DNA of 64,000 bases, taken from positions 1 to 64,000 of the forward strand of contig JAIRRJ010000095.1 of NCBI GenBank assembly GCA_031256035.1, written 5' to 3'. The notes beneath the pieces are model-generated. The model made no database searches. It had not been told where the DNA came from and saw only the letters and a program-made list of their open reading frames with translations. This document shows, in pieces, positions 1 through 64,000 of this stretch; the first letter of the stretch is position 1; the number at the start of each line of letters is the position of its first letter. This DNA comes from Treponema sp. GTDB taxonomy: Bacteria; Spirochaetota; Spirochaetia; Treponematales; Breznakiellaceae. Made by a program: the position numbers and the translations under genes.

Positions 1-594
1 CCAGACAATCAATGGTCACCGTTATTGCGTGGCAGTCTGATTCATCGGTATATAAACAAATGGAACAAAAATTATTGGGTTAAATATGGTCAATGGTTAG
101 CAGCACCACGGGATCCAGCTATTTTTAGAGCCCCAGAAAAACTTGTGATTCGTCAAACAGGTGATTCGCTTATTGCTACATATGTCAAAAATGGCATTAT
201 TTGTCGTGATAATTTACATATTGTCATTAATAATTCAGATCTAAACCTATTTTATTTGCTTGCGGTGATAAACTCAAAGTTATTAGATTTTGTCTATGAG
301 ATAATGAACCCAGAAAAAGGTGAAGCATTAGCACAAGTCAAAAAATCTCATGTTGAACAACTTCCTATACCTACTCTTGACCTCTCTAAAAAAAACGATA
401 AAGCCAAACACGACAATCTTGTTTCGCTTGTGGACAAAATGCTGGAACTCAAGCAAAAAGAAGCCACAGAGCCGAACCAGCAGCAAAAAACAATGATTTC
501 CCGGCAGATTGATGGCGTGGACAAAGCGATTGATACGGCGGTGTATGAGTTGTATAATTTGACTGAGGATGAGATTAAGGTGGTGGAGGGGTGA
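1..594 (+). CDS. N6-adenine DNA methylase / type IIG restriction enzyme, C-terminal end (5' truncated by window)
   Basis: The frame is open to base 1, so this is the 3' end of a larger gene. The visible 197 residues look like the TaqI-type target-recognition domain of Eco57I-like restriction-methylation enzymes. The segment APRDPAIFRAPEKLVIRQTG, then NLHIVIN, YLLAVINSKLLDFVY and a VKKSHVEQLPIP turn are typical of that domain. It is followed by a charged helix (about residues 120-170) and the usual tail VYELYNLTEDEI. The catalytic NPPY motif would lie upstream, outside the window. A TTG at 25 is the first in-frame start-like codon, but the homology clearly begins before it. The role would be sequence-specific DNA modification, probably with cleavage in the same chain. 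The family call is fairly sure; intactness cannot be judged. Confidence 0.8.
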   Translation, partial: PDNQWSPLLRGSLIHRYINKWNKNYWVKYGQWLAAPRDPAIFRAPEKLVIRQTGDSLIATYVKNGIICRDNLHIVINNSDLNLFYLLAVINSKLLDFVYEIMNPEKGEALAQVKKSHVEQLPIPTLDLSKKNDKAKHDNLVSLVDKMLELKQKEATEPNQQQKTMISRQIDGVDKAIDTAVYELYNLTEDEIKVVEG

Positions 595-657
595 GAGGGA
601 ATGGGAATATATACCTCATCCCTTTCAAAACACCGCCTATTTTGGAGGATAAGGCTT

Positions 658-1002
658 ATGAACAGACGAATTAAGACATTATTGATTCTACCTGCCTTTT
701 TGTTTGTTATTAGCTGCGTTTCAACACCTCTTTTTGATCAAGCAGAATACGATAGGGCAATAATACTAAAAGTTGAAGTTTTATTGATCTTTGAAAATAT
801 GACAAAGGATTTTCATCTCTACCAAGGCGATGTACTAAAAATACGGAAAGATTTGTTGATCATGATGGAGTATGCAAAACGCAAACCTAACGCAGAATTT
901 ATTGCAATTAAGCAAGCTGGATTAGCTAAAATCGAGCTTGAAAGACTAACCTCAGGTTTAATTAAGATAATAGTTGATACAGCTTTCCGCCTACTTCTTT
1001 AG
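658..1002 (+). CDS. small lipoprotein, unknown function
   Basis: The chosen ATG at 658 has a GGAGG box about 10 nt upstream. An earlier in-frame ATG at 601 has no such signal. The 114-aa product opens with a basic n-region (NRRIK), a hydrophobic stretch and the lipobox VISC, so it should be lipid-anchored. The rest is helical and charged, with no cysteines after the lipobox and no motif I recognise. It ends in a hydrophobic stretch (IIVDTAFRLLL), which could pack against membrane or partners. It sits 63 nt after the methylase but probably has its own signal. Spirochaetes carry many such short lipoproteins. Function unknown. Confidence 0.7.
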   Translation: MNRRIKTLLILPAFLFVISCVSTPLFDQAEYDRAIILKVEVLLIFENMTKDFHLYQGDVLKIRKDLLIMMEYAKRKPNAEFIAIKQAGLAKIELERLTSGLIKIIVDTAFRLLL

Positions 1003-1086
1003 TAGCGTAATTATTCGAAATAGTTGAATTCTTGAATGATGTTGATGAATTGATGGTAGGCTCAAAAAATTCGGGAGGTAGCCAAA

Positions 1087-1224
1087 ATGAATCGTAAAGC
1101 ACCGCAGCCATTACAGACTTTACAAATTAACGGAAAAAATGTGACTGTTATTCAAAAAGGTCTCAATAAACCTGCTGTACAGATCATAAATAGACCAGCG
1201 CCACCTCCGAAAACCAAAGCGTAG
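1087..1224 (+). CDS. 45-aa peptide upstream of a radical SAM protein
   Basis: This short ORF starts at an ATG preceded by a good ribosome-binding site (GGGAGG, 1073-1078, spacing 8 nt) and stops at TAG 1222-1224. The product begins MNRKAPQPLQTLQINGKNVT and ends RPAPPPKTKA. It has no cysteine, no membrane segment and a proline-rich basic tail. I do not recognise the family. The downstream neighbour, 160 bp away, is a radical SAM protein, so a modified-peptide precursor is one possibility, but nothing in the peptide proves that. A second tiny ORF (1267-1368, 33 codons) lies between them and has no convincing ribosome-binding site. Confidence 0.5.
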   Translation: MNRKAPQPLQTLQINGKNVTVIQKGLNKPAVQIINRPAPPPKTKA

Positions 1225-1387
1225 AAACCCCAATGTTTTGGCTTAAATTGGAACACTTGATTTTTCATGATTTATATGGAAGTTCCCCCAATGCCTGATA
1301 CTCAATTCAAAGCAACACTGGAAATGATCATTGCCAGTGCAGAAGATATTGATTTGCTCATTGGGTAATAGATTTTTATACAAATCC

Positions 1388-2398
1388 ATGCTAAACAAAG
1401 CAATGCTAATCCCCGTCACCCTAACCCACGGCGGTATCATGGTGAACTATCAATGTACCGCCGCATGCAGGCATTGCCTTTATGCCTGTTCTCTTTCCCG
1501 CAGGCCGGGATACATAAGCGCAGAAACAATTCGCAATGTTTGCACCTTGCTCCGAAAAGCAGGTTGCGTTTCGGTGCATATTGGGGGCGGAGAGCCTTTT
1601 CTCAATTTTGAAGGGCTTTTGACGTCAGTTCGTGAATTGTTGTTGGGTGGAGTTAACGTTGATTATGTCGAGACAAATGCCTTCTGGGCGCATGAGGATT
1701 GTGCCATTGACAAGCTTCGTGCGCTGTTGAGTGCGGGGGTGAATACGCTCTGTATATCAATCGATCCCTTCCATGTAGAGTATGTGCCTTACGGTTATCC
1801 GCTGCGGCTGACGCAGCTTTGTGATAAAGCGGGGATGGGTTATTTTTTGTGGAGGCAGGAATTGCTTCCTTTATTTTCCGCGCTCTCGCCGGAACAAGTT
1901 CACGATTATGCGACATTGAAACAGCAAATCGGAGCGGACTATGTCTTGAAAACAGCACGGGCTTATGGTGTTCATTTTGGAGGACGGGCGATCAATATCG
2001 AGGAAGATTTCGCGGAGCGGAAAAGTCCGCATTTTGCAACGAAGTTACCCGCGCAGTCGCTAATTGACGGGAAGCTCTGCCGTAATCTGCTTTCAGGAAA
2101 TCATTTTCACGTGGACATGGAAGGTTATTACAGTCCTCCCGGTTGTACCGGATTGCGCCTGCCGTTAGCTGAAGTGGTCAATGGCATATCCGAAGGAGCT
2201 TACCCTGCTTTCGAAGCTCTGTATCACCGGGGGTTAGCAGGGCTTCTTGATCTGGCTCACGATACCGGTTTTGTTGAAGATGACGCTGGTTACACTTCAA
2301 AATGCGCTCTGTGTTTTCACGTTAGGCGACATCTTGCCGTGCAGGGTTTTGCCGAACTGGACCTGAATCATTATGAAGAAGCGCTTAAGTATTATTAG
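1388..2398 (+). CDS. radical SAM protein of unknown substrate
   Basis: The cysteine motif CTAACRHC (Cys23, Cys27, Cys30 from ATG 1388) is the CX3CX2C cluster-binding site of radical SAM enzymes. HIGGGEPFL follows as the SAM-contacting segment. Later cysteines (GKLCRNLL, PPGCTGLRL, CALCFHVRRH) may hold an auxiliary cluster. The open frame extends to 1331 and another in-frame ATG lies at 1439, so the start is uncertain. About residues 215-223 (HFATKLPAQ) are encoded by a copy of the dispersed repeat E1 described under findings. That segment falls between a PH and a ...DGKLCRNLLSGNHFHV region that reads as family core. Substrate unknown. The 45-aa peptide upstream is the only obvious neighbour. 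Confidence 0.75.
   Translation: MLNKAMLIPVTLTHGGIMVNYQCTAACRHCLYACSLSRRPGYISAETIRNVCTLLRKAGCVSVHIGGGEPFLNFEGLLTSVRELLLGGVNVDYVETNAFWAHEDCAIDKLRALLSAGVNTLCISIDPFHVEYVPYGYPLRLTQLCDKAGMGYFLWRQELLPLFSALSPEQVHDYATLKQQIGADYVLKTARAYGVHFGGRAINIEEDFAERKSPHFATKLPAQSLIDGKLCRNLLSGNHFHVDMEGYYSPPGCTGLRLPLAEVVNGISEGAYPAFEALYHRGLAGLLDLAHDTGFVEDDAGYTSKCALCFHVRRHLAVQGFAELDLNHYEEALKYY
2030..2056 (+). repeat. dispersed repeat E1, copy A (inside radical SAM gene)
   Basis: The core TGCAACGAAGTTACCCGCGC differs from the other E1 copies at one base. In this gene it is read as HFATKLPAQ. Other copies lie at 43037-43062, 45287-45312, 48654-48674, 48679-48700 and, inverted, 48829-48855. Confidence 0.75.
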
Positions 2399-2464
2399 CA
2401 GATATAGTTAAGGCAGGCAATAAGTAGGTTTTTGCCACGCCGGCCTAAAGCCTCGAAGAGAGGT

Positions 2465-2680
2465 TTGCGGCCTCGTCAAATTCGCTGTGCAATAAATGTT
2501 CTGAAAATTTGCTTAGTAATTCTTTTATCCAATGCGACCATTGGTTCAGCAAGTGTGTTATCAATTGCATCAAATCCGCTCACGGCAACGTCAATGCCGT
2601 TTTCGGTATACTTAAACGCATTTGAAAGCAGAGTATTCAAAATTTGTTTAATGCGCAGTTCGTCACCTAACAATTCCAAG
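2465..2680 (-). pseudogene. collapsed relic of a second hybrid histidine kinase
   Basis: Read on the minus strand, three non-adjacent parts of the intact kinase at 2733-5525 recur here in the same order. First is the ATP-binding N-box segment (LGDELRIKQILNTLLSNAFK, about 2598-2680). Next is a receiver fragment (VSGFDAIDN, about 2555-2597). Last is the extreme C-terminus (HLLHSEFDEAA in another frame, about 2465-2545). Hundreds of codons between them are gone. A 67-codon open frame still spans the stitched pieces but shifts frame relative to the parent. This indicates an old tandem duplicate that has decayed by internal deletions. It is unlikely to make a working protein. Confidence 0.7.
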
Positions 2681-2732
2681 GGATTGCATTTTGCGATAAG
2701 CGCGTTTTATTGATGTCAGCACTCCGAGGCTT

Positions 2733-5525
2733 CTATTTTCTTAGATAATCATCCGCAACAGCCACAGCCTCGTCAAATTCGCTGTGCAGTATATGTTCAG
2801 CTATTGTGTTTAACAGTTCTTTTGTATTGTGCGACCATGTTTTGTCCCTCAGTTCGGCAAGTATATTCTTCGCAGTTTTTTTCTCATACGCTGCGCACGC
2901 TTCCCGGATAGCCAGCAGTTTTTCATTCAGATATTTCCGGTCGTCTTCTGTGTCTTCCGCAGTTTCATCATCCACGGGCTTTATTTTTGTTATAACTTTT
3001 TGCAGCTCTTCCAGAAACTCCTGAGTTTTTGACGCGATAAGGCTGATGTTTTTTTCTCTGCCTTCATGTTCCAGAGTTTGCGCAACGGCGGAAAGACTCG
3101 CTTCGCCCACATTTGCAAGGGCGCTTTTCATCGCGTGAATGTTGATGATATACGTTTGCAGGTCAGAGTCAGTCCGGAAATTATTTTTATGCACAGTTTC
3201 AATGACGGTTAACGCTTTTTCAGCGTCACGCGCAAAAATTTCAGCTAATTGCGGGGCTACGGATTGATTTACTGTAGCGGCGATCTGCTTTTTATCCTGT
3301 TCGGTCCTTTCACGATGTGCGGTTTCAATCACTTCCACTGACTGTTTATCATGTATCAGTTTAATCAGAGAAATATTTAACTGGCGTATATCTATTGGCT
3401 TGGAAATAAATCCGTCAAATCCGCTCTTTAAGAAAACTTCAGCCTGTCCCGCCAACGCGTTAGCTGTAAGGGCGACAATAGGATGATTGTACCCCATGCC
3501 GCGGATTTGCTTTGTCGCCTCAATGCCATCCATTTTGGGCATCATGTGATCCATGAAAATAATGTCATATGCATTGCCATCTTTTATTTTATCAATTGCT
3601 TCAAATCCGCTCATGGCAGTGTCGATCTTTAACCCGTACGGAGTCATCAGCCCTTTGGCTACAAACAGGTTCGTTTCCACATCGTCCACAATTAAAACAT
3701 GACCATACGGCATGGGTTCGTATTTTATCTGTGCCTTTTTTTCCTGTATAATGTTGCTAAGTTTAAACTGTTGCAGGTTTTCCGCCAGCTCTTTGCCTAT
3801 CATGCCGCTTATACCAATGCCATCGGTCTTTTGAGGCAGACGCACAGTAACCGTTGTACCTTCACCCACTACGCTCTTTACGGCTATTTTTCCTTGCATT
3901 AATTCAACTAAGTTTCGCGTAATGGTCATGCCGAGACCGGTGCCTTCGGTGGAGCGGTTGGCTTCCAGATTAAACCGGGTATATTCATCGAATAGCTTGC
4001 GCACCTGTTCGGCAGTCATACCCCGTCCCGTATCACTTACCTGGAACACAAGCGTAACGAGAACCGCCCCGCCTCTTCCTATACATTCGGCGTTAACTGT
4101 CATTGTAACTTCGCCGCGATCGGTGTATTTAAATGCGTTTGAAAGTAAATTGTTTAAAATCTGTTTTATGCGAAGCTCATCTCCTACAAGTGTTGACGGT
4201 ATATTCTCGTCTACTTTCAGCTTAAACTCGACAGGGCTGCTTTCATAACGAACGATGTTTAATTGCACAATATCGTTTATGAGACTTGCCGTTTCATATT
4301 TTTCAGGAGTCAATTCAAGTTTACCCGCTTCAATTTTGGATAGATCCAGTATGTCGTTTATAATGCAGAGCAAAAGATCGCCGGAATTATAAATTTTGGC
4401 AAGCGCTATCCTTATGTCTGTGGAAAGGGTGTTGTTTTGAAGTTGAATTTCGGTAATGCCTAAAATAGCGTTCAATGGCGTTCGTATTTCATGGCTCATG
4501 GTAGCAAGGAAGTTGCTTTTCTGCTGAGTTCTTATATCTGATTTTCTTTTTGCCTTGGTGATATGATACAACATGACGCTTAACGCTGATGCGAGCGCGC
4601 TTGCCAGCACAACAAGGAACAGAGCCATTTGCCTCACGCTCCTGTAGTATTCTCTGACAGGAGTTACAACGCCAAGATACCATCCGTACTTGATTTGACG
4701 GAAAAAGACGACAGAATTTTCTCCGCTGAAGTTTTTTACCCTGCGTTCTGTGATGTTCCCGCCGTGTTCCAGTTCTTCCGCAACAACCGCAATATCGTGA
4801 TCCATGCTGCCGTATAACGGTACGCCGGGTTCATATATGTAGGGATGGGCAATAACGTCCAGTTGGTTGTTAAGCAATAACCCGTAACTGTTCGGCGTTA
4901 ATTTTAAATCAAGAGTAGGACTGATGATTCCCTCAATAATAACATCCAGACAGACTATGCCCAATGAACGGCGTTCATTATCGAATATCCGGCGGCTGAA
5001 GGTAATAACAGTTTTTCCGCTTAACATTTCCGTATATGGTTCTGTTGCCGCTATTCTGCCGTTAGCTGCAGTTGCTGCTGTATACCAAGGACGTTTTCGG
5101 ATTACAAAATCATCAGGCGGCGTCCAATTCCGGCCTGATATATATTTTCCGCCGAATTTTTCAAAAAAACCGTATGTGCCGTTAAAACCCGTCATGCGGT
5201 CTCTGTTGTTAAGCATAAAATTGGTAATGTCCTGCATATATACCGACAGCTTGTTCTCGTCATCGCCGCGTAGAATCATGGAACGGATCGTTTCAGAATA
5301 ACCTCCAAGAAATGTTTCCGGTTCCTGAAGACCTGCCAATATTTCGGCCTCTGTGGAAGACAAGGCGTTTTTTGCATCATTTTCCAGATGCTCGCGTTCA
5401 ATTCTGCTGACAAAGTAATAGCTCAAAAATCCCATCAACGCAAATGCAATTACAATAATTGCTACCTGCACATTTATAAGATTCAGGAGTTTTGATGTCT
5501 TTTCACCAGAACGCATTCGAAACAT
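2733..5525 (-). CDS. hybrid sensor histidine kinase (Cache sensor, HisKA, HATPase, receiver, HPt)
   Basis: This is a 930-aa membrane phosphorelay protein. A transmembrane helix (about 14-34) and a second near 300-320 enclose an extracytoplasmic Cache-like sensor. The HisKA box has ATMSHEIRTPLNAILG with the phosphoaccepting His near 345. The N-box DELRIKQILNNLLSNAFK (about 455), DTGRGM and GTGLGM form the ATPase. The receiver has LIVDD and IIFMDHMMPKMDG with the acceptor Asp near 660. The C-terminal HPt has INIHAMKSALANVG near 798. It lies 23 bp downstream of the receiver gene at 5549-5908 and is surely co-transcribed with it. Start ATG 5525 has AGG-rich sequence upstream. The ligand is not predictable; Cache domains usually bind small metabolites. 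Confidence 0.92.
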   Translation of the reverse strand: MFRMRSGEKTSKLLNLINVQVAIIVIAFALMGFLSYYFVSRIEREHLENDAKNALSSTEAEILAGLQEPETFLGGYSETIRSMILRGDDENKLSVYMQDITNFMLNNRDRMTGFNGTYGFFEKFGGKYISGRNWTPPDDFVIRKRPWYTAATAANGRIAATEPYTEMLSGKTVITFSRRIFDNERRSLGIVCLDVIIEGIISPTLDLKLTPNSYGLLLNNQLDVIAHPYIYEPGVPLYGSMDHDIAVVAEELEHGGNITERRVKNFSGENSVVFFRQIKYGWYLGVVTPVREYYRSVRQMALFLVVLASALASALSVMLYHITKAKRKSDIRTQQKSNFLATMSHEIRTPLNAILGITEIQLQNNTLSTDIRIALAKIYNSGDLLLCIINDILDLSKIEAGKLELTPEKYETASLINDIVQLNIVRYESSPVEFKLKVDENIPSTLVGDELRIKQILNNLLSNAFKYTDRGEVTMTVNAECIGRGGAVLVTLVFQVSDTGRGMTAEQVRKLFDEYTRFNLEANRSTEGTGLGMTITRNLVELMQGKIAVKSVVGEGTTVTVRLPQKTDGIGISGMIGKELAENLQQFKLSNIIQEKKAQIKYEPMPYGHVLIVDDVETNLFVAKGLMTPYGLKIDTAMSGFEAIDKIKDGNAYDIIFMDHMMPKMDGIEATKQIRGMGYNHPIVALTANALAGQAEVFLKSGFDGFISKPIDIRQLNISLIKLIHDKQSVEVIETAHRERTEQDKKQIAATVNQSVAPQLAEIFARDAEKALTVIETVHKNNFRTDSDLQTYIINIHAMKSALANVGEASLSAVAQTLEHEGREKNISLIASKTQEFLEELQKVITKIKPVDDETAEDTEDDRKYLNEKLLAIREACAAYEKKTAKNILAELRDKTWSHNTKELLNTIAEHILHSEFDEAVAVADDYLRK

Positions 5526-5548
5526 TCGTTTTCACCTATCCTTGAATG

Positions 5549-5908
5549 CTATTTAAGATTTTTCTGAATACTGTCAAGCAGCGTGGGCGGAGAAAATGGT
5601 TTTGTTACAATGCCTGCCGCGCCCAGCTTCGAGGCACGTTCTTCAACAGAAGCATTGTTGGTGCCTGTCAAAAAAATCACCGGAATGCCCGCCAATGCGC
5701 TGTTGGCTTTCAACCGCTCCAGAGCTTCGAACCCGTTCATTTCGGGCATCTCAATATCCAGTAAAATCAAATCCGGCTTCATCTTTTCCAGAAGTGAGAA
5801 CATTTTCGCTGCAGACGGCATGGTCATCACACTGTACTGATCTTCCAGCGCTTCTTCTGCCATTGTCAGGTTTGTGTCGCTATCATCAACTATAAAAATT
5901 GTGTTCAT
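5549..5908 (-). CDS. single-domain response regulator (CheY-like receiver)
   Basis: The 119-aa protein is a stand-alone receiver. It has acidic pair VDDSD at residues 8-9, phosphoacceptor in LILLDIEMPEMNG (Asp near 52), switch Thr in FLTGT and conserved Lys in VTKPF. There is no output domain, so it must act by protein contact or as a phosphate shuttle. It is the first gene of a two-gene operon with the hybrid kinase that follows at 5525. The likely path is kinase His, kinase receiver, HPt, then this receiver. GAGGACGCT lies before its start codon. Confidence 0.9.
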   Translation of the reverse strand: MNTIFIVDDSDTNLTMAEEALEDQYSVMTMPSAAKMFSLLEKMKPDLILLDIEMPEMNGFEALERLKANSALAGIPVIFLTGTNNASVEERASKLGAAGIVTKPFSPPTLLDSIQKNLK

Positions 5909-6085
5909 AGCGTCCTCACTTTCCGGTGAAATATGAATAATTTGATGAAATAATCAAGGTAGAATATTGAAAGTTGCCTTTATCATACAAATTCACCTAT
6001 ATTATTGTAGACTATTTTGATAATTGATTTTTGTCAAGTAAATAATTGATCCACAACGCTAATTAAGTAATAATTAACCTTAATT

Positions 6086-9000
6086 ATGGGGAAAAGCCGG
6101 TATGGCGCAACGCCCTGGGGTTTCTGGTTTATCGAAGTACTTGACAGTTACCAAATGGGAGCGCGTCTTGAACGGGGCAGAACATACGCCAATACCGGCA
6201 GAGTGCTTTCCCTGGAACTTGACGCGGGCAGGGTGCTTGCCAAAGTTGAAGGTAATTTCCGTCCCTTTTACAAAGTAACGATAAATTTTCCTCCTCTCAA
6301 AGAAGCGGAACAAGTCTACCGGATGATCGAAGGAGACACGCTCCTTCTTGCGCAGATTGCCGCCGGTGAGTTACCCGAAACTTTTTTAAAAAAACTTAAA
6401 GCCGAGAGGATTAACCTTATTCCCTCACGCTGGCAGGAGATGAAGAGATCATGCACCTGTCCCGATTACGGAGATCCATGCAAACACATGGCGGCGCTTT
6501 ATTATATTATCGCAAAGGAAATTGACGCTGATCCGCACACACTTTTCAGGCTGAGGGGCATGGATATTGAGGCGAGATTCGGAAAAACGGCAGTACACAA
6601 GATCATGCCGCCTTTTACCGTAACATTTGTGGAAGACGGAAAACCCGCTGAGACAAAACATGAGCCGTTTGAGTTTGAAGAAATTCCTCATTGCGGAGAA
6701 TTAATCACCGCCCTGCTTCCGCCTTCTCCGCCTTTTTGTGTAACAAATTTTGCCATGGCTATGGCGGAATTTTACCATCACTGCGCAGGTTATTCGTCAT
6801 GGGAACAGGCGGAGAAAAATGAAAAAAATGCGGCAAATACTGAACATGATTTTTCCCGCTCGGAGTGGACTATTATGTGCCGTAATCCTGGTCCTGGAGC
6901 AGAGCCGGTTCTGTTTGCGGATGATGTAAACGGCAATAAAAAAAGATACTCGCTTCTTAATGCCTTTGAACACTTTGTCGGTTTTTCATCCGAAGATGGA
7001 ACAGCATCTTATTCATTTCTTTTTTACCTGTTTAAATTTCTCAATCTGATTTGTTCTTCCTGCGCGTTTGTTCCCTATGTGTCAACCGGATACGACACAT
7101 TGAAGATTATCTGGCGGCCTTTTGAAACATTGCCGCCGGTTTCTGCAATGCTTAAGGCTCTTACACTCCGCGAATGCGGGATGCTCAGGGCTTTCCCGCC
7201 ATTCCGCATCAGCTTTACGGGAAAAAATGTGAATTCTTCGGGACGCCAGTTAGTTGACGCAAAGAGTACGGTTGACCTTCTTGTTTCCGCGTTTTTGAAT
7301 GAATGGGTTAGGCGAAAATTCCTGGTTTTTCGCGAAACAATCAGCAAGAAAACAGGCGGCGGGAAAGAATACTGCGAAACACTCGATCTGTTTTTTACAG
7401 GAATTACAATTGATATTTCTTCTCCGGCAAAACGTTCGCTGCCGGCAGCAATCGACAGGTGGCTTTCTGTGTTACAGATAAATTTTGCCACATATCGTTA
7501 CAGCCTGAACATAAAAGATTTGCACAAAAAAGACGAACCGGGTAACACTCTTGATTTTGCGCTTTCCATGGATGTTATTTCTGAAAATGAAGAAGGGATA
7601 AAGAAAACCCCGCTTTCAAAATGCAGAGATTTGGAAATACTCCGTGCGCCTGTGGCATTGTCAAACTATTTACCTGAGATTCGCGAACTTGTTTCTTCAC
7701 CATCATCGGCGCGCAGCCCGTCCGTGCCGCTTTCCGAAGCGCGTCTGGTTGCGTTTCTCGATTCCGCCGCTCCGCTGCTGAGCCGCCTTGGATTGAAAAT
7801 AAATCTTCCCAAAGCCCTTGCGCGTGAGCTGAAACCACGGCTTGTGGTTAAAGGAAAATCTGTGGGAGGGTCGCTGGTAAAATACCTTGATTTGAATACT
7901 TTGCAGGATTTTGAATGGCAGATAGCTGTCGGAGATGAGACATTGTCTCTTGATGAGTTCAGGGAACTGGTCAGGCAAAAACGCGACATGGTTCGTTTCA
8001 GGGATGGTTTTATTAAAATGGACCCGGAAGCCTTTGCCCGGCTTCTTAAACAGGCGAAGAATTCAACGCCGAACATAAATGATTTCTTGAAAGCGCATTT
8101 TACAGGCGACAGCATTCTTGCCTTTGATACCCGCGAAACAATTAACAATCTTTTCAGGGAACATGATTTTCCCGTTCCCGAATCTCTTGCCGGAGATTTG
8201 CGACCGTATCAAAAGCGGGGCTACAACTGGGTGTGTTCACTTTTGCTTTCCGGCTTTGGCTGTATACTGGCGGACGACATGGGGCTGGGAAAAACAATTC
8301 AGTCCATTGCCGTTTTACTGCGGCTGAAAAAAGAAGGGCTTCTGGGAGGAGGCTGCCTTGTCGTTGCACCGGCGGCGCTTTTGAACAACTGGGAAAAAGA
8401 ACTGAGCCGCTTTGCGCCATCGCTGGATGTGTCGCGGTATCACGGGTACAACCGCCGCCTTGACCGGAAGCGGGATGTTTTTCTCACTACCTACCAAACC
8501 GCGGTTCGTGATGCGGAGAAATTGAAAAAAGAAACTTTTTCCCTGCTGCTGGTGGATGAAGCTCATTTGATGAAAAATGCCGAAACCCGCGTATCGCGCA
8601 CGGTTAAGCAGCTCCGCTCCAAATACCGGCTGGCTCTTTCAGGAACTCCGGTAGAAAACCGCCTTGAAGATTTTCGTTCTCTTTTTGATTTTATTCTTCC
8701 CGGTTATCTGGGCAATCCCGCTGATTTCAAAGAGCAGTACCGCATCCCCATCGAAGTTATGCGAAACCGCGAAAAAGCGGAATCACTGCGGAAGATCACT
8801 TCTCCCTTTCTTCTGCGGCGGCTTAAAACCGATAAAAAGATTATAAAAGATTTGCCTGAAAAAATAGTCGCCAATGAATACGCAGTGCTGGAAAAAGAGC
8901 AGGCGGCGTTATACGAAAGTGTGGTTTCCGAATCAATACGAAAATCGGAAAAGACCGATGCAAAAGAACGCTCCGCCCTGATTCTCTCCATGCTCACCTC

Positions 9001-9583
9001 ACTTAAACAGATATGCGATCACCCCAGAGTTTTTGACAAGGAAAGCCCCGCCGTTTCACAACTCTCCGGTAAGACGCAATTACTCCTGACGTTACTCGAA
9101 GAGATTCTTGCCAACCGTGAAAAAACACTGATTTTCAGCCAGTATGTTGAAACCCTTGACTGCCTACAGCGGATAATCAAGGCGGAACTGGGAGAGGCGG
9201 CGCTCGTCTATCACGGCGGCCTTGGGCAGAACGCGCGTTCGGAAACCATCAACCGCTTTCAGAGCGATCCCGCGGCGCGGATACTGCTGGTGAGTTTAAG
9301 AGCCGGCGGACTGGGACTGAACCTGACTGCGGCAAGCCGCGTTATTCACTACGATCTGTGGTACAACCCCGCCGTGGAAAATCAGGCGACCGACCGCGCC
9401 TTTCGCATCGGCCAGAAACGCACGGTCTTTGTCCACCGCTTCATTACCAAAAACAGCTTTGAAGAAAAAATTGACGCAATGATCGCCAGCAAACGCGAAC
9501 TTGCTGAAATGACCGTCAACTCAGGTGAATCCTGGCTTGCTCGCATGAGCCATGATGAACTAAAGGCGCTTTTTGAAAGGTAA
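6086..9583 (+). CDS. SNF2-family DNA helicase/translocase with SWIM zinc finger
   Basis: This is a 1165-aa bacterial SNF2 protein. The N-terminus (YGATPWGFWFIEVL) and a SWIM finger CTCPDYGDPCKH near residues 122-133 are typical of the family. The ATPase core carries DDMGLGKTIQS (Walker A, about 730), LLLVDEAHLMKN (about 820), ALSGTPVENRLEDF (about 850), IFSQYVETL and the arginine-finger block TDRAFRIGQ (about 1108). Such proteins remodel protein-DNA complexes or help repair. Start ATG 6086 fits the family N-terminus. No Shine-Dalgarno box is visible, only an AT-rich stretch, so the mRNA leader may be very short. The last 12 codons are duplicated at 11962-11999. Confidence 0.93.
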   Translation: MGKSRYGATPWGFWFIEVLDSYQMGARLERGRTYANTGRVLSLELDAGRVLAKVEGNFRPFYKVTINFPPLKEAEQVYRMIEGDTLLLAQIAAGELPETFLKKLKAERINLIPSRWQEMKRSCTCPDYGDPCKHMAALYYIIAKEIDADPHTLFRLRGMDIEARFGKTAVHKIMPPFTVTFVEDGKPAETKHEPFEFEEIPHCGELITALLPPSPPFCVTNFAMAMAEFYHHCAGYSSWEQAEKNEKNAANTEHDFSRSEWTIMCRNPGPGAEPVLFADDVNGNKKRYSLLNAFEHFVGFSSEDGTASYSFLFYLFKFLNLICSSCAFVPYVSTGYDTLKIIWRPFETLPPVSAMLKALTLRECGMLRAFPPFRISFTGKNVNSSGRQLVDAKSTVDLLVSAFLNEWVRRKFLVFRETISKKTGGGKEYCETLDLFFTGITIDISSPAKRSLPAAIDRWLSVLQINFATYRYSLNIKDLHKKDEPGNTLDFALSMDVISENEEGIKKTPLSKCRDLEILRAPVALSNYLPEIRELVSSPSSARSPSVPLSEARLVAFLDSAAPLLSRLGLKINLPKALARELKPRLVVKGKSVGGSLVKYLDLNTLQDFEWQIAVGDETLSLDEFRELVRQKRDMVRFRDGFIKMDPEAFARLLKQAKNSTPNINDFLKAHFTGDSILAFDTRETINNLFREHDFPVPESLAGDLRPYQKRGYNWVCSLLLSGFGCILADDMGLGKTIQSIAVLLRLKKEGLLGGGCLVVAPAALLNNWEKELSRFAPSLDVSRYHGYNRRLDRKRDVFLTTYQTAVRDAEKLKKETFSLLLVDEAHLMKNAETRVSRTVKQLRSKYRLALSGTPVENRLEDFRSLFDFILPGYLGNPADFKEQYRIPIEVMRNREKAESLRKITSPFLLRRLKTDKKIIKDLPEKIVANEYAVLEKEQAALYESVVSESIRKSEKTDAKERSALILSMLTSLKQICDHPRVFDKESPAVSQLSGKTQLLLTLLEEILANREKTLIFSQYVETLDCLQRIIKAELGEAALVYHGGLGQNARSETINRFQSDPAARILLVSLRAGGLGLNLTAASRVIHYDLWYNPAVENQATDRAFRIGQKRTVFVHRFITKNSFEEKIDAMIASKRELAEMTVNSGESWLARMSHDELKALFER
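9546..9583 (+). repeat. direct repeat, helicase 3' end (left copy)
   Basis: These 38 bp encode the helicase C-terminus SHDELKALFER and its stop codon. They recur at 11962-11999 with three mismatches, all silent (one Leu codon, one Lys codon, TAA versus TGA). The two copies bracket the 2.4-kb block of foreign or decayed DNA. Confidence 0.8.
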
Positions 9584-9888
9584 CGCCCGCCAACGATTGC
9601 CTGACACCCACACTATTCACAGCGGGGCTTTGCTGGCACCTACGCTATATACAGCGCAAGTGTCAGGCACCATTCTTAAAAGCGTAAAAGCAAATCCCAC
9701 GGGCGACTTTTCGAACAGGATGAAAGCGGTGGTGGATACCGTGTTTGAACTGTCCATGGGTAAAACGGGCAACAGAAAAGCCACACTGAACCATAAGCAG
9801 ACCATATTGCTGTTCGATTTTGTTTCCAAAATGAAAGCGGGGCCAACAAAGAATTTGTTGACCCAACGGGGTTGAAGAATCCCTATAA
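9584..9888. other. intergenic stretch after the helicase
   Basis: Apart from the inverted-repeat element at its left end, this stretch holds a 100-codon open frame (9573-9875) that overlaps the helicase tail and lacks a ribosome-binding site. I do not count it as a gene. The base composition is that of the chromosome; the AT-rich DNA starts at about 9880. Confidence 0.4.
9599..9668. repeat. 70-bp element with 9-bp terminal inverted repeats
   Basis: Arms GCCTGACAC (9599-9607) and GTGTCAGGC (9660-9668) bracket 52 bp, just 15 bp after the helicase stop. The inside carries TGGCACCTACGCTATATACAG, and a similar ACCTACGCTATA string occurs near 38957. The size and ends resemble a miniature inverted-repeat element. 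No target duplication is clear. Confidence 0.4.
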
Positions 9889-11001
9889 TCAATATTTATC
9901 ATATAAGACATTCCATAAATTTAAACTCAAAGCATCCTTTTTAGGTAAAATATAAACATTTTTATATGAATCAATTTGGTCTAACTCATTTTTATTTATA
10001 TTATGTTCTCGTAATATTATTTTTATATCTTCTTCTGTAATTTTTTTGTCAAATTTAATTTTTTTTATTATTTGATGAATCATATCATTAATAAAATAAA
10101 ATGATTCTAATTTTAAAATATTATTATTAGATAATATATTAATTATTAAATTTATTATGTATGGTTCATATTGAATATCTTCTCGAATATCATATAATTT
10201 AGTCTTTTTCGGGTTTAGATTAATAATTATATGACTAATATCTCTTTTCTTATCATTTTTTTCTCTTAATATAAAACTAATTATCTCATTTGATAAATTA
10301 TTTATATAATCATCAAAAATCACCGATTTAATATATAGTCCAGTAGATCTTTCATAATCTTCTTTAATATTAATCAATCTAAATTCCACTGAAGTATTAA
10401 TAATTGGCTTAAAATGTATTATTTTGGTTACTTTTTTTACTAATATATCTTTATAATTTAATAATTCTTTATATTTTTTATCATATTTTATTAGTCTAAA
10501 TGAAGCTCTATAATAGTAATCAAAATCTTTTGTTTTTAGGAAAAAATAATATTCAAAATAAGACATGGTATATGGAATTATATCTTCATATCTTTTACAT
10601 AATCGTTTATATTTCTCAGTTTTAATATCAAATTTATTATTTCTCAGAATAGAAGAATAAAATACATATATCTCAATATTTGAGAAAAAACTTTTATTAG
10701 AAGGAAATACATTTTCGTTGTTAAATAAACTATTGATCAAATAATTTTCATAAACGTTATATTTATCAATAAATTCGTCTTCTAAATCTTTTCGACTTGA
10801 AGCAGTATCATTATAATCTGATTTCATTAATAAATTAATAATTGCCTGAACAAAAAGTAATAATATTGATATAATAGTTGGGATTATTGTTCCAGATAAT
10901 AACGACAATATTATTAAGAAAATTACTACTAAAAACAATAGAAAAAATAATAAAAAAACCCTTAAAAAATTATATCTATTAAGTACAATGTTTTGTCTCA
11001 T
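9889..11001 (-). CDS. AT-rich orphan membrane-anchored protein
   Basis: The 370-aa product has two long hydrophobic runs near the N-terminus (about residues 13-35 and 38-58). A hydrophilic domain of about 300 residues follows, dominated by Ile, Asn, Lys, Tyr and Asp. I recognise no motif. Its DNA is far more AT-rich than every neighbour, with codons ending almost only in A or T. This points to recent transfer from a low-GC donor. It lies between the two copies of the helicase 3' end and next to an IS110 remnant. Its single-gene, anchored, poorly conserved character would fit an accessory or defence cargo gene, but that is a guess. Confidence 0.7.
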   Translation of the reverse strand: MRQNIVLNRYNFLRVFLLFFLLFLVVIFLIILSLLSGTIIPTIISILLLFVQAIINLLMKSDYNDTASSRKDLEDEFIDKYNVYENYLINSLFNNENVFPSNKSFFSNIEIYVFYSSILRNNKFDIKTEKYKRLCKRYEDIIPYTMSYFEYYFFLKTKDFDYYYRASFRLIKYDKKYKELLNYKDILVKKVTKIIHFKPIINTSVEFRLINIKEDYERSTGLYIKSVIFDDYINNLSNEIISFILREKNDKKRDISHIIINLNPKKTKLYDIREDIQYEPYIINLIINILSNNNILKLESFYFINDMIHQIIKKIKFDKKITEEDIKIILREHNINKNELDQIDSYKNVYILPKKDALSLNLWNVLYDKY

Positions 11002-11440
11002 ATAAATTCCTCAAAGCACCAATGAAAACATTCCTTCTTAATTAAATCTTGGAAACACCTGCTATATTTTCCAAAATCTCTTATTTTTATTGATAATAGT
11101 ATATTTATATATTTTTGTCAATCAATTTGTTTTAAAATATCTATTATTATGGGTGAAAAATAAAAAAAATAGGTGGAATACTAAAATGATTAAGGAAATA
11201 CTATATAAAACAAATTTGCTGGACTTACCTTGCTGTTGTCGCAGGTAATAGGGCATTGCGTAGCAATGACCCCTGCCCCAAGTGTGGTAGGAACAAAACA
11301 CCTCAAAAGGGAACAGCCAAACGCACTCGCAGGGTATAGATGAGCAAATTCTACATGTTCCGTGCTGAACAAATCCATCTCAACAAAAAATGAGGCTTGC
11401 GATATGAATCAAGCCGTCCGCGCCGCGATCATAGCGGTGT
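11002..11440. other. AT-rich spacer plus left part of IS110 remnant
   Basis: Up to about 11215 the sequence is very AT-rich, with no gene. From about 11225 the composition changes. A strong hairpin sits at 11251-11272 (GGGCATTGC, loop GTA, GCAATGACCC), nested in GCAG/CTGC arms at 11241 and 11273. In IS110 elements the structured RNA guide is encoded in non-coding end sequence, so this hairpin could be a leftover of it. The link is inference. Confidence 0.35.
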
Positions 11441-11881
11441 ATGAAACGGCTGCAGAGCATCCCCGGTGTCGGTCCCATAGTAGCTTATGCCTATATGGCG
11501 CACGTTGGGGACGGCAGCCGGTTCAGCAAAGGGGCGCAGGTAAGCAATTATATTGGGTTTGTCCCTCGGCTGGACTACTCAGGGACGATCCATAGGCAGG
11601 GGCATATTACCAAACGGGGCAACGGGTATTTACGCGGCTTGCTGGTTCAGGCGGCGTGGACGATGGTTCGCTGCAATAACGGCGGGGCATTTGGGGCAAG
11701 GTATAAATATATAACGGCGTATCATGGCGAGAGTAAGAAGAAGACGATTGTTTCGTTAGCCAGCCGTCTGACGGAGCTAATGTACTCGGTACTGAGGAAC
11801 AAGACCGAGTATGAGCTTCGGCAATGGAAAGGGCCGGAGGGTAAAGTGCGGTTGTTGACCGGGAAAGAATTGTGTGCATAA
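11441..11881 (+). pseudogene. IS110-family transposase, C-terminal remnant
   Basis: The 146-aa frame opens with LQSIPGVGPIVAYAYMAHVG, followed by FSKGAQVSNYIGFVPR, GHITKRGNGYLRGLLVQAAW and a C-terminal helix. This is the transposase_20 half of IS110 enzymes, including its conserved Ser-type catalytic region. The N-terminal DEDD RuvC-like half is absent. The sequence before 11441 does not continue it in any frame, so the element has an internal or 5' deletion. It cannot transpose by itself. A 10-bp inverted repeat (TCAAGGGGAA / TTCCCCTTGA, 11897-11906 and 11916-11925) follows the stop. Confidence 0.75.
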
Positions 11882-11896
11882 AAGGAGCAGGGGCGG

Positions 11897-11925
11897 TCAA
11901 GGGGAAATAATAAAATTCCCCTTGA
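11897..11925. repeat. 10-bp perfect inverted repeat after the IS110 remnant
   Basis: Arms TCAAGGGGAA and TTCCCCTTGA are separated by 9 bp of A/T. There is no T-run after it on the plus strand. It may be part of the IS end or a weak terminator. Confidence 0.4.
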
Positions 11926-11961
11926 CTAAATCATAGGAGGCACCGTTCTGCTGTTAAAACC

Positions 11962-11999
11962 TGAGCCATGATGAACTGAAAGCGCTTTTTGAAAGGTGA
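11962..11999 (+). repeat. direct repeat, helicase 3' end (right copy)
   Basis: This is the second copy of the last 12 codons of the SNF2 gene, with three silent differences. Upstream of it the frame is closed by TAA at 11955, so the rest of the gene is missing here. Confidence 0.8.
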
Positions 12000-12185
12000 T
12001 TTGCATGTTAAGCAGCATTTTATTCCACATTTTATTTTCATAAAACACATCAGAAACAAAAAAAATCGCGTTTTCAGTCTCAGCAAATGCGTATTCCCCA
12101 ATTTCGCGAACGCCTTTTGGAATGGTTATACTTTTTTATCGTTATCTATGCTGATATGACCGGCATTACGATACGGTTTTATGTT
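12000..12185 (-). pseudogene. relic of a BspA-like leucine-rich-repeat protein
   Basis: On the minus strand about 12050-12135 reads TIPKGVREIGEYAFAE, the signature of LRR_5/BspA repeats (compare the intact protein at 55986-57566). The frame is broken just upstream by a stop at KKV. It then runs on through unrelated sequence. It is too short and too broken to be a gene. Its position beside the helicase-tail copy adds to the view that this block is a rearrangement scar. Confidence 0.55.
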
Positions 12186-12190
12186 TAACC

Positions 12191-12706
12191 CTATGTCCTG
12201 ATGATCGTAATATTCCCGAATACCGCAGTTCCGGTTATGTGCAATTCAGGCGTGTCGGCATCTTCTGTTTCGACCGGGGCAAATATGCCGCCCATGACGG
12301 GAGTCGCTTTTGTTATCACTCTGATTTTTTTTGAAACATATATTTCGGTAAGACCGAATATTGATTCGACATTCATGACGGTTTTTCCCTTTGGCAGATC
12401 GCTTACCTTTATCTGGTTTGTGCCGAACACGCAGACAAAATTTCCCGCGTTTCCGTTTACCGGTTTTACATCCGTACTGCGCCATGAAAATATTGCTATT
12501 ATCTCTTCTCCTTTGCCTGCGGGTAACGTTAAATCATTGTTTATGCCTGTCTGTTTTTGAAAAGCCCTCAACTCTTTTTCAGAATCAATTTTGTTAACTT
12601 TGTCTATCATTTGTTCGTATTCATCCAGGCTGATGACACTCCTGGAATACTGATCCGAAAGGGCTTCGGTTAATTTTTCTTTTTCCCTGATTACGTCTGC
12701 CATCAT
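12191..12706 (-). CDS. LiaF-like C-terminal domain protein with short SHOCT-like N-terminus
   Basis: This is a 171-aa soluble protein. The N-terminal 50 residues (ALSDQYSRSVISLDEYEQMI) resemble the DUF1707/SHOCT helical module. The remainder (IIAIFSWRSTDV, VFGTNQIKVSDLP, NVESIFGLTEIYVS, AVFGNITI) is the beta-solenoid of LiaF-type cell-envelope stress proteins. It is the last gene of a three-gene minus-strand operon and lies only 6 bp after the EIIC-like gene. No membrane segment is seen, unlike full LiaF. It probably works as a sensor or adaptor at the membrane with its neighbour. Confidence 0.7.
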   Translation of the reverse strand: MMADVIREKEKLTEALSDQYSRSVISLDEYEQMIDKVNKIDSEKELRAFQKQTGINNDLTLPAGKGEEIIAIFSWRSTDVKPVNGNAGNFVCVFGTNQIKVSDLPKGKTVMNVESIFGLTEIYVSKKIRVITKATPVMGGIFAPVETEDADTPELHITGTAVFGNITIIRT

Positions 12707-12712
12707 TTTTCC

Positions 12713-13741
12713 TTAACCGGCGTTAAGTTTCATGTCTCCCGGTTTTATCAGCCCCTTACGCACCATGATTTTCGCGGCAAGCAGGCTTATGATCACGGGA
12801 AGAATAAAGTGCAGCACGGCGATTTTTATCAGAACCTCTGCGCTCACGCCCATGGCGGATATAGTGCCTATCTGCCCAACAAGCCCGCAGCTTCCCATGC
12901 CCGCTCCTACAGGTATATTTTTCATCGGCAGAATAGTAGTCGCAATAGGGCCAAGCAGCGCCCCGGCGACAGTCGGCGGAATCAAAATAAACGGATTGCG
13001 TACTATGTTTGGCACCTGAAGCATTGATGTTCCCAACCCTTGAGCCACTATTCCCGATACGCCGTTGTCGCGGTAGCTTATCGCCGCAAATCCGACCATT
13101 TGAGCGCAGCAGCCGACAGTCGCCGCTCCTGCCGCAAGACCGCCCAGATTCAGCATTATGGCAATTGCCGCGCTTGAAATCGGCGCTGTCAGGATAAGTC
13201 CCATACTTACCGAAACAAGAATCCCCATCGGGATAGGTTGAAGCTGCGTTGCTATTTCAATTCCCGAACCAAGCCACTTCATAAATTTATCAATGGGCGG
13301 TCCCACAAAAATCGCAACCGCAACGCCTGTCAACAGAGTAACAATCGGCGTTACGAGAATATCAACTTTTGTTTCCTTTGATACCAGCTTGCCGATTTCA
13401 GCGGCTATGAGCGCCGCCAAATAGCAGCCGACAGGTCCACCTTCCGCCTGAATTGCCGCGAAACCCACTGCCGCAGATGCAAAAATTACCAATGGCGGAG
13501 CCTGCAATCCGTATGCTATCGCTATACAAATTGCCGGTCCCATTGCCTGCTTTGCAATCTGCCCGAATTTGATCAGGAATTCTACGCCTGTCAGATCCCC
13601 TGCTGTCTGCACAATCACTCCGACAAGCAGCGAAGAAAAAAGCCCCAGCGCCATTGCACCGGTAGCGTCAATAAAATACCTTCGCACCGATACGATTACA
13701 TTCTTTCGTTTAAGAAATTCTTTAACTCTCTCACTTCGCAA
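12713..13741 (-). CDS. PTS EIIC-like integral membrane protein (PfoR-type)
   Basis: The 342-aa protein has about nine hydrophobic helices with Gly-rich turns such as PVGCYLAALIAAEIGKL and GMGSCGLVGQIGTISAMG. These are typical of the PTS_EIIC_2 family, often annotated as PTS subunit IIC or PfoR. No EIIA or EIIB gene is nearby, so true phosphotransferase transport is doubtful. It lies 13 bp after the EamA-type gene and 6 bp before the LiaF-like gene in one operon. Its substrate is unknown. Confidence 0.75.
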   Translation of the reverse strand: MRSERVKEFLKRKNVIVSVRRYFIDATGAMALGLFSSLLVGVIVQTAGDLTGVEFLIKFGQIAKQAMGPAICIAIAYGLQAPPLVIFASAAVGFAAIQAEGGPVGCYLAALIAAEIGKLVSKETKVDILVTPIVTLLTGVAVAIFVGPPIDKFMKWLGSGIEIATQLQPIPMGILVSVSMGLILTAPISSAAIAIMLNLGGLAAGAATVGCCAQMVGFAAISYRDNGVSGIVAQGLGTSMLQVPNIVRNPFILIPPTVAGALLGPIATTILPMKNIPVGAGMGSCGLVGQIGTISAMGVSAEVLIKIAVLHFILPVIISLLAAKIMVRKGLIKPGDMKLNAG

Positions 13742-13754
13742 AATTGACTTCCTC

Positions 13755-14168
13755 CTACAGTATTAACACAAATGTTCCAATCGTAATTAAAGCGCCGCCG
13801 ATAATTGTCTTTATTGTTATCACTTCCTTAAGTACGATGAACGCCAACACCATTCCGATCACAAGGCTGAATTTATCAACAGGCATAACTTTTGACGCCT
13901 CTCCCAACTGCAAAGCCCTGTAGTAACAAAGCCATGAAAGCCCGGTTGCGATACCGGACAATACCAAAAAGAGCAAACTTTTACGGCTGATGTCCGCTAT
14001 GCCGCCCTGTTTTCCGGTTATGAAAACAATGCCCCATGCCATAATCAAAACAACGATAGTGCGAATTGCCGTTGCCAAGTTTGAATTTACATTTTGAATT
14101 CCGATTTTAGCCAGTATTGACGTTAAAGCGGCAAAAACCGCTGATAATAATGCGAATATAATCCACAT
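13755..14168 (-). CDS. EamA-type single-domain transporter
   Basis: This 137-aa protein has about four to five membrane helices (MWIIFALLSAVFAALTSILA at the start, WLCYYRALQLGEASKVMPVD in the middle). It is the half-size EamA/DMT form, which probably works as a dimer. I use ATG 14168, not the upstream ATG at 14210. The family N-terminus begins there, and a -10 box TATAAT ends 6 nt upstream of it, which predicts a leaderless mRNA. It is first in the operon with the EIIC-like and LiaF-like genes. A 23-bp near-palindrome fills its promoter spacer. Confidence 0.8.
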   Translation of the reverse strand: MWIIFALLSAVFAALTSILAKIGIQNVNSNLATAIRTIVVLIMAWGIVFITGKQGGIADISRKSLLFLVLSGIATGLSWLCYYRALQLGEASKVMPVDKFSLVIGMVLAFIVLKEVITIKTIIGGALITIGTFVLIL

Positions 14169-14174
14169 GAAATT

Positions 14175-14203
14175 ATTATATTGTACAATGCGGCATTGCA
14201 CAA
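14175..14203 (-). promoter_or_regulatory. leaderless promoter with operator for the EamA operon
   Basis: On the minus strand -35 TTGTGC (14198-14203), 17 bp, then -10 TATAAT (14175-14180) and 6 nt to ATG 14168. The segment 14181-14203 is an inverted repeat: TTGTGCAATGC and GCATTGTACAA, one mismatch between arms, centred on C. It covers the -35 box and spacer and ends next to the -35 box of htpG on the other strand. A repressor here could control both directions. Confidence 0.7.
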
Positions 14204-14232
14204 TTGACATCCTTCGCCTTTTTTCGTAATAT
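14204..14232 (+). promoter_or_regulatory. sigma-70-type promoter of htpG
   Basis: TTGACA (14204-14209), 17-bp spacer, TAATAT (14227-14232). The leader is about 35 nt with AAGGAG at 14261-14266. No CIRCE element is seen. Confidence 0.7.
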
Positions 14233-14272
14233 CAATTACACTAAAAAATATTTTTTTCATAAGGAGCCAATT

Positions 14273-16192
14273 ATGGCACAACACCAATTTCAGACTGAAG
14301 TAAGCCGCCTCTTGCATCTTATCATCCACTCCCTTTATTCCAACCGGGAGATTTTTCTGCGGGAGCTTGTTTCCAACGCCTCTGACGCACTGGACAAGCT
14401 CAAGTATCTGACCGTGGCGGATGAAGCTTACAAATCGATTAGTTTCGACCCACGAATCGATATTTCCTTTGATAAAGACGCAAAAACCCTGACCATTTCC
14501 GACAATGGAATTGGCATGAACGAGGCGGACTTGATTGATTCACTGGGGACAATCGCCCGTTCCGGCACAAAAGCCTTTCTGGAAAAACTTGCCGAAGACG
14601 CGAAAAAAGATTCAAACCTTATCGGCCAATTCGGGGTGGGTTTTTATTCGGCGTTCATGGTTGCCGAAAAAATCGAAGTCATCAGCCGCAAGGCACCAGA
14701 AACCGCCGCGTGGAAATGGTCAAGTGACGGCAAGGAAGGTTTTGAAATAGAGAGCGCAATGCGGGACTCGCAGGGTACAACGGTGATTCTCCATCTCAGC
14801 GAAGAAGGAATCGAATATGCCAACCGATGGTCAATCGAAGACATCATCAAACGTTACTCCAACCATGTGGCATTCCCGATTTACCTCACCTACGATGAAA
14901 AAGAGTGGGATGATAAGGGCAAGGAAAAAAGCAGCAAAACCAAAACCGACAGAATAAACTCAGGCACTGCGCTCTGGCGAAGGGCGAAAACCGAACTCAA
15001 AGATGATGACTACAACGAGTTCTACAAACAGTTGGGACATGACAGCGATGCTCCGTTACACTACATTCATACCAAAGCTGAGGGAACTCTTGAATACTCA
15101 ACATTGTTCTACATCCCGAAAAAAGCGCCCTTCGATATGTTCAGCGTGGATTACAAGCCGGGAGTTAAACTCTATGTGAAGCGTGTGTTTATCACCGATG
15201 ACGACAAGGAACTGATGCCCACATGGCTGCGTTTTGTACGCGGCGTGATTGACTCCGAAGACCTGCCCCTCAACGTGAGCCGCGAGATTTTGCAGCAGAA
15301 TAAAATTCTCATGAATATCAAAAACGCTTCGGTGAAAAAACTGATTTCCGAATTCAAGCAAATGGCGGACGCCGCCGTTTCCGGCTCTGACGAAACAAAA
15401 GAAAAATGGGAAACTTTCATCGAACAGTTCAACCGCCCGCTCAAGGAGGGGTTGTATCAGGACTTTGCTAATCGCGATGCAATTCAGGAACTCGTACGCT
15501 TCAAAAGTACAACGGTTGAAGGTTGGACCAGCTTTGCAGACTATGTCTCCCGCATGAAAAGCGACCAGAAGCACATCTACTACATCACAGGCGGCGATGA
15601 AAAGACATTAAAAGCATCGCCGTTACTGGAAGCCTACCGCGCCAAAGAAATCGAAGTCCTCATTATGGACGATGAAATCGACGATATTGTGATTCCTTCC
15701 CTGCACAGTTACCGCAAAGAGACACCCGGTACTGATGGGAAAACCGAAAGCCAGACATGGGAACTAAAAGCTGTAAACCGCGCCGGAGCTGACGAAGAGT
15801 TAGGTGAAAAGAAAGACAAAGCCGCCGAAAAAGAGGCAAAGCCCGTCATTGAAAAATTAAAGAAAGCTCTGGGCGACCGCGTAAAAGATGTTAAACTTTC
15901 CCGGCGCCTTCACGATTCGCCGTCCTGCATTGTAGCTGATGAAAACGATCCCTCGATACAAATGGCGCAGATGCTCAAAGCAATGGGTCAGGCTTCAATG
16001 ACCGACATCAAACCAATTCTTGAAGTAAACGGCGATCATCCCATTGTGGCTGGCCTCAAGAACATTGACGATGAGGGGCGCATCGCTGACACGGCGGGAG
16101 TGCTGCTCGATCAGGCGCTTCTGGTGGAAGGGGTAAAACTGAAAGACCCGGCGGATTTCGTAAAACGGTTGAACCGTTTGCTGGCGGGATAA
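14273..16192 (+). CDS. htpG: HtpG, Hsp90-family chaperone
   Basis: The 639-aa protein carries the Hsp90 ATP pocket: NREIFLRELVSNASDALDKL, DNGIGM, GTIARSGTKAF and GQFGVGFYSAFMVA. The middle domain has the catalytic-loop region RGVIDSEDLPLNVSRE. The C-terminal dimerisation domain ends LNRLLAG. Length and order match bacterial HtpG. ATG 14273 is preceded by AAGGAG 7 nt away; the longer frame from 14204 has no start signal. The next gene overlaps its stop by one base (TAATG), so the two are translationally coupled. Confidence 0.97.
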   Translation: MAQHQFQTEVSRLLHLIIHSLYSNREIFLRELVSNASDALDKLKYLTVADEAYKSISFDPRIDISFDKDAKTLTISDNGIGMNEADLIDSLGTIARSGTKAFLEKLAEDAKKDSNLIGQFGVGFYSAFMVAEKIEVISRKAPETAAWKWSSDGKEGFEIESAMRDSQGTTVILHLSEEGIEYANRWSIEDIIKRYSNHVAFPIYLTYDEKEWDDKGKEKSSKTKTDRINSGTALWRRAKTELKDDDYNEFYKQLGHDSDAPLHYIHTKAEGTLEYSTLFYIPKKAPFDMFSVDYKPGVKLYVKRVFITDDDKELMPTWLRFVRGVIDSEDLPLNVSREILQQNKILMNIKNASVKKLISEFKQMADAAVSGSDETKEKWETFIEQFNRPLKEGLYQDFANRDAIQELVRFKSTTVEGWTSFADYVSRMKSDQKHIYYITGGDEKTLKASPLLEAYRAKEIEVLIMDDEIDDIVIPSLHSYRKETPGTDGKTESQTWELKAVNRAGADEELGEKKDKAAEKEAKPVIEKLKKALGDRVKDVKLSRRLHDSPSCIVADENDPSIQMAQMLKAMGQASMTDIKPILEVNGDHPIVAGLKNIDDEGRIADTAGVLLDQALLVEGVKLKDPADFVKRLNRLLAG

Positions 16193-17469
16193 TGTCCAAT
16201 CCACTGCTCTCCACTCTTGTCGGACTCAAGGGCAATCCGCGAGCCTGCATTTACACCGAACCCCTTTGGGGTCTTTCCATGATGCTTTGTCTGCCCTATG
16301 CCTCGGTGTATATGCTGGCGCTGGGTTTGAACGACACTCAGGTAGGTTTTATTGCGACCATTTCCATGCTTTCGCAGGTAGTATTTGCGTTTTTGGGCGG
16401 CCCGATTACGGACAAAATGGGCAGAAAAAAAGCGACAGCGGTTTTCGATTTTATCGCATGGTGCGTTCCCGCACTAATCTGGTGGCGTGCGGAAAATTTT
16501 TGGTTCTTTTTTGTCGCCGCCATTCTTAACGGTTCCATGAGGGTAACAGCCAATTCATGGAACTGTCTTTTGATTGAAGATGCCGAAAAAAAGCACATAA
16601 CAGGGATTTATTCTCTTGCAATAGTCTGCGGGCAATTTTGCGCTTTCTTTGCGCCCATTTCATCCATACTTGTTTCGCGGCTGACTCTTGTTCCGGCTAT
16701 ACGCATACTGTACATTAACGCCTTTGTTTTGATGACGCTTAAAATCATCATTCTTTATTTCGCTTCAAAAGAAACGAAGGTCGGCAGTATGCGGCTTTTG
16801 GAAACCAGAGACAAAAATATTTTTCAGCTTGCGGGCGGTTACAGAGGAGTGATAAAAATAATCCTTCATTCCAGAGGCACCATTTTTGCTCTGGTAATTG
16901 CAGCCCTGATCTGGATAGTGAGTATGATAAACACTACCTTCTGGCAGGTTATAGTCAACAAGAAACTTCTGGTTCCCGATGCGATGCTCCCCATGTTTAT
17001 GGTGTTAAGATCAATACTCGCTATTTTATTTCTCCTTTTTGTTATGCCAAAATTAACCGGAGGACTTTTAAAAATTCCGCTTGTTTTGGGTTTTGCGTGC
17101 TATTTCGTTGGGCAGGGTCTTCTCATTCTTGTTCCTGTTGACGGAATGGTGAAGTATCCCCTCCTCTGTCTGTCGCTCGTGTTTGACGGCTTCGGTTTCG
17201 GCGCCCTCAGTATGCTGGCTGAATCCCTGATCGCGCTCCATGTAAATCCCGATGAACGCGCCAGAATTATGGCTATCCAGCACATGCTCATCATGATGGC
17301 AACAGCCCCATTTGGCTGGATTGCCGGGATTCTTTCCGATGTATCAAGAAACCTGCCCTTTGTGCTTAATCTTTTTATGATTGCGGTAGGTGTGCTGATA
17401 ACGTTCATTTATTACCGTAAAAACCCGGATCATTCCGCTGAACTGCACGGAGCTGCCGCAGAGAATTGA
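16192..17469 (+). CDS. MFS transporter
   Basis: The 425-aa protein has twelve predicted membrane helices. The loop 2-3 motif is GPITDKMGRKKATAVFD, the classic major-facilitator signature (G-x3-D-x2-G-R-K). The second half has a weaker repeat, IMAIQHMLIMMATAPFGWIAG. The start ATG overlaps the htpG stop codon, indicating co-translation from the htpG transcript. That link is unusual for a transporter. Substrate cannot be told from the sequence. Confidence 0.85.
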   Translation: MSNPLLSTLVGLKGNPRACIYTEPLWGLSMMLCLPYASVYMLALGLNDTQVGFIATISMLSQVVFAFLGGPITDKMGRKKATAVFDFIAWCVPALIWWRAENFWFFFVAAILNGSMRVTANSWNCLLIEDAEKKHITGIYSLAIVCGQFCAFFAPISSILVSRLTLVPAIRILYINAFVLMTLKIIILYFASKETKVGSMRLLETRDKNIFQLAGGYRGVIKIILHSRGTIFALVIAALIWIVSMINTTFWQVIVNKKLLVPDAMLPMFMVLRSILAILFLLFVMPKLTGGLLKIPLVLGFACYFVGQGLLILVPVDGMVKYPLLCLSLVFDGFGFGALSMLAESLIALHVNPDERARIMAIQHMLIMMATAPFGWIAGILSDVSRNLPFVLNLFMIAVGVLITFIYYRKNPDHSAELHGAAAEN

Positions 17470-17517
17470 GACGACATACCACCCGCCACGAATGGCAGGC
17501 GGTATGTTGCTCGTCAT
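17469..17517. terminator. hairpin between convergent genes
   Basis: Outer arms GACGA/TCGTC and inner arms CATACC/GGTATG, with CCGCC/GGCAGG inside, fold into a long stem. It lies between the MFS gene and the oppositely oriented lipoprotein gene. There is no strong T-run, so termination may be partial. Confidence 0.45.
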
Positions 17518-17544
17518 CTGTACAATTCCGCCTGTTATCTGAAA

Positions 17545-18372
17545 TTAAAACTGTTCCCTTGCATTGACAAGAATCTGTGCAGTTTTTACATCCAGGGCTT
17601 TTACGGTCAGGCGCTGGGTATTTCCGGAACCGGTTATGCTGCCGGTTATTACAATATTGGCGCCAAGCATATTTCCTACTGAAACAGCAGTGGAATCGCT
17701 CACTTCACCTGACATCTGAAAATTCTGTTCCTCCCGGATTCTGTCCAAAGCGTTCCGGTCAACAATCTTGAACTTGCCCGCATCACCTAACTGATATTCA
17801 ATTTCATCACAAGCAAATGCGGCATTCTCCCGGTTTTCCCGGGTGTTCGAGGTTATTTCCAATACCGCGATGACTGAATTTCTTGGTAATTTGGCTACTA
17901 AATCTCCGCAAATCAGGTCTATTGCCTTGTTAAACCCTTCGCTTCCTCTGGTCCGGTCAGGCTGAACAGACTGGGTTGACGAACTGCTCATTGCTCCTGT
18001 TGGTGTCAATGTCACAATCTGTTGCGCTTTAGGACCAGATATCCACAAAAATGCAAAAACATTTAATAATAAGCCTAAAGCCAAGTTAGCCCCTTTCATT
18101 TCTTTCTCGGCATTTTTTGTAGCAGGATTGTAACCTTCTTTGGCTACAGCTATTCTTGTGTTCTTTCCCACAAAGTTGGATACTTTTTTACCGGCAATAG
18201 GTGTTACTCCGGCCATTTGGCCATCAATAGTTACACTTGCACCCACAATTTGCATCCCGCTTGGATCAATTGCAGCTACCATCATCATTGTTGAACTCAC
18301 ACAACCGTTGAATAGAATCAGAATCATTACGATACTGATTACTTTGACAAACAATACCTTTCTTTTCATCAT
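17545..18372 (-). CDS. lipoprotein with PEGA-like and LpoB/CsgG-like domains
   Basis: This is a 275-aa protein with a lipobox (LFNGC near residue 24). Residues about 35-85 form a short PEGA-like beta module (GASVTIDGQMAGVTP). Residues about 150-275 match the CsgG/LpoB fold: LPRNSVIAVLEITSN, GKFKIVDRNALDRIREEQNF, LGANIVITGSITGSG and a final AREQF. In other bacteria such proteins activate penicillin-binding proteins or assemble secretion pores. Start Met1 or Met2 cannot be separated. The promoter on the minus strand is strong and overlaps repeated GGGCAA motifs. Confidence 0.75.
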   Translation of the reverse strand: MMKRKVLFVKVISIVMILILFNGCVSSTMMMVAAIDPSGMQIVGASVTIDGQMAGVTPIAGKKVSNFVGKNTRIAVAKEGYNPATKNAEKEMKGANLALGLLLNVFAFLWISGPKAQQIVTLTPTGAMSSSSTQSVQPDRTRGSEGFNKAIDLICGDLVAKLPRNSVIAVLEITSNTRENRENAAFACDEIEYQLGDAGKFKIVDRNALDRIREEQNFQMSGEVSDSTAVSVGNMLGANIVITGSITGSGNTQRLTVKALDVKTAQILVNAREQF

Positions 18373-18456
18373 TGTAGAAAAACTCCTTTACGGTCTTTCC
18401 CGCCGTCATTTTTCAACATTCATAACAAATGTTGTTGCCAATTTTGGTAAGTCCAA

Positions 18457-18480
18457 ATTTGCCCATCTTCATGGGCAAAT
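18457..18480. promoter_or_regulatory. perfect 10-bp inverted repeat, candidate operator
   Basis: Arms ATTTGCCCAT and ATGGGCAAAT are separated by CTTC. The extended half-site CCAAATTTGCCC (18454-18465) recurs as CCAAATTTGCTC at 18549-18560, upstream of the HTH gene start. This fits autoregulation by the HTH protein and control of the divergent lipoprotein gene. Confidence 0.6.
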
Positions 18481-18508
18481 GTTCAAAAAATGCTCCATGA
18501 TTTTATAA

Positions 18509-18538
18509 TTTATAGCGCAATATTGCCCTATATGTCAA
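18509..18538 (-). promoter_or_regulatory. promoter of the LpoB-like lipoprotein gene
   Basis: TTGACA (plus 18533-18538), 18 bp, TATAAA (plus 18509-18514), read leftward. The spacer contains the palindrome GCAATATTGC (18517-18526). Confidence 0.6.
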
Positions 18539-18583
18539 GTGGAATAAGCCAAATTTGCTCTTTTTTTGACGTAAAATATCATT

Positions 18584-18913
18584 ATGAACTTCTGGATGAG
18601 GCTGAAAGCTGAAATCAAAGTCAAAAACACAACCCAGGAATGGATTGCAGGGCAAATAGGCGTTCCTTTTGGTACATTCAGAAAGTGGATGACCCGTAAA
18701 ACCTACCCCAGCATAAAGGAAGGAGTTGAGATAGCGAGACTGCTTGAGACCTCAGCAGAATATCTGGCAACTGGGGTTGAAATAGAGAACTTTAGTGATG
18801 CTGAACGAAAACTGGTGGTCGCTTACCGGAAGCTCAGTTCCGCTGACCGGGAAAATGTCATGTTGGCGGTAGATGCCTGGGTGGGAAAAAGCGAACTCAG
18901 GCAGATTTGCTGA
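18584..18913 (+). CDS. HTH transcriptional regulator (CI-repressor-like)
   Basis: The 109-aa protein has an N-terminal helix-turn-helix: TTQEWIAGQIGVPFGTFRKW, followed by PSIKEGVEIARLLETSAEYL. This is the arrangement in phage-type CI/Xre regulators. The C-terminal half (SDAERKLVVAYRKLSSADRE) is a helical dimerisation region common to stand-alone spirochaete regulators of this type. TAAAAT ends 6 nt before the ATG and no Shine-Dalgarno box is present, so the mRNA is probably leaderless. It is divergent from the LpoB-like gene, and repeated CCAAATTTGC sites lie between. Confidence 0.8.
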   Translation: MNFWMRLKAEIKVKNTTQEWIAGQIGVPFGTFRKWMTRKTYPSIKEGVEIARLLETSAEYLATGVEIENFSDAERKLVVAYRKLSSADRENVMLAVDAWVGKSELRQIC

Positions 18914-18968
18914 ATTTCTTGACATGAGAATCTACGCCTAAGTAAAGAAAAAACAGTATAATAAATCC

Positions 18969-21497
18969 ATGGAAATAGTAGGAAATCTGAAAGACATAGT
19001 AAGCCGACAAAAGAAAATTGCCATCGATCTTGAAGCGGAGTACCATGCTCTCGAAGACAGCGATTTTATCAAAGAGAATACTTTGCTTAAAACAGAGATT
19101 GATAAAATCCGTGCGGATTTTGAAAAACTGAGCGGCAGTATATCAGAACTTGCCGGAGAAAATTCAAGCCTGAAAAATGCCCTGTACGAGCAAATCTACA
19201 ATGAAAAAATAACAATTATTGATGCTGCCGCGAAAAAGCTTGATATATATTTTCACTCAAATATAGACGGTGAATTAAACAAGCTGACAGCTTTCGAAAA
19301 TGACGTGAAATCACGGATAAAGACGATAAGAGAAACTCTGGCTAAAAATGCTGTTGAGACGCAGGACGAAATAAACGCAAAACTTGCCGAACTGTCCACC
19401 TTGCTGGACAGAAGATTAACAGAGGCGCACGCTAATGCTGCGCAGGCGGCAGGCGCTTTTTCGCAGGAAGAACGCGAACAATTTGAAGCCCTTAAAAACG
19501 AACAAATTACCGATGAGCAGATTCGCGCAGTCGCCAAGAAAAACAATTTTGAAAGATTTGTCGGCTTGAATATGCTGAACGTGATCGGAATATTCCTGCT
19601 GGTCGTAGGCGCCATTGCCGCGATGCGTTATTCATACATGAGGTTATCCGACCTGTTTAAGGGGGTGATGATTTTTGTTCTGGGCGGAATAATGCTCACC
19701 GCCGGGGAAATCCTGAACCGCAAGAAGCCTAATATTTTCTCGCTGGGAATTTCCGCGGGAGGCATCGCTATCCTGTATGTCGCATTGGCGACAAGTTATT
19801 TTGCTCTGCATATTCTTGAAATGTACCCCGCCATCGCTGTGTGCATACTCCTTACGGCGGGGGCGTTTGTTTTATCAACCCGCTACAATTCACAAGTTAT
19901 CGCGTCATTTGCGCTGGTTGGCGGATATTTACCGGTGTTTTCAATCGGTTCAGACGATACAATCATATACGGAGCGATGGTATATTTCGCAGCGTTGAAT
20001 CTTCTTGCGCTGATTATTTCATGGAACAAAAAATGGCGCGTATCGCCCTTTATCGGACTGGTGTTGAATATTGCCGGAACCGCCTACATTTGCCTGTGGT
20101 TTCACGAAGCCGGAAACACAGCCAGAATGGCAATAACGATTCTTTATGTCGCATTTGCGTTCTTGATCTACACAGCCATACCAGTCGTCAGCACATGGCG
20201 CACCGGGAGTAAATTCCAAAAATCAGACGTGGTGCTGCTGGCGATCAACACTTTATTCAGCAGCCTGATCATGTACGGAGTATTTTACCGTTTCGAACTG
20301 GATGATTATGTTGGGCTGCTCGCCGCCGCATTTGCAGTGTCTTATTTTCTTCTTGGCAGGTTTATCGACAGGAAATTCGCCGCAGACGTGCGTCATACAA
20401 CAGCGTTATTTTATTTGACGGGGCTTGCCTTCGTTGTGCTGATAATACCATTGCAGTTTGGCAGGGCATGGCTGTCGCTTGGCTGGCTTGCTGAGGGCGT
20501 ACTGCTTGCCGTGTACGGGATTTTGAAAAACGAAAAAAGATTTAAGCTGACGGGCTTTATTATCAGCGCATTGTGCTTGTTTGCCTTTGTTGTATTTGAC
20601 TGCACGCAGATGGATCATTTTTTGTTTCCCTGGAAATATTTGGCGATTACTGCCGGAAGCTTGTTGATTCTTGGCGCATACATGTATAAAAAAATGACGA
20701 ACGGCGAGTTTGTTTCGGTATTCAAATATTTTGCGCTTGCAAATTTGTGGTTATATGTTATATACGTCATCGGGAAAGCGGGGAACATACTATCCGGCAT
20801 TTATCGCAGCCAGCCAATATGGCACATTAATTACCTGATTTCCGCAGCTTCGATAACTGCCACATTTCTTATCGCGTATGTTATCCGGCGCATAAAAATT
20901 TTATCAAGTACAGGAATTAAAGTATTTTCAATCATAATGCATATCATCGGTATTTTGTGGCTGTTTGTCATTAACCAGACCAATACGCCGGTTGCCTCGA
21001 TATATTTCAGAACAACCACGCCGGAACTTGGCATCACTCTCGCGGGAACGCTTGTTTTGGCTGTTTTGGGCATTTTGTCTGTTCTTTCACTAATGGACAT
21101 CATGAAAGTAATTGTTAATGATCGAAAACTCGGTATTGAATGGTTCCCGCTGGTCATCTCATGGTATTTTATCATTATACTTACGCAAAATTTGATAACT
21201 CAATACAGGCTGTCTTTTTCCAGCATGGTCATCAGCATCATCTATGTATTGACGGCGCTTGCATGGATTGTATTCGGCTTTATGCGCCGTTATGCTTTTA
21301 TCCGCCGCTTTGGTTTGGCTCTGGCGATTTTGGCGGTAATTAAATTATTTTTAATTGATTTGCGCAATTTAACCCAGGGGTATAGAATTGTGTCGTATTT
21401 CGCGCTAGGCATATCGCTGATAGCGATTTCATTTGTGTATCAATATTTCAGCAAACGGCTGGAGCTGAAAGAGGGAGTATCTGTTCATGGCGCATAA
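18969..21497 (+). CDS. DUF2339 multi-span membrane protein
   Basis: This 842-aa protein has a cytoplasmic coiled-coil N-terminus (about residues 1-195, heptad-like, rich in Glu/Lys). About twenty closely packed membrane helices follow from residue 205 on. The first helix region (LNVIGIFLLVVGAIAAMRYS) and RKKPNIFSLGISAGGIAILY are characteristic of DUF2339. The biochemical role of the family is unknown. The following gene overlaps by 11 nt and encodes the DUF3999 partner. The pair is found together in other bacteria, which suggests a common envelope complex. Confidence 0.85.
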   Translation: MEIVGNLKDIVSRQKKIAIDLEAEYHALEDSDFIKENTLLKTEIDKIRADFEKLSGSISELAGENSSLKNALYEQIYNEKITIIDAAAKKLDIYFHSNIDGELNKLTAFENDVKSRIKTIRETLAKNAVETQDEINAKLAELSTLLDRRLTEAHANAAQAAGAFSQEEREQFEALKNEQITDEQIRAVAKKNNFERFVGLNMLNVIGIFLLVVGAIAAMRYSYMRLSDLFKGVMIFVLGGIMLTAGEILNRKKPNIFSLGISAGGIAILYVALATSYFALHILEMYPAIAVCILLTAGAFVLSTRYNSQVIASFALVGGYLPVFSIGSDDTIIYGAMVYFAALNLLALIISWNKKWRVSPFIGLVLNIAGTAYICLWFHEAGNTARMAITILYVAFAFLIYTAIPVVSTWRTGSKFQKSDVVLLAINTLFSSLIMYGVFYRFELDDYVGLLAAAFAVSYFLLGRFIDRKFAADVRHTTALFYLTGLAFVVLIIPLQFGRAWLSLGWLAEGVLLAVYGILKNEKRFKLTGFIISALCLFAFVVFDCTQMDHFLFPWKYLAITAGSLLILGAYMYKKMTNGEFVSVFKYFALANLWLYVIYVIGKAGNILSGIYRSQPIWHINYLISAASITATFLIAYVIRRIKILSSTGIKVFSIIMHIIGILWLFVINQTNTPVASIYFRTTTPELGITLAGTLVLAVLGILSVLSLMDIMKVIVNDRKLGIEWFPLVISWYFIIILTQNLITQYRLSFSSMVISIIYVLTALAWIVFGFMRRYAFIRRFGLALAILAVIKLFLIDLRNLTQGYRIVSYFALGISLIAISFVYQYFSKRLELKEGVSVHGA

Positions 21498-22668
21498 CTG
21501 CGGACGAAATAGCTTGCTGCTGCTCCTGATCTGTTCCGCCCTGCCGTTATTTGCTCACGATGCGGAAATAAAGATGGAGGGTGAAAACAGATACAAGTCA
21601 ATTCGCCTAACACCGCAGATTTATAATGCCGCAAACTCAAACTTGTCCGACATTCTGATAAAAGACAGCAAAGGCGAAAATGTGCCTTACTTCATCAATT
21701 CAAATTCTCAAAAGACTCAGTCAAACAGGGAAACATATCCATTGATGCAGATTAATTCGTATGTAAAGGATGATTTTTTTTATTTTGACTATAAGCTTGT
21801 CGCCATACGGAACAGCGACACAATTGCAACATCCATCGAGTTTCTTACCAGAAACACAGATTTTGCCAAAGCTGTGAACATCTACGGCAGCTACGACAAT
21901 ATCAACTGGGAATTTGTTCAGAGCGATACATTGTATTCCGTTGACGATAAAACAAAACTTACCATTGATTTTGCACGTCCGCAAAAAAATACGCATTACC
22001 GGCTCCGGCTTTCAAATAATCTGGAAAGAATCTCCTTTTATAAAAGTGATCTTGTTTACAGTATTGAAACGGTTGAAGAAACCCATTTTATCGAAAGCCT
22101 TATGCCTGAATTCAGTATTGAGAACGAGGATAAAAAAACAAACATCATTATCGAGGGCTTAAAAAATTTACGTCTTTGTGATTTTACCGTTCACACAGAC
22201 ACTATGTTCATCAGAACCATCAGTGCGCCCAGAGGAATTAAAAAGGAAATTTATAATCTGTCCATAAACGATACCTCCTGCCTTGATACAACAGTTCCGC
22301 TTAACCGGCATATTTCAACAGGTGATACATACACCGTCACGATTACAGATGCTGATGATAAACCCTTAAATATCACAGGTCTCACTGTACGGTATTATGC
22401 CGATGACATTGTTTTTGAAGGAAGTACGGACAAAGTTTACACGCTGGAATTCGGCGCAAATCCTGAAAAAAAAGCTCCCGTGTATGACATCGAGCGCTAC
22501 AAAAATGAGATTCTGAAGGGTGAAATTGACAGGCTCACAATAGGCGAATTACGTTTTTCCGCAGTGGAAAAACCGAAAACTTTTCCTGTAAAAATTATTT
22601 TTAACATTGTAATTATCGCTATTTCGCTGTTGTTGGGCGCGGTGATTATATTAAGGCTGAAAAAATGA
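21487..22668 (+). CDS. DUF3999-like exported protein
   Basis: The 393-aa protein has a cleavable signal peptide (LLLLLICSALPLFAHDA). The extracytoplasmic part is beta-rich, with discoidin-like pieces such as FAKAVNIYGSYDNINWEFVQ. A single C-terminal membrane helix (about residues 368-388) precedes a short basic tail. This is the DUF3999 layout: a periplasmic domain anchored at the end. It overlaps the DUF2339 gene by 11 nt. Function unknown; the pair probably forms a unit in the inner membrane. Confidence 0.75.
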   Translation: MAHNCGRNSLLLLLICSALPLFAHDAEIKMEGENRYKSIRLTPQIYNAANSNLSDILIKDSKGENVPYFINSNSQKTQSNRETYPLMQINSYVKDDFFYFDYKLVAIRNSDTIATSIEFLTRNTDFAKAVNIYGSYDNINWEFVQSDTLYSVDDKTKLTIDFARPQKNTHYRLRLSNNLERISFYKSDLVYSIETVEETHFIESLMPEFSIENEDKKTNIIIEGLKNLRLCDFTVHTDTMFIRTISAPRGIKKEIYNLSINDTSCLDTTVPLNRHISTGDTYTVTITDADDKPLNITGLTVRYYADDIVFEGSTDKVYTLEFGANPEKKAPVYDIERYKNEILKGEIDRLTIGELRFSAVEKPKTFPVKIIFNIVIIAISLLLGAVIILRLKK

Positions 22669-22795
22669 ACAACCCCGCCCTAAAAGGCTAAACTTGGCCC
22701 ACAGAATACCGTAACAACTCACTTTTTGGAGGAAAAGCCGGCATGTCTCTCTCCAAAGCCGCCTGAACCAACGAAAAAATACCAAATATTACAAG

Positions 22796-22824
22796 TTGAC
22801 ACAAACCGTTCCAAACCATACACT
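22796..22824 (+). promoter_or_regulatory. leaderless promoter of the glucan phosphorylase gene
   Basis: TTGACA (22796-22801), 17 bp, TACACT (22819-22824), then 7 nt to ATG 22832. No ribosome-binding site is present. Confidence 0.65.
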
Positions 22825-22831
22825 TAATATT

Positions 22832-25372
22832 ATGAATATATCCACATATACGGTTAAGCCGAAGCTTCCCCCAGTCTTAAAGCCGCTTGAAGAGATTGCC
22901 CGTAATCTCTGGCTATCATGGAATTATGACGCGATTCAGCTCTTTATCAGGCTGGATTATGATTCTTGGCTCATGTCCCAGCAGAGTCCGGTGCGAACTT
23001 TGGGTATGGTAAGCCAGGAACGGCTTGCGCAGGCCGCCAAGGACGATTCCTATCTGGCGGCTCTCAAGGAAGTTTATGACCGTTTCCAAAAGTATAAAAA
23101 AGGAGAAACATGGTACCGCGGCGGCCACAAGGATGTGGTAGCGTACTTCTCCATGGAATACGGCATGGACGCATCCCTTCCCATCTATTCCGGCGGTCTT
23201 GGGATTCTCTCCGGTGATCACATGAAGACCTCCTCGGACATGGGTCTGCCTCTTGTCGGTATCGGGCTTCTGTACCGGCAGGGATATTTCAAGCAGATGC
23301 TGAACGCCGATGGTTTCCAGCAGGAAAGCTATCCTGAAAACGACTGGTACAATATGCCGGTTGAACGGAAAAACGGCAAAGACGGTCAGCCCTTAAAAAT
23401 TTCTGTGGATTTGGCAGGCCGGCAGGCTGTCGCCCAAATCTGGGAAGTGAAAGTAGGCCGCTCTTCTCTATACCTCCTTGATACAAATATCGAAGAAAAT
23501 ACACAGGATATCCGCAATATTACCGCAGCCCTGTACGGCGGGGACAAAGAAACCAGAATGCAGCAGGAGATTTTGCTGGGTATCGGCGGCATCCGCGCTC
23601 TGCGGGCTTTGGGGATCAATCCCGCGGCTACCCACATGAACGAAGGTCATGCGGCATTCCTGGGGCTTGAGCGCGTCCGCGAAATCATGACCGAAAAAGG
23701 TTTCTCTTTTGAAGAAGCGCGGGAAGCGGTTTGGCCGACCAATATCTTTACAACCCATACCCCGGTTCCGGCAGGAAACGAGCGGTTCGATCTGCAAATG
23801 ATGGAAAAATATTTCCGCTCATGGCCGCAGATACTCGGTATCTCATGGAAAGATTTTCTCGGTCTCGGCAGAGTTTATCCCAGCGACGAGCGGGAAACCT
23901 TCTGCTTAACCGTACTGGCGCTGAAAATGGCGGCTTATGCCAACGGCGTCGCCAGACTGCACGGCGTAGTTTCACGCGAAATGTGGAAGGGGCTCTGGCC
24001 GGGTCTGCCGCTTAACGAAGTTCCCATCGGGCATGTTACCAACGGCGTTCATCCAAGAACTTGGATATCCTCCGGCATGGTTGATCTTCTTGATCGTTAT
24101 TTCGGTCCCCACTTTGAAGACAAGCCCACCGATCTGGCGATTTGGGATCGTATGGATCGTATTTCCGATGAAGAACTGTGGCGTACACACGAGCGCCGCC
24201 GTGAACGGCTGGTCGCCTTTGTGCGTGAACGTATCCGCGAACAGTACAAGCGGACAGGCGCAGTGGAACGCCGCATTCGTCAGGCTGAGGACGCTCTTTC
24301 ACCCTACGCTTTGACCCTCTGTTTTGCGCGCCGTTTTGCCACCTACAAACGCGGCAACCTGCTTCTGAGGGACCCGGAACGTCTCCTGAGGCTGGTCAGG
24401 GACAACGACCGCCCTGTTCAGTTGATTTTCGCCGGTAAGGCGCATCCCCACGACATGCCCGGCAAGGAACTTATCCGCGAGCTTATCCACTTTGCCGATA
24501 AATACGATGTTACAAGCCGTATCGTTTTCGTTGAAAACTACGACATTAGCGTTGCGAAATACCTCACCTCCGGCGGTGATGTGTGGCTTAACACACCCCG
24601 GCGTCCGATGGAAGCGTCCGGTACAAGCGGCATGAAGGCCGCCATGAATGGCGTACTCAACTGCTCAATCCTGGACGGCTGGTGGGACGAAGCCTATCAA
24701 CCCGAAGTGGGCTGGGCAATCGGTCACGGCGAACAATATCAGGATGAAAAACTCCAAGACGATATTGAAAGCAAAGCCCTGTACGATCTTCTGGAAAGGG
24801 ATATTGTCCCCATGTTCTATCAAAGGGGACATGACGGTCTGCCCCGCGAATGGATCAAACGGATGAAGGACTGCATGAAGAATATCGGGCAGTCAATGTC
24901 AAGCCACCGGATGTTGATGGATTATTCGAATATGTTCTATTTCCCGGCGCTCAAGAATTACCGCCGCTTCATGAAGGACGATTATGCGGAAGCAAAATCT
25001 CTGGCGGCTTATTTCGGTAAATTGCAGCAATCATGGGACAGCCTGAAAATTGTCAAGATAGAATCCAACGCCAAACCAGTGATGCAGCGCGGCGATATGC
25101 TCACTGTAACCGCCTATCTTGAGCTTGGCGGTATATCACCCAATGATTTACATGTTGAACTTTACCATGGCAGGGTGTCGAACCAGAGCCGCGATATTTC
25201 CGGCGCAGGCAAGGCAGAGATGAAATGGGTCAAAAACGAAGGCAACCTCAATCTGTATCAGGTTCGCATAGAATGTGTAGATACCGGAATGCAGGGGCAC
25301 ACAGTGCGTATCATGCCGAAACACGACGCGTTGATTCATCCCTACCGCTGCGGCTTCGTAAAGTGGGCTTAA
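22832..25372 (+). CDS. glgP: alpha-glucan phosphorylase (DUF3417 type)
   Basis: The 846-aa enzyme should release glucose-1-phosphate from glycogen or maltodextrin. The N-terminal DUF3417 segment is ARNLWLSWNYDAIQLF. The catalytic core has YFSMEYGMD, YSGGLGILSGDH, THMNEGHAAFL and VTNGVHPRTW. The pyridoxal-phosphate lysine lies in EASGTSGMKAAMNG, where GTSGMK replaces the GTGNMK of the classical enzymes. This marks the short-form phosphorylase found in Thermotoga and actinobacteria. A TTG at 22796 would add 12 residues, but that codon is inside the -35 box, so ATG 22832 is preferred. With glgX at 50 kb it gives a glycogen-degrading set. Confidence 0.93.
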   Translation: MNISTYTVKPKLPPVLKPLEEIARNLWLSWNYDAIQLFIRLDYDSWLMSQQSPVRTLGMVSQERLAQAAKDDSYLAALKEVYDRFQKYKKGETWYRGGHKDVVAYFSMEYGMDASLPIYSGGLGILSGDHMKTSSDMGLPLVGIGLLYRQGYFKQMLNADGFQQESYPENDWYNMPVERKNGKDGQPLKISVDLAGRQAVAQIWEVKVGRSSLYLLDTNIEENTQDIRNITAALYGGDKETRMQQEILLGIGGIRALRALGINPAATHMNEGHAAFLGLERVREIMTEKGFSFEEAREAVWPTNIFTTHTPVPAGNERFDLQMMEKYFRSWPQILGISWKDFLGLGRVYPSDERETFCLTVLALKMAAYANGVARLHGVVSREMWKGLWPGLPLNEVPIGHVTNGVHPRTWISSGMVDLLDRYFGPHFEDKPTDLAIWDRMDRISDEELWRTHERRRERLVAFVRERIREQYKRTGAVERRIRQAEDALSPYALTLCFARRFATYKRGNLLLRDPERLLRLVRDNDRPVQLIFAGKAHPHDMPGKELIRELIHFADKYDVTSRIVFVENYDISVAKYLTSGGDVWLNTPRRPMEASGTSGMKAAMNGVLNCSILDGWWDEAYQPEVGWAIGHGEQYQDEKLQDDIESKALYDLLERDIVPMFYQRGHDGLPREWIKRMKDCMKNIGQSMSSHRMLMDYSNMFYFPALKNYRRFMKDDYAEAKSLAAYFGKLQQSWDSLKIVKIESNAKPVMQRGDMLTVTAYLELGGISPNDLHVELYHGRVSNQSRDISGAGKAEMKWVKNEGNLNLYQVRIECVDTGMQGHTVRIMPKHDALIHPYRCGFVKWA

Positions 25373-25390
25373 AAAACCTTTAGGGTTTCA

Positions 25391-25432
25391 TTGCAGTTTT
25401 GCCTTTGACAAATTGCCAAGGGCAAAATCTGC
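25391..25432. terminator. hairpin between glgP and yhhQ
   Basis: TGCAGTTTTGCC pairs with GGCAAAATCTGCA (one bulge), enclosing a loop of about 16 nt. The stem has no T-run on either side. It may terminate glgP transcription weakly or be a leader element of yhhQ. It does not match the preQ1-I pattern. Confidence 0.4.
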
Positions 25433-25487
25433 ACCACTTAATTGGCAGTATCCTGGAAACCTGCCTTAACAAAACAGTGAGTATCCG

Positions 25488-26189
25488 GTGCCTTCATCAT
25501 ACAAATACCTTGATGTCATAGCTTCGCTGTTTGTAGCCATTCTCATCGTAAGCAACATCGCGTCCTCGGCGAAAATTGTTGATGTTGGGTTTTCCCTGTT
25601 TGGCATACCGCTTGTCTTTGACGGAGGGACGCTGTTATTTCCCCTCGCCTATGTGCTGGGAGATGTATTGACCGAAGTCTACGGGTTCAAAGCAGCGAGG
25701 CGGGTAATCTGGACAGGTTTTGCGGCGCTGGGGCTTTCCGCAATGGTTTTTTTCCTGCTGAGGATTCTGCCGCCGGAAGCGGCATGGGAAGCCGAAACCG
25801 GAAGCGCCGCGTATAATGCCGTCCTTGGAGGAATGAGTTCCGGCGGCATTGTGCTTGCAAGCCTTGCGGCGTACCTTGCGGGAGAATTTTCCAATGCGGT
25901 GGTTCTTTCAAAACTAAAAATAAAGATGAAAGGACGCCTGCTCTGGGTCAGAACAATCGGCTCTACGCTGGTGGGAGAAATGCTGGACACAGTGATCTTT
26001 GTGCTGATAGCAACTGCTGCCGGAGTTTTTGGATGGAGCCTTTTCTGGCCGCTTGTGATTACGAATTATCTGCTGAAATGCGGCATTGAAGCGGTTATGA
26101 CGCCTCTTACCTATTTGTTATCGCGCTTTTTGAAACGGAAGGAAGGTATAGATGTGTACGATCTGGGAGTTAAATACACCCTAATTTAG
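25488..26189 (+). CDS. yhhQ: queuosine precursor transporter YhhQ
   Basis: This is a 233-aa membrane protein with six helices. The family pattern is clear: NIASSAKIVDVG, FDGGTLLFPLAYVLGDVLTEVYGFKAARR and a late TIGSTLVGEMLDTVIFVLIA. It imports queuosine precursors for tRNA modification. The start is GTG 25488, since no ATG fits the N-terminus. There is no good ribosome-binding site. The gene stands alone. Confidence 0.9.
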   Translation: MPSSYKYLDVIASLFVAILIVSNIASSAKIVDVGFSLFGIPLVFDGGTLLFPLAYVLGDVLTEVYGFKAARRVIWTGFAALGLSAMVFFLLRILPPEAAWEAETGSAAYNAVLGGMSSGGIVLASLAAYLAGEFSNAVVLSKLKIKMKGRLLWVRTIGSTLVGEMLDTVIFVLIATAAGVFGWSLFWPLVITNYLLKCGIEAVMTPLTYLLSRFLKRKEGIDVYDLGVKYTLI

Positions 26190-26231
26190 TAATAGAGCGC
26201 ATCTTGCAAAAGCTTCCATTAATTAATCATG

Positions 26232-26261
26232 TTGACGCTTGGTTTCACCTCAATATAAAAT
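26232..26261 (+). promoter_or_regulatory. promoter of the DUF3996 gene
   Basis: TTGACG (26232-26237), 18 bp, TAAAAT (26256-26261). GGAGG follows at 26292-26296. Confidence 0.55.
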
Positions 26262-26301
26262 AATATGCGGTCTTGATGAGGCTGCCATTATGGAGGTTCA
26301 G

Positions 26302-26835
26302 ATGAAAAAGATAATTATTGTTTTTGCCCTTGCTGCGATTTTAGCAACGGGTACGGCATTTGCCGATCATCCCGACGGTTGGGGTGTTGGCATAGTCGGC
26401 GGTTATTATGGCGGTTGGGAAGGAGGCGGTTATCCTCATTTTGGCTTATCGCTTAAAGTTCCTGATCTTCCTATTTTCTGGGGTATCAATTTGAACATCA
26501 GCAGCTATTACTTTGGTCTTGGCGTTACAGGCGATTATTATTTCATTGACAAGATATTGGCTCCGGATATTAATTTGCACTGGTTTTTGGGTGTTGGCGG
26601 CTGGGTTAATTTGGGTATATGGAATACGGGAAATAAAGATGGTGGTGTTGCTTTTGGTCTTGGCGCACGGGTTCCCATTGGATTAAGCTGGCAGCTTGAT
26701 TTGGGCGGGTCGCCCCTTACTTTTCTGGAAATATTCCTTGATGTAGCGCCCAGCCTTGGGGTATATATTGCTCCGGGCTTCCACTTCCCCGCAGGCGGCT
26801 GGCCAATTGAATTTGGTCTCCGCCTCTGGTTCTAG
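26302..26835 (+). CDS. outer-membrane beta-barrel protein, BAPKO_0422/DUF3996-like
   Basis: The start ATG 26302 has GGAGG six nt upstream; the longer frame from 26239 does not. The 177-aa product has a signal peptide (KKIIIVFALAAILATGTAFA) cut before DHPDG. The mature part has alternating aromatic and glycine strands (WGVGIVGGYYGGW, FGLSLKVPDL, SYYFGLGVTGDYYF). It ends in FGLRLWF, a good barrel C-terminus. This matches the small spirochaete barrels described as BAPKO_0422 or DUF3996. It probably acts as an outer-membrane pore or structural protein. Confidence 0.8.
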   Translation: MKKIIIVFALAAILATGTAFADHPDGWGVGIVGGYYGGWEGGGYPHFGLSLKVPDLPIFWGINLNISSYYFGLGVTGDYYFIDKILAPDINLHWFLGVGGWVNLGIWNTGNKDGGVAFGLGARVPIGLSWQLDLGGSPLTFLEIFLDVAPSLGVYIAPGFHFPAGGWPIEFGLRLWF

Positions 26836-26855
26836 ACATTCTGACTGTTTTACCT

Positions 26856-26884
26856 GAAAGCCCCGGTTAGCCGGGGCTTTTTTC
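26856..26884. terminator. rho-independent terminator between DUF3996 gene and parB
   Basis: AAGCCCCGG, loop TTA, CCGGGGCTT, followed by TTTTTT on the plus strand. It serves the barrel gene and, with its A-run on the other side, could also stop parAB transcription. Confidence 0.85.
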
Positions 26885-27835
26885 TTATTTGCAGAAGATT
26901 TCGTAGAGCCGTTCAAGGTCTTCCATTGAATAATAGTCGATGAGAATTCGCCCTTTGTTGAGATCGCCGTCTATGACAACTTTCGTTCCAAGTTTGCCGA
27001 TAAACTTATCCGCCATAGCGTCAATTTCCGGCGGACGCTTTTTCTTGGCATCCGGTTTTTTTTCTTTGGCGTCTGTTGTTACCGTGTTTAATGCTGCCGC
27101 CCGCTTTTCAGCTTCCCTGACAGAAAGAGCGCCCGCAAGTATATCCTTGTACAATTTTTCCCTTGTCTTGACATTGTTCACCGAGAGCAAAGCCCGCGCG
27201 TGTCCGGGAGTAACGCTGCCCTGCTCAATGCTTTTTTGGATTTCTACGGGTAGCTTAAGCAGCCGCAGCGCATTGGCAACGGTAGAACGGTTTTTGCCAA
27301 CCCTCGCCGCCAGTTCGTCCTGTGAAAGGCCGGAAAAGTCCATCAGGTTTTTGTAAGCCGCCGCTTCTTCAATCGGGTTCAAATCGCTGCGCTGGATATT
27401 TTCAATCAGGGAGACTTCCAGCCGCTTTTGGTCGGTGTATTCGCGGATAATCACCGGGACAGTCTTCAGCCCGGCAAGCCTCGCGGCGCGTGTTCTGCGC
27501 TCACCGGCGATAATGATGTAAGAGCCGTCTCCCGCGTCAGCCGCGATTATTGGCTGGATTATGCCGTATTGCGCAATAGAATCCGCCAGCTCCTTCATTT
27601 CAGTTTCATCAAAAGTTTTCCGGGGCTGTCCGGGATGGGCTGCAAGCTTATCAACCGGCAACTGAGTAATGCCTTTTGCTGAAACAGGGGATTCGCCGCT
27701 GCTGCCAGCGGCGGCGCTGTGAGTTTTTGTTTTGGTATGCGTCAGATTTGCATCCGGCGAATGGTCATTCGTTGGAGCATCATCGTTATTGTAGAGCAGG
27801 GCATCAAGGCCTTTTCCAAGACCGGCTTTACGCAT
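26885..27835 (-). CDS. parB: ParB chromosome-partitioning protein
   Basis: The start ATG 27835 overlaps the parA stop codon and has GGAGG six nt upstream. It gives the usual opening MRKAGLGKGLDALL. The 316-aa protein has the ParB CTPase box with NIQRSDLNPIEEA and IAGERRTRAARLAGL. A helix-turn-helix is at LSQDELAARVGKNRSTVANALR. A C-terminal dimer domain follows a Lys-rich linker. It loads onto parS sites and works with ParA in chromosome segregation. No clear parS site is visible in this window. Confidence 0.93.
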   Translation of the reverse strand: MRKAGLGKGLDALLYNNDDAPTNDHSPDANLTHTKTKTHSAAAGSSGESPVSAKGITQLPVDKLAAHPGQPRKTFDETEMKELADSIAQYGIIQPIIAADAGDGSYIIIAGERRTRAARLAGLKTVPVIIREYTDQKRLEVSLIENIQRSDLNPIEEAAAYKNLMDFSGLSQDELAARVGKNRSTVANALRLLKLPVEIQKSIEQGSVTPGHARALLSVNNVKTREKLYKDILAGALSVREAEKRAAALNTVTTDAKEKKPDAKKKRPPEIDAMADKFIGKLGTKVVIDGDLNKGRILIDYYSMEDLERLYEIFCK

Positions 27836-28604
27836 TTGTTCCTCCGGCATTGTTGCGGCGTATGAATTCCTGGGCAAGAGCTTTATATGCCCTTGCGCCC
27901 GGGCATTGCGGATCGTAAAGGGAAATCGGCATCCCGTAAGAAGGCGCTTCTGAGAGCCGGATGTTCCTCGGTATGATTGTGTTAAAAACCGTATCCTTAA
28001 AATGAGCGCTGACCTGCTTAATCACATCGTTGGCAAGCCGCGTTCTGGGGTCGTACATTGTAAAAAAGATGCCCCCTATTTTCAGAGACGGGTTCAGGCT
28101 TTTCTGGATGAGCTTGGAAGTTTCCAAAAGCTGTTTAAGCCCCTCCATCGCAAAATACTCGCACTGCATGGGGATGAGCACGCAATCCGCGGCGGCAAGG
28201 CCGTTAAGCGTAAGCAGTCCCAGGCTGGGAGGGCAGTCAATCAGTATATAATCGTATTTGTCCCTGAACGGGGCTAACGCGTTCTTCAGGAAATAATTCC
28301 GTTCCTTTTGATCGATAAGTTCCACCGCCGCGCCGGAAAGATCGATGGTGGCGGGAATAACCTCAAGATTTTTAATTTCAGTCTTTCTGATTGCCTGCTC
28401 CGGCGCCGCTTCACCGGAAATCAGTTCGTAAATCCCCGGGCTGGGCGGTTTTGTCCCGATGCCGCTGGTAAGGTTTGCCTGCGCGTCAAAATCAATCAAA
28501 AGCACGGACTTTCCCGCATCAGCCAGAAAAGCGCCGATGTTGATTGCCGAGGTAGTTTTCCCGACCCCTCCTTTTTGATTTACAAAGACACAGATCGCTC
28601 CCAT
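27828..28604 (-). CDS. parA: ParA chromosome-partitioning ATPase
   Basis: The 258-aa protein is a deviant-Walker ATPase: VNQKGGVGKTTSAINI, LLIDFDAQANLTSGIG, and ILIDCPPSLGLLTLNGL. Length and order match Soj/ParA. It overlaps parB by a few bases. There is no Shine-Dalgarno box. An extended -10 (TGCTACATT on the minus strand) ends 7 nt before the ATG, so the mRNA may be leaderless. Confidence 0.94.
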   Translation of the reverse strand: MGAICVFVNQKGGVGKTTSAINIGAFLADAGKSVLLIDFDAQANLTSGIGTKPPSPGIYELISGEAAPEQAIRKTEIKNLEVIPATIDLSGAAVELIDQKERNYFLKNALAPFRDKYDYILIDCPPSLGLLTLNGLAAADCVLIPMQCEYFAMEGLKQLLETSKLIQKSLNPSLKIGGIFFTMYDPRTRLANDVIKQVSAHFKDTVFNTIIPRNIRLSEAPSYGMPISLYDPQCPGARAYKALAQEFIRRNNAGGTNA

Positions 28605-28665
28605 AGATGATAATGTAGCAAATTGGCGGAATAAATGCTATTGAAATGTGAGGCAACGCGCCCCC

Positions 28666-28695
28666 TTGCCAACTCCCCTCACCCAGTGATAAAAT
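28666..28695 (+). promoter_or_regulatory. promoter module, copy 1
   Basis: TTGCCA, 18 bp, TAAAAT. The spacer (ACTCCCCTCACCCAGTGA) is nearly the same as in the module at 29094-29123. The two modules are 428 bp apart and drive adjacent units. Confidence 0.65.
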
Positions 28696-28712
28696 AAAAA
28701 CAGGAAGAAAAT

Positions 28713-28943
28713 ATGGCTATGAGTGAAAAGAAACAAGCAAGACAACGTAAAACCCGTGGCTACATTCATGATTTTGGCAAGTTTCTTGTAGACATCTCAA
28801 AATTGGCATTTGGCAGCTTGGTACTTGGAACAGCTATTCGATGGGATATTCCTCATAAAACCCTTTTTATTGTGGGGTTAATATTTACATTTGTTATAGC
28901 ACTTGCCGGAATTTTGCTGGCAAGAATAAACGAGGAGAAGTAA
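28713..28943 (+). CDS. small two-helix membrane protein
   Basis: The 76-aa product has a basic N-terminus (SEKKQARQRKTRGYIHDFGK) and two hydrophobic helices (about residues 28-45 and 50-68). AGGAAG lies upstream of the ATG. The pattern recalls small DUF6722-like membrane proteins, but I am not sure. It is followed 1 nt later by a 37-aa membrane peptide, so the two form a mini-operon. Confidence 0.65.
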   Translation: MAMSEKKQARQRKTRGYIHDFGKFLVDISKLAFGSLVLGTAIRWDIPHKTLFIVGLIFTFVIALAGILLARINEEK

Positions 28944-28944
28944 C

Positions 28945-29058
28945 ATGGATCACCCCTTTTTCATGATTGTAGTTGCATTGGGAATACTTGCCGCACTGGG
29001 TATTATTGGCTTAATCATCAGTCCCTTCTTGAGAGACAAAGAGCAGCCTGAAGTCTAA
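28945..29058 (+). CDS. 37-aa single-helix membrane peptide
   Basis: The ATG at 28945 has GAGGAG eight nt upstream, overlapping the end of the previous gene. The peptide reads MDHPFFMIVVALGILAALGI and ends with a short charged tail (RDKEQPEV). One membrane helix is obvious. Co-expression with the two-helix protein suggests a joint membrane role. Type I toxin-like activity is possible but not shown. Confidence 0.55.
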   Translation: MDHPFFMIVVALGILAALGIIGLIISPFLRDKEQPEV

Positions 29059-29093
29059 TATCGATACCCTCCCCAATAAAGCGTCATAACCCC

Positions 29094-29123
29094 TTGCCAA
29101 CGCCCCTCATTCTGTGATAAAAT
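29094..29123 (+). promoter_or_regulatory. promoter module, copy 2
   Basis: TTGCCA (29094-29099), 18 bp, TAAAAT (29118-29123), serving the lipoprotein that starts at 29173. It shares most of the flanking bases with the module at 28666. Confidence 0.65.
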
Positions 29124-29172
29124 GTACTAACAATGCAAATATTGTAAATTTAGTTGCAGAGGAGGCATTTCC

Positions 29173-30604
29173 ATGCTAACCTTAAAAGAGCAGTTCGCAG
29201 TTCGCAGTAGTCCACTGTAAGCCGTTATTCGCAATTTTTGTAATTACGCTTGTTTTATGCATCCTGTCCTTGACAGGATGCTTCACTGACTGGACAGGCG
29301 AAGGAACAATTGTAATCAATTTAGGCGGCGGAAGCGAGCGTTCTGCCGATAAAATGCCGTGGCCTAAAAGTAACGATGATCCCATTCACAGGAAAATAGA
29401 ATATGAAATCACACTCAATGGAAACCCGATAGGCAGCAACGTAAAAGCAGGCGAAACTATCAGGCAAACTGTTCCGGCGGGAACTTATACCGTAATAGTA
29501 AAAGCATTCCTGACCGACAAAACGCTGCTTAGCCCTGATGGAATTCGTTTTCATTACGCGACAGGCAAAAAACCCAATGTAGTCGTAAAGCCAGGGCAGA
29601 CAGCGCAGGCAGACATAACAATGTCGGGCGAGGGTTTCTGCAATGACTGTAAATTTGAAACAAGAGAACCCGGCTGCACGGTAAGAGGAGCATTAATTCA
29701 AAGTTGCAACAATACCAAACACAACCACAATGGCAAGGAACACCCTCCCCATAAAATGCCTGGGCATCTTTGGAGCGATTGGGTAGAAACAATCCCGCCT
29801 GAGTGCGAAAAAGAAGGAAAGGGAGATCACTATTGTTTGCGCTGTGATTTAATCAAGAATGGCGACACTATTCCCGCGCTTGAACACATCTGGGAATGGA
29901 TAGACACAACCCCCGCAGACGGAACGCAGACAAAAACCTGCTCACTCTGCGGAGCGAAAGACGGCACACGCATCACAGGCACAAATTGGACAGCCGTAAC
30001 TAACAGCACCTTTAGCACACAGCAGAATATCTTTGGCATCGCGTATGGCAACGGCAAGTTTGTAGCAGTTGGTGATAGCGGCAAAATGGCGCATTCAGAT
30101 GACGGCATAAACTGGACAGTCGTAACAACCACCACATTCGGACAATTAATCTGCATCGTGTATGGGGGCGGCAAGTTTGTCGCCGGGAATAATGCTGGCT
30201 GGATAGTATATTCAACTGACGGCATAACCTGGACAGCCATACCGGCTGGTACAGGCGCGGGTACAAGCACATTCGGCACATTGACTATCTGGCGCATCGC
30301 TTATGGAGACGGCAAGTTTGTCGCCGCTGGGTCAAATGGCAAGATGGCATATTTAACTGACGGCATAAACAACTGGACAGCCGTAACAAACACCACATTC
30401 GATAATGATATTAATATCGTTTATGCCGGTGGCAAGTTTGTCGCCGGAGGGTCAAATGGCAAGATGGCGTATTCAAATGACGGCATAAACTGGACAGCCA
30501 TAAATAACACTACATTCGGAACAACGTATGTCAGAGGCATCGCTTATGGCGGCGGCAGGTTTGTAGCTATAGGGTTTAACGGCAGGATGGCGTATTCGGA
30601 GTAG
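29173..30604 (+). CDS. beta-propeller-like lipoprotein, currently out of frame with its start
   Basis: The only start with a ribosome-binding site (GAGGAGG, 29159-29165) is ATG 29173, but that frame stops at 29218. The long frame runs to 30604 and is open leftward from 29186 without a usable start; TTG 29270 falls inside the lipobox. The hydrophobic signal LFAIFVITLVLCILSLTGC is in the long frame. Removing one unit of the 7-bp repeat at 29190-29208 would join ATG 29173 to it exactly. The mature protein has a PEGA-like part, a Cys-rich part (CSLCGAKDG) and five repeats of about 40 residues (NWTAV, IAYGNGKFVAVG, GKMAYS) that resemble propeller blades. It is likely surface-exposed. Confidence 0.7.
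29190..29208 (+). repeat. 7-bp tandem repeat in the start of the lipoprotein gene
   Basis: GCAGTTC twice, then GCAGT (2.7 units). Each unit gained or lost shifts the frame between ATG 29173 and the signal peptide. Confidence 0.8.
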
Positions 30605-30719
30605 GGAGCAGTGAGAAAGTGAGCAAGGAACAGTGAGCAGTGTGTGTGAGACAAAACTTTCGGACACCAACACTGCTCACTGACCACTGATAACTGCTAA
30701 CTGATTTAACAAGGAGGTA
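30605..30719. repeat. stem-loop and degenerate short repeats
   Basis: CAGTGAGCAGTGT (30631-30643) pairs perfectly with ACACTGCTCACTG (30670-30682). Around it are degenerate CAGTTAGCAGTTATCAGTG-like units on the minus strand, a style of short repeat known from several genomes. The stem follows the lipoprotein stop and may also end its transcript. Confidence 0.5.
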
Positions 30720-30829
30720 ATGCGGGACATCAAATATATTTACAAAAGCCGTGGCTATAAAGCAACGCAACGGTTTACACCGTTTTGAACGGCGGGCAGC
30801 ACTTAATAGAGTTTCTATTCTTTGCCCGC
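30720..30829 (+). promoter_or_regulatory. leader region with 22-codon ORF and strong hairpin
   Basis: AAGGAGGT is followed within 2 nt by ATG 30720, a 22-codon ORF ending TGA 30788. Just after it, GCGGGCA (30792-30798) and TGCCCGC (30823-30829) enclose a second perfect stem AATAGA/TCTATT. This looks like an attenuator or structured leader ahead of the 30864 operon. Confidence 0.45.
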
Positions 30830-30863
30830 TGAAAACTGACAATGATTTTCAAGGAGTAAACAA

Positions 30864-31043
30864 ATGAACTTGAGTTATGGGAACAAATTACTGCACCCGC
30901 AGGGTGTAGCTGAGCGAATGCCAAACGTTCCGGCGCCGGACACGGCTTCAAGACGAGTAAATGGAGGCTGGCTTCAGCCAGCCGTCCGCGCCGCGGACAA
31001 AGTGAGGTATGCTTCCACTTTGGCGGAAAGGAGTGAAGTATGA
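30864..31043 (+). CDS. 59-aa protein coupled to the DUF4469 gene
   Basis: The ATG has AAGGAG eight nt upstream. The stop overlaps the next start as ATGA. The product opens MNLSYGNKLL, which resembles MNLTYGVKQV at the start of the following protein also at the DNA level. It then diverges into a Pro/Arg-rich tail containing the palindromic GGCTGGCTTCAGCCAGCC. It is probably a decayed partial duplicate of the next gene's 5' end that is still translated and couples to it. Confidence 0.5.
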   Translation: MNLSYGNKLLHPQGVAERMPNVPAPDTASRRVNGGWLQPAVRAADKVRYASTLAERSEV

Positions 31044-31795
31044 ACTTGACTTACGGCGTCAAGCAAGTGATGCACCGCATCCGCGTAAAACTCTATCCCA
31101 ACTACCTGCCCGGGTATGAAAGCACCTTTATCGCGCGTACCGACAGCGAAGCCAGCCTTGCCATTGAGCAGGTCTGCGTTGCCATGAGCGAACGCGGCGG
31201 TTTCAAGGGCGACTTCGGCGACTGTGTGGAAAACGTTAAAAGGTTCCTGAGAGAGACCGCCTATCAGCTTTCGGACGGTTTTGCCGTTAACATGGAATAC
31301 TTTGGGATTTACCCAAACCTCGGCGGCACCTTCAGCACGGAACACGACAAACCCGACCCCAAAAAGAACCCCCTCACTTTCCGTTTTCGCCCACTCGCCC
31401 CATTGCGTAAACTGGCGGAAAGCATCGTCATAGTTGTCGAAGGGGTTGCCGATCCGACCGGCTACATCGATGAATACCTCGATGTCGAAGAACAGGCAGT
31501 TAACAGCATCTATGTCCCCGGCAACCAGTTTGTGCTGACAGGCCACAGAATTAAAGTTGTAGGAGACGACCCGTCCTGCGGCGTGTACTTCGTTCCCAAA
31601 GACAACCCCGCCAAAAAGGTCAAACTGGCGCGCCTCGCGGAAAACAGCCAATCAAAGATAATCGCAGTAGCCGCTGACACCGAGCATCAGCACAACCGGA
31701 TCGAGATTATTACACAATCATCCCCTTCCGGCAGCGGAAGTATCCTCAAGACCCCCCGCCTCATAACCAGCAAGTTTACACTGGAAGCCGCTTAA
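31040..31795 (+). CDS. HU-like DNA-binding domain / DUF4469 protein
   Basis: The 251-aa protein starts with an HU-type DNA-binding domain (about residues 15-125: IEQVCVAMSERGGFKGDFGD and VKRFLRETAYQLSDGFAVNM). A DUF4469 domain follows after residue 150 (YVPGNQFVLTGHRIKVVGDD, GVYFVP). This layout is known from Bacteroidetes and spirochaetes, where it is thought to bind DNA, but the role is unclear. AAAGGAG precedes the ATG. The gene is coupled to the 59-aa ORF upstream. Confidence 0.8.
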   Translation: MNLTYGVKQVMHRIRVKLYPNYLPGYESTFIARTDSEASLAIEQVCVAMSERGGFKGDFGDCVENVKRFLRETAYQLSDGFAVNMEYFGIYPNLGGTFSTEHDKPDPKKNPLTFRFRPLAPLRKLAESIVIVVEGVADPTGYIDEYLDVEEQAVNSIYVPGNQFVLTGHRIKVVGDDPSCGVYFVPKDNPAKKVKLARLAENSQSKIIAVAADTEHQHNRIEIITQSSPSGSGSILKTPRLITSKFTLEAA

Positions 31796-31810
31796 AAGCG
31801 CAGCGTTGCC

Positions 31811-31949
31811 CTGCCCCGGCGCAGGGTAACGCTCTGCCCCGGCGCGAGGTATCGCGCAGCCCCAGCGCGAGGTGCCGCGCAGCCCCTTGCGCGGGGTGTC
31901 GCGCTGGGAAAGGGCGGGGTGCCGCCCAGCCGCAGAGCAAAGTGTGGTT
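31811..31949. repeat. degenerate 23-bp tandem repeat, six units, very GC-rich
   Basis: Units start at 31811, 31834, 31857, 31880 (24 bp), 31904 and 31927. The pattern is CAGCCCCAGCGCGAGGTGCCGCG with variation. GC content is far above the surroundings. It lies between the DUF4469 gene and the toxin-like gene. No coding role is seen. Confidence 0.7.
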
Positions 31950-31998
31950 TGAGCCGGGATTAGGGGGCAGCCCTTGCTTTATGTTGCTTTTTTCTTCT

Positions 31999-32202
31999 AT
32001 GATATACTTGAAACATGACCCTTATCTTCTGGTAGATATTTTGCTTGAAAAGCATATAAATAAATTTTTGCTTATAGGGTTCGATTTGAAAGGAAATCTA
32101 CTGGAAGTTATGTATAATCTAGTGGATGAAGAAACAGCCAACGTTTTTCATGCAATGAAATGCCGGAAGGAAATGTACAAATATCTTCCAAGGAGCTTGT
32201 GA
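31999..32202 (+). CDS. BrnT-like/DUF4258 toxin-type protein
   Basis: The 67-aa product (from ATG 31999; ATG 31981 is an alternative) contains KHDPYLLVDILLEKH, FLLIGFDLKGNLLEVMYN and VFHAMKCRKEMYKYL. The order resembles small RelE/BrnT-fold toxins, including the terminal Lys/Arg/Tyr cluster. The stop overlaps the next start (TGATG). Toxin activity is inferred from the family pattern and the paired gene. Confidence 0.6.
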   Translation: MIYLKHDPYLLVDILLEKHINKFLLIGFDLKGNLLEVMYNLVDEETANVFHAMKCRKEMYKYLPRSL

Positions 32203-32438
32203 TGCCGATATTGACAGAAGAAGAAGCGGAAGCCCTTGATGAACTACTGACTAACACGATCCCGGAAGTAAATCCGAACGTGGAGGGTCCGTTTATCAAA
32301 AATTATCGCCGTGGCATGATGGTCGCACTTGATCAGTTTTCTGCCCAATACCTGCAATCAAGAATGTTGGTTACAAAACAGACCCCGGCAGAATTGATTA
32401 GCGGCATGATTAGAAAGGAAATAGCCGCTGTAGTATAG
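32202..32438 (+). CDS. probable antitoxin partner
   Basis: The 78-aa product starts MPILTEEEAEALDELLTNTI, is acidic at its N-terminus, and ends with a helix (TPAELISGMIRKEIAAVV). The ATG overlaps the upstream stop and has AGGAG at 32190-32194. The size and coupling fit an antitoxin that follows its toxin, which is the BrnT-BrnA order. I do not recognise a DNA-binding motif. Confidence 0.5.
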   Translation: MPILTEEEAEALDELLTNTIPEVNPNVEGPFIKNYRRGMMVALDQFSAQYLQSRMLVTKQTPAELISGMIRKEIAAVV

Positions 32439-32460
32439 GTGTCTGCCAAAGGAGCGACCA

Positions 32461-33408
32461 GTGACCGATTCTGAAAAACTGAACGATGTTCCAATTAGTA
32501 CCGTGGATTCTCCGTCCGTGGTGCTTGAACTTATCTATCAGCTTAAAATAAAAGACGTTATGACCAGTGCGGTTCTTACCGCGGCAAAGAACCAAACCCT
32601 GCGGTATGCAGAGCGGCTCATGCGGGAAAAACATGTGTCGAGCATTCCCATTGTGGAAGGGCGGCGTCTAATCGGCATTGTTACCACCGAAGACATCATT
32701 GACGCTCTGGACAAGGGCTATATCGAAGAGCCGGTGGAAAACCGGATGAGCAAGGATGTAATCAGCTTGCAGGATGATATGCCTCTTTCTTTTGCCATTT
32801 CATATCTTGATAAATACCGTTTCAGCCACTTTCCCGTGCTGAACAAGGATCAGGAACTGGTGGGCATTCTCGGTTCCAGGAATGTGAGCCATACCCTGCT
32901 GATTGAGATGAACCGGGAAGTTCTCAGGCTTGAAAAACTCCACAAAAGTGCAGACCCAAGCGTTCCTTCGGCAATCGCTGAGATGGAATTTACCACCGCG
33001 CATTATGACTTTGAGTCGGCGGGCAGGGCTTCCACAGAAATCAAGAAGGCGCTCAAGCAGCGCAACTTCAATCCAAAGTTAATCAGGCGCGTAGCCATCG
33101 CCAGTTATGAACTGGAGATAAATCAGGTTGTCCACTCCAACGGCGGTGTTATGCGCTGTTCAATACTGCCGGACAAGGTGATAATCGTTGCCGCAGATAC
33201 CGGGCCGGGCATCGCTGATGTGAATAAGGCGCTTCAGGAAAGCTGGTCTACCGCGACCGAATATGTCCGTTCCCTCGGCTTCGGCGCGGGAATGGGGCTT
33301 CCCAACACAAAGCGGGTCTCAGATGAATTTTCGATTGAATCCGCCGTTGGCAAAGGGACTACAGTGCGCTCGGTGGTGTTTGTCGATTCAACCAAAGAAG
33401 AAGCTTAA
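32461..33408 (+). CDS. CBS-pair protein with anti-sigma-type ATPase domain
   Basis: The 315-aa protein starts at GTG 32461 after AAAGGAG. Two CBS motifs (about residues 30-145: VMTSAVLTAAKNQTLRYAER, HVSSIPIVEGRRLIGIVTTE, FSHFPVLNKDQELVGILGSR) should bind adenosine nucleotides. The C-terminal half is a GHKL ATPase: YELEINQVVHSNGG, AADTGPGIAD and GFGAGMGLPNTKRV. It lies 11 bp before the DRTGG gene and then PHP. This trio is known next to hydrogenase or complex I-like operons in anaerobes. No hydrogenase is visible here. Confidence 0.88.
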   Translation: MTDSEKLNDVPISTVDSPSVVLELIYQLKIKDVMTSAVLTAAKNQTLRYAERLMREKHVSSIPIVEGRRLIGIVTTEDIIDALDKGYIEEPVENRMSKDVISLQDDMPLSFAISYLDKYRFSHFPVLNKDQELVGILGSRNVSHTLLIEMNREVLRLEKLHKSADPSVPSAIAEMEFTTAHYDFESAGRASTEIKKALKQRNFNPKLIRRVAIASYELEINQVVHSNGGVMRCSILPDKVIIVAADTGPGIADVNKALQESWSTATEYVRSLGFGAGMGLPNTKRVSDEFSIESAVGKGTTVRSVVFVDSTKEEA

Positions 33409-33419
33409 GAGGAGTTATT

Positions 33420-33764
33420 GTGAAAATAAGTGAAATGGCTGCCGCTCTTGGCGCGGAAATCTGTCAGGGTGAATTTGAAGATGTCGAAGTGAGCGGCGCT
33501 TATACTTCTGACCTTCTTTCGGATGTGATGGCTAATGCCAAAGACGGCGGCGCGCTTATCACCATTCAGGCGCACAAAAACACTGTGGCAACTGCGACAC
33601 TGGTTGACATTTCGGTAATCGTTATCTGCAACTCCCGCCCCTTCATAGATGATATGCTTGAAGCCGCAAAAAAATCAGGTATCGCCGTTATCCGCACAAA
33701 AGAAAACCAGTTCACCGTATCGGGCAAATTATGGAAATTATTTAATGCTGGCGGATCTGCATAA
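33420..33764 (+). CDS. DRTGG-domain protein
   Basis: The 114-aa product starts at GTG with GAGGAG upstream. It has the DRTGG fold pattern: MAAALGAEICQGEFEDVEVS, DGGALITIQAHKNTVATATL and IAVIRTKENQFTVSGKLW. The family is thought to be a regulatory ligand-binding module linked to CBS proteins. It sits between the CBS-ATPase gene and the PHP gene and overlaps the latter by 20 nt. Confidence 0.82.
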   Translation: MKISEMAAALGAEICQGEFEDVEVSGAYTSDLLSDVMANAKDGGALITIQAHKNTVATATLVDISVIVICNSRPFIDDMLEAAKKSGIAVIRTKENQFTVSGKLWKLFNAGGSA

Positions 33765-34482
33765 CCACTCCTGCCTCTCCCCTTGCGGCTCACTTGATCT
33801 TTCACCCCGGTTCTTGCTGGAATTGGGAGCCTCCAAGGGCTTAAGGGTCATGGCGCTGACAGATCACAATTCAAGCCTGAACTGCCCAGCCTTCGCCAAA
33901 CTCAGCCCGCAGTACGGCATCATCCCAATCTTCGGAATGGAAGCCTCCACCAACGAAGAGATTCATGTCCTTTGCCTGTTCACCAATCTGGAAGCGAGCT
34001 TGGCTTTCAGCGAATACGCATATTCGATACTGGCGCCCTTCCTCAACAATCCCATGAAGACCGGCGATCAGGTTTATGTTGATGAAGACGACAACATCGA
34101 AGGCGAGGTTGAGTATTATCTGGTCAATCCGCTGAATGTCTCCGTTGACGACATAGGCGCGAAGGTCGGCGAATACGGCGGGATTGTAATTCCCGCCCAC
34201 GTAGACCGTCCCGCTTTTTCCATGACCAGCCAGCTTGGCGTGCTGGTGAAGGGGCCGTGGTCTGCCCTTGAGTGCGTCCGCATCCCCCCCGCCATGAACG
34301 GCGCGCCCTTGAACACTTTTGGTTATCCGCTTATAACTTCGTCTGACGCACATTACCCCGAACACGTTGCCCGCCGCCCCTTTGAACTTAATGTTGCCGC
34401 GGAAGAACTGCAACCCGGCGGAAACGGGACGGAAGCGGACATGGAAGCATTCAAGCGGGCTTTGGGGAAAAGACCGAAGTAA
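33745..34482 (+). CDS. PHP-domain metal-dependent phosphoesterase
   Basis: The 245-aa product has ADLHNHSCLSPCG (metal-binding His pair), MALTDHNS, FGMEAS(T)NEEIHVLC, IVIPAHVDRP and ITSSDAHYPEH, the full metal ligand set of PHP phosphoesterases. The start ATG 33745 lies inside the DRTGG gene, so translation is coupled. It is the last gene of the CBS-ATPase/DRTGG/PHP operon. The substrate is unknown; nucleotide or phosphosugar signals are common for the family. Confidence 0.88.
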   Translation: MLADLHNHSCLSPCGSLDLSPRFLLELGASKGLRVMALTDHNSSLNCPAFAKLSPQYGIIPIFGMEASTNEEIHVLCLFTNLEASLAFSEYAYSILAPFLNNPMKTGDQVYVDEDDNIEGEVEYYLVNPLNVSVDDIGAKVGEYGGIVIPAHVDRPAFSMTSQLGVLVKGPWSALECVRIPPAMNGAPLNTFGYPLITSSDAHYPEHVARRPFELNVAAEELQPGGNGTEADMEAFKRALGKRPK

Positions 34483-34510
34483 ATCAGACATTTCTGCCGA
34501 TAATAAAACG

Positions 34511-35662
34511 ATGAAATCTCTTTTTTCCGCCATTTTGGTTTTTTGCGCCGCCTTTAGCGCTATGTCGCTCTATGCCGCTCCCCTTGAAGGAGGGTTCTCC
34601 AAGGCGCCAAAAACATCGGCATCGCTTGATGAAAAAGTTCAACTCTACCTGGAAGCGCGTTATAGAGTAATTGACGCGGCGGAAAAATACGAAAAAACAC
34701 CCTACCTTTACGGCGGACTGGATCATAAGGGAGTGGATTGTTCTGGATTGATTTTTGTCAGTTTTAGGGACGCTATTGGAGTGTCCCTGCCCCGGTCGTG
34801 CGCCGGTCTTTATTCGTGGGCGGAAAAAATACCGCGCGACAGGGCGCAGCCGGGAGATCTTCTGTTTTTTAAAACCGATAACACCGGCAAGATTACCCAC
34901 GTTGCTCTTTATTTGGGCGAGGGAAATTTCATTCATGCCGCATCCGCCGGACCTGATACAGGGGTGATTTATTCGCATCTTGATGAACGATACTGGTCCC
35001 GTACTTTTGTCGGGGCAGGGCGCGCTTTTCCCGAAGATTTGTCCGGAAAACCGCCTTTGGCCGGTAAACCTGCCGGTGCGAGATCGGAAACGAATGTAAC
35101 AACCGGCGGCTGGGGCGGGCGAACAGATTCCCCGGCGGAGGACGCTTCCGCTGTTGTTAAAGACGGACGCCTTCTGCTTGGTGTTGCGATTGCGCCGACA
35201 TGGAACGCTTTTTTGAAAGATCATGATCTGTTCCGGGGCTTTGCTTCCCAGCTTCACATAAAAGCTGATACTTATACCTTCGGTCCGCGAATGGTCTTTG
35301 GTATGGAAATAAGACCCGAATACGACGGCGCTCTTGGTGTTTTCCGTCTGCCGCTTACATTCTCATGGGGACCCAGCGAAAAAATCATGATTTTTGCCGG
35401 CCCTGTGTTTAGTTTTGGAGACGCTTCCCTCTCAACAGACGAAGGCGTGCGGCATTACTCCGGCGGAACAAACTGGATTGGAGCCGCAGGCATTACCGCC
35501 GCACCCTTCATCATCAGCACCGAGAGCGGTGATTTTGCGCCCTACCTTGAAGCGGCGTGGCAGTACTATTTCAGCGATAGTCCGGGCAGTAACCCCAACG
35601 CCGATTTTTCAGCGGGCTTCCGTTTTTCTACCGGTCTCAGGTGGACTTTTCAGGTTCGTTAG
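34511..35662 (+). CDS. NlpC/P60 peptidase fused to an outer-membrane barrel-like domain
   Basis: The signal peptide (KSLFSAILVFCAAFSAMSLYA) sets the start at 34511. Residues about 45-175 form an NlpC/P60 cysteine peptidase: YLYGGLDHKGVDCSGLIFVS (catalytic Cys), ITHVALYLGEGNFIHAAS (His). After a linker the last 170 residues show alternating strands (GVAIAPTWNAF, FGMEIRPEYDGALG, FIISTESGDFAPYLEAAWQY) and end LRWTFQVR, resembling a barrel. The protein might anchor a peptidoglycan hydrolase in the outer membrane. The peptidase part is sure; the barrel part is inference from pattern. Confidence 0.8.
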   Translation: MKSLFSAILVFCAAFSAMSLYAAPLEGGFSKAPKTSASLDEKVQLYLEARYRVIDAAEKYEKTPYLYGGLDHKGVDCSGLIFVSFRDAIGVSLPRSCAGLYSWAEKIPRDRAQPGDLLFFKTDNTGKITHVALYLGEGNFIHAASAGPDTGVIYSHLDERYWSRTFVGAGRAFPEDLSGKPPLAGKPAGARSETNVTTGGWGGRTDSPAEDASAVVKDGRLLLGVAIAPTWNAFLKDHDLFRGFASQLHIKADTYTFGPRMVFGMEIRPEYDGALGVFRLPLTFSWGPSEKIMIFAGPVFSFGDASLSTDEGVRHYSGGTNWIGAAGITAAPFIISTESGDFAPYLEAAWQYYFSDSPGSNPNADFSAGFRFSTGLRWTFQVR

Positions 35663-35736
35663 TTACCGTTTCATAAAATAGATTATTATGCTATAATTCT
35701 CTTGCTTCAATTTTTTCCTGAAGGAGCAAGCAAGAC

Positions 35737-38968
<3,232 letters not shown>

Positions 38969-39322
38969 CTATTTTGTTTTAGTATAAACATTAGATCCTA
39001 CCTTCAAACCAGTGGAGTCGAATGTCCCAATACGTGTATGGGTATAATCATTTTCTTTACACCATAATACTGCTCCATCTGTCCATACTTCGTTATACAC
39101 ATAGTTGGTAATTACATTACCATCATATTTGGTGAGGTACTCTACTTTAGCATCCGAAACAATGTAAGAGTACTCATATATATATGTAGTGCCGGTAGTA
39201 CGTGTGTATGTCCCTTGATACTTTGCATCAATCGCATCATCATCGTCTGAGCATCCAACAACCGTCATTCCGAATACCAGTACCATTGCCAGTATTCCCA
39301 TCAAAATAAGCCCTTTTTTCAT
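38969..39322 (-). CDS. small lipoprotein, unknown function
   Basis: The 117-aa product has a lipoprotein signal: KKGLILMGILAMVLVFGMTV then VGCSDDDDA. AAGGAG precedes the ATG. The mature part is a small beta-rich domain (YQGTYTRTTGTTYIYEYSYI, GTFDSTGLKVGSNVYTKTK). Proteins with this signal peptide and GTY-type strands are frequent in treponemes, where they are mostly of unknown role. The leader on the minus strand holds a terminator-like hairpin. Confidence 0.75.
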   Translation of the reverse strand: MKKGLILMGILAMVLVFGMTVVGCSDDDDAIDAKYQGTYTRTTGTTYIYEYSYIVSDAKVEYLTKYDGNVITNYVYNEVWTDGAVLWCKENDYTHTRIGTFDSTGLKVGSNVYTKTK

Positions 39323-39362
39323 AAGAACTCCTTTGCAGTTTTAGTCCTGCCGACTTATAAAA

Positions 39363-39400
39363 AAGCCTGCTGTCCAACGGACAGCTTACAGGCTGTTTTT
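39363..39400. terminator. hairpin with T-runs on both sides, ahead of the lipoprotein gene
   Basis: AGCCTG/CAGGCT outer and CTGTCC/GGACAG inner arms, with a bulge. T-runs follow on both strands. It lies between a good minus-strand promoter (39482-39510) and the lipoprotein start, so it could be an attenuator. Confidence 0.55.
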
Positions 39401-39481
39401 CCACAGAAAAATTGTATTTACAGTATAATGGGGATTTACGCTTAAGGGGAAATGTTTGCCTCTGTTTTGCATAGTTAGTGT

Positions 39482-39510
39482 AATTTACAATAAAATGAGA
39501 AAAGTGTCAA
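39482..39510 (-). promoter_or_regulatory. promoter upstream of the lipoprotein gene
   Basis: TTGACA (plus 39505-39510), 17 bp, TAAATT (plus 39482-39487), reading leftward, just after the fab operon hairpin. Confidence 0.5.
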
Positions 39511-39512
39511 GC

Positions 39513-39546
39513 GGTGAAAAATCGGCATCCCTGCCGATTTTTCACC
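39513..39546. terminator. 15-bp perfect hairpin after the fab operon
   Basis: GGTGAAAAATCGGCA pairs perfectly with TGCCGATTTTTCACC around a 4-nt loop. It lies about 90 bp after fabZ and probably ends the fab transcript. Confidence 0.6.
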
Positions 39547-39634
39547 TAGAAGTTTTGCCGCAGGTAAAACTTCAGCTAAAGCTTTGGAAACAGCGCCATC
39601 CTTGGCGCGGGAACATCCGCTATTTACGGTAAGT

Positions 39635-40063
39635 TTAGCCTGCGGCTCCGCTTGAAACGAGGCACATCCACTCGGCTTCTGCGGCGAGTTCTTCGCCGAC
39701 AAAAGCCTTGCCTGATTGTTTGACCATTCTGGGGGAGACGCGCAGGTTTTCAATTTCTGAGCGGACTTCATCGCCGGGGCGCACCTGTCGGCGGAATTTT
39801 ACCTTGTCAATTGTGGCAAGGAAAAACAAAGAGTCGCCGCCAAGGACGCCGAGTTTGCGCAACCCGGCGCCGCCTGACTGAGCCATTGTTTCCACCAGAA
39901 CCACGCCGGGTACGACGGGGTACTCAGGGAAATGCCCCTTAAAGAAAAATTCCTTCTCGGTGAATATGTGTTTTGCAACGATTTTTTCATTGCTGGCTTC
40001 GACAATTTCATCCACGAAAAGGAATGGTTCTCTGTGCGGGAGCAGGTTTTCAATTTCGTTCAT
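39635..40063 (-). CDS. fabZ: FabZ, 3-hydroxyacyl-ACP dehydratase
   Basis: The 142-aa protein has LLPHREPFLFVDEIVE, GHFPEYPVVPGVVLVETMAQ with the catalytic His and Glu, and KVKFRRQVRPGDEV. It is a hot-dog fold dehydratase of the fatty-acid elongation cycle. It is the last gene of the fab operon, 4 bp after fabF. Confidence 0.93.
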   Translation of the reverse strand: MNEIENLLPHREPFLFVDEIVEASNEKIVAKHIFTEKEFFFKGHFPEYPVVPGVVLVETMAQSGGAGLRKLGVLGGDSLFFLATIDKVKFRRQVRPGDEVRSEIENLRVSPRMVKQSGKAFVGEELAAEAEWMCLVSSGAAG

Positions 40064-40067
40064 GGTT

Positions 40068-41339
40068 TTAGCCCTCGTATTTCTTAAACACCACCACTCC
40101 GTTGTGGCCGCCGAAGCCCAACGAACCGGAGCCTGCGGCTTTCACTTCGCCGTACTGAGCCTTGTTTGGTACATAGTCAAGGTCGCACTCAGGGTCGGGG
40201 TTATCAAGGTTGATCGTGGGCGGATAAAAACTGTCACGGATAGCGAGGATGCAGGCGATAGCCTCTATGCCGCCACCGCCGGCGATGCAGTGGCCGTGCA
40301 TACTCTTGGTGCTGGAAACTTTCATCTTGTAGGCATGATCCCCAAAGACGATTTTGAGCATTTTGGTTTCGGTGGGATCGTTTATTTCTGTCGAAGTGCC
40401 GTGAGCGTTGTAATACTGAATGTCTTCGGGTTTAAGGTCAGCGTCAGCGATTGCCATTTTTACCGCATTTGAGCCGCCCATGCCGGTAGGATCAGGGGAC
40501 GTTATGTGATAAGCATCGGCAGTTGCGCCGTATCCTGCCAGTTCGGCGATGATCTTCGCGCCGCGTTTTTTGGCGTGTTCTTCACTTTCAAGGATCAGTA
40601 CGCCTGAGCCTTCTGCGATTACAAAACCATCGCGGTCTGCGTCAAAGGGGCGGGAGGCTTTTGTCGGTTCTCCGCAGCGTTTGGTGGAAAGCGCTTTGAG
40701 CATCTGAAAGCCGCCCACGGCAAAAGGACCAATGGTGGATTCAGTGCCGCCGGAAATGACCACATCGCAGCGGCCTGTGCGGATAAGGTCGAGAGCTTGT
40801 CCCAGCGCATCAGTACCGGAAGCGCAGGCGGTAACCTGAGTAAGAGCCGGTCCCTTTGTGCCGAACATCATCGAGATATTTCCGGCAGCTTCGTTGGGGA
40901 TCATCATGGGGACGGTGAGGGGCAGCATCCGCTTGGGACCTGAGTCAAACATCTTTTTGTGCGATTCGGTAACGATTTCAAATCCTCCTATACCGTTGCC
41001 AAGACATATGCCGGTTCTCCATGGATCGCTTTTTACGGGGCGTTTACCTTCTGCGTCAGTTTCGCCCATCAGCCCCGCATCGTTAAGAGCCTGAACAGTC
41101 GCCGCTACTGCGAACTGGGTAAAGCGCGCCATTTTGCGGGCTTCTTTTTTGTCCATGTAGAGTCCGGTATCAAAATCTTTTACTTCGCCCGCTATTGTTA
41201 CGTCAAACCCGGTGGTGTCAAACTGGGTGATCGGCCCGATCCCGCTCTTTCCTTCTTTGAGGGATTTACAAAAATCTTCCACTGTGCTGCCAATGGGGGA
41301 AATTACTCCCATTCCGGTTACTACAACTTTCTTTTTCAT
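40068..41339 (-). CDS. fabF: FabF, beta-ketoacyl-ACP synthase II
   Basis: The 423-aa enzyme elongates acyl-ACP. The active site has TACASGTDALG (Cys near 168), NAHGTSTEINDPTE and STKSMHGHCIAGGGG, where the second His segment differs slightly from the common MTGHLLGAAG. The start ATG 41339 has AGGAG upstream; a longer frame to 41405 is not supported. It is separated from fabG by 77 bp holding two hairpins, instead of the acpP gene often found there. Confidence 0.94.
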   Translation of the reverse strand: MKKKVVVTGMGVISPIGSTVEDFCKSLKEGKSGIGPITQFDTTGFDVTIAGEVKDFDTGLYMDKKEARKMARFTQFAVAATVQALNDAGLMGETDAEGKRPVKSDPWRTGICLGNGIGGFEIVTESHKKMFDSGPKRMLPLTVPMMIPNEAAGNISMMFGTKGPALTQVTACASGTDALGQALDLIRTGRCDVVISGGTESTIGPFAVGGFQMLKALSTKRCGEPTKASRPFDADRDGFVIAEGSGVLILESEEHAKKRGAKIIAELAGYGATADAYHITSPDPTGMGGSNAVKMAIADADLKPEDIQYYNAHGTSTEINDPTETKMLKIVFGDHAYKMKVSSTKSMHGHCIAGGGGIEAIACILAIRDSFYPPTINLDNPDPECDLDYVPNKAQYGEVKAAGSGSLGFGGHNGVVVFKKYEG

Positions 41340-41416
41340 TTTAACTCCTATGTTGCTCCGCCGAAGGGCGGAGCGGTAAAATCGAAGCCAAACTCTGTTT
41401 GGCAAATCTCCTGTCC
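41340..41416 (-). promoter_or_regulatory. intercistronic hairpins between fabG and fabF
   Basis: Two stems: GCTCCGCC, GAAG, GGCGGAGC (41355-41374) and CCAAAC, TCT, GTTTGG (41388-41402). They could be processing or attenuation signals within the fab transcript. Confidence 0.5.
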
Positions 41417-42151
41417 TTAAAAATACATTCCGCCGTCTACGGGCAATACCTGCCCGGTAATATACGAAGATAAATCAGACGCGAAGAAGAGCGCCACTCC
41501 CGCGACATCTTCCTGCTTTCCGGTTCTCTTCATTGGTATAACATCGATCATTTTTTTCTGCACTTCTTCCGGCACTGCCGCGGTCATGTCGGTTTCAATG
41601 TAACCGGGCGCAATCGCGTTAACCCGCACGCTCCGGCTTGCGTATTCACTTGCAAGGCTCTTTGTTACGCCGATAAGCCCTGCCTTGCTGGCGGCATAAT
41701 TCGCCTGCCCGCCGTTGCCGTGAATCCCGACAACGCTTGCCATGTTGATGATTGAACCTGTGCGCTTTCGCGTCATATCCCTGCCAACGAGACGGGAAAT
41801 CAAAAAAGCCGCAGTCAGGTTAATGTCCAGCACCTTCTGCCAGTCTTCAATGGACATCCTGAACGAAAGGTTGTCCTTGGTGATACCGGCGTTATTAACC
41901 AATATATCAAACCCGCCGGATTCTTTCAGGCTGCTTTCAATAACCGCTTCTATTTCGTTTGTTTTTGAAAGATCAAGGGTTATCCAGTGAAGTTTCCCTT
42001 TCGCGGCTTCGACACGCGCCGAAAGGTCTTCCGGTGTTTTGTAATCCAGTCCCCAGACTTCCGCTCCCTGTGCGATAAACAGATCCGCGATTGTTTTCCC
42101 AATGCCTCTGTAGGCTCCGGTTATCAACGCTTTTTTATTTTCCAGCATCAT
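41417..42151 (-). CDS. fabG: FabG, 3-oxoacyl-ACP reductase
   Basis: This is a 244-aa short-chain dehydrogenase. The NAD(P) loop is TGAYRGIGKTIA. The catalytic set has NNAG, MASVVGIHG (Ser) and YAASKAG (Tyr, Lys). GYIETDMT and a final GQVLPVDGGMYF are typical of FabG. The ATG overlaps the fabD stop by 4 nt. It reduces 3-ketoacyl-ACP in the cycle run by this operon. Confidence 0.94.
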   Translation of the reverse strand: MMLENKKALITGAYRGIGKTIADLFIAQGAEVWGLDYKTPEDLSARVEAAKGKLHWITLDLSKTNEIEAVIESSLKESGGFDILVNNAGITKDNLSFRMSIEDWQKVLDINLTAAFLISRLVGRDMTRKRTGSIINMASVVGIHGNGGQANYAASKAGLIGVTKSLASEYASRSVRVNAIAPGYIETDMTAAVPEEVQKKMIDVIPMKRTGKQEDVAGVALFFASDLSSYITGQVLPVDGGMYF

Positions 42152-43140
42152 ACTCCCTCTCCTATCTTCGATATATCCTCTACAGTTCCGGCGATGAAGC
42201 AGGGAATTGAACTCCCTGAATCTTTCCAGAGACCCTGCAATACTTTACCGGGACCGACTTCAAGACAAGCTTCAATGCCAAGAGCCGCGACAGCAGCTTC
42301 TTCTTCCACCCAGCGAACAGGGCTTGTAATTTGAGCAAGCGCGAGTTTTTTCGCCTCCGCGCCGGAAGTTACCTGTTTGCCTGTAACATTTGAAAAGAGC
42401 GGAATAGAAGGATCGCTGAAGGTTACCGCTTCCAGAGCCGGGCGGAATGCCTCGGCGGCATCGGCGATCAACGGCGAATGGAAGGGACCGGCAACCTGCA
42501 GGCGGATAACCCGCTTTGCGCCCGCTTCCTTGAAACGCGTCTCCGCTTCGGTAAGGGCGGCGGCGGTTCCGCTGACCACAAGCTGCTTGGGCGAATTGAT
42601 ATTCGCCGCGTAGAGGTCTTTCAGTCCTGCTGCGCTCCATTGGGCAATCAGGGATTCAACTTGTTCGGGAGCAAGCCCGACAATCGCCGCCATGCCCGGC
42701 GCCGCCGAAGCATCGCCTCCCGCTGCATCCCGCAACTTGTCGGCGGATTTTTGCATCGCCTCGCTGCGCGCCTTGATCAAACGGAAACAATCGGCGGCGC
42801 TGATCACACCGCTGTAAACAAGAGCGGCATATTCGCCAAGGCTGAAACCGGCGCATGCGGCTGGGCTGTAGCCCTGTTCGCCAAGATACGCCGCCGCCGC
42901 AAGATTGGCGAGGGTAATCGCCGGCTGCGCGACATCGGTGCGTTTCAAGGTATCAGCATCGGAATCCCGCAGGAGGGCTTCCATATCCTTGCCAAAAATT
43001 TCAGACGCTTTTGCAAAAAGTTCCTTTACCGCGTCGCATTTTGCAACGGAGTTTCCCGCGCATGAAAGAAAATCAAGCGCCATTCCCTGAGACTGCGCTC
43101 CCTGACCGGGAAACAGATACACGACTTTGTTTTTATTCAT
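42148..43140 (-). CDS. fabD: FabD, malonyl-CoA:ACP transacylase, with repeat-derived insertion
   Basis: The 330-aa enzyme has FPGQGAQSQGMALDFL, GFSLGEYAALVYSG (catalytic Ser near 100), GPFHSPLI and a final EVGPGKVLQGLW. Residues about 27-35 (CAGNSVAKC) are encoded by a dispersed E1 repeat in inverted orientation. They fall in the loop between the oxyanion strand and helix, before AVKELFAKAS, where other FabD proteins are shorter. The protein should still work, since all catalytic parts are present. It overlaps fabG by 4 nt. Confidence 0.92.
   Translation of the reverse strand: MNKNKVVYLFPGQGAQSQGMALDFLSCAGNSVAKCDAVKELFAKASEIFGKDMEALLRDSDADTLKRTDVAQPAITLANLAAAAYLGEQGYSPAACAGFSLGEYAALVYSGVISAADCFRLIKARSEAMQKSADKLRDAAGGDASAAPGMAAIVGLAPEQVESLIAQWSAAGLKDLYAANINSPKQLVVSGTAAALTEAETRFKEAGAKRVIRLQVAGPFHSPLIADAAEAFRPALEAVTFSDPSIPLFSNVTGKQVTSGAEAKKLALAQITSPVRWVEEEAAVAALGIEACLEVGPGKVLQGLWKDSGSSIPCFIAGTVEDISKIGEGV
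43037..43062 (-). repeat. dispersed repeat E1, copy B (inside fabD)
   Basis: TTGCAACGGAGTTTCCCGCG on the plus strand. Read on the coding (minus) strand it gives AGNSVA, so its orientation relative to the gene is opposite to copies A, C and F. Confidence 0.75.
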
Positions 43141-43153
43141 TCACTTACCTCAT

Positions 43154-44188
43154 TTACCAAATTATTATGTTTCCGCCGTAGGTAAGGCCTCCGCCAAAGC
43201 CTACGGTTAAAAGTAAATCTCCCTTCTTCAATAATCCGTTTCTGTTCATTTCGTCAAGGGCGAGGGGAATTGACGCTGCCGAAGTGTTGGCGTATTCCTC
43301 AATATTTAGATAAAACCTTTCAAGAGGGATGCGCAGCCGTCTTGCCGCCGCCTGAACAATCCGCGCATTTGCCTGATGCGGTATAATTCTCGCAATGTCG
43401 TCAATCTTTATATCCTCGGCTTTCATAAGAGCGTCTATGGTGTCAGTTACTGCCTTTACAGCAAAATTGTACACTTCCTGACCGTTCATCTCAATATAAA
43501 TGGGTTCGGTCATTGTTTCGCCTTTTTTATACGGATTGCGTGAACCGCCCCTGCGCATTATCAGACTTGAATTGCCCGACCCGTCAGCGTATATAAGAGA
43601 GCGTAAAATGCCGCGCTTGCCGTCAGCGCCGGTTTTTTCCAGAATCACCGCTCCTGCGCCGTCTCCGAAAAGAACGCACGTTCCTCTGTCATTCCAGTCA
43701 GTTACTTTGGTCAATATCTCAGAACCTATCACCAAAGCCCGCTTCCGCTCTTGCCTGATGCTCAAAAGTCCGGCGGCAGTTTCAAGGCCATAGACAAAGC
43801 CGGTACAGCCGGCGGTAACATCCATCGCGGCGGCATTGCGCGCTCCGATTTTGTTCTGCACAATACATGCAGTGGAAGGAGTGCCGTAAAAATCCGGCGT
43901 TGCCGTTGCCAGAATAATCATGTCGATGCTTCCGGCAATTTCGGATGCGGCTCTGTTCCTTTCTGCAATGTCCGCACCGGTATAGCCCGCCGCCATTGCC
44001 AAGGCGTTTTTCGCCGCTTCCACAGCCAGATCGCTGCATGCGGTATTTTCATCAGCTATGTGGCGATTTCCAATTCCGGTGTGGGACCTGATCCACTCGT
44101 CGGTTGTATCGATTTGAGCCGATAAATCATTGTTGCTCACCCTTTTCGGCGGTACTGCTTTTCCTGTTCCAATAATTTCAATTGCCAT
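43154..44188 (-). CDS. fabH: FabH, beta-ketoacyl-ACP synthase III
   Basis: The 344-aa enzyme starts fatty-acid synthesis. The triad is in DVTAGCTGFVYGL (Cys near 128), IIPHQANARI (His) and EEYANTSAASIPLAL (Asn). It ends FGGGLTYGGNIIIW. It is about 15-20 residues longer than usual, due to a stretch GYTGADIAERNRAASEIAGS near 68-88. First gene of the fab operon, 13 bp before fabD. Confidence 0.94.
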   Translation of the reverse strand: MAIEIIGTGKAVPPKRVSNNDLSAQIDTTDEWIRSHTGIGNRHIADENTACSDLAVEAAKNALAMAAGYTGADIAERNRAASEIAGSIDMIILATATPDFYGTPSTACIVQNKIGARNAAAMDVTAGCTGFVYGLETAAGLLSIRQERKRALVIGSEILTKVTDWNDRGTCVLFGDGAGAVILEKTGADGKRGILRSLIYADGSGNSSLIMRRGGSRNPYKKGETMTEPIYIEMNGQEVYNFAVKAVTDTIDALMKAEDIKIDDIARIIPHQANARIVQAAARRLRIPLERFYLNIEEYANTSAASIPLALDEMNRNGLLKKGDLLLTVGFGGGLTYGGNIIIW

Positions 44189-44198
44189 TTTTTCTTTT

Positions 44199-44260
44199 AT
44201 GACAAATTTTTAATTTTTGTCATGCTCCTAATATTCTAAAAAATTTCCTGATTTTGTCAA
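44199..44260 (-). promoter_or_regulatory. fab operon promoter with downstream operator
   Basis: On the minus strand TTGACA (plus 44255-44260), 16 bp, TAGAAT. Just after the predicted start lies an inverted repeat at 44199-44223 with arms ATGACAAA and TTTTGTCAT. It does not match FapR or FabT sites that I know. A second perfect inverted repeat (ACCCAAAAA/TTTTTGGGT, 44273-44293) lies further upstream. Confidence 0.65.
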
Positions 44261-44329
44261 GATATTTTTTTGACCCAAAAACAGTTTTTGGGTTGCGAAT
44301 TTGCTGAAAAACGGCAAAAATGGCTGGAA

Positions 44330-45331
44330 ATGGCAAACCCATACCTGACGCCGAGCCTGAAGGGCGTCGAACCAAAGGTTCGCGGTTCCCTCCCGTATAA
44401 ATCCTGCCGGCTCTGTCCCCGTTCCTGCGGCGTTGACCGTACCGCCGGAGAGAAGGGTTATTGCGAAGAAACCGCCGAACTGCGGGTTGCCGCCGCGTTG
44501 CTGCACTGCGGGGAGGAGCCGCCTCTGGTCGGAACAACAGGTTCGGGGACGATTTTTGTCAGCGGGTGCAGCTTGAGGTGTGTCTTTTGCCAGAATTATC
44601 AAATTTCGCAAGGAGACGCCGCCGCGCAGGCAATGGGCAAGCCGGTTTCAACTGAAGAATTTGCGGCAATCTGCATTGCGCTTCAAAACAAGGGCGCGGA
44701 GAATATCAACATTGTTACAGGCAGCCACGCAATCCCCGCAATTGTTCAGGGGGTTATCGCCGCGAGAAAAGCGGGGATGAAGATTCCTCTGCTTTGGAAT
44801 TGTTCAGCTTATGAAAACACAAGTGCGCTTGAAATGTTAAGGGATCATGTTGATGTATACCTGCCGGACCTAAAAACAATGGACAGCGAAATTGCGGAAA
44901 AATTCTTTAATGCGCCGGATTATCCGGCAACGGCGGCGGCGGCAATTATAAAAATGATGGATATGTCACGCGAAAAGGTAATTGTCCGCCACCTAATCCT
45001 GCCGGATTACCTTGAATCCACACACCGCGTACTGCGCTGGTTTGCAGATAACGCCAAAGACCGCGCTTTGCTTTCCCTAATGACGCAATACACCCCAATT
45101 CCCGGCAGGCAGCAGACGGCGCCCAATCGTTTCGTAAGCGAAAAAGATTACAAAACCGTCCTTGGCTGGCTTGAGGAATTTAACATTGAGGAAGGTTTTT
45201 GTCAGGAGCTTGTTACCGGCAGTGATTGGCTGCCGGATTTTTTGCGTCCTAATCCCTTTTCATCCGAACTTTCCGTTCCCGTGTGGCATTTTGCAACGCA
45301 GTTTCCCGCGCATTTTACCAGCCGAACTTAA
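44330..45331 (+). CDS. PflX-like radical SAM protein (COG1313), with repeat-derived ends
   Basis: The 333-aa protein has an N-terminal CRLCPRSCGVDR, a radical SAM motif SGCSLRCVFCQNYQIS (CX3CX2C), and NIVTGSHAIPAIVQG. This matches COG1313 proteins, homologues of pyruvate formate-lyase activase of unknown target. Residues 5-22 (YLTPSLKGVEPKVRGSLP) are encoded by repeat E2, and residues about 320-328 (HFATQFPAH) by repeat E1 just before the stop. The core begins at YKSCRLCP and ends at SVPVWHF, so both additions are at the ends. The start is uncertain. The 3' end overlaps the convergent barrel gene by 17 bp. Confidence 0.82.
   Translation: MANPYLTPSLKGVEPKVRGSLPYKSCRLCPRSCGVDRTAGEKGYCEETAELRVAAALLHCGEEPPLVGTTGSGTIFVSGCSLRCVFCQNYQISQGDAAAQAMGKPVSTEEFAAICIALQNKGAENINIVTGSHAIPAIVQGVIAARKAGMKIPLLWNCSAYENTSALEMLRDHVDVYLPDLKTMDSEIAEKFFNAPDYPATAAAAIIKMMDMSREKVIVRHLILPDYLESTHRVLRWFADNAKDRALLSLMTQYTPIPGRQQTAPNRFVSEKDYKTVLGWLEEFNIEEGFCQELVTGSDWLPDFLRPNPFSSELSVPVWHFATQFPAHFTSRT
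44342..44395 (+). repeat. dispersed repeat E2, copy 1
   Basis: Begins TACCTGACGCCGAGCC and ends GGTTCCCTCCCG. It contains two stems, GACGCC/GGCGTC and CGAACC/GGTTCG. It matches 48567-48620 (inverted) at 51 of 54 positions. Confidence 0.85.
45287..45312 (+). repeat. dispersed repeat E1, copy C
   Basis: TTGCAACGCAGTTTCCCGCG, read as HFATQFPAH at the very end of the PflX-like protein and ending 3 bp before the convergent barrel gene's stop. Confidence 0.75.
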
Positions 45332-46601
45332 ATCCAAAAGAAACTCCGAAACCGCCGCCCGAAAAGCTTTTCAAAAAATCCTGCGACCGGAAATCAACAC
45401 CCAAATCAAATTCAAAAATTCTAAGATTTAACGCCAAGTTAATACTGTTTTTCCAGAGACGATCTTCATAACCAATTCCAGCTGTAGCAAGAAACATATT
45501 TGCCAAATTGAGGCGTGTTTTCACATTTGCTTCAATTGAGAACGGTTCAAGATAAAGTGGATTTATTGAAAAACCAAGCGCTGGAACGAATGTAATCATT
45601 CTGGTTTTAAACGGCCGCCAATCCGCCCAGAAAAGCATCTTGAAGGGGCGAAAAATCAATATTTCTTCCTGCCCATAAATCATGTCGCTTAACTCGGTGT
45701 CAAACGATGATTCCATATCTTCAAGGTCAAAATTTCCCTCCATCTTCATATAACCGTATGTCTTCATATAATGGCTTAGTGTGGCCGGAATCATCGGTAA
45801 ATGAATTAAATCCAGTCCTACGTCAAAATCCAGAAAACTGAATTTGTCTTTTAACCCAAGAACTTCCGACAGGGGATATTCCGCTCCCAGATGAAAATCA
45901 AAACCCATTTTAGCGTTAAGGTCAAAAATACTATCAGGGAAGTCCTCAAGCGGGAAAGGCGTATATATGGACACATCATATTTCATGCTAAGTTCAGGCT
46001 TATCGTCCGCTTTGTTGACGTATGATATATCCGATTTTACATACATGAGAGGATAATACACAGAGGGTTTTATTTTTACCTTGAGTTTTTTGATGTGAAA
46101 AAAAGCATAGGGGCTTACATCGACAAAAGCCGCTCCGCCAACTTCTGACTTATCACCGGAGGTTTGATTTAAGAAAATAGTATTCCCGGAAAGGCCGACA
46201 ATACCCATCGTTTCCACGCCGGTAAAAAGGCCAAACCCCCATTTGCTTTTGCTATATGTAAAATAAAGTGGAGAAAGTACAACATCCAGGTTAATTTTCA
46301 TACCATCGTGAAGTTCATCAAGATCAATCACCATGGTTTCCTGAAAGATCTGACTGGCAGTAATAAAATCATTTGCAAAACCAACTGAAAGGTTTAACAA
46401 CCCAATTTCAAAAGCGCGATCTTCTATGGGAAGCAGTTTCTTTTTTTGGGCGGGCTGTTGTTCTTCTTCTGTTGTATCGTCTTCCACCCAGGCTGCTTCA
46501 CTATTTTCCCATTCATCATGATCATTTGCCCATGAAGGAGCATCTTGTGCGTACAGTGAAAAAGACATGATGATCAGGAAAAAAACAAATAATCTTTTCA
46601 T
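45315..46601 (-). CDS. outer-membrane beta-barrel protein, probable
   Basis: The start at ATG 46601 gives a signal peptide KRLFVFFLIIMSFSLYAQ; the frame opens 4 codons earlier. An acidic stretch (EWENSEAAWVEDDTTEEEQQ) follows. Amphipathic strands then alternate through 400 residues and end in FGVSFGFKFGW, a barrel C-terminal signature with a final aromatic residue. No named family is recognised. It lies 15 bp downstream of the lipoprotein gene in one operon. Confidence 0.7.
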   Translation of the reverse strand: MKRLFVFFLIIMSFSLYAQDAPSWANDHDEWENSEAAWVEDDTTEEEQQPAQKKKLLPIEDRAFEIGLLNLSVGFANDFITASQIFQETMVIDLDELHDGMKINLDVVLSPLYFTYSKSKWGFGLFTGVETMGIVGLSGNTIFLNQTSGDKSEVGGAAFVDVSPYAFFHIKKLKVKIKPSVYYPLMYVKSDISYVNKADDKPELSMKYDVSIYTPFPLEDFPDSIFDLNAKMGFDFHLGAEYPLSEVLGLKDKFSFLDFDVGLDLIHLPMIPATLSHYMKTYGYMKMEGNFDLEDMESSFDTELSDMIYGQEEILIFRPFKMLFWADWRPFKTRMITFVPALGFSINPLYLEPFSIEANVKTRLNLANMFLATAGIGYEDRLWKNSINLALNLRIFEFDLGVDFRSQDFLKSFSGGGFGVSFGFKFGW

Positions 46602-46616
46602 TTGATCATCCACATC

Positions 46617-47735
46617 CTAAAATTCCTGCGTATAATCAATCTTGGCTTTGAAGTACATTTCGGTTACCTTGAAATCTTGCGGGATACGTAGTATTTTGCC
46701 TTTTTCATATTGAATTCTGATTTTTGGTATAAACGGAATGTTTTCCGGTTTATTTATCTTCTTCATAGCGGCTTCATTAAACATGAATGAGAGAGAGTTC
46801 CCTGCAATTGGATTTTGAAACTTAAGTTCATCACTCTTTTTTTTGTCCTCAACATACAGAGTTCTGCCGGTAAAGGGATTTTTATTTAACACCATTCTAA
46901 ATTCCAGTTCGCGCACCATGTCGGACATAGAATCTTCGCCGCTTTTTCTGCCAAAAAGGTCTGATGTACCAAACATATCTTCCGGAAATTTTACATTTGA
47001 CGGATCTTCTTTTGCTATAAATTTCATCTCCAGCCAGATAATGAGTTCCGCCATTATTGATTGTTCAGAGACTATGAAATTTTCTGAAATAACCTTATTC
47101 TCTGGTATATAAGCGTAATAGTTAAAGGTTATATTCCCATTAGAGTTCATCTGTTCCGTAAGATCAATTTCTTCGCCGTCGACCGGCAGGGCTTTCCAAT
47201 TTTTCCAGTTATTCCGATTGACTATACTTTCGTTGGGTTCAATATCTTTTATGATTTCTGATGTCAATTTGGCGTCAAATTTTAATTCAATGTCCAAAGT
47301 CATATCAGTTTCTGAACAGCTTAAATACAGCCGGGACATGACCTTTTCAAATTCAAACCCCTCCAGAGTGTCAAACAATTCCGCCAGATCAATTGAACAT
47401 TCATTCTTATCTTTAGACAGTTCTGTGTCAGCAGTCATTTTTAATTGATTAGTACCATGAGAGGTTGAATTGCCATCAATTTTATCTATTTTAATAACCT
47501 CATTAAACAATTCTATGTGTATGAGATATGTCAGGGTTTCTGCATTACTTTTTTCAGAAATCATGCCTTCACCACTTACAAGGTCTTCTCCAAGACCGAA
47601 CATTTCGATTAGATCGCTTTTAGAAGGATACGTTACTTCCGGTGTCCCTTTGATTTGTACATTACCCGGCAAAGTACACGCGAAAACCGCTGACAACATG
47701 ACAAAAACAGCCAAAAAAGAACAGATTTTTTTCAT
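46617..47735 (-). CDS. lipoprotein, unknown function
   Basis: The start ATG 47735 gives a lipobox signal: KKICSFLAVFVMLSAVFAC. The frame extends upstream to 47795 without a better site. The 372-aa mature part is beta-rich and acidic, with strands such as NITFNYYAYIPENKVI and LIIWLEMKFIAKEDP. It is co-transcribed with the barrel gene that follows. The pair may be a lipoprotein and its outer-membrane partner. I do not recognise the family. Confidence 0.7.
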   Translation of the reverse strand: MKKICSFLAVFVMLSAVFACTLPGNVQIKGTPEVTYPSKSDLIEMFGLGEDLVSGEGMISEKSNAETLTYLIHIELFNEVIKIDKIDGNSTSHGTNQLKMTADTELSKDKNECSIDLAELFDTLEGFEFEKVMSRLYLSCSETDMTLDIELKFDAKLTSEIIKDIEPNESIVNRNNWKNWKALPVDGEEIDLTEQMNSNGNITFNYYAYIPENKVISENFIVSEQSIMAELIIWLEMKFIAKEDPSNVKFPEDMFGTSDLFGRKSGEDSMSDMVRELEFRMVLNKNPFTGRTLYVEDKKKSDELKFQNPIAGNSLSFMFNEAAMKKINKPENIPFIPKIRIQYEKGKILRIPQDFKVTEMYFKAKIDYTQEF

Positions 47736-47772
47736 ATAATGTGCCTCTAATATAAATATAATCAAAAAAACG

Positions 47773-49305
47773 CTAGGTTTCCAGATATTTAACAATTGTT
47801 TCCATTAATTCACTTTTATCTATTCCCCAGTTGCGCCCAAAGTGGGCAAAAAGCGCATCAGATAAAGCCATGAAATCATCAAAAACCGGTTGATTTGCCT
47901 GATTGTTTACCAGTCTACGGTTAACGATTAATTCCCAAAAGCGGGCAAAATTTTTGATGCGCTCAATATCAGCGGCGCTCATAGCCGAAGTTTCCAGTAC
48001 TTCGTAGGGCGGCTGCAGGCTGTAACGCATACCGAATGTTTCATTATGTCTTGCGATTGGCGCGCCGGGAAGCAGTTTCAGAATACCGAGCTGTATTTCG
48101 GTTTTACCTGCTCCCGAAAGCACACGCCAAAGCCGGTCAAAACCCATGCCAAAAGACGCAATGTCTTCGCCGGGGAGTCCCGCGATTAAGTCAACGTGAA
48201 TAATTGCGTTTGTTTTTTCGCGGATAAATCTGATGTTTTCCAGTTCTTTTTCAGGATTTGAAACCCTGCCAATGCGGGCGGCAATTTCCGGGTTAAGGGT
48301 TTGTACGCCGATTTCCAGACGCAATGTCCCCGGCGGAAAGCGGGTAAGTATTTCCCGCAATTCAGGCGGGAAAAGAGAGGGAACCATCTCGAAATGGACA
48401 ACGATGGCGTTTCCCTCAGCAATTTTTTCAAGAAAAAACTCACATATCCGCAGCGTGCGCTTAATGTTCAAATTGAAAGTCCGGTCAAGGAATTTGAAAG
48501 TCTTCGCGCCGCGCCTGACAAGAACATCCATTTCCGCGAGAAACGGTTCAAGCGCGAATTCCCGCACGGGCGGGAACCGCAAACCTTTGGTTCGACGCCC
48601 TTCGGGCTCGGCGTCAGGTACGCCACCCTGCTCTTTTACCGCGCTCAAACCTCTTGCAACGAAGTTTCCCGCGCCTAATGCAACGAAGTTTCCCGCGCAG
48701 AATTCACAGCTAAACGGGCAGCCGCGGCTTGCTTCGACATAGATCAGTTTTTTCGCGGCATCTTCATCGGTATAAAAATGATAGCCGCTCTTTAACTCGC
48801 TAAGATTGACAGGTTCAGCATTTATGAACTGCGCGGGAAACTTCGTTGCAATATGTACAGTCCGGCGCGGTGAACGCTCTGTTGTTAAAATATTTTCGCA
48901 TAATGCCCTGAAAGCCGCTTCTCCTTCGCCCCGGATGACATAATCCGCATACCGGAAAATTTTGGTAGTTGGCGGCAAATACGAAACTTCAGGACCGCCA
49001 AGAACCACAACAGGTTTTGTCTCCGCCCATGCCTTCTCCAGTTCAGCAAACAGTTCAACCGTGGCGGCATGATTCCAGATTGAAACGGAAATGCCCAGAA
49101 TTCGCGGACGGGCGGCGAGTATGGGTTCTGTTTTTTCAGCTAACGGCTGGCGGAGGGCAAACTCAATTATTTCGCATTGAGCTTCCAGTTCGCCAAGGTT
49201 GGTTTTCAGGAGACGCAGAGCAAGTGAGGGATGTATCCATTTTGCGTTGATTGTCGTCAGCAGAATGGGCTTATTTAAGAACACAGTTGGTTCTTTCGCT
49301 TTCAC
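47773..49305 (-). CDS. B12-binding radical SAM protein (DUF4080) with a large repeat-derived insertion
   Basis: The gene starts at GTG 49305, overlapping the upstream stop (TAGTG); the frame is open to 49341. About 510 aa. The cobalamin-binding half has NAKWIHPSLALRLLKTNLGE, VVVLGGPEVSYLP and IRGEGEAAF. The radical SAM cluster is ASRGCPFSCEFC. Directly after its third cysteine lie about 43 residues (from AGNFVALGAGNFVARG to GLRFPP) encoded by two E1 copies and one E2 copy, before the family sequence resumes at VREFALEPFLAEMD and TFKFLDRTFN. A third E1 copy encodes HIATKFPAQF near residue 152. A DUF4080 C-terminal domain follows. Function unknown. Confidence 0.85.
   Translation of the reverse strand: MKAKEPTVFLNKPILLTTINAKWIHPSLALRLLKTNLGELEAQCEIIEFALRQPLAEKTEPILAARPRILGISVSIWNHAATVELFAELEKAWAETKPVVVLGGPEVSYLPPTTKIFRYADYVIRGEGEAAFRALCENILTTERSPRRTVHIATKFPAQFINAEPVNLSELKSGYHFYTDEDAAKKLIYVEASRGCPFSCEFCAGNFVALGAGNFVARGLSAVKEQGGVPDAEPEGRRTKGLRFPPVREFALEPFLAEMDVLVRRGAKTFKFLDRTFNLNIKRTLRICEFFLEKIAEGNAIVVHFEMVPSLFPPELREILTRFPPGTLRLEIGVQTLNPEIAARIGRVSNPEKELENIRFIREKTNAIIHVDLIAGLPGEDIASFGMGFDRLWRVLSGAGKTEIQLGILKLLPGAPIARHNETFGMRYSLQPPYEVLETSAMSAADIERIKNFARFWELIVNRRLVNNQANQPVFDDFMALSDALFAHFGRNWGIDKSELMETIVKYLET
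48567..48620 (-). repeat. dispersed repeat E2, copy 2 (inside DUF4080 gene)
   Basis: Nearly identical to 44342-44395 but in the opposite orientation on the window. On the coding strand it is read in another frame: PDAEPEGRRTKGLRFPP here versus YLTPSLKGVEPKVRGSLP there. Confidence 0.85.
48654..48700 (-). repeat. dispersed repeats E1, copies D and E in tandem
   Basis: Two copies of TGCAACGAAGTTTCCCGCGC (48655-48674 and 48679-48698), separated by 4 bp. On the coding strand they give GAGNFVA and AGNFVA. Confidence 0.8.
48829..48855 (-). repeat. dispersed repeat E1, copy F
   Basis: Inverted relative to copies D and E. On the coding strand it reads HIATKFPAQF, the same frame as copies A and C. 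Confidence 0.8.
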
Positions 49306-49916
49306 TAAATGCCGAACAAACCAATAGTACCGGTTTTCCACTCTTCACGCGCTTCCATGACAAGATGCTCTACTTCAAACCAGTTGTCGGCGCGGGGGCC
49401 GGGCATTTCGCGGTTAGTGGAATTGCTGAACACGATGGTTTTACATCCCTGTTTGCGCAGGTTGATTATGTTTTCGGGAGCGTCGTCAATGTAGACATGA
49501 GCGCCGACAGCGCCTTTGTCGTTCATAAAGCAGATGTCCCAGTAGGGAATGTCGTAGTTGTCCAGCCAGTCAACAGTTTGAGTTATTGACGTGCGGTGGG
49601 AGTATTTCAGAAAGAGCCGGTGTGTGATAATGCGGACGCGGATTCCCTGACTGGACAGTTTGCGCAGGATTGCCGGAGCGTGTTCAATCGGCTCCATGTC
49701 GCGGAAAATATTCCGCTGGGTTACCGCAAAACGGTGCAGCCTGTCGTAGCCGCCCAATTCATCAAGACCCCATTCTTTAAGCCCGTAGCTCACTTCGGGA
49801 GTGAGAGATTCAACCGGCCTGTGCAGCCACTCGGAGGCAATTTTCCGTATCGTTCCGTAAAAATCACCTACCACTCCGTCAAGATCAACGCCGAAAATAA
49901 AACTGCTTTCATCCAT
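49305..49916 (-). CDS. HAD-superfamily 5'(3')-nucleotidase-like protein
   Basis: The 203-aa protein starts with FGVDLDGVVGDFYGTIRK, a HAD motif I with DxDG. The NT5C-type phosphatase layout follows: RVRIITHRLF (motif II), VYIDDAPENI (motif IV). It probably dephosphorylates a nucleotide. It overlaps the glgX stop region by 8 bp and couples by TAGTG to the DUF4080 gene. The set glgX, nucleotidase, DUF4080 is one minus-strand operon. Confidence 0.8.
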   Translation of the reverse strand: MDESSFIFGVDLDGVVGDFYGTIRKIASEWLHRPVESLTPEVSYGLKEWGLDELGGYDRLHRFAVTQRNIFRDMEPIEHAPAILRKLSSQGIRVRIITHRLFLKYSHRTSITQTVDWLDNYDIPYWDICFMNDKGAVGAHVYIDDAPENIINLRKQGCKTIVFSNSTNREMPGPRADNWFEVEHLVMEAREEWKTGTIGLFGI

Positions 49917-52071
49917 TGGTTATATCCTTTGAAATCATAATCGCCATACTGCGCGCTTTAACCGGATAGGTGCGCTGAGACGGCAGAATCTTTTCCGCTC
50001 CGGGACGGAGTATGTCGTTAGGTGAACTAAGTCCTGTATCCACAGCGCGAAACCACTCTTTTTTTGCCGGAGCTTCCGCCATTGTGAAAGCCTGCGGATT
50101 TGTACTTGCGTTGAACATGATGTAAAAATCATTGTCATCGCGGTCGGCAAGAGTTTCCGCTCTGCTGCCGTCTACACGTAACGCCAGAAAATAGCCGATG
50201 CTTTCCCAGTCAGGGACATTTCCTTTTTCATCGTACCAGCTTATGTCGGGGATGGCGTTATAACTGCCGCCCCTGCCGGAGAAAAACTCAGGACGCATAA
50301 AGCCGGGATGCCTCAGCCGGAAAGCGATCATCTCTTTGACAAAGCGGTACAGGTTTTTATTTTTTTCGAGTAATGACCAATCGTACCATGAAATTTCGTT
50401 ATCCTGACAGTAGGCGTTGTTGTTGCCGCCCTGAGTGCGAGCAAATTCATCGCCGCCAAGAATCATGGGCGTACCCAGAGAAATCATCATAGTGGCGAAG
50501 AAATTCTTGAGCTGCCGTTCCCGCAGCGCCTCCAGAACCGGCTCATGAGTGGGACCTTCATGGCCATAGTTATAACTTATATTGTTATCGTTGCCGTCCC
50601 GGTTTTCCTCACCGTTGTCCTCGTTGTGCTTGCCATTATACGAAACTAAATCTTTCAGAGTGAAACCATCGTGGCTTGTAATAAAATTGATCGAGTGGAA
50701 AGGTTTGCGGCCGTCCCGCAGGTACAAGTCGGAACTGCCCGCCAGACGCGTCGCCAAATGGCGGGTTTCCATCGGATCGCTGCGCCAGTACCTGCGAACA
50801 TCATCGCGGTATTTATCGTTCCATTCCGCCCAGCGGCCGCCGGGGAACCATCCCACCTGATAAGCCCCGCCCGCATCCCATGCTTCGGCGATAATTTTTG
50901 TCGCGTTTAGCACCGGGTCTTCCGCGATCCTTTCCAGAGTGGGAGGGTTTTCCATAAGCCGCCCGTATTGATCCCGCCCCAGAATCGAACCCAAATCGAA
51001 ACGGAAACCGTCAACGTGCATTTCCATTACCCAGTAACGCAGGCAGTCCAGGATGAGGGAACGCACCACCGGATTGTTACAGTTCATCGTGTTGCCGCAG
51101 CCCGAATAGTTTTGGTAGTACCGCCGGTTCTCGTTTAATATGTAATAAACTGAATTGTCCAAGCCCCGGAAAGAAAAAGTCGGCCCCATCTCGTTGCCCT
51201 CGGCGGTATGATTGAACACAATGTCAAGAATGACCTCAATTCCCGCCTTGTGCAGTTCGCGAACCATCTCCTTGAATTCGCGCACCTGCCCGCCGGGACT
51301 TCTGTCCGATGAAAACGAACCCTTGGGCGCGAAAAAAGACACTGTCGAATACCCCCAGTAATTGGTCAGCAGATTGCCGGTGCGGGGATTGCGCCGCGAA
51401 AATTCATTTTCGTTAAACTCCTGCACCGGCAGAAATTCAATGCTGGTGATACCCAAATCCTTGAAAAACGGAATTTTTTCGATTACTCCCCGGTATGTTC
51501 CCGGATGTTTTGCCCCCGACTGAGGGTGGGCAGTAAGGCTTTTCACATGGGTTTCGTAGATCACACTGAAACGCAGCGGATAGTTGAGGGGCATATCCCC
51601 CTGCCAGTCAAAACTATCGTCAATGACAATACAGCGCGGCTGATCGGCAATATCATCGGTATATGAAAAAGTAAGATCACCGCCGGGCTTTTTGGGATCA
51701 TAGCCCAAACTTTTACCGAAATCCCAGTTACTGATGTCGGTTAGAGCCTTGGCGTAAGGGTCAAGCAAGACTTTATTCGGATTAAAGCGCATCCCCCTTT
51801 CAGGATTGTAGGGGCCGTCCGCTCGGTACAGATAACAGGCCCCGGCTTTAAGGCCTCTGACGAAGCAATGCCAAATATTGCCGGTCTTGTTTTCCCTTTT
51901 GTTCAACGGGATTTGAATTGAAGGGCTGCCAACAGCAGCGGATTCGAAGAGGATTAGCGTCATTGCCGTGGCATTTCGGGAGAAAACGGCAAAATTAACG
52001 CCGTCTTTGGTCAGCGCTGCCCCCAGAGGCAGCGCTCTCCCGCCATCCACCGCAAGATTATCAAGGGTCAT
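49909..52071 (-). CDS. glgX: GlgX, glycogen debranching enzyme (GH13 isoamylase type)
   Basis: The 720-aa enzyme has an N-terminal CBM48-like domain (GRALPLGAALTKDGVNFAVF). The GH13 core has DIVFNHTAEGNEM, VDGFRFDLGSILG (nucleophile Asp near 359), IIAEAWDAGGAYQVG (acid Glu near 392) and FITSHDGFTLKDLV. Length and motifs fit GlgX/isoamylase rather than pullulanase. It removes alpha-1,6 branches left by the phosphorylase at 22.8 kb. TATAAT ends 6 nt before the ATG and there is no Shine-Dalgarno box, so a leaderless mRNA is likely. First gene of its operon. Confidence 0.93.
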   Translation of the reverse strand: MTLDNLAVDGGRALPLGAALTKDGVNFAVFSRNATAMTLILFESAAVGSPSIQIPLNKRENKTGNIWHCFVRGLKAGACYLYRADGPYNPERGMRFNPNKVLLDPYAKALTDISNWDFGKSLGYDPKKPGGDLTFSYTDDIADQPRCIVIDDSFDWQGDMPLNYPLRFSVIYETHVKSLTAHPQSGAKHPGTYRGVIEKIPFFKDLGITSIEFLPVQEFNENEFSRRNPRTGNLLTNYWGYSTVSFFAPKGSFSSDRSPGGQVREFKEMVRELHKAGIEVILDIVFNHTAEGNEMGPTFSFRGLDNSVYYILNENRRYYQNYSGCGNTMNCNNPVVRSLILDCLRYWVMEMHVDGFRFDLGSILGRDQYGRLMENPPTLERIAEDPVLNATKIIAEAWDAGGAYQVGWFPGGRWAEWNDKYRDDVRRYWRSDPMETRHLATRLAGSSDLYLRDGRKPFHSINFITSHDGFTLKDLVSYNGKHNEDNGEENRDGNDNNISYNYGHEGPTHEPVLEALRERQLKNFFATMMISLGTPMILGGDEFARTQGGNNNAYCQDNEISWYDWSLLEKNKNLYRFVKEMIAFRLRHPGFMRPEFFSGRGGSYNAIPDISWYDEKGNVPDWESIGYFLALRVDGSRAETLADRDDNDFYIMFNASTNPQAFTMAEAPAKKEWFRAVDTGLSSPNDILRPGAEKILPSQRTYPVKARSMAIMISKDITNG

Positions 52072-52077
52072 GGGATA

Positions 52078-52105
52078 ATTATATCATAATTTGAAAAAAT
52101 AACAA
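52078..52105 (-). promoter_or_regulatory. leaderless promoter of glgX
   Basis: On the minus strand TTGTTA, 16 bp, TATAAT (plus 52078-52083), then 6 nt to the ATG at 52071. Confidence 0.65.
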
Positions 52106-52228
52106 AATAGAGAATAAGGAAGAGAGGAAAGCATGATTTAACCCCAAAATGGCTAATAAAATATGATGAGACCGGAGAAAGCATAGCTGAAACATAAAAA
52201 ACGCTCAAGGAACGGTGAAAAGAGAAAA

Positions 52229-52262
52229 AAAAGGTGTCAGCAGTTCATGCTGACACCTTTTC
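52229..52262 (-). terminator. rho-independent terminator of the Lys/Ala-rich gene
   Basis: AAGGTGTCAGCA pairs with TGCTGACACCTT; a run of eight T follows on the minus strand. Confidence 0.9.
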
Positions 52263-52270
52263 GAAGTTTT

Positions 52271-52354
52271 TTACTTCTTTGCTTTTGCTGCAGGTTTTTT
52301 CGCCGCCGGTTTCTTTGCTGCCGGTTTCTTTGCTCCTGCTTTTGCCTTTGCCAT
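52271..52354 (-). CDS. 27-aa Lys/Ala/Pro-repeat peptide (histone H1-like)
   Basis: The ATG at 52354 has GGAGGGG upstream. The peptide is MAKAKAGAKK, then (PAAKK)-type repeats, ending KAKK: three repeats of PAAKK/PAAKA. It is extremely basic and should be unfolded. It has its own promoter (TTGCAT, 17 bp, TATATT; plus 52396-52424) and a strong terminator, so it is a real and probably highly expressed gene. Such AKKP repeats occur in histone H1 tails and bacterial nucleoid proteins. A DNA- or RNA-compacting role is likely. Confidence 0.75.
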   Translation of the reverse strand: MAKAKAGAKKPAAKKPAAKKPAAKAKK

Positions 52355-52395
52355 TTGATTCCCCTCCATAAAAAATTTGTGGGCGTACCCTCTTT

Positions 52396-52424
52396 AATAT
52401 ACACCCACTATAAAAAAAATGCAA
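52396..52424 (-). promoter_or_regulatory. promoter of the Lys/Ala-rich mini-gene
   Basis: TTGCAT (plus 52419-52424), 17 bp, TATATT (plus 52396-52401), read leftward. Confidence 0.65.
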
Positions 52425-52573
52425 TTAAAAAAGAAAAAAATTCAGAGAGAAAACATCGGTAAAAAGCGGCAACCTCCTGTTGCCTCTTTCAGAGCCGCCT
52501 TTTTTGCTACTGTTTTTATGCCGCAAAAAAGTACGCATCTTCTGGATGCGACGAGTCATGCATAGCTTTCAAT
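52425..52573. other. intergenic region with small hairpins
   Basis: Contains GGCAAC/GTTGCC (about 52468-52484) and GCATC/GATGC (about 52536-52550) hairpins. No ORF with a start signal. Confidence 0.4.
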
Positions 52574-52610
52574 AAAAAAAACAGCATCCCATAAATGGAA
52601 TGCTGTTTTT
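52574..52610 (-). terminator. terminator of the tRNA gene
   Basis: AACAGCAT and ATGCTGTT arms with CC/GG inside, followed by a T-run on both strands. It lies directly after the tRNA 3' end on the minus strand. Confidence 0.85.
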
Positions 52611-52683
52611 TAGCAAGGGCAGGACTCGAACCTGCGACCTCCGGGTTATGAGCCCGACGAGCTGCCAACTGCTCTACCTTGCG
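52611..52683 (-). tRNA. initiator tRNA-Met (CAU)
   Basis: The minus strand folds to a cloverleaf: acceptor CGCAAGG with CCTTGCT, D-arm GAGC/GCTC, anticodon loop CTCATAA, T-arm GCAGG-TTCGAGT-CCTGC and discriminator A. Two marks show the initiator type. The 1-72 pair is a C-U mismatch, and the anticodon stem has three G:C pairs next to the loop (GGG/CCC). CCA is not encoded. Confidence 0.95.
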
Positions 52684-52709
52684 CCGTTATTAGTAACTTA
52701 CCGATTCTC

Positions 52710-53435
52710 TTAACGTTTGTCAAGGGTTGTTGTGAAGGCTTTTTCCGAATCCATGCCGCGAATTGTCATAATTGATGAGGCAAGCGCCGACAGGGCTATA
52801 AGGACTGCGGCTATTGACGGGATGCCTGGTCTCGCGACCATAAAATTGTAGATGCCGTGAATGGCGGTGGCGGCAAGGAGGCGGAAAATCGCCTGGAGGG
52901 GGTTGGTGCGAAACATTACCGCCGCTGCTCCGACACGGGAACCGCAGGCGGCGTGAAGTGGGGCGGCGGTGACGGCGCGTAACATCAGTATACCGGCATT
53001 GGAAGCTCCGATAACGGCACTTTCAAGAACTGCAAAACCAAGACCGGCAACGAGACCGGCGGCAGTTCCCCTTTTTACATCATTGAAGGAAAGTGTGCGA
53101 TCCGGAACTTCACTTCCGGTATTGTCTTCGGATATTATCCGGCTGTTTGTCCTGAAAAGAATAATCAGCATCAGCAGGCGGCTTAATTCTTCGGTAAAGG
53201 CGACACGGACAAAAACATAAAAAAACAACGCTAGTCTGCCGCCGGACGAAATTGGAAAATCCAGGAGGTTTTGCAGCATGAGGGCGGGGAAAAAAGCTGC
53301 CGCGCCAGCGAGCAGGGCAAACAAGAATCTGATGAGCGGAAATTGATATTTTGCAAGGCGGAACCAGATATACACAGCGAGTACAGGAATCGATGAAGTA
53401 AAAATGAGTAAAAACAATACCCACGAACCGGACAT
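52710..53435 (-). CDS. PrsW-family intramembrane metalloprotease
   Basis: The start ATG 53435 fits the first membrane helix (SGSWVLFLLIFTSSIPVLAV); the frame extends to 53525 over the shikimate kinase gene. About 241 aa with eight membrane helices. The active-site motifs of PrsW are present: AFTEELSRLLML (EE), GFAVLESAVIGA, PLHAACGSRVGAA (His) and AIHGIYNFMVA (His). In Bacillus, PrsW cuts an anti-sigma factor; no such partner gene is seen here. The intergenic region with aroK is only 39 bp and must hold both promoters. Confidence 0.85.
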   Translation of the reverse strand: MSGSWVLFLLIFTSSIPVLAVYIWFRLAKYQFPLIRFLFALLAGAAAFFPALMLQNLLDFPISSGGRLALFFYVFVRVAFTEELSRLLMLIILFRTNSRIISEDNTGSEVPDRTLSFNDVKRGTAAGLVAGLGFAVLESAVIGASNAGILMLRAVTAAPLHAACGSRVGAAAVMFRTNPLQAIFRLLAATAIHGIYNFMVARPGIPSIAAVLIALSALASSIMTIRGMDSEKAFTTTLDKR

Positions 53436-53474
53436 AGATAGTATTTTATCAAATTTTTTTGTAAGGTAATACCC

Positions 53475-54020
53475 ATGATGCCGAATGGACGCATGGAAAC
53501 AATCGTTCTGACAGGTCCGAAACATTCAGGCAAAACAAGCGCAGGCAGGGCTTTGGCGGCATTGTTCTCCTGTGTTTTTTTTGATCTTGATGATCTTGTC
53601 AAACAAAGAACGGGAAAGAGTCCGAGGCAGCTTTACATTGAAGCCCCCGCCATATTTCAAAAATCAGAGACCGAAGCGCTGGCGGATATTCTTGGCGGCG
53701 CAGAAACAGGAAGCACAAACCGCCGTGTAATTGCCACTGGCGGCGGAATCATCGACAATCCTGATGCTGTCGCAATCCTCGCCAACTCCGGCGCACTGGT
53801 GGTATACCTCAATGTTTCCGCCGGCTGCGCCTGGGACAGGATCGCAGATGGGGAATTGCCGCCGTTTCTTAAAACAGAAAACCCCAAGGAAACCCACCGC
53901 GCCCTGCACGAGAGGCGTGCGGCGGCTTATTCTAAGTTTGCCAAAATCGTTATTGAAGCCGAAGGAAAAACCCCCGAAGAAATAGTAGCGCAAATTTATC
54001 AAAAATTACAAGATTTGTGA
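53475..54020 (+). CDS. aroK: shikimate kinase-like protein
   Basis: The 181-aa protein has a P-loop LTGPKHSGKTSAGRALA, the shikimate-binding FFDLDDLVKQRTG, ATGGGII and a late LHERRAAAYSKFA. These fit shikimate kinase. The usual Arg-rich lid (about residue 125) reads DGELPPFL instead, so the lid Arg is not obvious. The start is ATG 53475 or the second ATG three bases later. The next 87 bp hold a partial E2 repeat. Confidence 0.85.
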   Translation: MMPNGRMETIVLTGPKHSGKTSAGRALAALFSCVFFDLDDLVKQRTGKSPRQLYIEAPAIFQKSETEALADILGGAETGSTNRRVIATGGGIIDNPDAVAILANSGALVVYLNVSAGCAWDRIADGELPPFLKTENPKETHRALHERRAAAYSKFAKIVIEAEGKTPEEIVAQIYQKLQDL

Positions 54021-54055
54021 GGGGAACCATCGAACCTTCGGTTCGCGGGTTCCAA
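54021..54055. repeat. partial repeat E2, intergenic copy
   Basis: TCGAACC-TTC-GGTTCGCGG with flanking GGGGAACC and GGGTTCC matches the right half of E2. It forms a strong stem and lies just after the aroK stop. Confidence 0.55.
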
Positions 54056-54071
54056 ACAAGTCACTGCGCTA

Positions 54072-54101
54072 TTGCAATAGTTTTGAAATACCCTTTATCC
54101 T
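54072..54101 (+). promoter_or_regulatory. leaderless promoter of the rhomboid gene
   Basis: TTGCAA (54072-54077), 18 bp, TATCCT (54096-54101), then 6 nt to ATG 54108. No ribosome-binding site. Confidence 0.6.
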
Positions 54102-54107
54102 TATTGT

Positions 54108-54746
54108 ATGGACATTATCAGGCGGCCTTTCAGATACCGCAATGACGGCGTGGTATATTGGCTAATTGGGATAAACATTCTGATCTTTGCGGCAATGCAA
54201 TTTTTGGGGAGGGATTTTCATAATTTTCTGACAACACGGATGGCGATGATACCCCTGACGGTCATGCACGGGTGGGTCTGGACTTTTGTTACGTATATGT
54301 TTCTGCACGGCGGTTTCAGCCACATCTTCTTCAATATGTTCGGTCTTATGATTTTTGGAGTCCAGGTTGAAAGGCAAATGGGCAGCCGTGAATTCCTGCT
54401 CTATTATTTTCTGACAGGAATTCTGGCGGGGCTTTTTTCATTTGGTCTGTACTATGTTACGCGCAATTACAGGGTGGCTCTCATGGGAGCGTCTGGGGCG
54501 CTTTTTGCGGTTCAGCTTGCGTATGCGGTGTTCTTTCCGGATGCTATTATTTACATTTGGGCGATTATTCCTCTGCGCGCTCCTGTGATGGTGCTGGGCT
54601 ATACCGCGCTGGAGTTGATTTTTTCCGTTACTGCCCGTAACAGCGGGGTAGCACATTTTACCCACCTTGCCGGTTTTGGCGTCGGGTGGCTGTATTTTTT
54701 GATTCGCTTTGGCATAAGCCCCTGGCGGCGGCTCACGAGGCGTTAA
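54108..54746 (+). CDS. rhomboid-family intramembrane serine protease
   Basis: The 212-aa protein has six membrane helices. FLHGGFSHIFFNMFGL is the conserved helix 2 (HxxxN type). GASGALFAVQLAY holds the catalytic Ser. FTHLAGFGVGWLY holds the catalytic His. It cuts membrane proteins within the bilayer; the substrate is unknown. It ends exactly where ddl starts. Confidence 0.92.
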   Translation: MDIIRRPFRYRNDGVVYWLIGINILIFAAMQFLGRDFHNFLTTRMAMIPLTVMHGWVWTFVTYMFLHGGFSHIFFNMFGLMIFGVQVERQMGSREFLLYYFLTGILAGLFSFGLYYVTRNYRVALMGASGALFAVQLAYAVFFPDAIIYIWAIIPLRAPVMVLGYTALELIFSVTARNSGVAHFTHLAGFGVGWLYFLIRFGISPWRRLTRR

Positions 54747-55835
54747 ATGAAAAAGACTGTTGTCGGTATACTTTTCGGTGGCAAATCTGCGGAGCATGAG
54801 GTTTCCCTGCAATCCGCGAAAAATATCTTTGAGGCGATTGACAGGGAAAAGTTTGAGCCTGTCCTTGTCGGGATTGACAAGACCGGACGCTGGCTGCTGA
54901 ATGACGCATCACGGTTTTTGCTTAACTCTGACAATCCATCCCTGATTAGCCTTGATACTGCAGGCAGCCCGGTTGCATTGCAGCCTGAAAACCGGGGGCT
55001 GCTCTGTGCAGGGGGAAATGTATTAACATCCGTCCCGCTTGATGTAGTCTTCCCCATTCTGCATGGGCCATTCGGTGAGGACGGCACGATTCAGGGGTTT
55101 CTGAAACTTGTGGATATTCCCTTTGCCGGACCGGGAGTGCTGGGTTCCGCTGTCGGAATGGATAAGGAGGTGATGAAGCGTCTCCTGCGGGACGCAGGAA
55201 TCCCAATCGGAAATTTTGTGGTCGTGAAAAGCCATGAACGGGTGCCGTCATTTGCGGAAATAATTGATGTTTTGGGTTGTCCCTTTTTTATCAAACCCGC
55301 GAACATGGGTTCTTCGGTAGGGATCAGTAAAGTCCGCGATGAAGAAAAATACGCCGCCGCGGTAAAAGACGCTTTTCAGTACGACAGCAAGATCATCATC
55401 GAAGAATTTATCCGCGGACGGGAGATTGAGTGCGCTGTATTGGGAAATGAAGAACCCGCCGCATCCGTCCCCGGCGAAGTAATTCCCTCACACGAATTCT
55501 ATTCTTACGATGCCAAGTACCTTGATACTCACGGCGCGGCGCTTGAGATACCAGCGAAAATTGACGACAAAACCGAAAAGCAGATGCAGCAGCTTGCGAT
55601 TAAAACTTTTCAGGCGCTCTGCTGCGAAGGGCTTTCGCGGGTTGATTTTTTCCTGAAAGAAAACGGCGAAATAATTGTCAACGAAATAAACACCATGCCG
55701 GGTTTTACCCGTATCAGCATGTACCCCAAAATGTGGGAAGCAAGCGGCATTACCTACACTGAACTGATTACCCGCTTGATTGAACTGGCGATTAGCCGTT
55801 TTGAAAAAGAGCGGCGGCTGAAAACAAGCAAGTGA
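54747..55835 (+). CDS. ddl: D-alanine--D-alanine ligase
   Basis: The 362-aa ATP-grasp enzyme makes the D-Ala-D-Ala dipeptide of peptidoglycan. It has ILFGGKSAEHEVSLQSAKNI, FPILHGPFGEDGTIQG, FIKPANMGSSVGISKV, EEFIRGREIECAVLGN and FLKENGEIIVNEINTMPGF. The DHAGS-like omega loop reads HEFYSYDAKYLDTHGA. ATG follows the rhomboid stop without a gap, so they are coupled. Confidence 0.95.
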   Translation: MKKTVVGILFGGKSAEHEVSLQSAKNIFEAIDREKFEPVLVGIDKTGRWLLNDASRFLLNSDNPSLISLDTAGSPVALQPENRGLLCAGGNVLTSVPLDVVFPILHGPFGEDGTIQGFLKLVDIPFAGPGVLGSAVGMDKEVMKRLLRDAGIPIGNFVVVKSHERVPSFAEIIDVLGCPFFIKPANMGSSVGISKVRDEEKYAAAVKDAFQYDSKIIIEEFIRGREIECAVLGNEEPAASVPGEVIPSHEFYSYDAKYLDTHGAALEIPAKIDDKTEKQMQQLAIKTFQALCCEGLSRVDFFLKENGEIIVNEINTMPGFTRISMYPKMWEASGITYTELITRLIELAISRFEKERRLKTSK

Positions 55836-55936
55836 TTGGGAGCAGTTACTGTTTGTTAGGCGAAAGTTGCGCAGAAATTGTTTGAAGAATAAATAAAAAA
55901 AATAATAGTAGCATCTTTTGCGTAATATAGAAGTTA

Positions 55937-55965
55937 TTGACTTTTTCAAAAATATGTATTTTAAT
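55937..55965 (+). promoter_or_regulatory. promoter of the LRR protein gene
   Basis: TTGACT (55937-55942), 17 bp, TTTAAT (55960-55965). AAGGA follows 7 nt before the GTG start. Confidence 0.55.
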
Positions 55966-55985
55966 GTTAATATAAGGAATTTGCT

Positions 55986-57566
55986 GTGAATAGAAAAATA
56001 ATTTTAGGTATTGCCATAATAACATTAGTGTTAATAGTGGCAGTTTCCGCTATTGCGAAAAACGCACAAGTGCAGGAGACACAAGGAGATTCAACCAGGA
56101 CTGTTTCCATACAATTCGACCCCGAAAGCGACTTTGAGGTAAGAGTTATTGACGGCGGACAAGGAGTTGAGATTACTAACTATCTTGGCGGCAAACCGGA
56201 AATTATTATCCCCCCGAAGATAAGCGGTATGCCCGTCACCGGAATTGGGGAAGAGGCTTTTTGTACTAGAGTTACCTATACTGGTGAAGGCGAGGTTTGG
56301 ATTAACCAGCTGACCAGCGTTACCATACCCGACAGCGTTACCTATATTGGAAAATGGGCGTTTTTCAATACTAACATGAGCAGCGTTACCATTGGCAGCA
56401 ATGTTGCCTCTATCGGAAACCGTGCGTTTGCCTATAGCCAACTGACCAGTCTTACCATTCCTGACAGCGTTACTGAGATTGGGGAAAGTGCGTTTGCCTA
56501 TAACCGGCTGACCAGTCTTATCATTCCCGGCAGCGTTACAGAGATTGGGGAAGGCGCGTTTGCCGAAAACCAGTTGACCAGCGTTATCATTCCCGGCAGC
56601 GTTACCTCTATTGGGAGAAGTGCGTTTTACGAAAACCGGCTGACCAGCGTTACTATCCCCGACAGCGTTACCTCTATTGGGCATGGGGCGTTTTGGAGTA
56701 ACGGGCTGACCAGCGTTACTATCCCCGATAGTGTTACCTCTATTGGGGATTGGGCGTTTTCGAGTAACCAGCTGACCAGTGTTACTATCCCCGACAGTGT
56801 TACATCCATCGGTGGCAATGTGTTTAGATGGAACACCGAACTAATGGAAATAAATGTTTCCGCCAGCAATCCAAACTATGCATCAGAAGAAGGTGTCCTG
56901 TACAATAAAGATAAAACTACTATTGTTGCATGGCCAAGGGGGAAAACACCGGTAAGTATCCCGAACAGCGTTACTTCTATTGGAGCAACCGCATTTTGCG
57001 ACATTCAATTGACCAGCGTTACCATCCCAGACAGTGTAACCATTATCGGAGACTATGCGTTTGACCGCAGCCAGCTGACATCCGTTACTATCCCAGATAG
57101 CGTAACATCTATCGGGAACCATGCGTTTGCCCATAACCAACTTACCACTATTACTATTCCAGATAGCGTAACATCAATTGGGGTCCATGCATTTTATAAT
57201 AACCAACTAACCAGCGTAACGATACCGGGCAGCGTTACCAGCATCGGGACTGAGGCGTTTTGGGGTAACAGGCTGACAAGCGTTATCATTCCCGACAGCG
57301 TTACTTCCATTGAGCGCCATACGTTTTCCAATAACCAGCTAACCAGCATTATTATCCCAAGTAGCGTAACATCAATTGGAGACGATGCGTTTTTCAATAA
57401 CCCACTGGCCAGCATTACCATCGGGGCAAATGTTGATGTAGCTGCTATAATGTCAATAAATAAATATTATTTAAACTTTGTAAGCGCCTATAACCTTACT
57501 TACGGCAGGGCGGCAGGGACATATACAAGACCCAATACCGACAGCACAACCTGGACAAAACAATAA
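55986..57566 (+). CDS. BspA-like leucine-rich-repeat surface protein
   Basis: The 526-aa protein starts at GTG with AAGGA upstream. An N-terminal hydrophobic segment (KIILGIAIITLVLIVAVSAI) is a signal peptide or anchor. After residue 75 there are about 16 repeats of 23 residues of the form QLTSVTIPDSVTSIGDWAFS, interrupted once by a KDKTTIVAWPRGK linker. This is the LRR_5/BspA family, known for host-surface and fibronectin binding in treponemes. The 69-bp DNA repeats are near-identical and could recombine. The relic at 12000-12185 belongs to the same family. Confidence 0.9.
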   Translation: MNRKIILGIAIITLVLIVAVSAIAKNAQVQETQGDSTRTVSIQFDPESDFEVRVIDGGQGVEITNYLGGKPEIIIPPKISGMPVTGIGEEAFCTRVTYTGEGEVWINQLTSVTIPDSVTYIGKWAFFNTNMSSVTIGSNVASIGNRAFAYSQLTSLTIPDSVTEIGESAFAYNRLTSLIIPGSVTEIGEGAFAENQLTSVIIPGSVTSIGRSAFYENRLTSVTIPDSVTSIGHGAFWSNGLTSVTIPDSVTSIGDWAFSSNQLTSVTIPDSVTSIGGNVFRWNTELMEINVSASNPNYASEEGVLYNKDKTTIVAWPRGKTPVSIPNSVTSIGATAFCDIQLTSVTIPDSVTIIGDYAFDRSQLTSVTIPDSVTSIGNHAFAHNQLTTITIPDSVTSIGVHAFYNNQLTSVTIPGSVTSIGTEAFWGNRLTSVIIPDSVTSIERHTFSNNQLTSIIIPSSVTSIGDDAFFNNPLASITIGANVDVAAIMSINKYYLNFVSAYNLTYGRAAGTYTRPNTDSTTWTKQ

Positions 57567-57818
57567 AACATCCCCAAAAGCCACTTCGAGTCTTTTTGGG
57601 AAACTCTCTTAATAAAATAATATGATAATGGCGCAACCTTCGCCTAACTTGATTGATAATTGTGGGTCAAGTTTAGCGCAGAGCGGGCGGGGTATGAACC
57701 CTTCGCATACAATCAACAAAAAATGATCAAAAATGTTCATTTTTCTTTTTCGATTTGTTATTTACTCACAATATGGTTGGTATTACCATTAAGAAAAGAT
57801 AAAGAAGGAGAATTCACA

Positions 57819-59138
57819 ATGAAAATTAACCATAAAAAGTCTCTGCTGTTACTGATCACAATTGTTTTATTAACAGTGTCCTGTACGAAACGAATGGATA
57901 TGAAGAACGATCACTCCGGTGAAGAAACAATTGATTTTTACACTAAAAATGAGATTCATCCCCGGTTTTACAGCATTGCCGATACGAAGAATAATGTATT
58001 TTGTTATCTGTTAATTGGAGATGAAAAAGCTTTATTATTTGACACAACATACGGTTCTGCGCCTTTGCACCGTATTATCAGGGAAATTACAGAATTGCCT
58101 GTTACCGTTGTTTTGGGGCATGGACACATGGATCATTCGGGTGGCGCCGCGCAGTTGTACGCATACTTGAACAGCGATGTTTGGATGCACGAAACAGAGC
58201 TCAATTTATTCCGTTACTACAACATGGAAACAAGATTTCTAAAAGAATTGAAGATAGGCCAGGTTTTCAATCTTGGCGGCCTGGATGCAGAAATTGTTGG
58301 CATGGAAGGACATACTGCCGGCTCCATAGGGATATTTGTTAAAGAACATCGTCTTCTTCTGACCAGTGATTCCGCCAATCCTGATATATGGCTGTTTCTA
58401 AACGAATCGCTTCCGATAAATGAATATATTGCAATGCTGGAACGTACCATACTGCTAGATTTCGATACATTTTTTATTGGTCACAGCGATGAACCCATGT
58501 CAAAATCTGATTTTCAGGAATTTATCAAAGCAGCGCGTAACGTATCGGTAGAAAAATCAGAACCGTATGAGCCATATCATTCTGTTTTTATTTACAGAGA
58601 AGACGGCGCGAGTGTTTTTTTCAAGGGTGATTCAGCCGAATGGGAACGCCGTCTGTCAGCAACAGAGAGCAATTTACCGCCAGGCAATCTGGGAGCTTTT
58701 GAAATTGTACTTTGGGACAATTTTTTATATGGCAACGGTTATCAGGCTTATGTACAAAACAGAAACATGTTGAACGGTTACAGGCTTAAGAAAGGTGACA
58801 CATATACTCTAAAAGTGACTTATACTGCCAGCCGTGATTTAGAAAAAGAATTGTTGGCAGGTTTTGTGGATGTGACAGGCGGAAAATGGAAAACTCTTAG
58901 TTACACTCAAAAAGCTATTGAGCCGCCCAATGTAATTTTAGGCCATGCATCAAAAGCCGGGGAAGTAGTTTCCTCGGAAGTAACAATTTCAATCGTAACT
59001 GCCGCAGGAATCTCCACTGCTGCCGCAAATACGCTTGTTTTGGAAACCCTGGGGCAGGGCAGACACAAATCGAGAAATTCCGGTGTGCAGGGACCGGTAA
59101 CAATTTCTTTTACTGAATTTGTTCTTACAAAAAGATAA
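57819..59138 (+). CDS. metallo-beta-lactamase-fold lipoprotein
   Basis: The start ATG 57819 has AAGGAG; the frame is open to 57660 without a site. The 439-aa product has a lipobox (LLLITIVLLTVSC). The MBL motif is VVLGHGHMDHSGG (HxHxDH), with MEGHTAGSIG and IGHSDEP as further metal ligands. A C-terminal beta domain (about 300-439) follows, not known to me. It is probably a hydrolase at the cell surface. Confidence 0.85.
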   Translation: MKINHKKSLLLLITIVLLTVSCTKRMDMKNDHSGEETIDFYTKNEIHPRFYSIADTKNNVFCYLLIGDEKALLFDTTYGSAPLHRIIREITELPVTVVLGHGHMDHSGGAAQLYAYLNSDVWMHETELNLFRYYNMETRFLKELKIGQVFNLGGLDAEIVGMEGHTAGSIGIFVKEHRLLLTSDSANPDIWLFLNESLPINEYIAMLERTILLDFDTFFIGHSDEPMSKSDFQEFIKAARNVSVEKSEPYEPYHSVFIYREDGASVFFKGDSAEWERRLSATESNLPPGNLGAFEIVLWDNFLYGNGYQAYVQNRNMLNGYRLKKGDTYTLKVTYTASRDLEKELLAGFVDVTGGKWKTLSYTQKAIEPPNVILGHASKAGEVVSSEVTISIVTAAGISTAAANTLVLETLGQGRHKSRNSGVQGPVTISFTEFVLTKR

Positions 59139-59193
59139 AGCAGCCCTGCCAGGCACGATCATCACCCAAACAACTCCGCAAGCAGGATTGCTT

Positions 59194-59589
59194 TCACTCC
59201 GGGCGAAACCCCGGCACATCCCACTCCGGCGGTATTTTGACGGGCGCTCCTTTTGAATCTACAAAAACCCAGGTAACTTTTGCCTCGATCAACAAATCTT
59301 CTCCCCGCCATATTTCCTGTAAAATGATCCCGCTGACCGCCCCTTTTTTTATCGGCCGGGATTTTATCACCAGTTCGTCATCGGCAAACGCCGGTTTTTT
59401 GTAGTCGATCTCTATCCGGGCTATGTAGGTTCCATATCCTGCCTGGAATGCTTTGGGATAATCAAAACCGGCGTCTTTCAGGAATTCATAACGCGCATAC
59501 TCAAGATAATTGAGATAATTGGCGTTATTTACATGATTGTAGCTGTCGCACTCATAGGTTCTTACCCGCAGGGAACATTCGCTTGTCAT
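59194..59589 (-). CDS. 4-hydroxybenzoyl-CoA thioesterase family protein
   Basis: This is a 131-aa hot-dog protein. The motif VRTYECDSYNHVNNANYLNY holds the catalytic Asp, as in YbgC/FadM thioesterases. EIDYKKPAFADDELVI and VTWVFVDSKGAPVKIP complete the fold. It hydrolyses acyl-CoA or acyl-ACP. It stands alone. Confidence 0.88.
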   Translation of the reverse strand: MTSECSLRVRTYECDSYNHVNNANYLNYLEYARYEFLKDAGFDYPKAFQAGYGTYIARIEIDYKKPAFADDELVIKSRPIKKGAVSGIILQEIWRGEDLLIEAKVTWVFVDSKGAPVKIPPEWDVPGFRPE

Positions 59590-59617
59590 GGTTCAACTAT
59601 ATCGCGGAGAACCTTGC

Positions 59618-60775
59618 CTACTCAAGCCGGTAAGCGGTTAAATCGGGAAGCTTGTCCAGAGTTATCACCGCCGGATGATGATAGACTTTCATTTTATGCG
59701 CCTGAGTATTGTGGTATTCCCCTGTCCAGTGGTTATCCTTGTGGGTTTGCCCCTGTTTGGAGTTGCCGCCGTCATTCCATGTCATGAACCATGACCACAT
59801 CGCTCCGTCTTTGACACATTCTTCCGGGTCGGGAATTCTGCCGTTTTCCGTAAGTGCTATAATGCGGTTTTTATCAGGGTCCATCTGATTGTGGGTTTCG
59901 GTAAATGCGGATTTCATTGACGAATAACCGCTTTGAGTATAAATGTCGCGGCCGATAATATCCACGGTAGCCGGATCAGGAAACCATTTTGCATTGTCAG
60001 CATTCCATATCCAGATCAGGTTGTTCAGTCCTTTTTCGTGCGTGAGATAATCGTACATCAATTCCCAAAGTGCGATATATTGAGCGGAGCCGCTTGCTCC
60101 CCACCAGAACCAGCCGCCTGCCGCTTCATGCAGCGGGCGCCAAAGAACCGGAATATCCCTGTCCTTGAGAGTTTTAAGCCGCAGGGCGACTCTATCAAGA
60201 TCTCTTATTATGGCTTTATAATTATCGCTTTCGGTATCCAGCCTGCCGTTCTTCCACGGAATACGGAAATTTGTTTCGTTGGAATAAAATTTATCACTTA
60301 CACCCACCCGCCAATGCCAGCAGAAAGTAACAATACCGTGGACATTCGGTCTGTTCGGAAGCAGAGCCACACCGTTATTCTTGCCTTCCCACCATTCAAT
60401 GGCTTCGTTAATCTGCTGCCTGCCGCCCAAAAACGGGGCATTCGGATCAGATAACTGGAGAAAATCAAAACCCTTCAGCGCCGGATACTTGCCGGTGTCA
60501 GTATGAACACGGGCTATCATGTCCATTTCATCATTCATAGTCCATGCTGTGTCCATCTGACCGGAGATGATGCTCTTACCATATTGATCTTTAAGATAAT
60601 TGAAAAGCCGTTTTGTATTGGGAGATAATTCGGGAGAGGGACGGGAAATCCGCGGCGGCGGCGGAGCCGAAGGAGTTTCCTCCTGAACCTGAATCGGCGG
60701 AGGGGCGGAAGGGCATGATGAAAATACCAATAACGCCGCCAATGCCGTAATACCGGCGCGGATTCCTTTCTTCAT
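59618..60775 (-). CDS. GH26 beta-mannanase lipoprotein
   Basis: The 385-aa product has a lipobox (LLVFSSCPSAPP) and a Pro-rich linker. The GH26 domain has KSIISGQMDTAW, VTFCWHWRVG, WRPLHEAAGGWFWWG (acid/base Glu) and RIIALTENG (nucleophile Glu). It should cut beta-1,4-mannan outside the cell, a plausible plant-fibre substrate in a gut. It follows a probable carbohydrate-binding lipoprotein by 3 bp in one operon. Confidence 0.9.
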   Translation of the reverse strand: MKKGIRAGITALAALLVFSSCPSAPPPIQVQEETPSAPPPPRISRPSPELSPNTKRLFNYLKDQYGKSIISGQMDTAWTMNDEMDMIARVHTDTGKYPALKGFDFLQLSDPNAPFLGGRQQINEAIEWWEGKNNGVALLPNRPNVHGIVTFCWHWRVGVSDKFYSNETNFRIPWKNGRLDTESDNYKAIIRDLDRVALRLKTLKDRDIPVLWRPLHEAAGGWFWWGASGSAQYIALWELMYDYLTHEKGLNNLIWIWNADNAKWFPDPATVDIIGRDIYTQSGYSSMKSAFTETHNQMDPDKNRIIALTENGRIPDPEECVKDGAMWSWFMTWNDGGNSKQGQTHKDNHWTGEYHNTQAHKMKVYHHPAVITLDKLPDLTAYRLE

Positions 60776-60778
60776 ATA

Positions 60779-61396
60779 CTACTCCCAGCGAATGTTATCA
60801 AAGAAAACAGGGCCTTTGTAGTCGGTTTTGTAACCGGCAATTGCAAAGATCATATTGTTCATTGCATTTGAAGTGCGCGGAGTAAGGCGGAGGCTTACAG
60901 TGGCTTTTATAAAACCGTTGTCCATTTCCTCACCCTTGATATGATCGCTCTGACATTCCGATAGTTTCTTGTTATCATTCATGAAGAGAAACTTGCTTTT
61001 GAAATGACCTTTGGTTGAAAATTCAGGGTTATAGATTATGTCAAATACAAAGTTTTTATAGCCCGCCATAACAAAAGGTTCACTTAATTTGTACCCTAAT
61101 TTGGGTTCCGACCATTCTGAGCCCGTATCTTTGGTAAAATCAACATCCATCCTGAGCATGGGTTTCCCCAAAGTGGTATCATCGCGGCTGATTTCCACAG
61201 TTCCTTTATGATCCCAGAATTCTGCTATCGCCACTGTCCAGTTGGCGGATACGGATTCAGGATCATCAAAACTAAGCCTGAACGGTTCTACCGCAACCGC
61301 TGCATTGCCGCCGCCCCCGCCTGAAGATCCGCACGAGAAAACCAAAACTGCAGCAATAACCGCAATAACCGCAAAAACATACTTTCCATGTTTCAT
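60779..61396 (-). CDS. carbohydrate-binding-module-like lipoprotein
   Basis: The 205-aa product has a lipobox (VLVFSCGSS) and then a Gly-rich linker. The rest is a jelly-roll-like domain (LSFDDPESVSANWTVAIAEF, MAGYKNFVFDIIYNPE, PVFFDNIRWE). The ending and Trp/Asn spacing recall CBM23-type mannan-binding modules. It is the first gene of the mannanase operon. Confidence 0.7.
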   Translation of the reverse strand: MKHGKYVFAVIAVIAAVLVFSCGSSGGGGGNAAVAVEPFRLSFDDPESVSANWTVAIAEFWDHKGTVEISRDDTTLGKPMLRMDVDFTKDTGSEWSEPKLGYKLSEPFVMAGYKNFVFDIIYNPEFSTKGHFKSKFLFMNDNKKLSECQSDHIKGEEMDNGFIKATVSLRLTPRTSNAMNNMIFAIAGYKTDYKGPVFFDNIRWE

Positions 61397-61424
61397 AAAA
61401 TCCCCCTAAAATTTCTTTATGATT

Positions 61425-61471
61425 ATTTTAAGGTTATAAAATCACCCTGTCAACAAGAAAAACGACAGGGT
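61425..61471 (-). promoter_or_regulatory. promoter and operator of the mannanase operon
   Basis: On the minus strand TTGACA (plus 61448-61453), 17 bp, TAAAAT (plus 61425-61430). An inverted repeat with arms ACCCTGTC (61444-61451) and GACAGGGT (61464-61471) overlaps the -35 box. It also lies upstream of the divergent Nudix gene. Confidence 0.7.
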
Positions 61472-61505
61472 ATACTCATCACATTGTCTACATTATACTG
61501 AGGTC

Positions 61506-62042
61506 ATGTTCACATTTTGCCCCTCTTGTGCATCTAAAAAAATCGCATTTGATGACATAAATGTTTTCCGCTGCCCGGATTGCGGCTTTGTCTATTACCA
61601 CAACACAGCTGCGGCTACCGGCTGCCTGATTTATGTGCCTGACACAGAGAGACTTGTGTTCATGGTTCGGGGCAATGAACCGGGTGCGGGCAAACTTGAC
61701 CTTCCCGGCGGCTTTGTTGACCCCGGCGAAGGCGTGCTTGAAGGACTCTATCGTGAGCTGCGGGAAGAAATCGGCTGGACGCCGCCCGGAGCTGACCTGC
61801 CTCAGGTTTTCACGCTTTTCGCCTCTTTCCCGAATGTGTACCCGTACAAAGGCATCAATTACAATACCTGCGATCTGTTCTTTACCGTTTCCGCGCCCGG
61901 TCTGAAACCGGAGGACTTGCACCTGGAAAAGTCGGAAATCGCCGCTGTCCGTTTCTTAAAACCGGAAGAAATCAATTATGACGATATTGCCTTTGAGTCC
62001 ATCAAACGGGCAGTGCGGGCGTTTGTCCATCGGCGTTCTTGA
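61506..62042 (+). CDS. Nudix hydrolase with zinc ribbon
   Basis: The 178-aa protein starts with a zinc ribbon (FCPSCASKKIAF, FRCPDCGFVYYH). The Nudix box is GGFVDPGEGVLEGLYRELREEIGW, split here for length: GGFVDPGEG then LREEIGW. It resembles NUDIX enzymes of the NudC/ADP-ribose type. TATACT ends 6 nt before the ATG, so a leaderless start is possible. Substrate unknown. Confidence 0.87.
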   Translation: MFTFCPSCASKKIAFDDINVFRCPDCGFVYYHNTAAATGCLIYVPDTERLVFMVRGNEPGAGKLDLPGGFVDPGEGVLEGLYRELREEIGWTPPGADLPQVFTLFASFPNVYPYKGINYNTCDLFFTVSAPGLKPEDLHLEKSEIAAVRFLKPEEINYDDIAFESIKRAVRAFVHRRS

Positions 62043-62073
62043 CTAATTTGCCATTTCTTATCATCTTAAACTT

Positions 62074-62658
62074 ATGAACCGTAATTCGCCTGTTGCAAAT
62101 TCCGCTGTTCCCGGTGAATACCACAAAGTAGCGGAGCGGCTGTTCCCTCAGGACGGGTTTTTCAAAAGCCGGGGGCCGGATGTGAAATCTGCCGCGGAAT
62201 TTGCCAAGGTGCTGGGAATTGGCGCGGAGTATCAGCGCCTGCTTGCCCTTGATAAAGGCAGCGGAGAAATGCGCAAGTTTCTGGAACATTTTCAGGATAA
62301 CCTGGATCTGCTGATTCAGAAAACCTGGGTTGAAAAAGCGGACGAAACCCGCAAGGAAAAACTTCAGGACGAAGTGCCGCCTTTTATGTCTACGATTGAG
62401 CAGGGCAATTTCCCCAGAGCTATTGAAGAATTCGGCGCTATTCTTGAAGAACTTGCTTATCTTTTTTTTGGTATCCAGAGTGATAAAGATGATTTTACCG
62501 AGTATACGTTCCGCATTGACGCGCAAATGGGGCTTTTCTGGTGGTACGGCGGCAAACTTGCCGCATTGAAAGAACTGAGCGAAAAAAACAGCAGCGGAAA
62601 CGATAAGGTTCTGTGGGCGGTTCTGCTTCTCGGCATCTGTTATCTGACGAATTTTTAA
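62074..62658 (+). CDS. conserved-looking protein of unknown function
   Basis: The 194-aa product is helical and acidic, with [40 protein letters not shown] and [20 protein letters not shown]. No membrane helix except a weak hydrophobic C-terminus ([13 protein letters not shown]). TTGACT, 16 bp, TCATCT and 7 nt precede the ATG, so it may be leaderless. It ends 11 bp before glnS and is probably co-transcribed with it. I do not recognise the family. Confidence 0.65.
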
Positions 62659-62669
62659 AGGAAAAAAAA

Positions 62670-64000
62670 ATGGCTATTACAGATAACTCCGTTTCATATA
62701 ACGCTGCCTCAACAGATTTTATCAGCGAATTCATAAAAGAAGATTTGGCATCGGGAAGGTTCGATCATGTGCATACCCGTTTTCCGCCGGAACCGAACGG
62801 CTGGCTGCATATCGGGCATTGCAAGGCGTTTTGTATCGATTATGAATTGGCGAAGCGTTTTGGCGGAAAATATAATCTTCGCTTTGACGACACCAATCCC
62901 GAAAAAGAAGATCAGTCCTATGTTGAAGCGATCAAGCGCGACATCAAATGGATGGGCTACGACTGGGAAGACCGGGAGTATTATGCATCGGATTATTACG
63001 AACATCTGTACGATCTTGCGGTAAAGATTATTAAAAAAGGAAATGCGTATGTTGATGATCTTACTGAAACCGAGATCAGCGAATACCGGGGGACAGCGGT
63101 CGCGGATAAAAACAACATACCCGTAACGCCGCCGGGGCGGAACAGCCCATACCGCGACCGTTCCGTGGAAGAGAATCTTGACCTTTTTGCGCGGATGCGC
63201 GCCGGAGAATACCCCGACGGGGGGAAGACTCTGCGCGCCAAAATCGACATGACCCATCCAAATCTTTTGCTGCGCGACCCTGTCATGTACCGTATCCGCC
63301 GCGAAACCCATTACCGCACAGGAGACGCATGGTGTATCTATCCCATGTACGATTTTCAACATCCGCTTTCGGACGCGAAAGAGGGCATAACTCACTCCCT
63401 CTGTTCGCAGGAATATGAGATTCACCGTCCCCTGTACGAATGGTTTATCCGTGAGGCGGAGGTTTTTCCTTCGCGGCAGATAGAGTTCGCCCGCCTCAAC
63501 TTAACCCATACCGTTATGAGCAAACGGTGGCTGCTTAAACTGGTGCAGGAAAAATTGGTCTCCGGATGGGACGATCCCCGTATGCCCACAATAGCGGGTC
63601 TGCGCCGCAGGGGTTATACACCGGAGGCGATACGCAGTTTTGTTTCACAGATCGGTATCGCGAAAACAGACAGCATGGTAGACATTGCATTTCTGGAATA
63701 CTGCCTGCGGGAAGATTTGAACAAGCGGGCACTGCGCGTAATGGCGGTTTTGCGTCCGCTCAAACTGATTATTGAGAACTGGGAGACTGATAAAGCCGAA
63801 GAACTGGAAGCGGTAAACAACCCCGAAGACGAAACCGCAGGAAAGCGCAGCATCACCTTCTCCCGCGAACTGTGGATTGAGCGCGATGATTTTGAAGAGA
63901 TACCGCCGCCCAAATATTTCCGGCTCTTTCCCGGAAACTCAGTACGCCTGCGTTATGCGTACATTGTTACCTGTACCGGCTTTGATAAGGACGCCGCCGG
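62670..64000 (+). CDS. glnS: glutaminyl-tRNA synthetase (3' end beyond window)
   Basis: The gene starts at ATG 62670 with AAAGGA upstream and is open to the window edge (443 residues visible). [20 protein letters not shown] is the HIGH motif. [30 protein letters not shown] and [15 protein letters not shown] (KMSKS equivalent MSKR) are typical of Gln[12 protein letters not shown] starts the anticodon-binding part. It charges tRNA-Gln; GlnRS rather than the GatCAB route is notable for the group. Confidence 0.94.

Follow-up and report, generated by a model that had tools for sequence, protein, structure and literature searches.

E1, a 24-nt dispersed repeat of a Treponema genome with features of a very small, GCA-directed mobile element

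The closest known kind of repeat to E1 by size are the cyanobacterial small dispersed repeats (SDR), which are reportedly 21-27 nt long and dispersed in many copies, with a structure said to be backed by compensatory change. Precise insertion of one of them, SDR5, inside HIP1 is described in PMC4390886. Rickettsia palindromic elements (RPEs), of about 150 bp, are inserted in frame in unrelated genes and add peptide, according to PMC10969869, and the guides of IS608 lie 5' of the hairpin and pair with the cleavage site (PMC5934647). For E1, an Rfam search gave three matches in six sources, none of them to the repeat; two 14-base core pieces (one per strand) had no occurrence in the literature text searched, and none of the titles and abstract starts listed in word searches dealt with such a repeat in spirochaetes.

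Copies in the 64-kb window and in the genomes

The E1 20-mer occurred exactly six times in the window (the whole 64,000-nt stretch of DNA that was analysed), three times exactly and three times with one mismatch, at positions 2035 (+), 43042 (+), 45292 (+), 48655 (+), 48679 (+) and 48831-48850 (-), and was absent from 100 dinucleotide shuffles. The initial annotation had also counted six core copies with few mismatches; its coordinates pointed to real copies, although the starts of the single plus-strand ones lay about 5 bases early, with the flanking CATTT counted in, and its repeat of 22-27 bp proved to be a 24-nt unit with tandem arrays and a fixed GCA at the right. The units and their main host gene are:

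2029..2052, plus strand, E1 unit in the radical SAM gene 1331-2398 (+), adding the 8 aa HFATKLPA; GCA at 2053-2055
43036..43059, plus strand, E1 unit in the fabD-like gene 42148-43140 (-), the opposite strand reading AGNSVAKC; GCA at 43060-43062
45286..45309, plus strand, E1 unit close to where the radical SAM gene 44270-45331 (+) ends (3'), adding ATQFPAHF; GCA at 45310-45312
48649..48672, plus strand, unit 1 of a two-unit E1 array in the DUF4080 gene 47773-49341 (-)
48673..48696, plus strand, unit 2 of the same array and in the same gene; GCA at 48697-48699
48833..48856, minus strand, third E1 unit of the DUF4080 gene, adding HIATKFPA; GCA at 48830-48832 (minus strand)
47773..49341, minus strand, host gene for a B12-binding / radical SAM / DUF4080 protein (Pfam PF02310, PF04055, PF13311); it contains one E2 repeat besides the three E1 units

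Genes were predicted with a home-made caller, which missed at least one host gene (1331-2398); the fabD-like gene had a Pfam match to Acyl_transf_1. The peptides had been given as HFATKFPAQF in three copies and AGNFVA in the other three, which was right in kind, but they are similar rather than identical: HFATKLPAQ (2035), HFATQFPAHF (45292) and HIATKFPAQF (48831) in the first set, and AGNSVAKC (43042), AGNFVALG and AGNFVARG (48679/48655) in the second.

At up to three mismatches E1 was found at 141 places of the home genome (62 forward, 79 reverse), so that the core is plentiful beyond the window, and the reversed 20-mer was found at none under the same threshold; on these counts and the shuffles a chance origin, already judged very unlikely in the initial annotation, was rejected. 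The sites studied (n = 89) covered 113 of the 141 places, and 51 of the 113 near-identical copies were exact. All copies had been placed within genes or at their ends, which holds for the window, but genome-wide only 61 of the 89 studied sites lay in predicted genes, where all six frames were used and six different peptides arise. The earlier picture of an RPE-like element that adds peptide in frame is supported, and neither of the two observations named with it as refuting was made, although E1 is not confined to genes. The frame is kept, as had been claimed; since the unit of 24 nt equals eight codons and the commonest unit is stop-free in every frame, hits in genes give eight-residue inserts, and frame preservation requires no selection. 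Other hosts include MnmA, TruA, Der, IspH and HisC, housekeeping enzymes being among them.

The E1 load is patchy among relatives. The highest copy number was found in G000, 96 copies were present in G056, a single-contig genome from another genus, and an exact-pattern match was missing in 277 of the 291 genomes of the order.

The unit, its right-hand triplet and its empty sites

Comparison showed that E1 is a discrete insertion of 24 nt, RCMTNNTGCAACGNAGTTNCCCGC, with the consensus RCMTNN-TGCAACG[N]AGTTNCCCGC and GCA immediately 3'; it lies directly 5' of GCA, that is, 3' of TGC on the opposite strand. Among single copies the right triplet was GCA in 64/72 and the left triplet in 33/72 (p = 4e-8; related copies are counted as independent in this and the other E1 p-values). 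A GCA target-site duplication was rejected because the two flanking triplets are unlike in composition, and the consensus contains no terminal inverted repeat and neither of the tetranucleotides GTAG and CGTC.

Copies were either solitary or arranged in head-to-tail tandem arrays with a period of 24 nt. In the G056 arrays the junction triplet was GCT or GCC in 11 of 13 cases and the right end was GCA in all seven arrays (p = 0.0005 for the unit register). Array length varied at one orthologous site, with five units in G020 and one in G019 (L082/L074); homogeneous arrays exist (e.g. L076, L082), and those of G000 mixed variants. In G056 there is also a 39-nt version, which has the ends of E1 but a hairpin in place of the loop; covariation extends to the arms of this hairpin (CCGAC/GTCGG, CCGGC/GCCGG). 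When 800 kb of sequence from G056 and 438 kb from G000 were searched for longer copies with these ends, only forms of 24, 38 and 39 nt turned up, plus one double-hairpin form and a few degenerate halves.

E1 was cleanly absent at orthologous or paralogous loci, and at several of these empty sites the right-hand GCA was already there. Some comparison was tagged empty for 14 of 136 sites, a few of them weak, and only alignments passing filters were reported; L052, L053, L065, L066, L073 and L084, from outside the spirochaetes, were left out of the empty-site and covariation sets as chance matches, and L078 (Oscillospiraceae), also from outside, was kept. The unit at 2029..2052 corresponded to a precise 24-nt gap in a paralogue in L044 (86.8% identity over 295 nt), and the E1 copy at L044:1112 to an empty site in its window paralogue at 90.3% identity. 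Some empty sites have a triplet other than GCA: it is GCG in this last paralogue and TGA in the fabD orthologue L147, one of those with a 24-nt gap at 43036..43059. As for the 45286..45309 unit, the empty site reads GTGTG^GCATTTTACC in L172 and L160.

The inserted residues were missing from the fetched orthologues, in answer to a check proposed with the initial annotation: from 24/24 congeners for fabD (25 had a match), from 24/24 for the second radical SAM protein (27 had a match), and, as a 16-residue gap right after CxxxCxxC, from 23/23 informative congeners for DUF4080 (24 fetched of 26 matching, L129 being without residues at the insert position). The two-unit DUF4080 array was a 48-nt gap in L130, L122 and L116 (join GCA) and in L112 (join ACA), and its right-hand GCA (48697-48699) encodes, as TGC on the minus strand, the third Cys of the radical SAM motif. 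At the third DUF4080 copy, where the region varies in length, ATKFPA was seen in no fetched congener, and L112 (GCA) and L119 (GCG) are candidate empty sites. The E1 peptides of TruA, HisC and Der were found in 0/24 fetched congeners for each. Single empty sites are often ambiguous on the register (e.g. HisC, TruA), since both readings occur among orthologues at synonymous positions; the alternative register, with the right GCA as the element end and the left triplet as target, is disfavoured by the G056 arrays and the conserved DUF4080 cysteine codon.

Covariation, candidate enzymes and rival explanations

A predicted stem AAC:GTT and a predicted pairing of E1 bases 1-3 (TGC) with the right triplet (GCA) are supported by covariation. 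Over 148 distinct sequences, from copies that had been selected on positions 6, 7, 9, 10, 14 and 15, the column pair (2,20) ranked first (p = 4.9e-8) and (5,11) second (p = 4.6e-7), with double changes that were Watson-Crick in 9/10 and 5/5 cases, respectively, the latter in four genomes. When guide and right triplet were left free, the exact reverse complement stood at the right in 4 of 13 non-TGC copies, one of which (L234) is an array junction and not a native site, a count that none of 20000 shuffles reached; among the other nine copies, four had GCA at the right and five neither. The pairs TAC/GTA, TCC/GGA, TTC/GAA, GGC/GCC and GAC/GTC were each seen in single or few copies. Pairing failed at (1,21) in 25 and at (3,19) in 19 of 216 copies, and columns 16-20 and 16-19 associate too, though they are not pairs. 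The folding energy of the 27-mer was no better than that of shuffles (146/200 fold as well), and its minimum-energy structure has GCA-TTT-TGC as a different hairpin. Most shuffles fold less well than the 39-nt form (7/200 as well), but that form folds by ACTTGC:GCAAGT, not AAC:GTT.

From these sequence comparisons we infer that E1 is mobile, and on balance we favour reading it as a mobile DNA element of very small size, guiding itself to GCA via its own TGC and moved in trans. A trans-acting enzyme would operate on the folded E1 single strand, which would be joined at a trinucleotide complementary to its own TGC, each unit in this way guiding itself to GCA; as GC(A/T/C) is also how each unit starts, the unit would offer further landing sites, and arrays would form. 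The likeliest enzyme class is the Y1 (HUH) single-strand transposases. G000 has one Y1_Tnp match (E 4.5e-14; G000:C30, a 169-aa ORF next to a groEL-like gene), the E1 carriers G002, G011, G020 and G041 have one each, and G056 has an ORF similar to Y1 by motif only. Y1_Tnp was absent from the carriers G013, G019 and G021 and present in the E1-poor G008, G010, G014, G015 and G023, with no clear association with E1 across genomes.

It is rather doubtful that E1 is, as a special case of the Y1 class, a REP-like sequence moved by the resident RAYT-type protein (G000:C30) in a new RAYT/REP pair. The matches in G000 and in four other carriers, together with the motif-bearing G056 ORF, would suit it, as would the guiding of the cut site by the GTAG of a REP in one system (PMC8266576); against it, E1 has no GTAG, no copy at up to five mismatches was found in the 3.3-kb Y1 locus of G000 or in 12 fetched Y1 loci (L182-L193), copy number is not associated, and G023 has a homologue and no E1. 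Still less probable is templated addition, in which a nicked ...TGC-3' would anneal to the GCA of a template, either a small circle or a tandem one, and be extended in one or more 24-nt rounds, telomerase-like. Such a process fits the joining immediately 3' of TGC with no duplication, the exact 24-nt arrays and the homogeneity of some of them (L076, L082), but G000 arrays mix variants, and G000 (94.9% complete), despite having the most copies, has no match to the reverse transcriptase family RVT_1, which 10/30 genomes have; copying by such an enzyme was rejected on this ground.

The many near-identical copies (51/113 exact) might also be a functional DNA signal, such as an uptake sequence or chromosome-organising site, spread by selection and not by its own mobility; this is very improbable, as E1 comes in as a clean insertion of 24 nt rather than through point change, and those 277 of 291 genomes lack an exact-pattern match. 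The host genes had been called unrelated, which is true of the insertion points, but a radical SAM domain is common to three of the four host proteins in the window, as a conserved peptide motif or shared ancestry would have it. Six peptides from six frames, copies outside predicted genes and orthologues lacking E1 make that explanation hardly credible, and the empty sites refute shared protein ancestry. An assembly or vector artefact, to which a home genome in 120 contigs and the metagenome assemblies of most named relatives might lend themselves, deserves equally little credence, since E1 turns up in the records of more than one project (several in all) and in one genome assembled as a single contig. 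Integron attC sites were rejected, as attC cores are cut at GTT and E1 joins at GCA. Integrons of Treponema do appear in the literature (PMC3607928).

The self-guided, trans-mobilized element remains our preferred reading, and at 24 nt it would rank among the smallest mobile elements known. If E1 moves as proposed, 24 nt would be enough for recognition, targeting and insertion, setting a lower bound for mobile elements. A further proposal, held tentatively, makes E1 the smallest DNA element to target itself: as a hairpin strand of 24 nt it would use its own triplet to pick the landing trinucleotide for a single-strand transposase acting in trans, and its length keeps hit genes in frame. The recurring eight-residue inserts in enzymes, among them TruA, HisC, Der and a radical SAM protein that has them directly behind its iron-sulphur cysteines, amount to a natural insertion-scanning of protein tolerance. 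With the single-contig G056 and the covariation, the mechanism is open to direct test with short oligonucleotides.

Comparison with known elements

Classical MITEs differ from E1, which has neither terminal inverted repeats nor a target duplication. REP/REPIN elements with their RAYT (TnpA-REP) resemble it in the short hairpin unit, in the Y1 HUH protein of the genome and, in one REP system (PMC8266576), in a short motif that chooses the cut site; unlike them, E1 lacks GTAG/CGTC, does not flank the Y1 gene and lies mostly within genes (61/89 sites). With the IS200/IS605 family (IS608), E1 shares insertion 3' of a short fixed motif left in the flank (TGC^, with exceptions in fabD orthologues); its target, too, would be picked by base pairing with the element, a pairing that covariation supports. 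However, E1 is 24 nt with one short hairpin and no gene, and on the TGC-insertion strand its pairing GCA is found 3' of the hairpin, whereas the IS608 guide lies 5'.

Like the RPEs, E1 is inserted in frame into unrelated genes and adds peptide, but it is 24 nt long and not perfectly palindromic, has a 3-bp inner stem, uses six frames and also occurs outside predicted genes. The SDR, as described, resemble it in size and dispersal (24 nt, 141 places for E1), in precise insertion at a short motif and in compensatory change, at pairs (2,20) and (5,11) in E1, though its folding energy gives no support; they differ in phylum, and E1 occupies many genes in frame, has a right-hand GCA with which it covaries, and forms 24-nt head-to-tail arrays. 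By this comparison, E1 appears to work like the cyanobacterial SDR and the Rickettsia palindromic elements.

Abundance and distribution of E1

The initial annotation had reported six copies of the core of E1, a 24-nt repeat unit, in the window and judged chance very unlikely, which was borne out: the 20-mer TGCAACGAAGTTTCCCGCGC occurred there six times (three exact, three with one mismatch), as against 0 in 100 shuffles. The search that it had proposed for the whole home genome (G000; 3.12 Mb in 120 contigs, 94.9% complete), allowing up to three mismatches, found the 20-mer at 141 places (62 on the forward strand, 79 on the reverse); the reversed pattern gave 0 matches across this genome at that threshold.

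When an 18-base pattern was searched against species genomes, Spirochaetes were the source of 46 of 53 stretches, with Treponema in most titles; the other seven are close to the chance expectation for 257 billion bases (about 7.5, by our own arithmetic). Ruminant samples were named in the titles of some matching records, and codes such as Emb289 and Co191 presumably denote termite guts. Among 39 genomes (the home genome, 23 congeners and 15 of the order), 18 (including 14 congeners) matched when up to three mismatches were allowed, with loads of 0 to 29 per genome outside the home genome; the reversed control gave five matches in 4/39 genomes at this threshold, so single weak matches mean little. 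The exact 18-base pattern was present in 14/291 genomes of the order, including 96 matches in G056, a single-contig genome (4,059,867 bases) from another genus of the same family.

In L089:6049-6130 and in the viral contig L105, E1 lies beside a tRNA T-arm-like stretch, an arrangement common to an IMG/VR contig and a record from a spirochaete; no tRNA was called by ARAGORN. At L062:2537, from an uncultured Treponema, E1 lies within what appears to be another palindrome (TGTCATGCTGAAC..TTGTTTCAGCATCTC).

The repeat unit, its insertion sites and host genes

The home-genome stretches around listed copies (n = 51), together with the window, amounted to 438 kb and contained 113 of the 141 copies (up to three mismatches). 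Of these, 72 stood alone and 41 belonged to arrays in which successive starts were exactly 24 nt apart, making 89 sites (72 single, 10 double and 7 triple). Conservation begins about seven bases ahead of the core and ends one base past its GCGC; within it, variation is greatest at positions 8 and 13, as well as in the six bases preceding the core.

The flanking triplet could be assigned to the unit in two ways. The 13 junctions in the seven arrays of G056 were GCT (7), GCC (4) or GCA (2) and look like left ends of units there, whereas the right end was GCA in 7/7 arrays (p = 0.0005). In home-genome singles GCA was the right triplet in 64/72 and the left triplet in 33/72 (p = 4e-8), while array junctions (GCA in 16/24) differed from right ends (p = 0.027) and showed no clear difference from left ends (p = 0.065). 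In the DUF4080 gene the right GCA is the codon of a conserved Cys, whereas the left ACC is not. From the triplet counts and this codon, the unit is therefore RCMTNNTGCAACGNAGTTNCCCGC, inserted 5' of GCA without duplication.

Empty counterparts were found for several copies. Copy 2035, aligned with a paralogue in L044 (86.8% over 295 nt), corresponded to a precise gap of 24 nt whose join was GCA; conversely, L044 carried another 24-nt insertion (90.3%), distinct from the first, at which the paralogue has GCG. For copy 45292 the empty locus GTGTG^GCATTTTACC was present in L172 and L160, and for units 48655 and 48679 a 48-nt gap against L130 fell immediately past the third cysteine of CxxxCxxC. 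The corresponding 16-residue insert in DUF4080 was missing in 23/23 informative congeners (24 fetched; L129 had no residues at the insert point). The E1 peptide was found in 0/24 fetched congeners for the fabD-like gene, whose orthologues have a triplet other than GCA at the join (TGA in L147), in 0/24 for the radical SAM gene at 44270-45331, and in none of 24 each for TruA, HisC and Der, hosts outside the window. A motif-length gap was scored in 17/24 congeners for HisC and 11/24 for Der, the remainder having other small length changes; the scripted count for TruA was 0/24 because the aligner set the gap beside the motif, the printed rows having eight gap columns in 23 congeners and seven in one (L311). 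The E1 residues of HisC and IspH are also missing from solved relatives, and the alignments of MnmA, TruA and Der had gaps nearby, not exactly at E1. Overall, for 14 of 136 E1 sites one or more alignments were tagged empty, L061, L093 and L100 being weak cases.

A home-made gene caller, which failed to call the host gene of copy 2035, placed 61/89 home-genome sites within predicted CDS, fewer than expected from a coding share of 82% in these stretches (p = 0.002). Across a contiguous 800 kb of G056, which was not picked round copies site by site, the figure was 18/31 pattern sites against 82% coding (p = 0.002); 7/31 had no GCA at right, and some are probably spurious. All six frames were used, unevenly (gene strand 21, 8, 7; opposite strand 12, 7, 6; p = 0.007), ATKFPA being the commonest reading. 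Ten of 16 left-end variants in tandem were open in all six frames, including the commonest, GCATTT, and six, GCATAA and GCTACT (the form in G056) among them, shut at least one.

Other features were seen in the window:

44342-44396 and 48566-48620, E2 repeat, a 55-nt inverted pair, 95% complementary
39509-39609, minus strand, TD-2 RNA (RF03162), 65.1 bits
56211-57473, tandem repeat with a 66-nt period, in ORF 55986-57566

The product of ORF 55986-57566 is, at a guess, a leucine-rich-repeat-like surface protein. The E2 copy at 48566-48620 lies within the DUF4080 reading frame (GVPDAEPEGRRTKGLRFPPV), E2-like CCGAGC/CCAAGC..GCGAAGGTTCCCCT sequences were seen in L010, L011, L017, L029, L037, L044 and L047, and the ACC..GGT-TCCCC layout of some E2 copies resembles the stem and tail of E1.

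Probable base pairing of E1 and a candidate enzyme

Compensatory changes had been spotted by eye ahead of a covariation test on 216 copies, which were chosen by their bases at positions 6, 7, 9, 10, 14 and 15 and comprised 148 different 27-nt sequences; the test ranked those column pairs that had three or more double changes. The strongest were (2,20) (p = 4.9e-8) and (5,11) (p = 4.6e-7), Watson-Crick pairs of TGC:GCA and AAC:GTT, respectively, followed by (-5,20), which joins left and right triplets (p = 3.6e-6); these figures, like those for guide pairing, overstate significance, since related copies are not independent. Positions (16,20) and (16,19) were associated too, though not pairs. 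Double changes were Watson-Crick in 9/10 copies at (2,20), 5/5 at (5,11) and 2/2 at (1,21); the inner-stem change AGC:GCT was seen in G011, RGIG9108, the home genome and G012, and outer changes included TAC:GTA (G021, G013), TCC:GGA (G006) and TTC:GAA (G012).

With the guide (bases 1-3) and the right triplet left free in selection, 190/203 copies had a TGC guide. In the other 13 the right triplet was the exact reverse complement in four (one an array junction), GCA in four and neither in five, and 0/20000 shuffles reached four exact complements; where the middle guide base was not G, the right middle base was complementary in 5/9 copies. Energy folding gave no preference for the 24-nt hairpin, 146/200 shuffles folding as well.

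Besides 27 short copies, the same pattern recovered long forms in G056 (six of 39 nt, one of 38 nt), which keep both ends and have a hairpin (e.g. CCGACTTTAGTCGG or CCGGCTTTAGCCGG) in place of the GNA loop. In the G056 stretches (L325-L364) the 39-nt form lies, for example, at C1:902958, 927624, 1193909 and 1264622; it is mixed with 24-nt units within the same arrays, and it preserves the reading frame as well.

RVT_1 matched in 10/30 genomes, the home genome not being among them. Y1_Tnp matched in 13/30 genomes, once in the home genome; the E1 carriers G013, G019 and G021 lacked it, and several E1-poor genomes had it. The home Y1_Tnp gene adjoins a groEL-like ORF (named by eye), no E1 was found in its 3.3-kb locus at up to five mismatches, and G056 has a similar ORF, recognised by motif only. 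On these results, movement of E1 by a single-strand transposase is anatomically plausible but genetically unproven.

Comparison with known systems

Cyanobacterial SDR elements are small and dispersed, and by size and dispersal they are the closest kind to E1. One of them, SDR5, is treated in PMC4390886. E1 is like the Rickettsia palindromic elements in its effect on proteins (PMC10969869), and like IS608 (PMC5934647) and REP with TnpA-REP (PMC8266576, PMC3733652, PMC3116915) in target choice. Among the features tested, E1 lacks defining ones of RPE, REP and MITE and has some of those of IS200/IS605; E1 is therefore placed among the very small mobile repeats, and we call it a new form among them.
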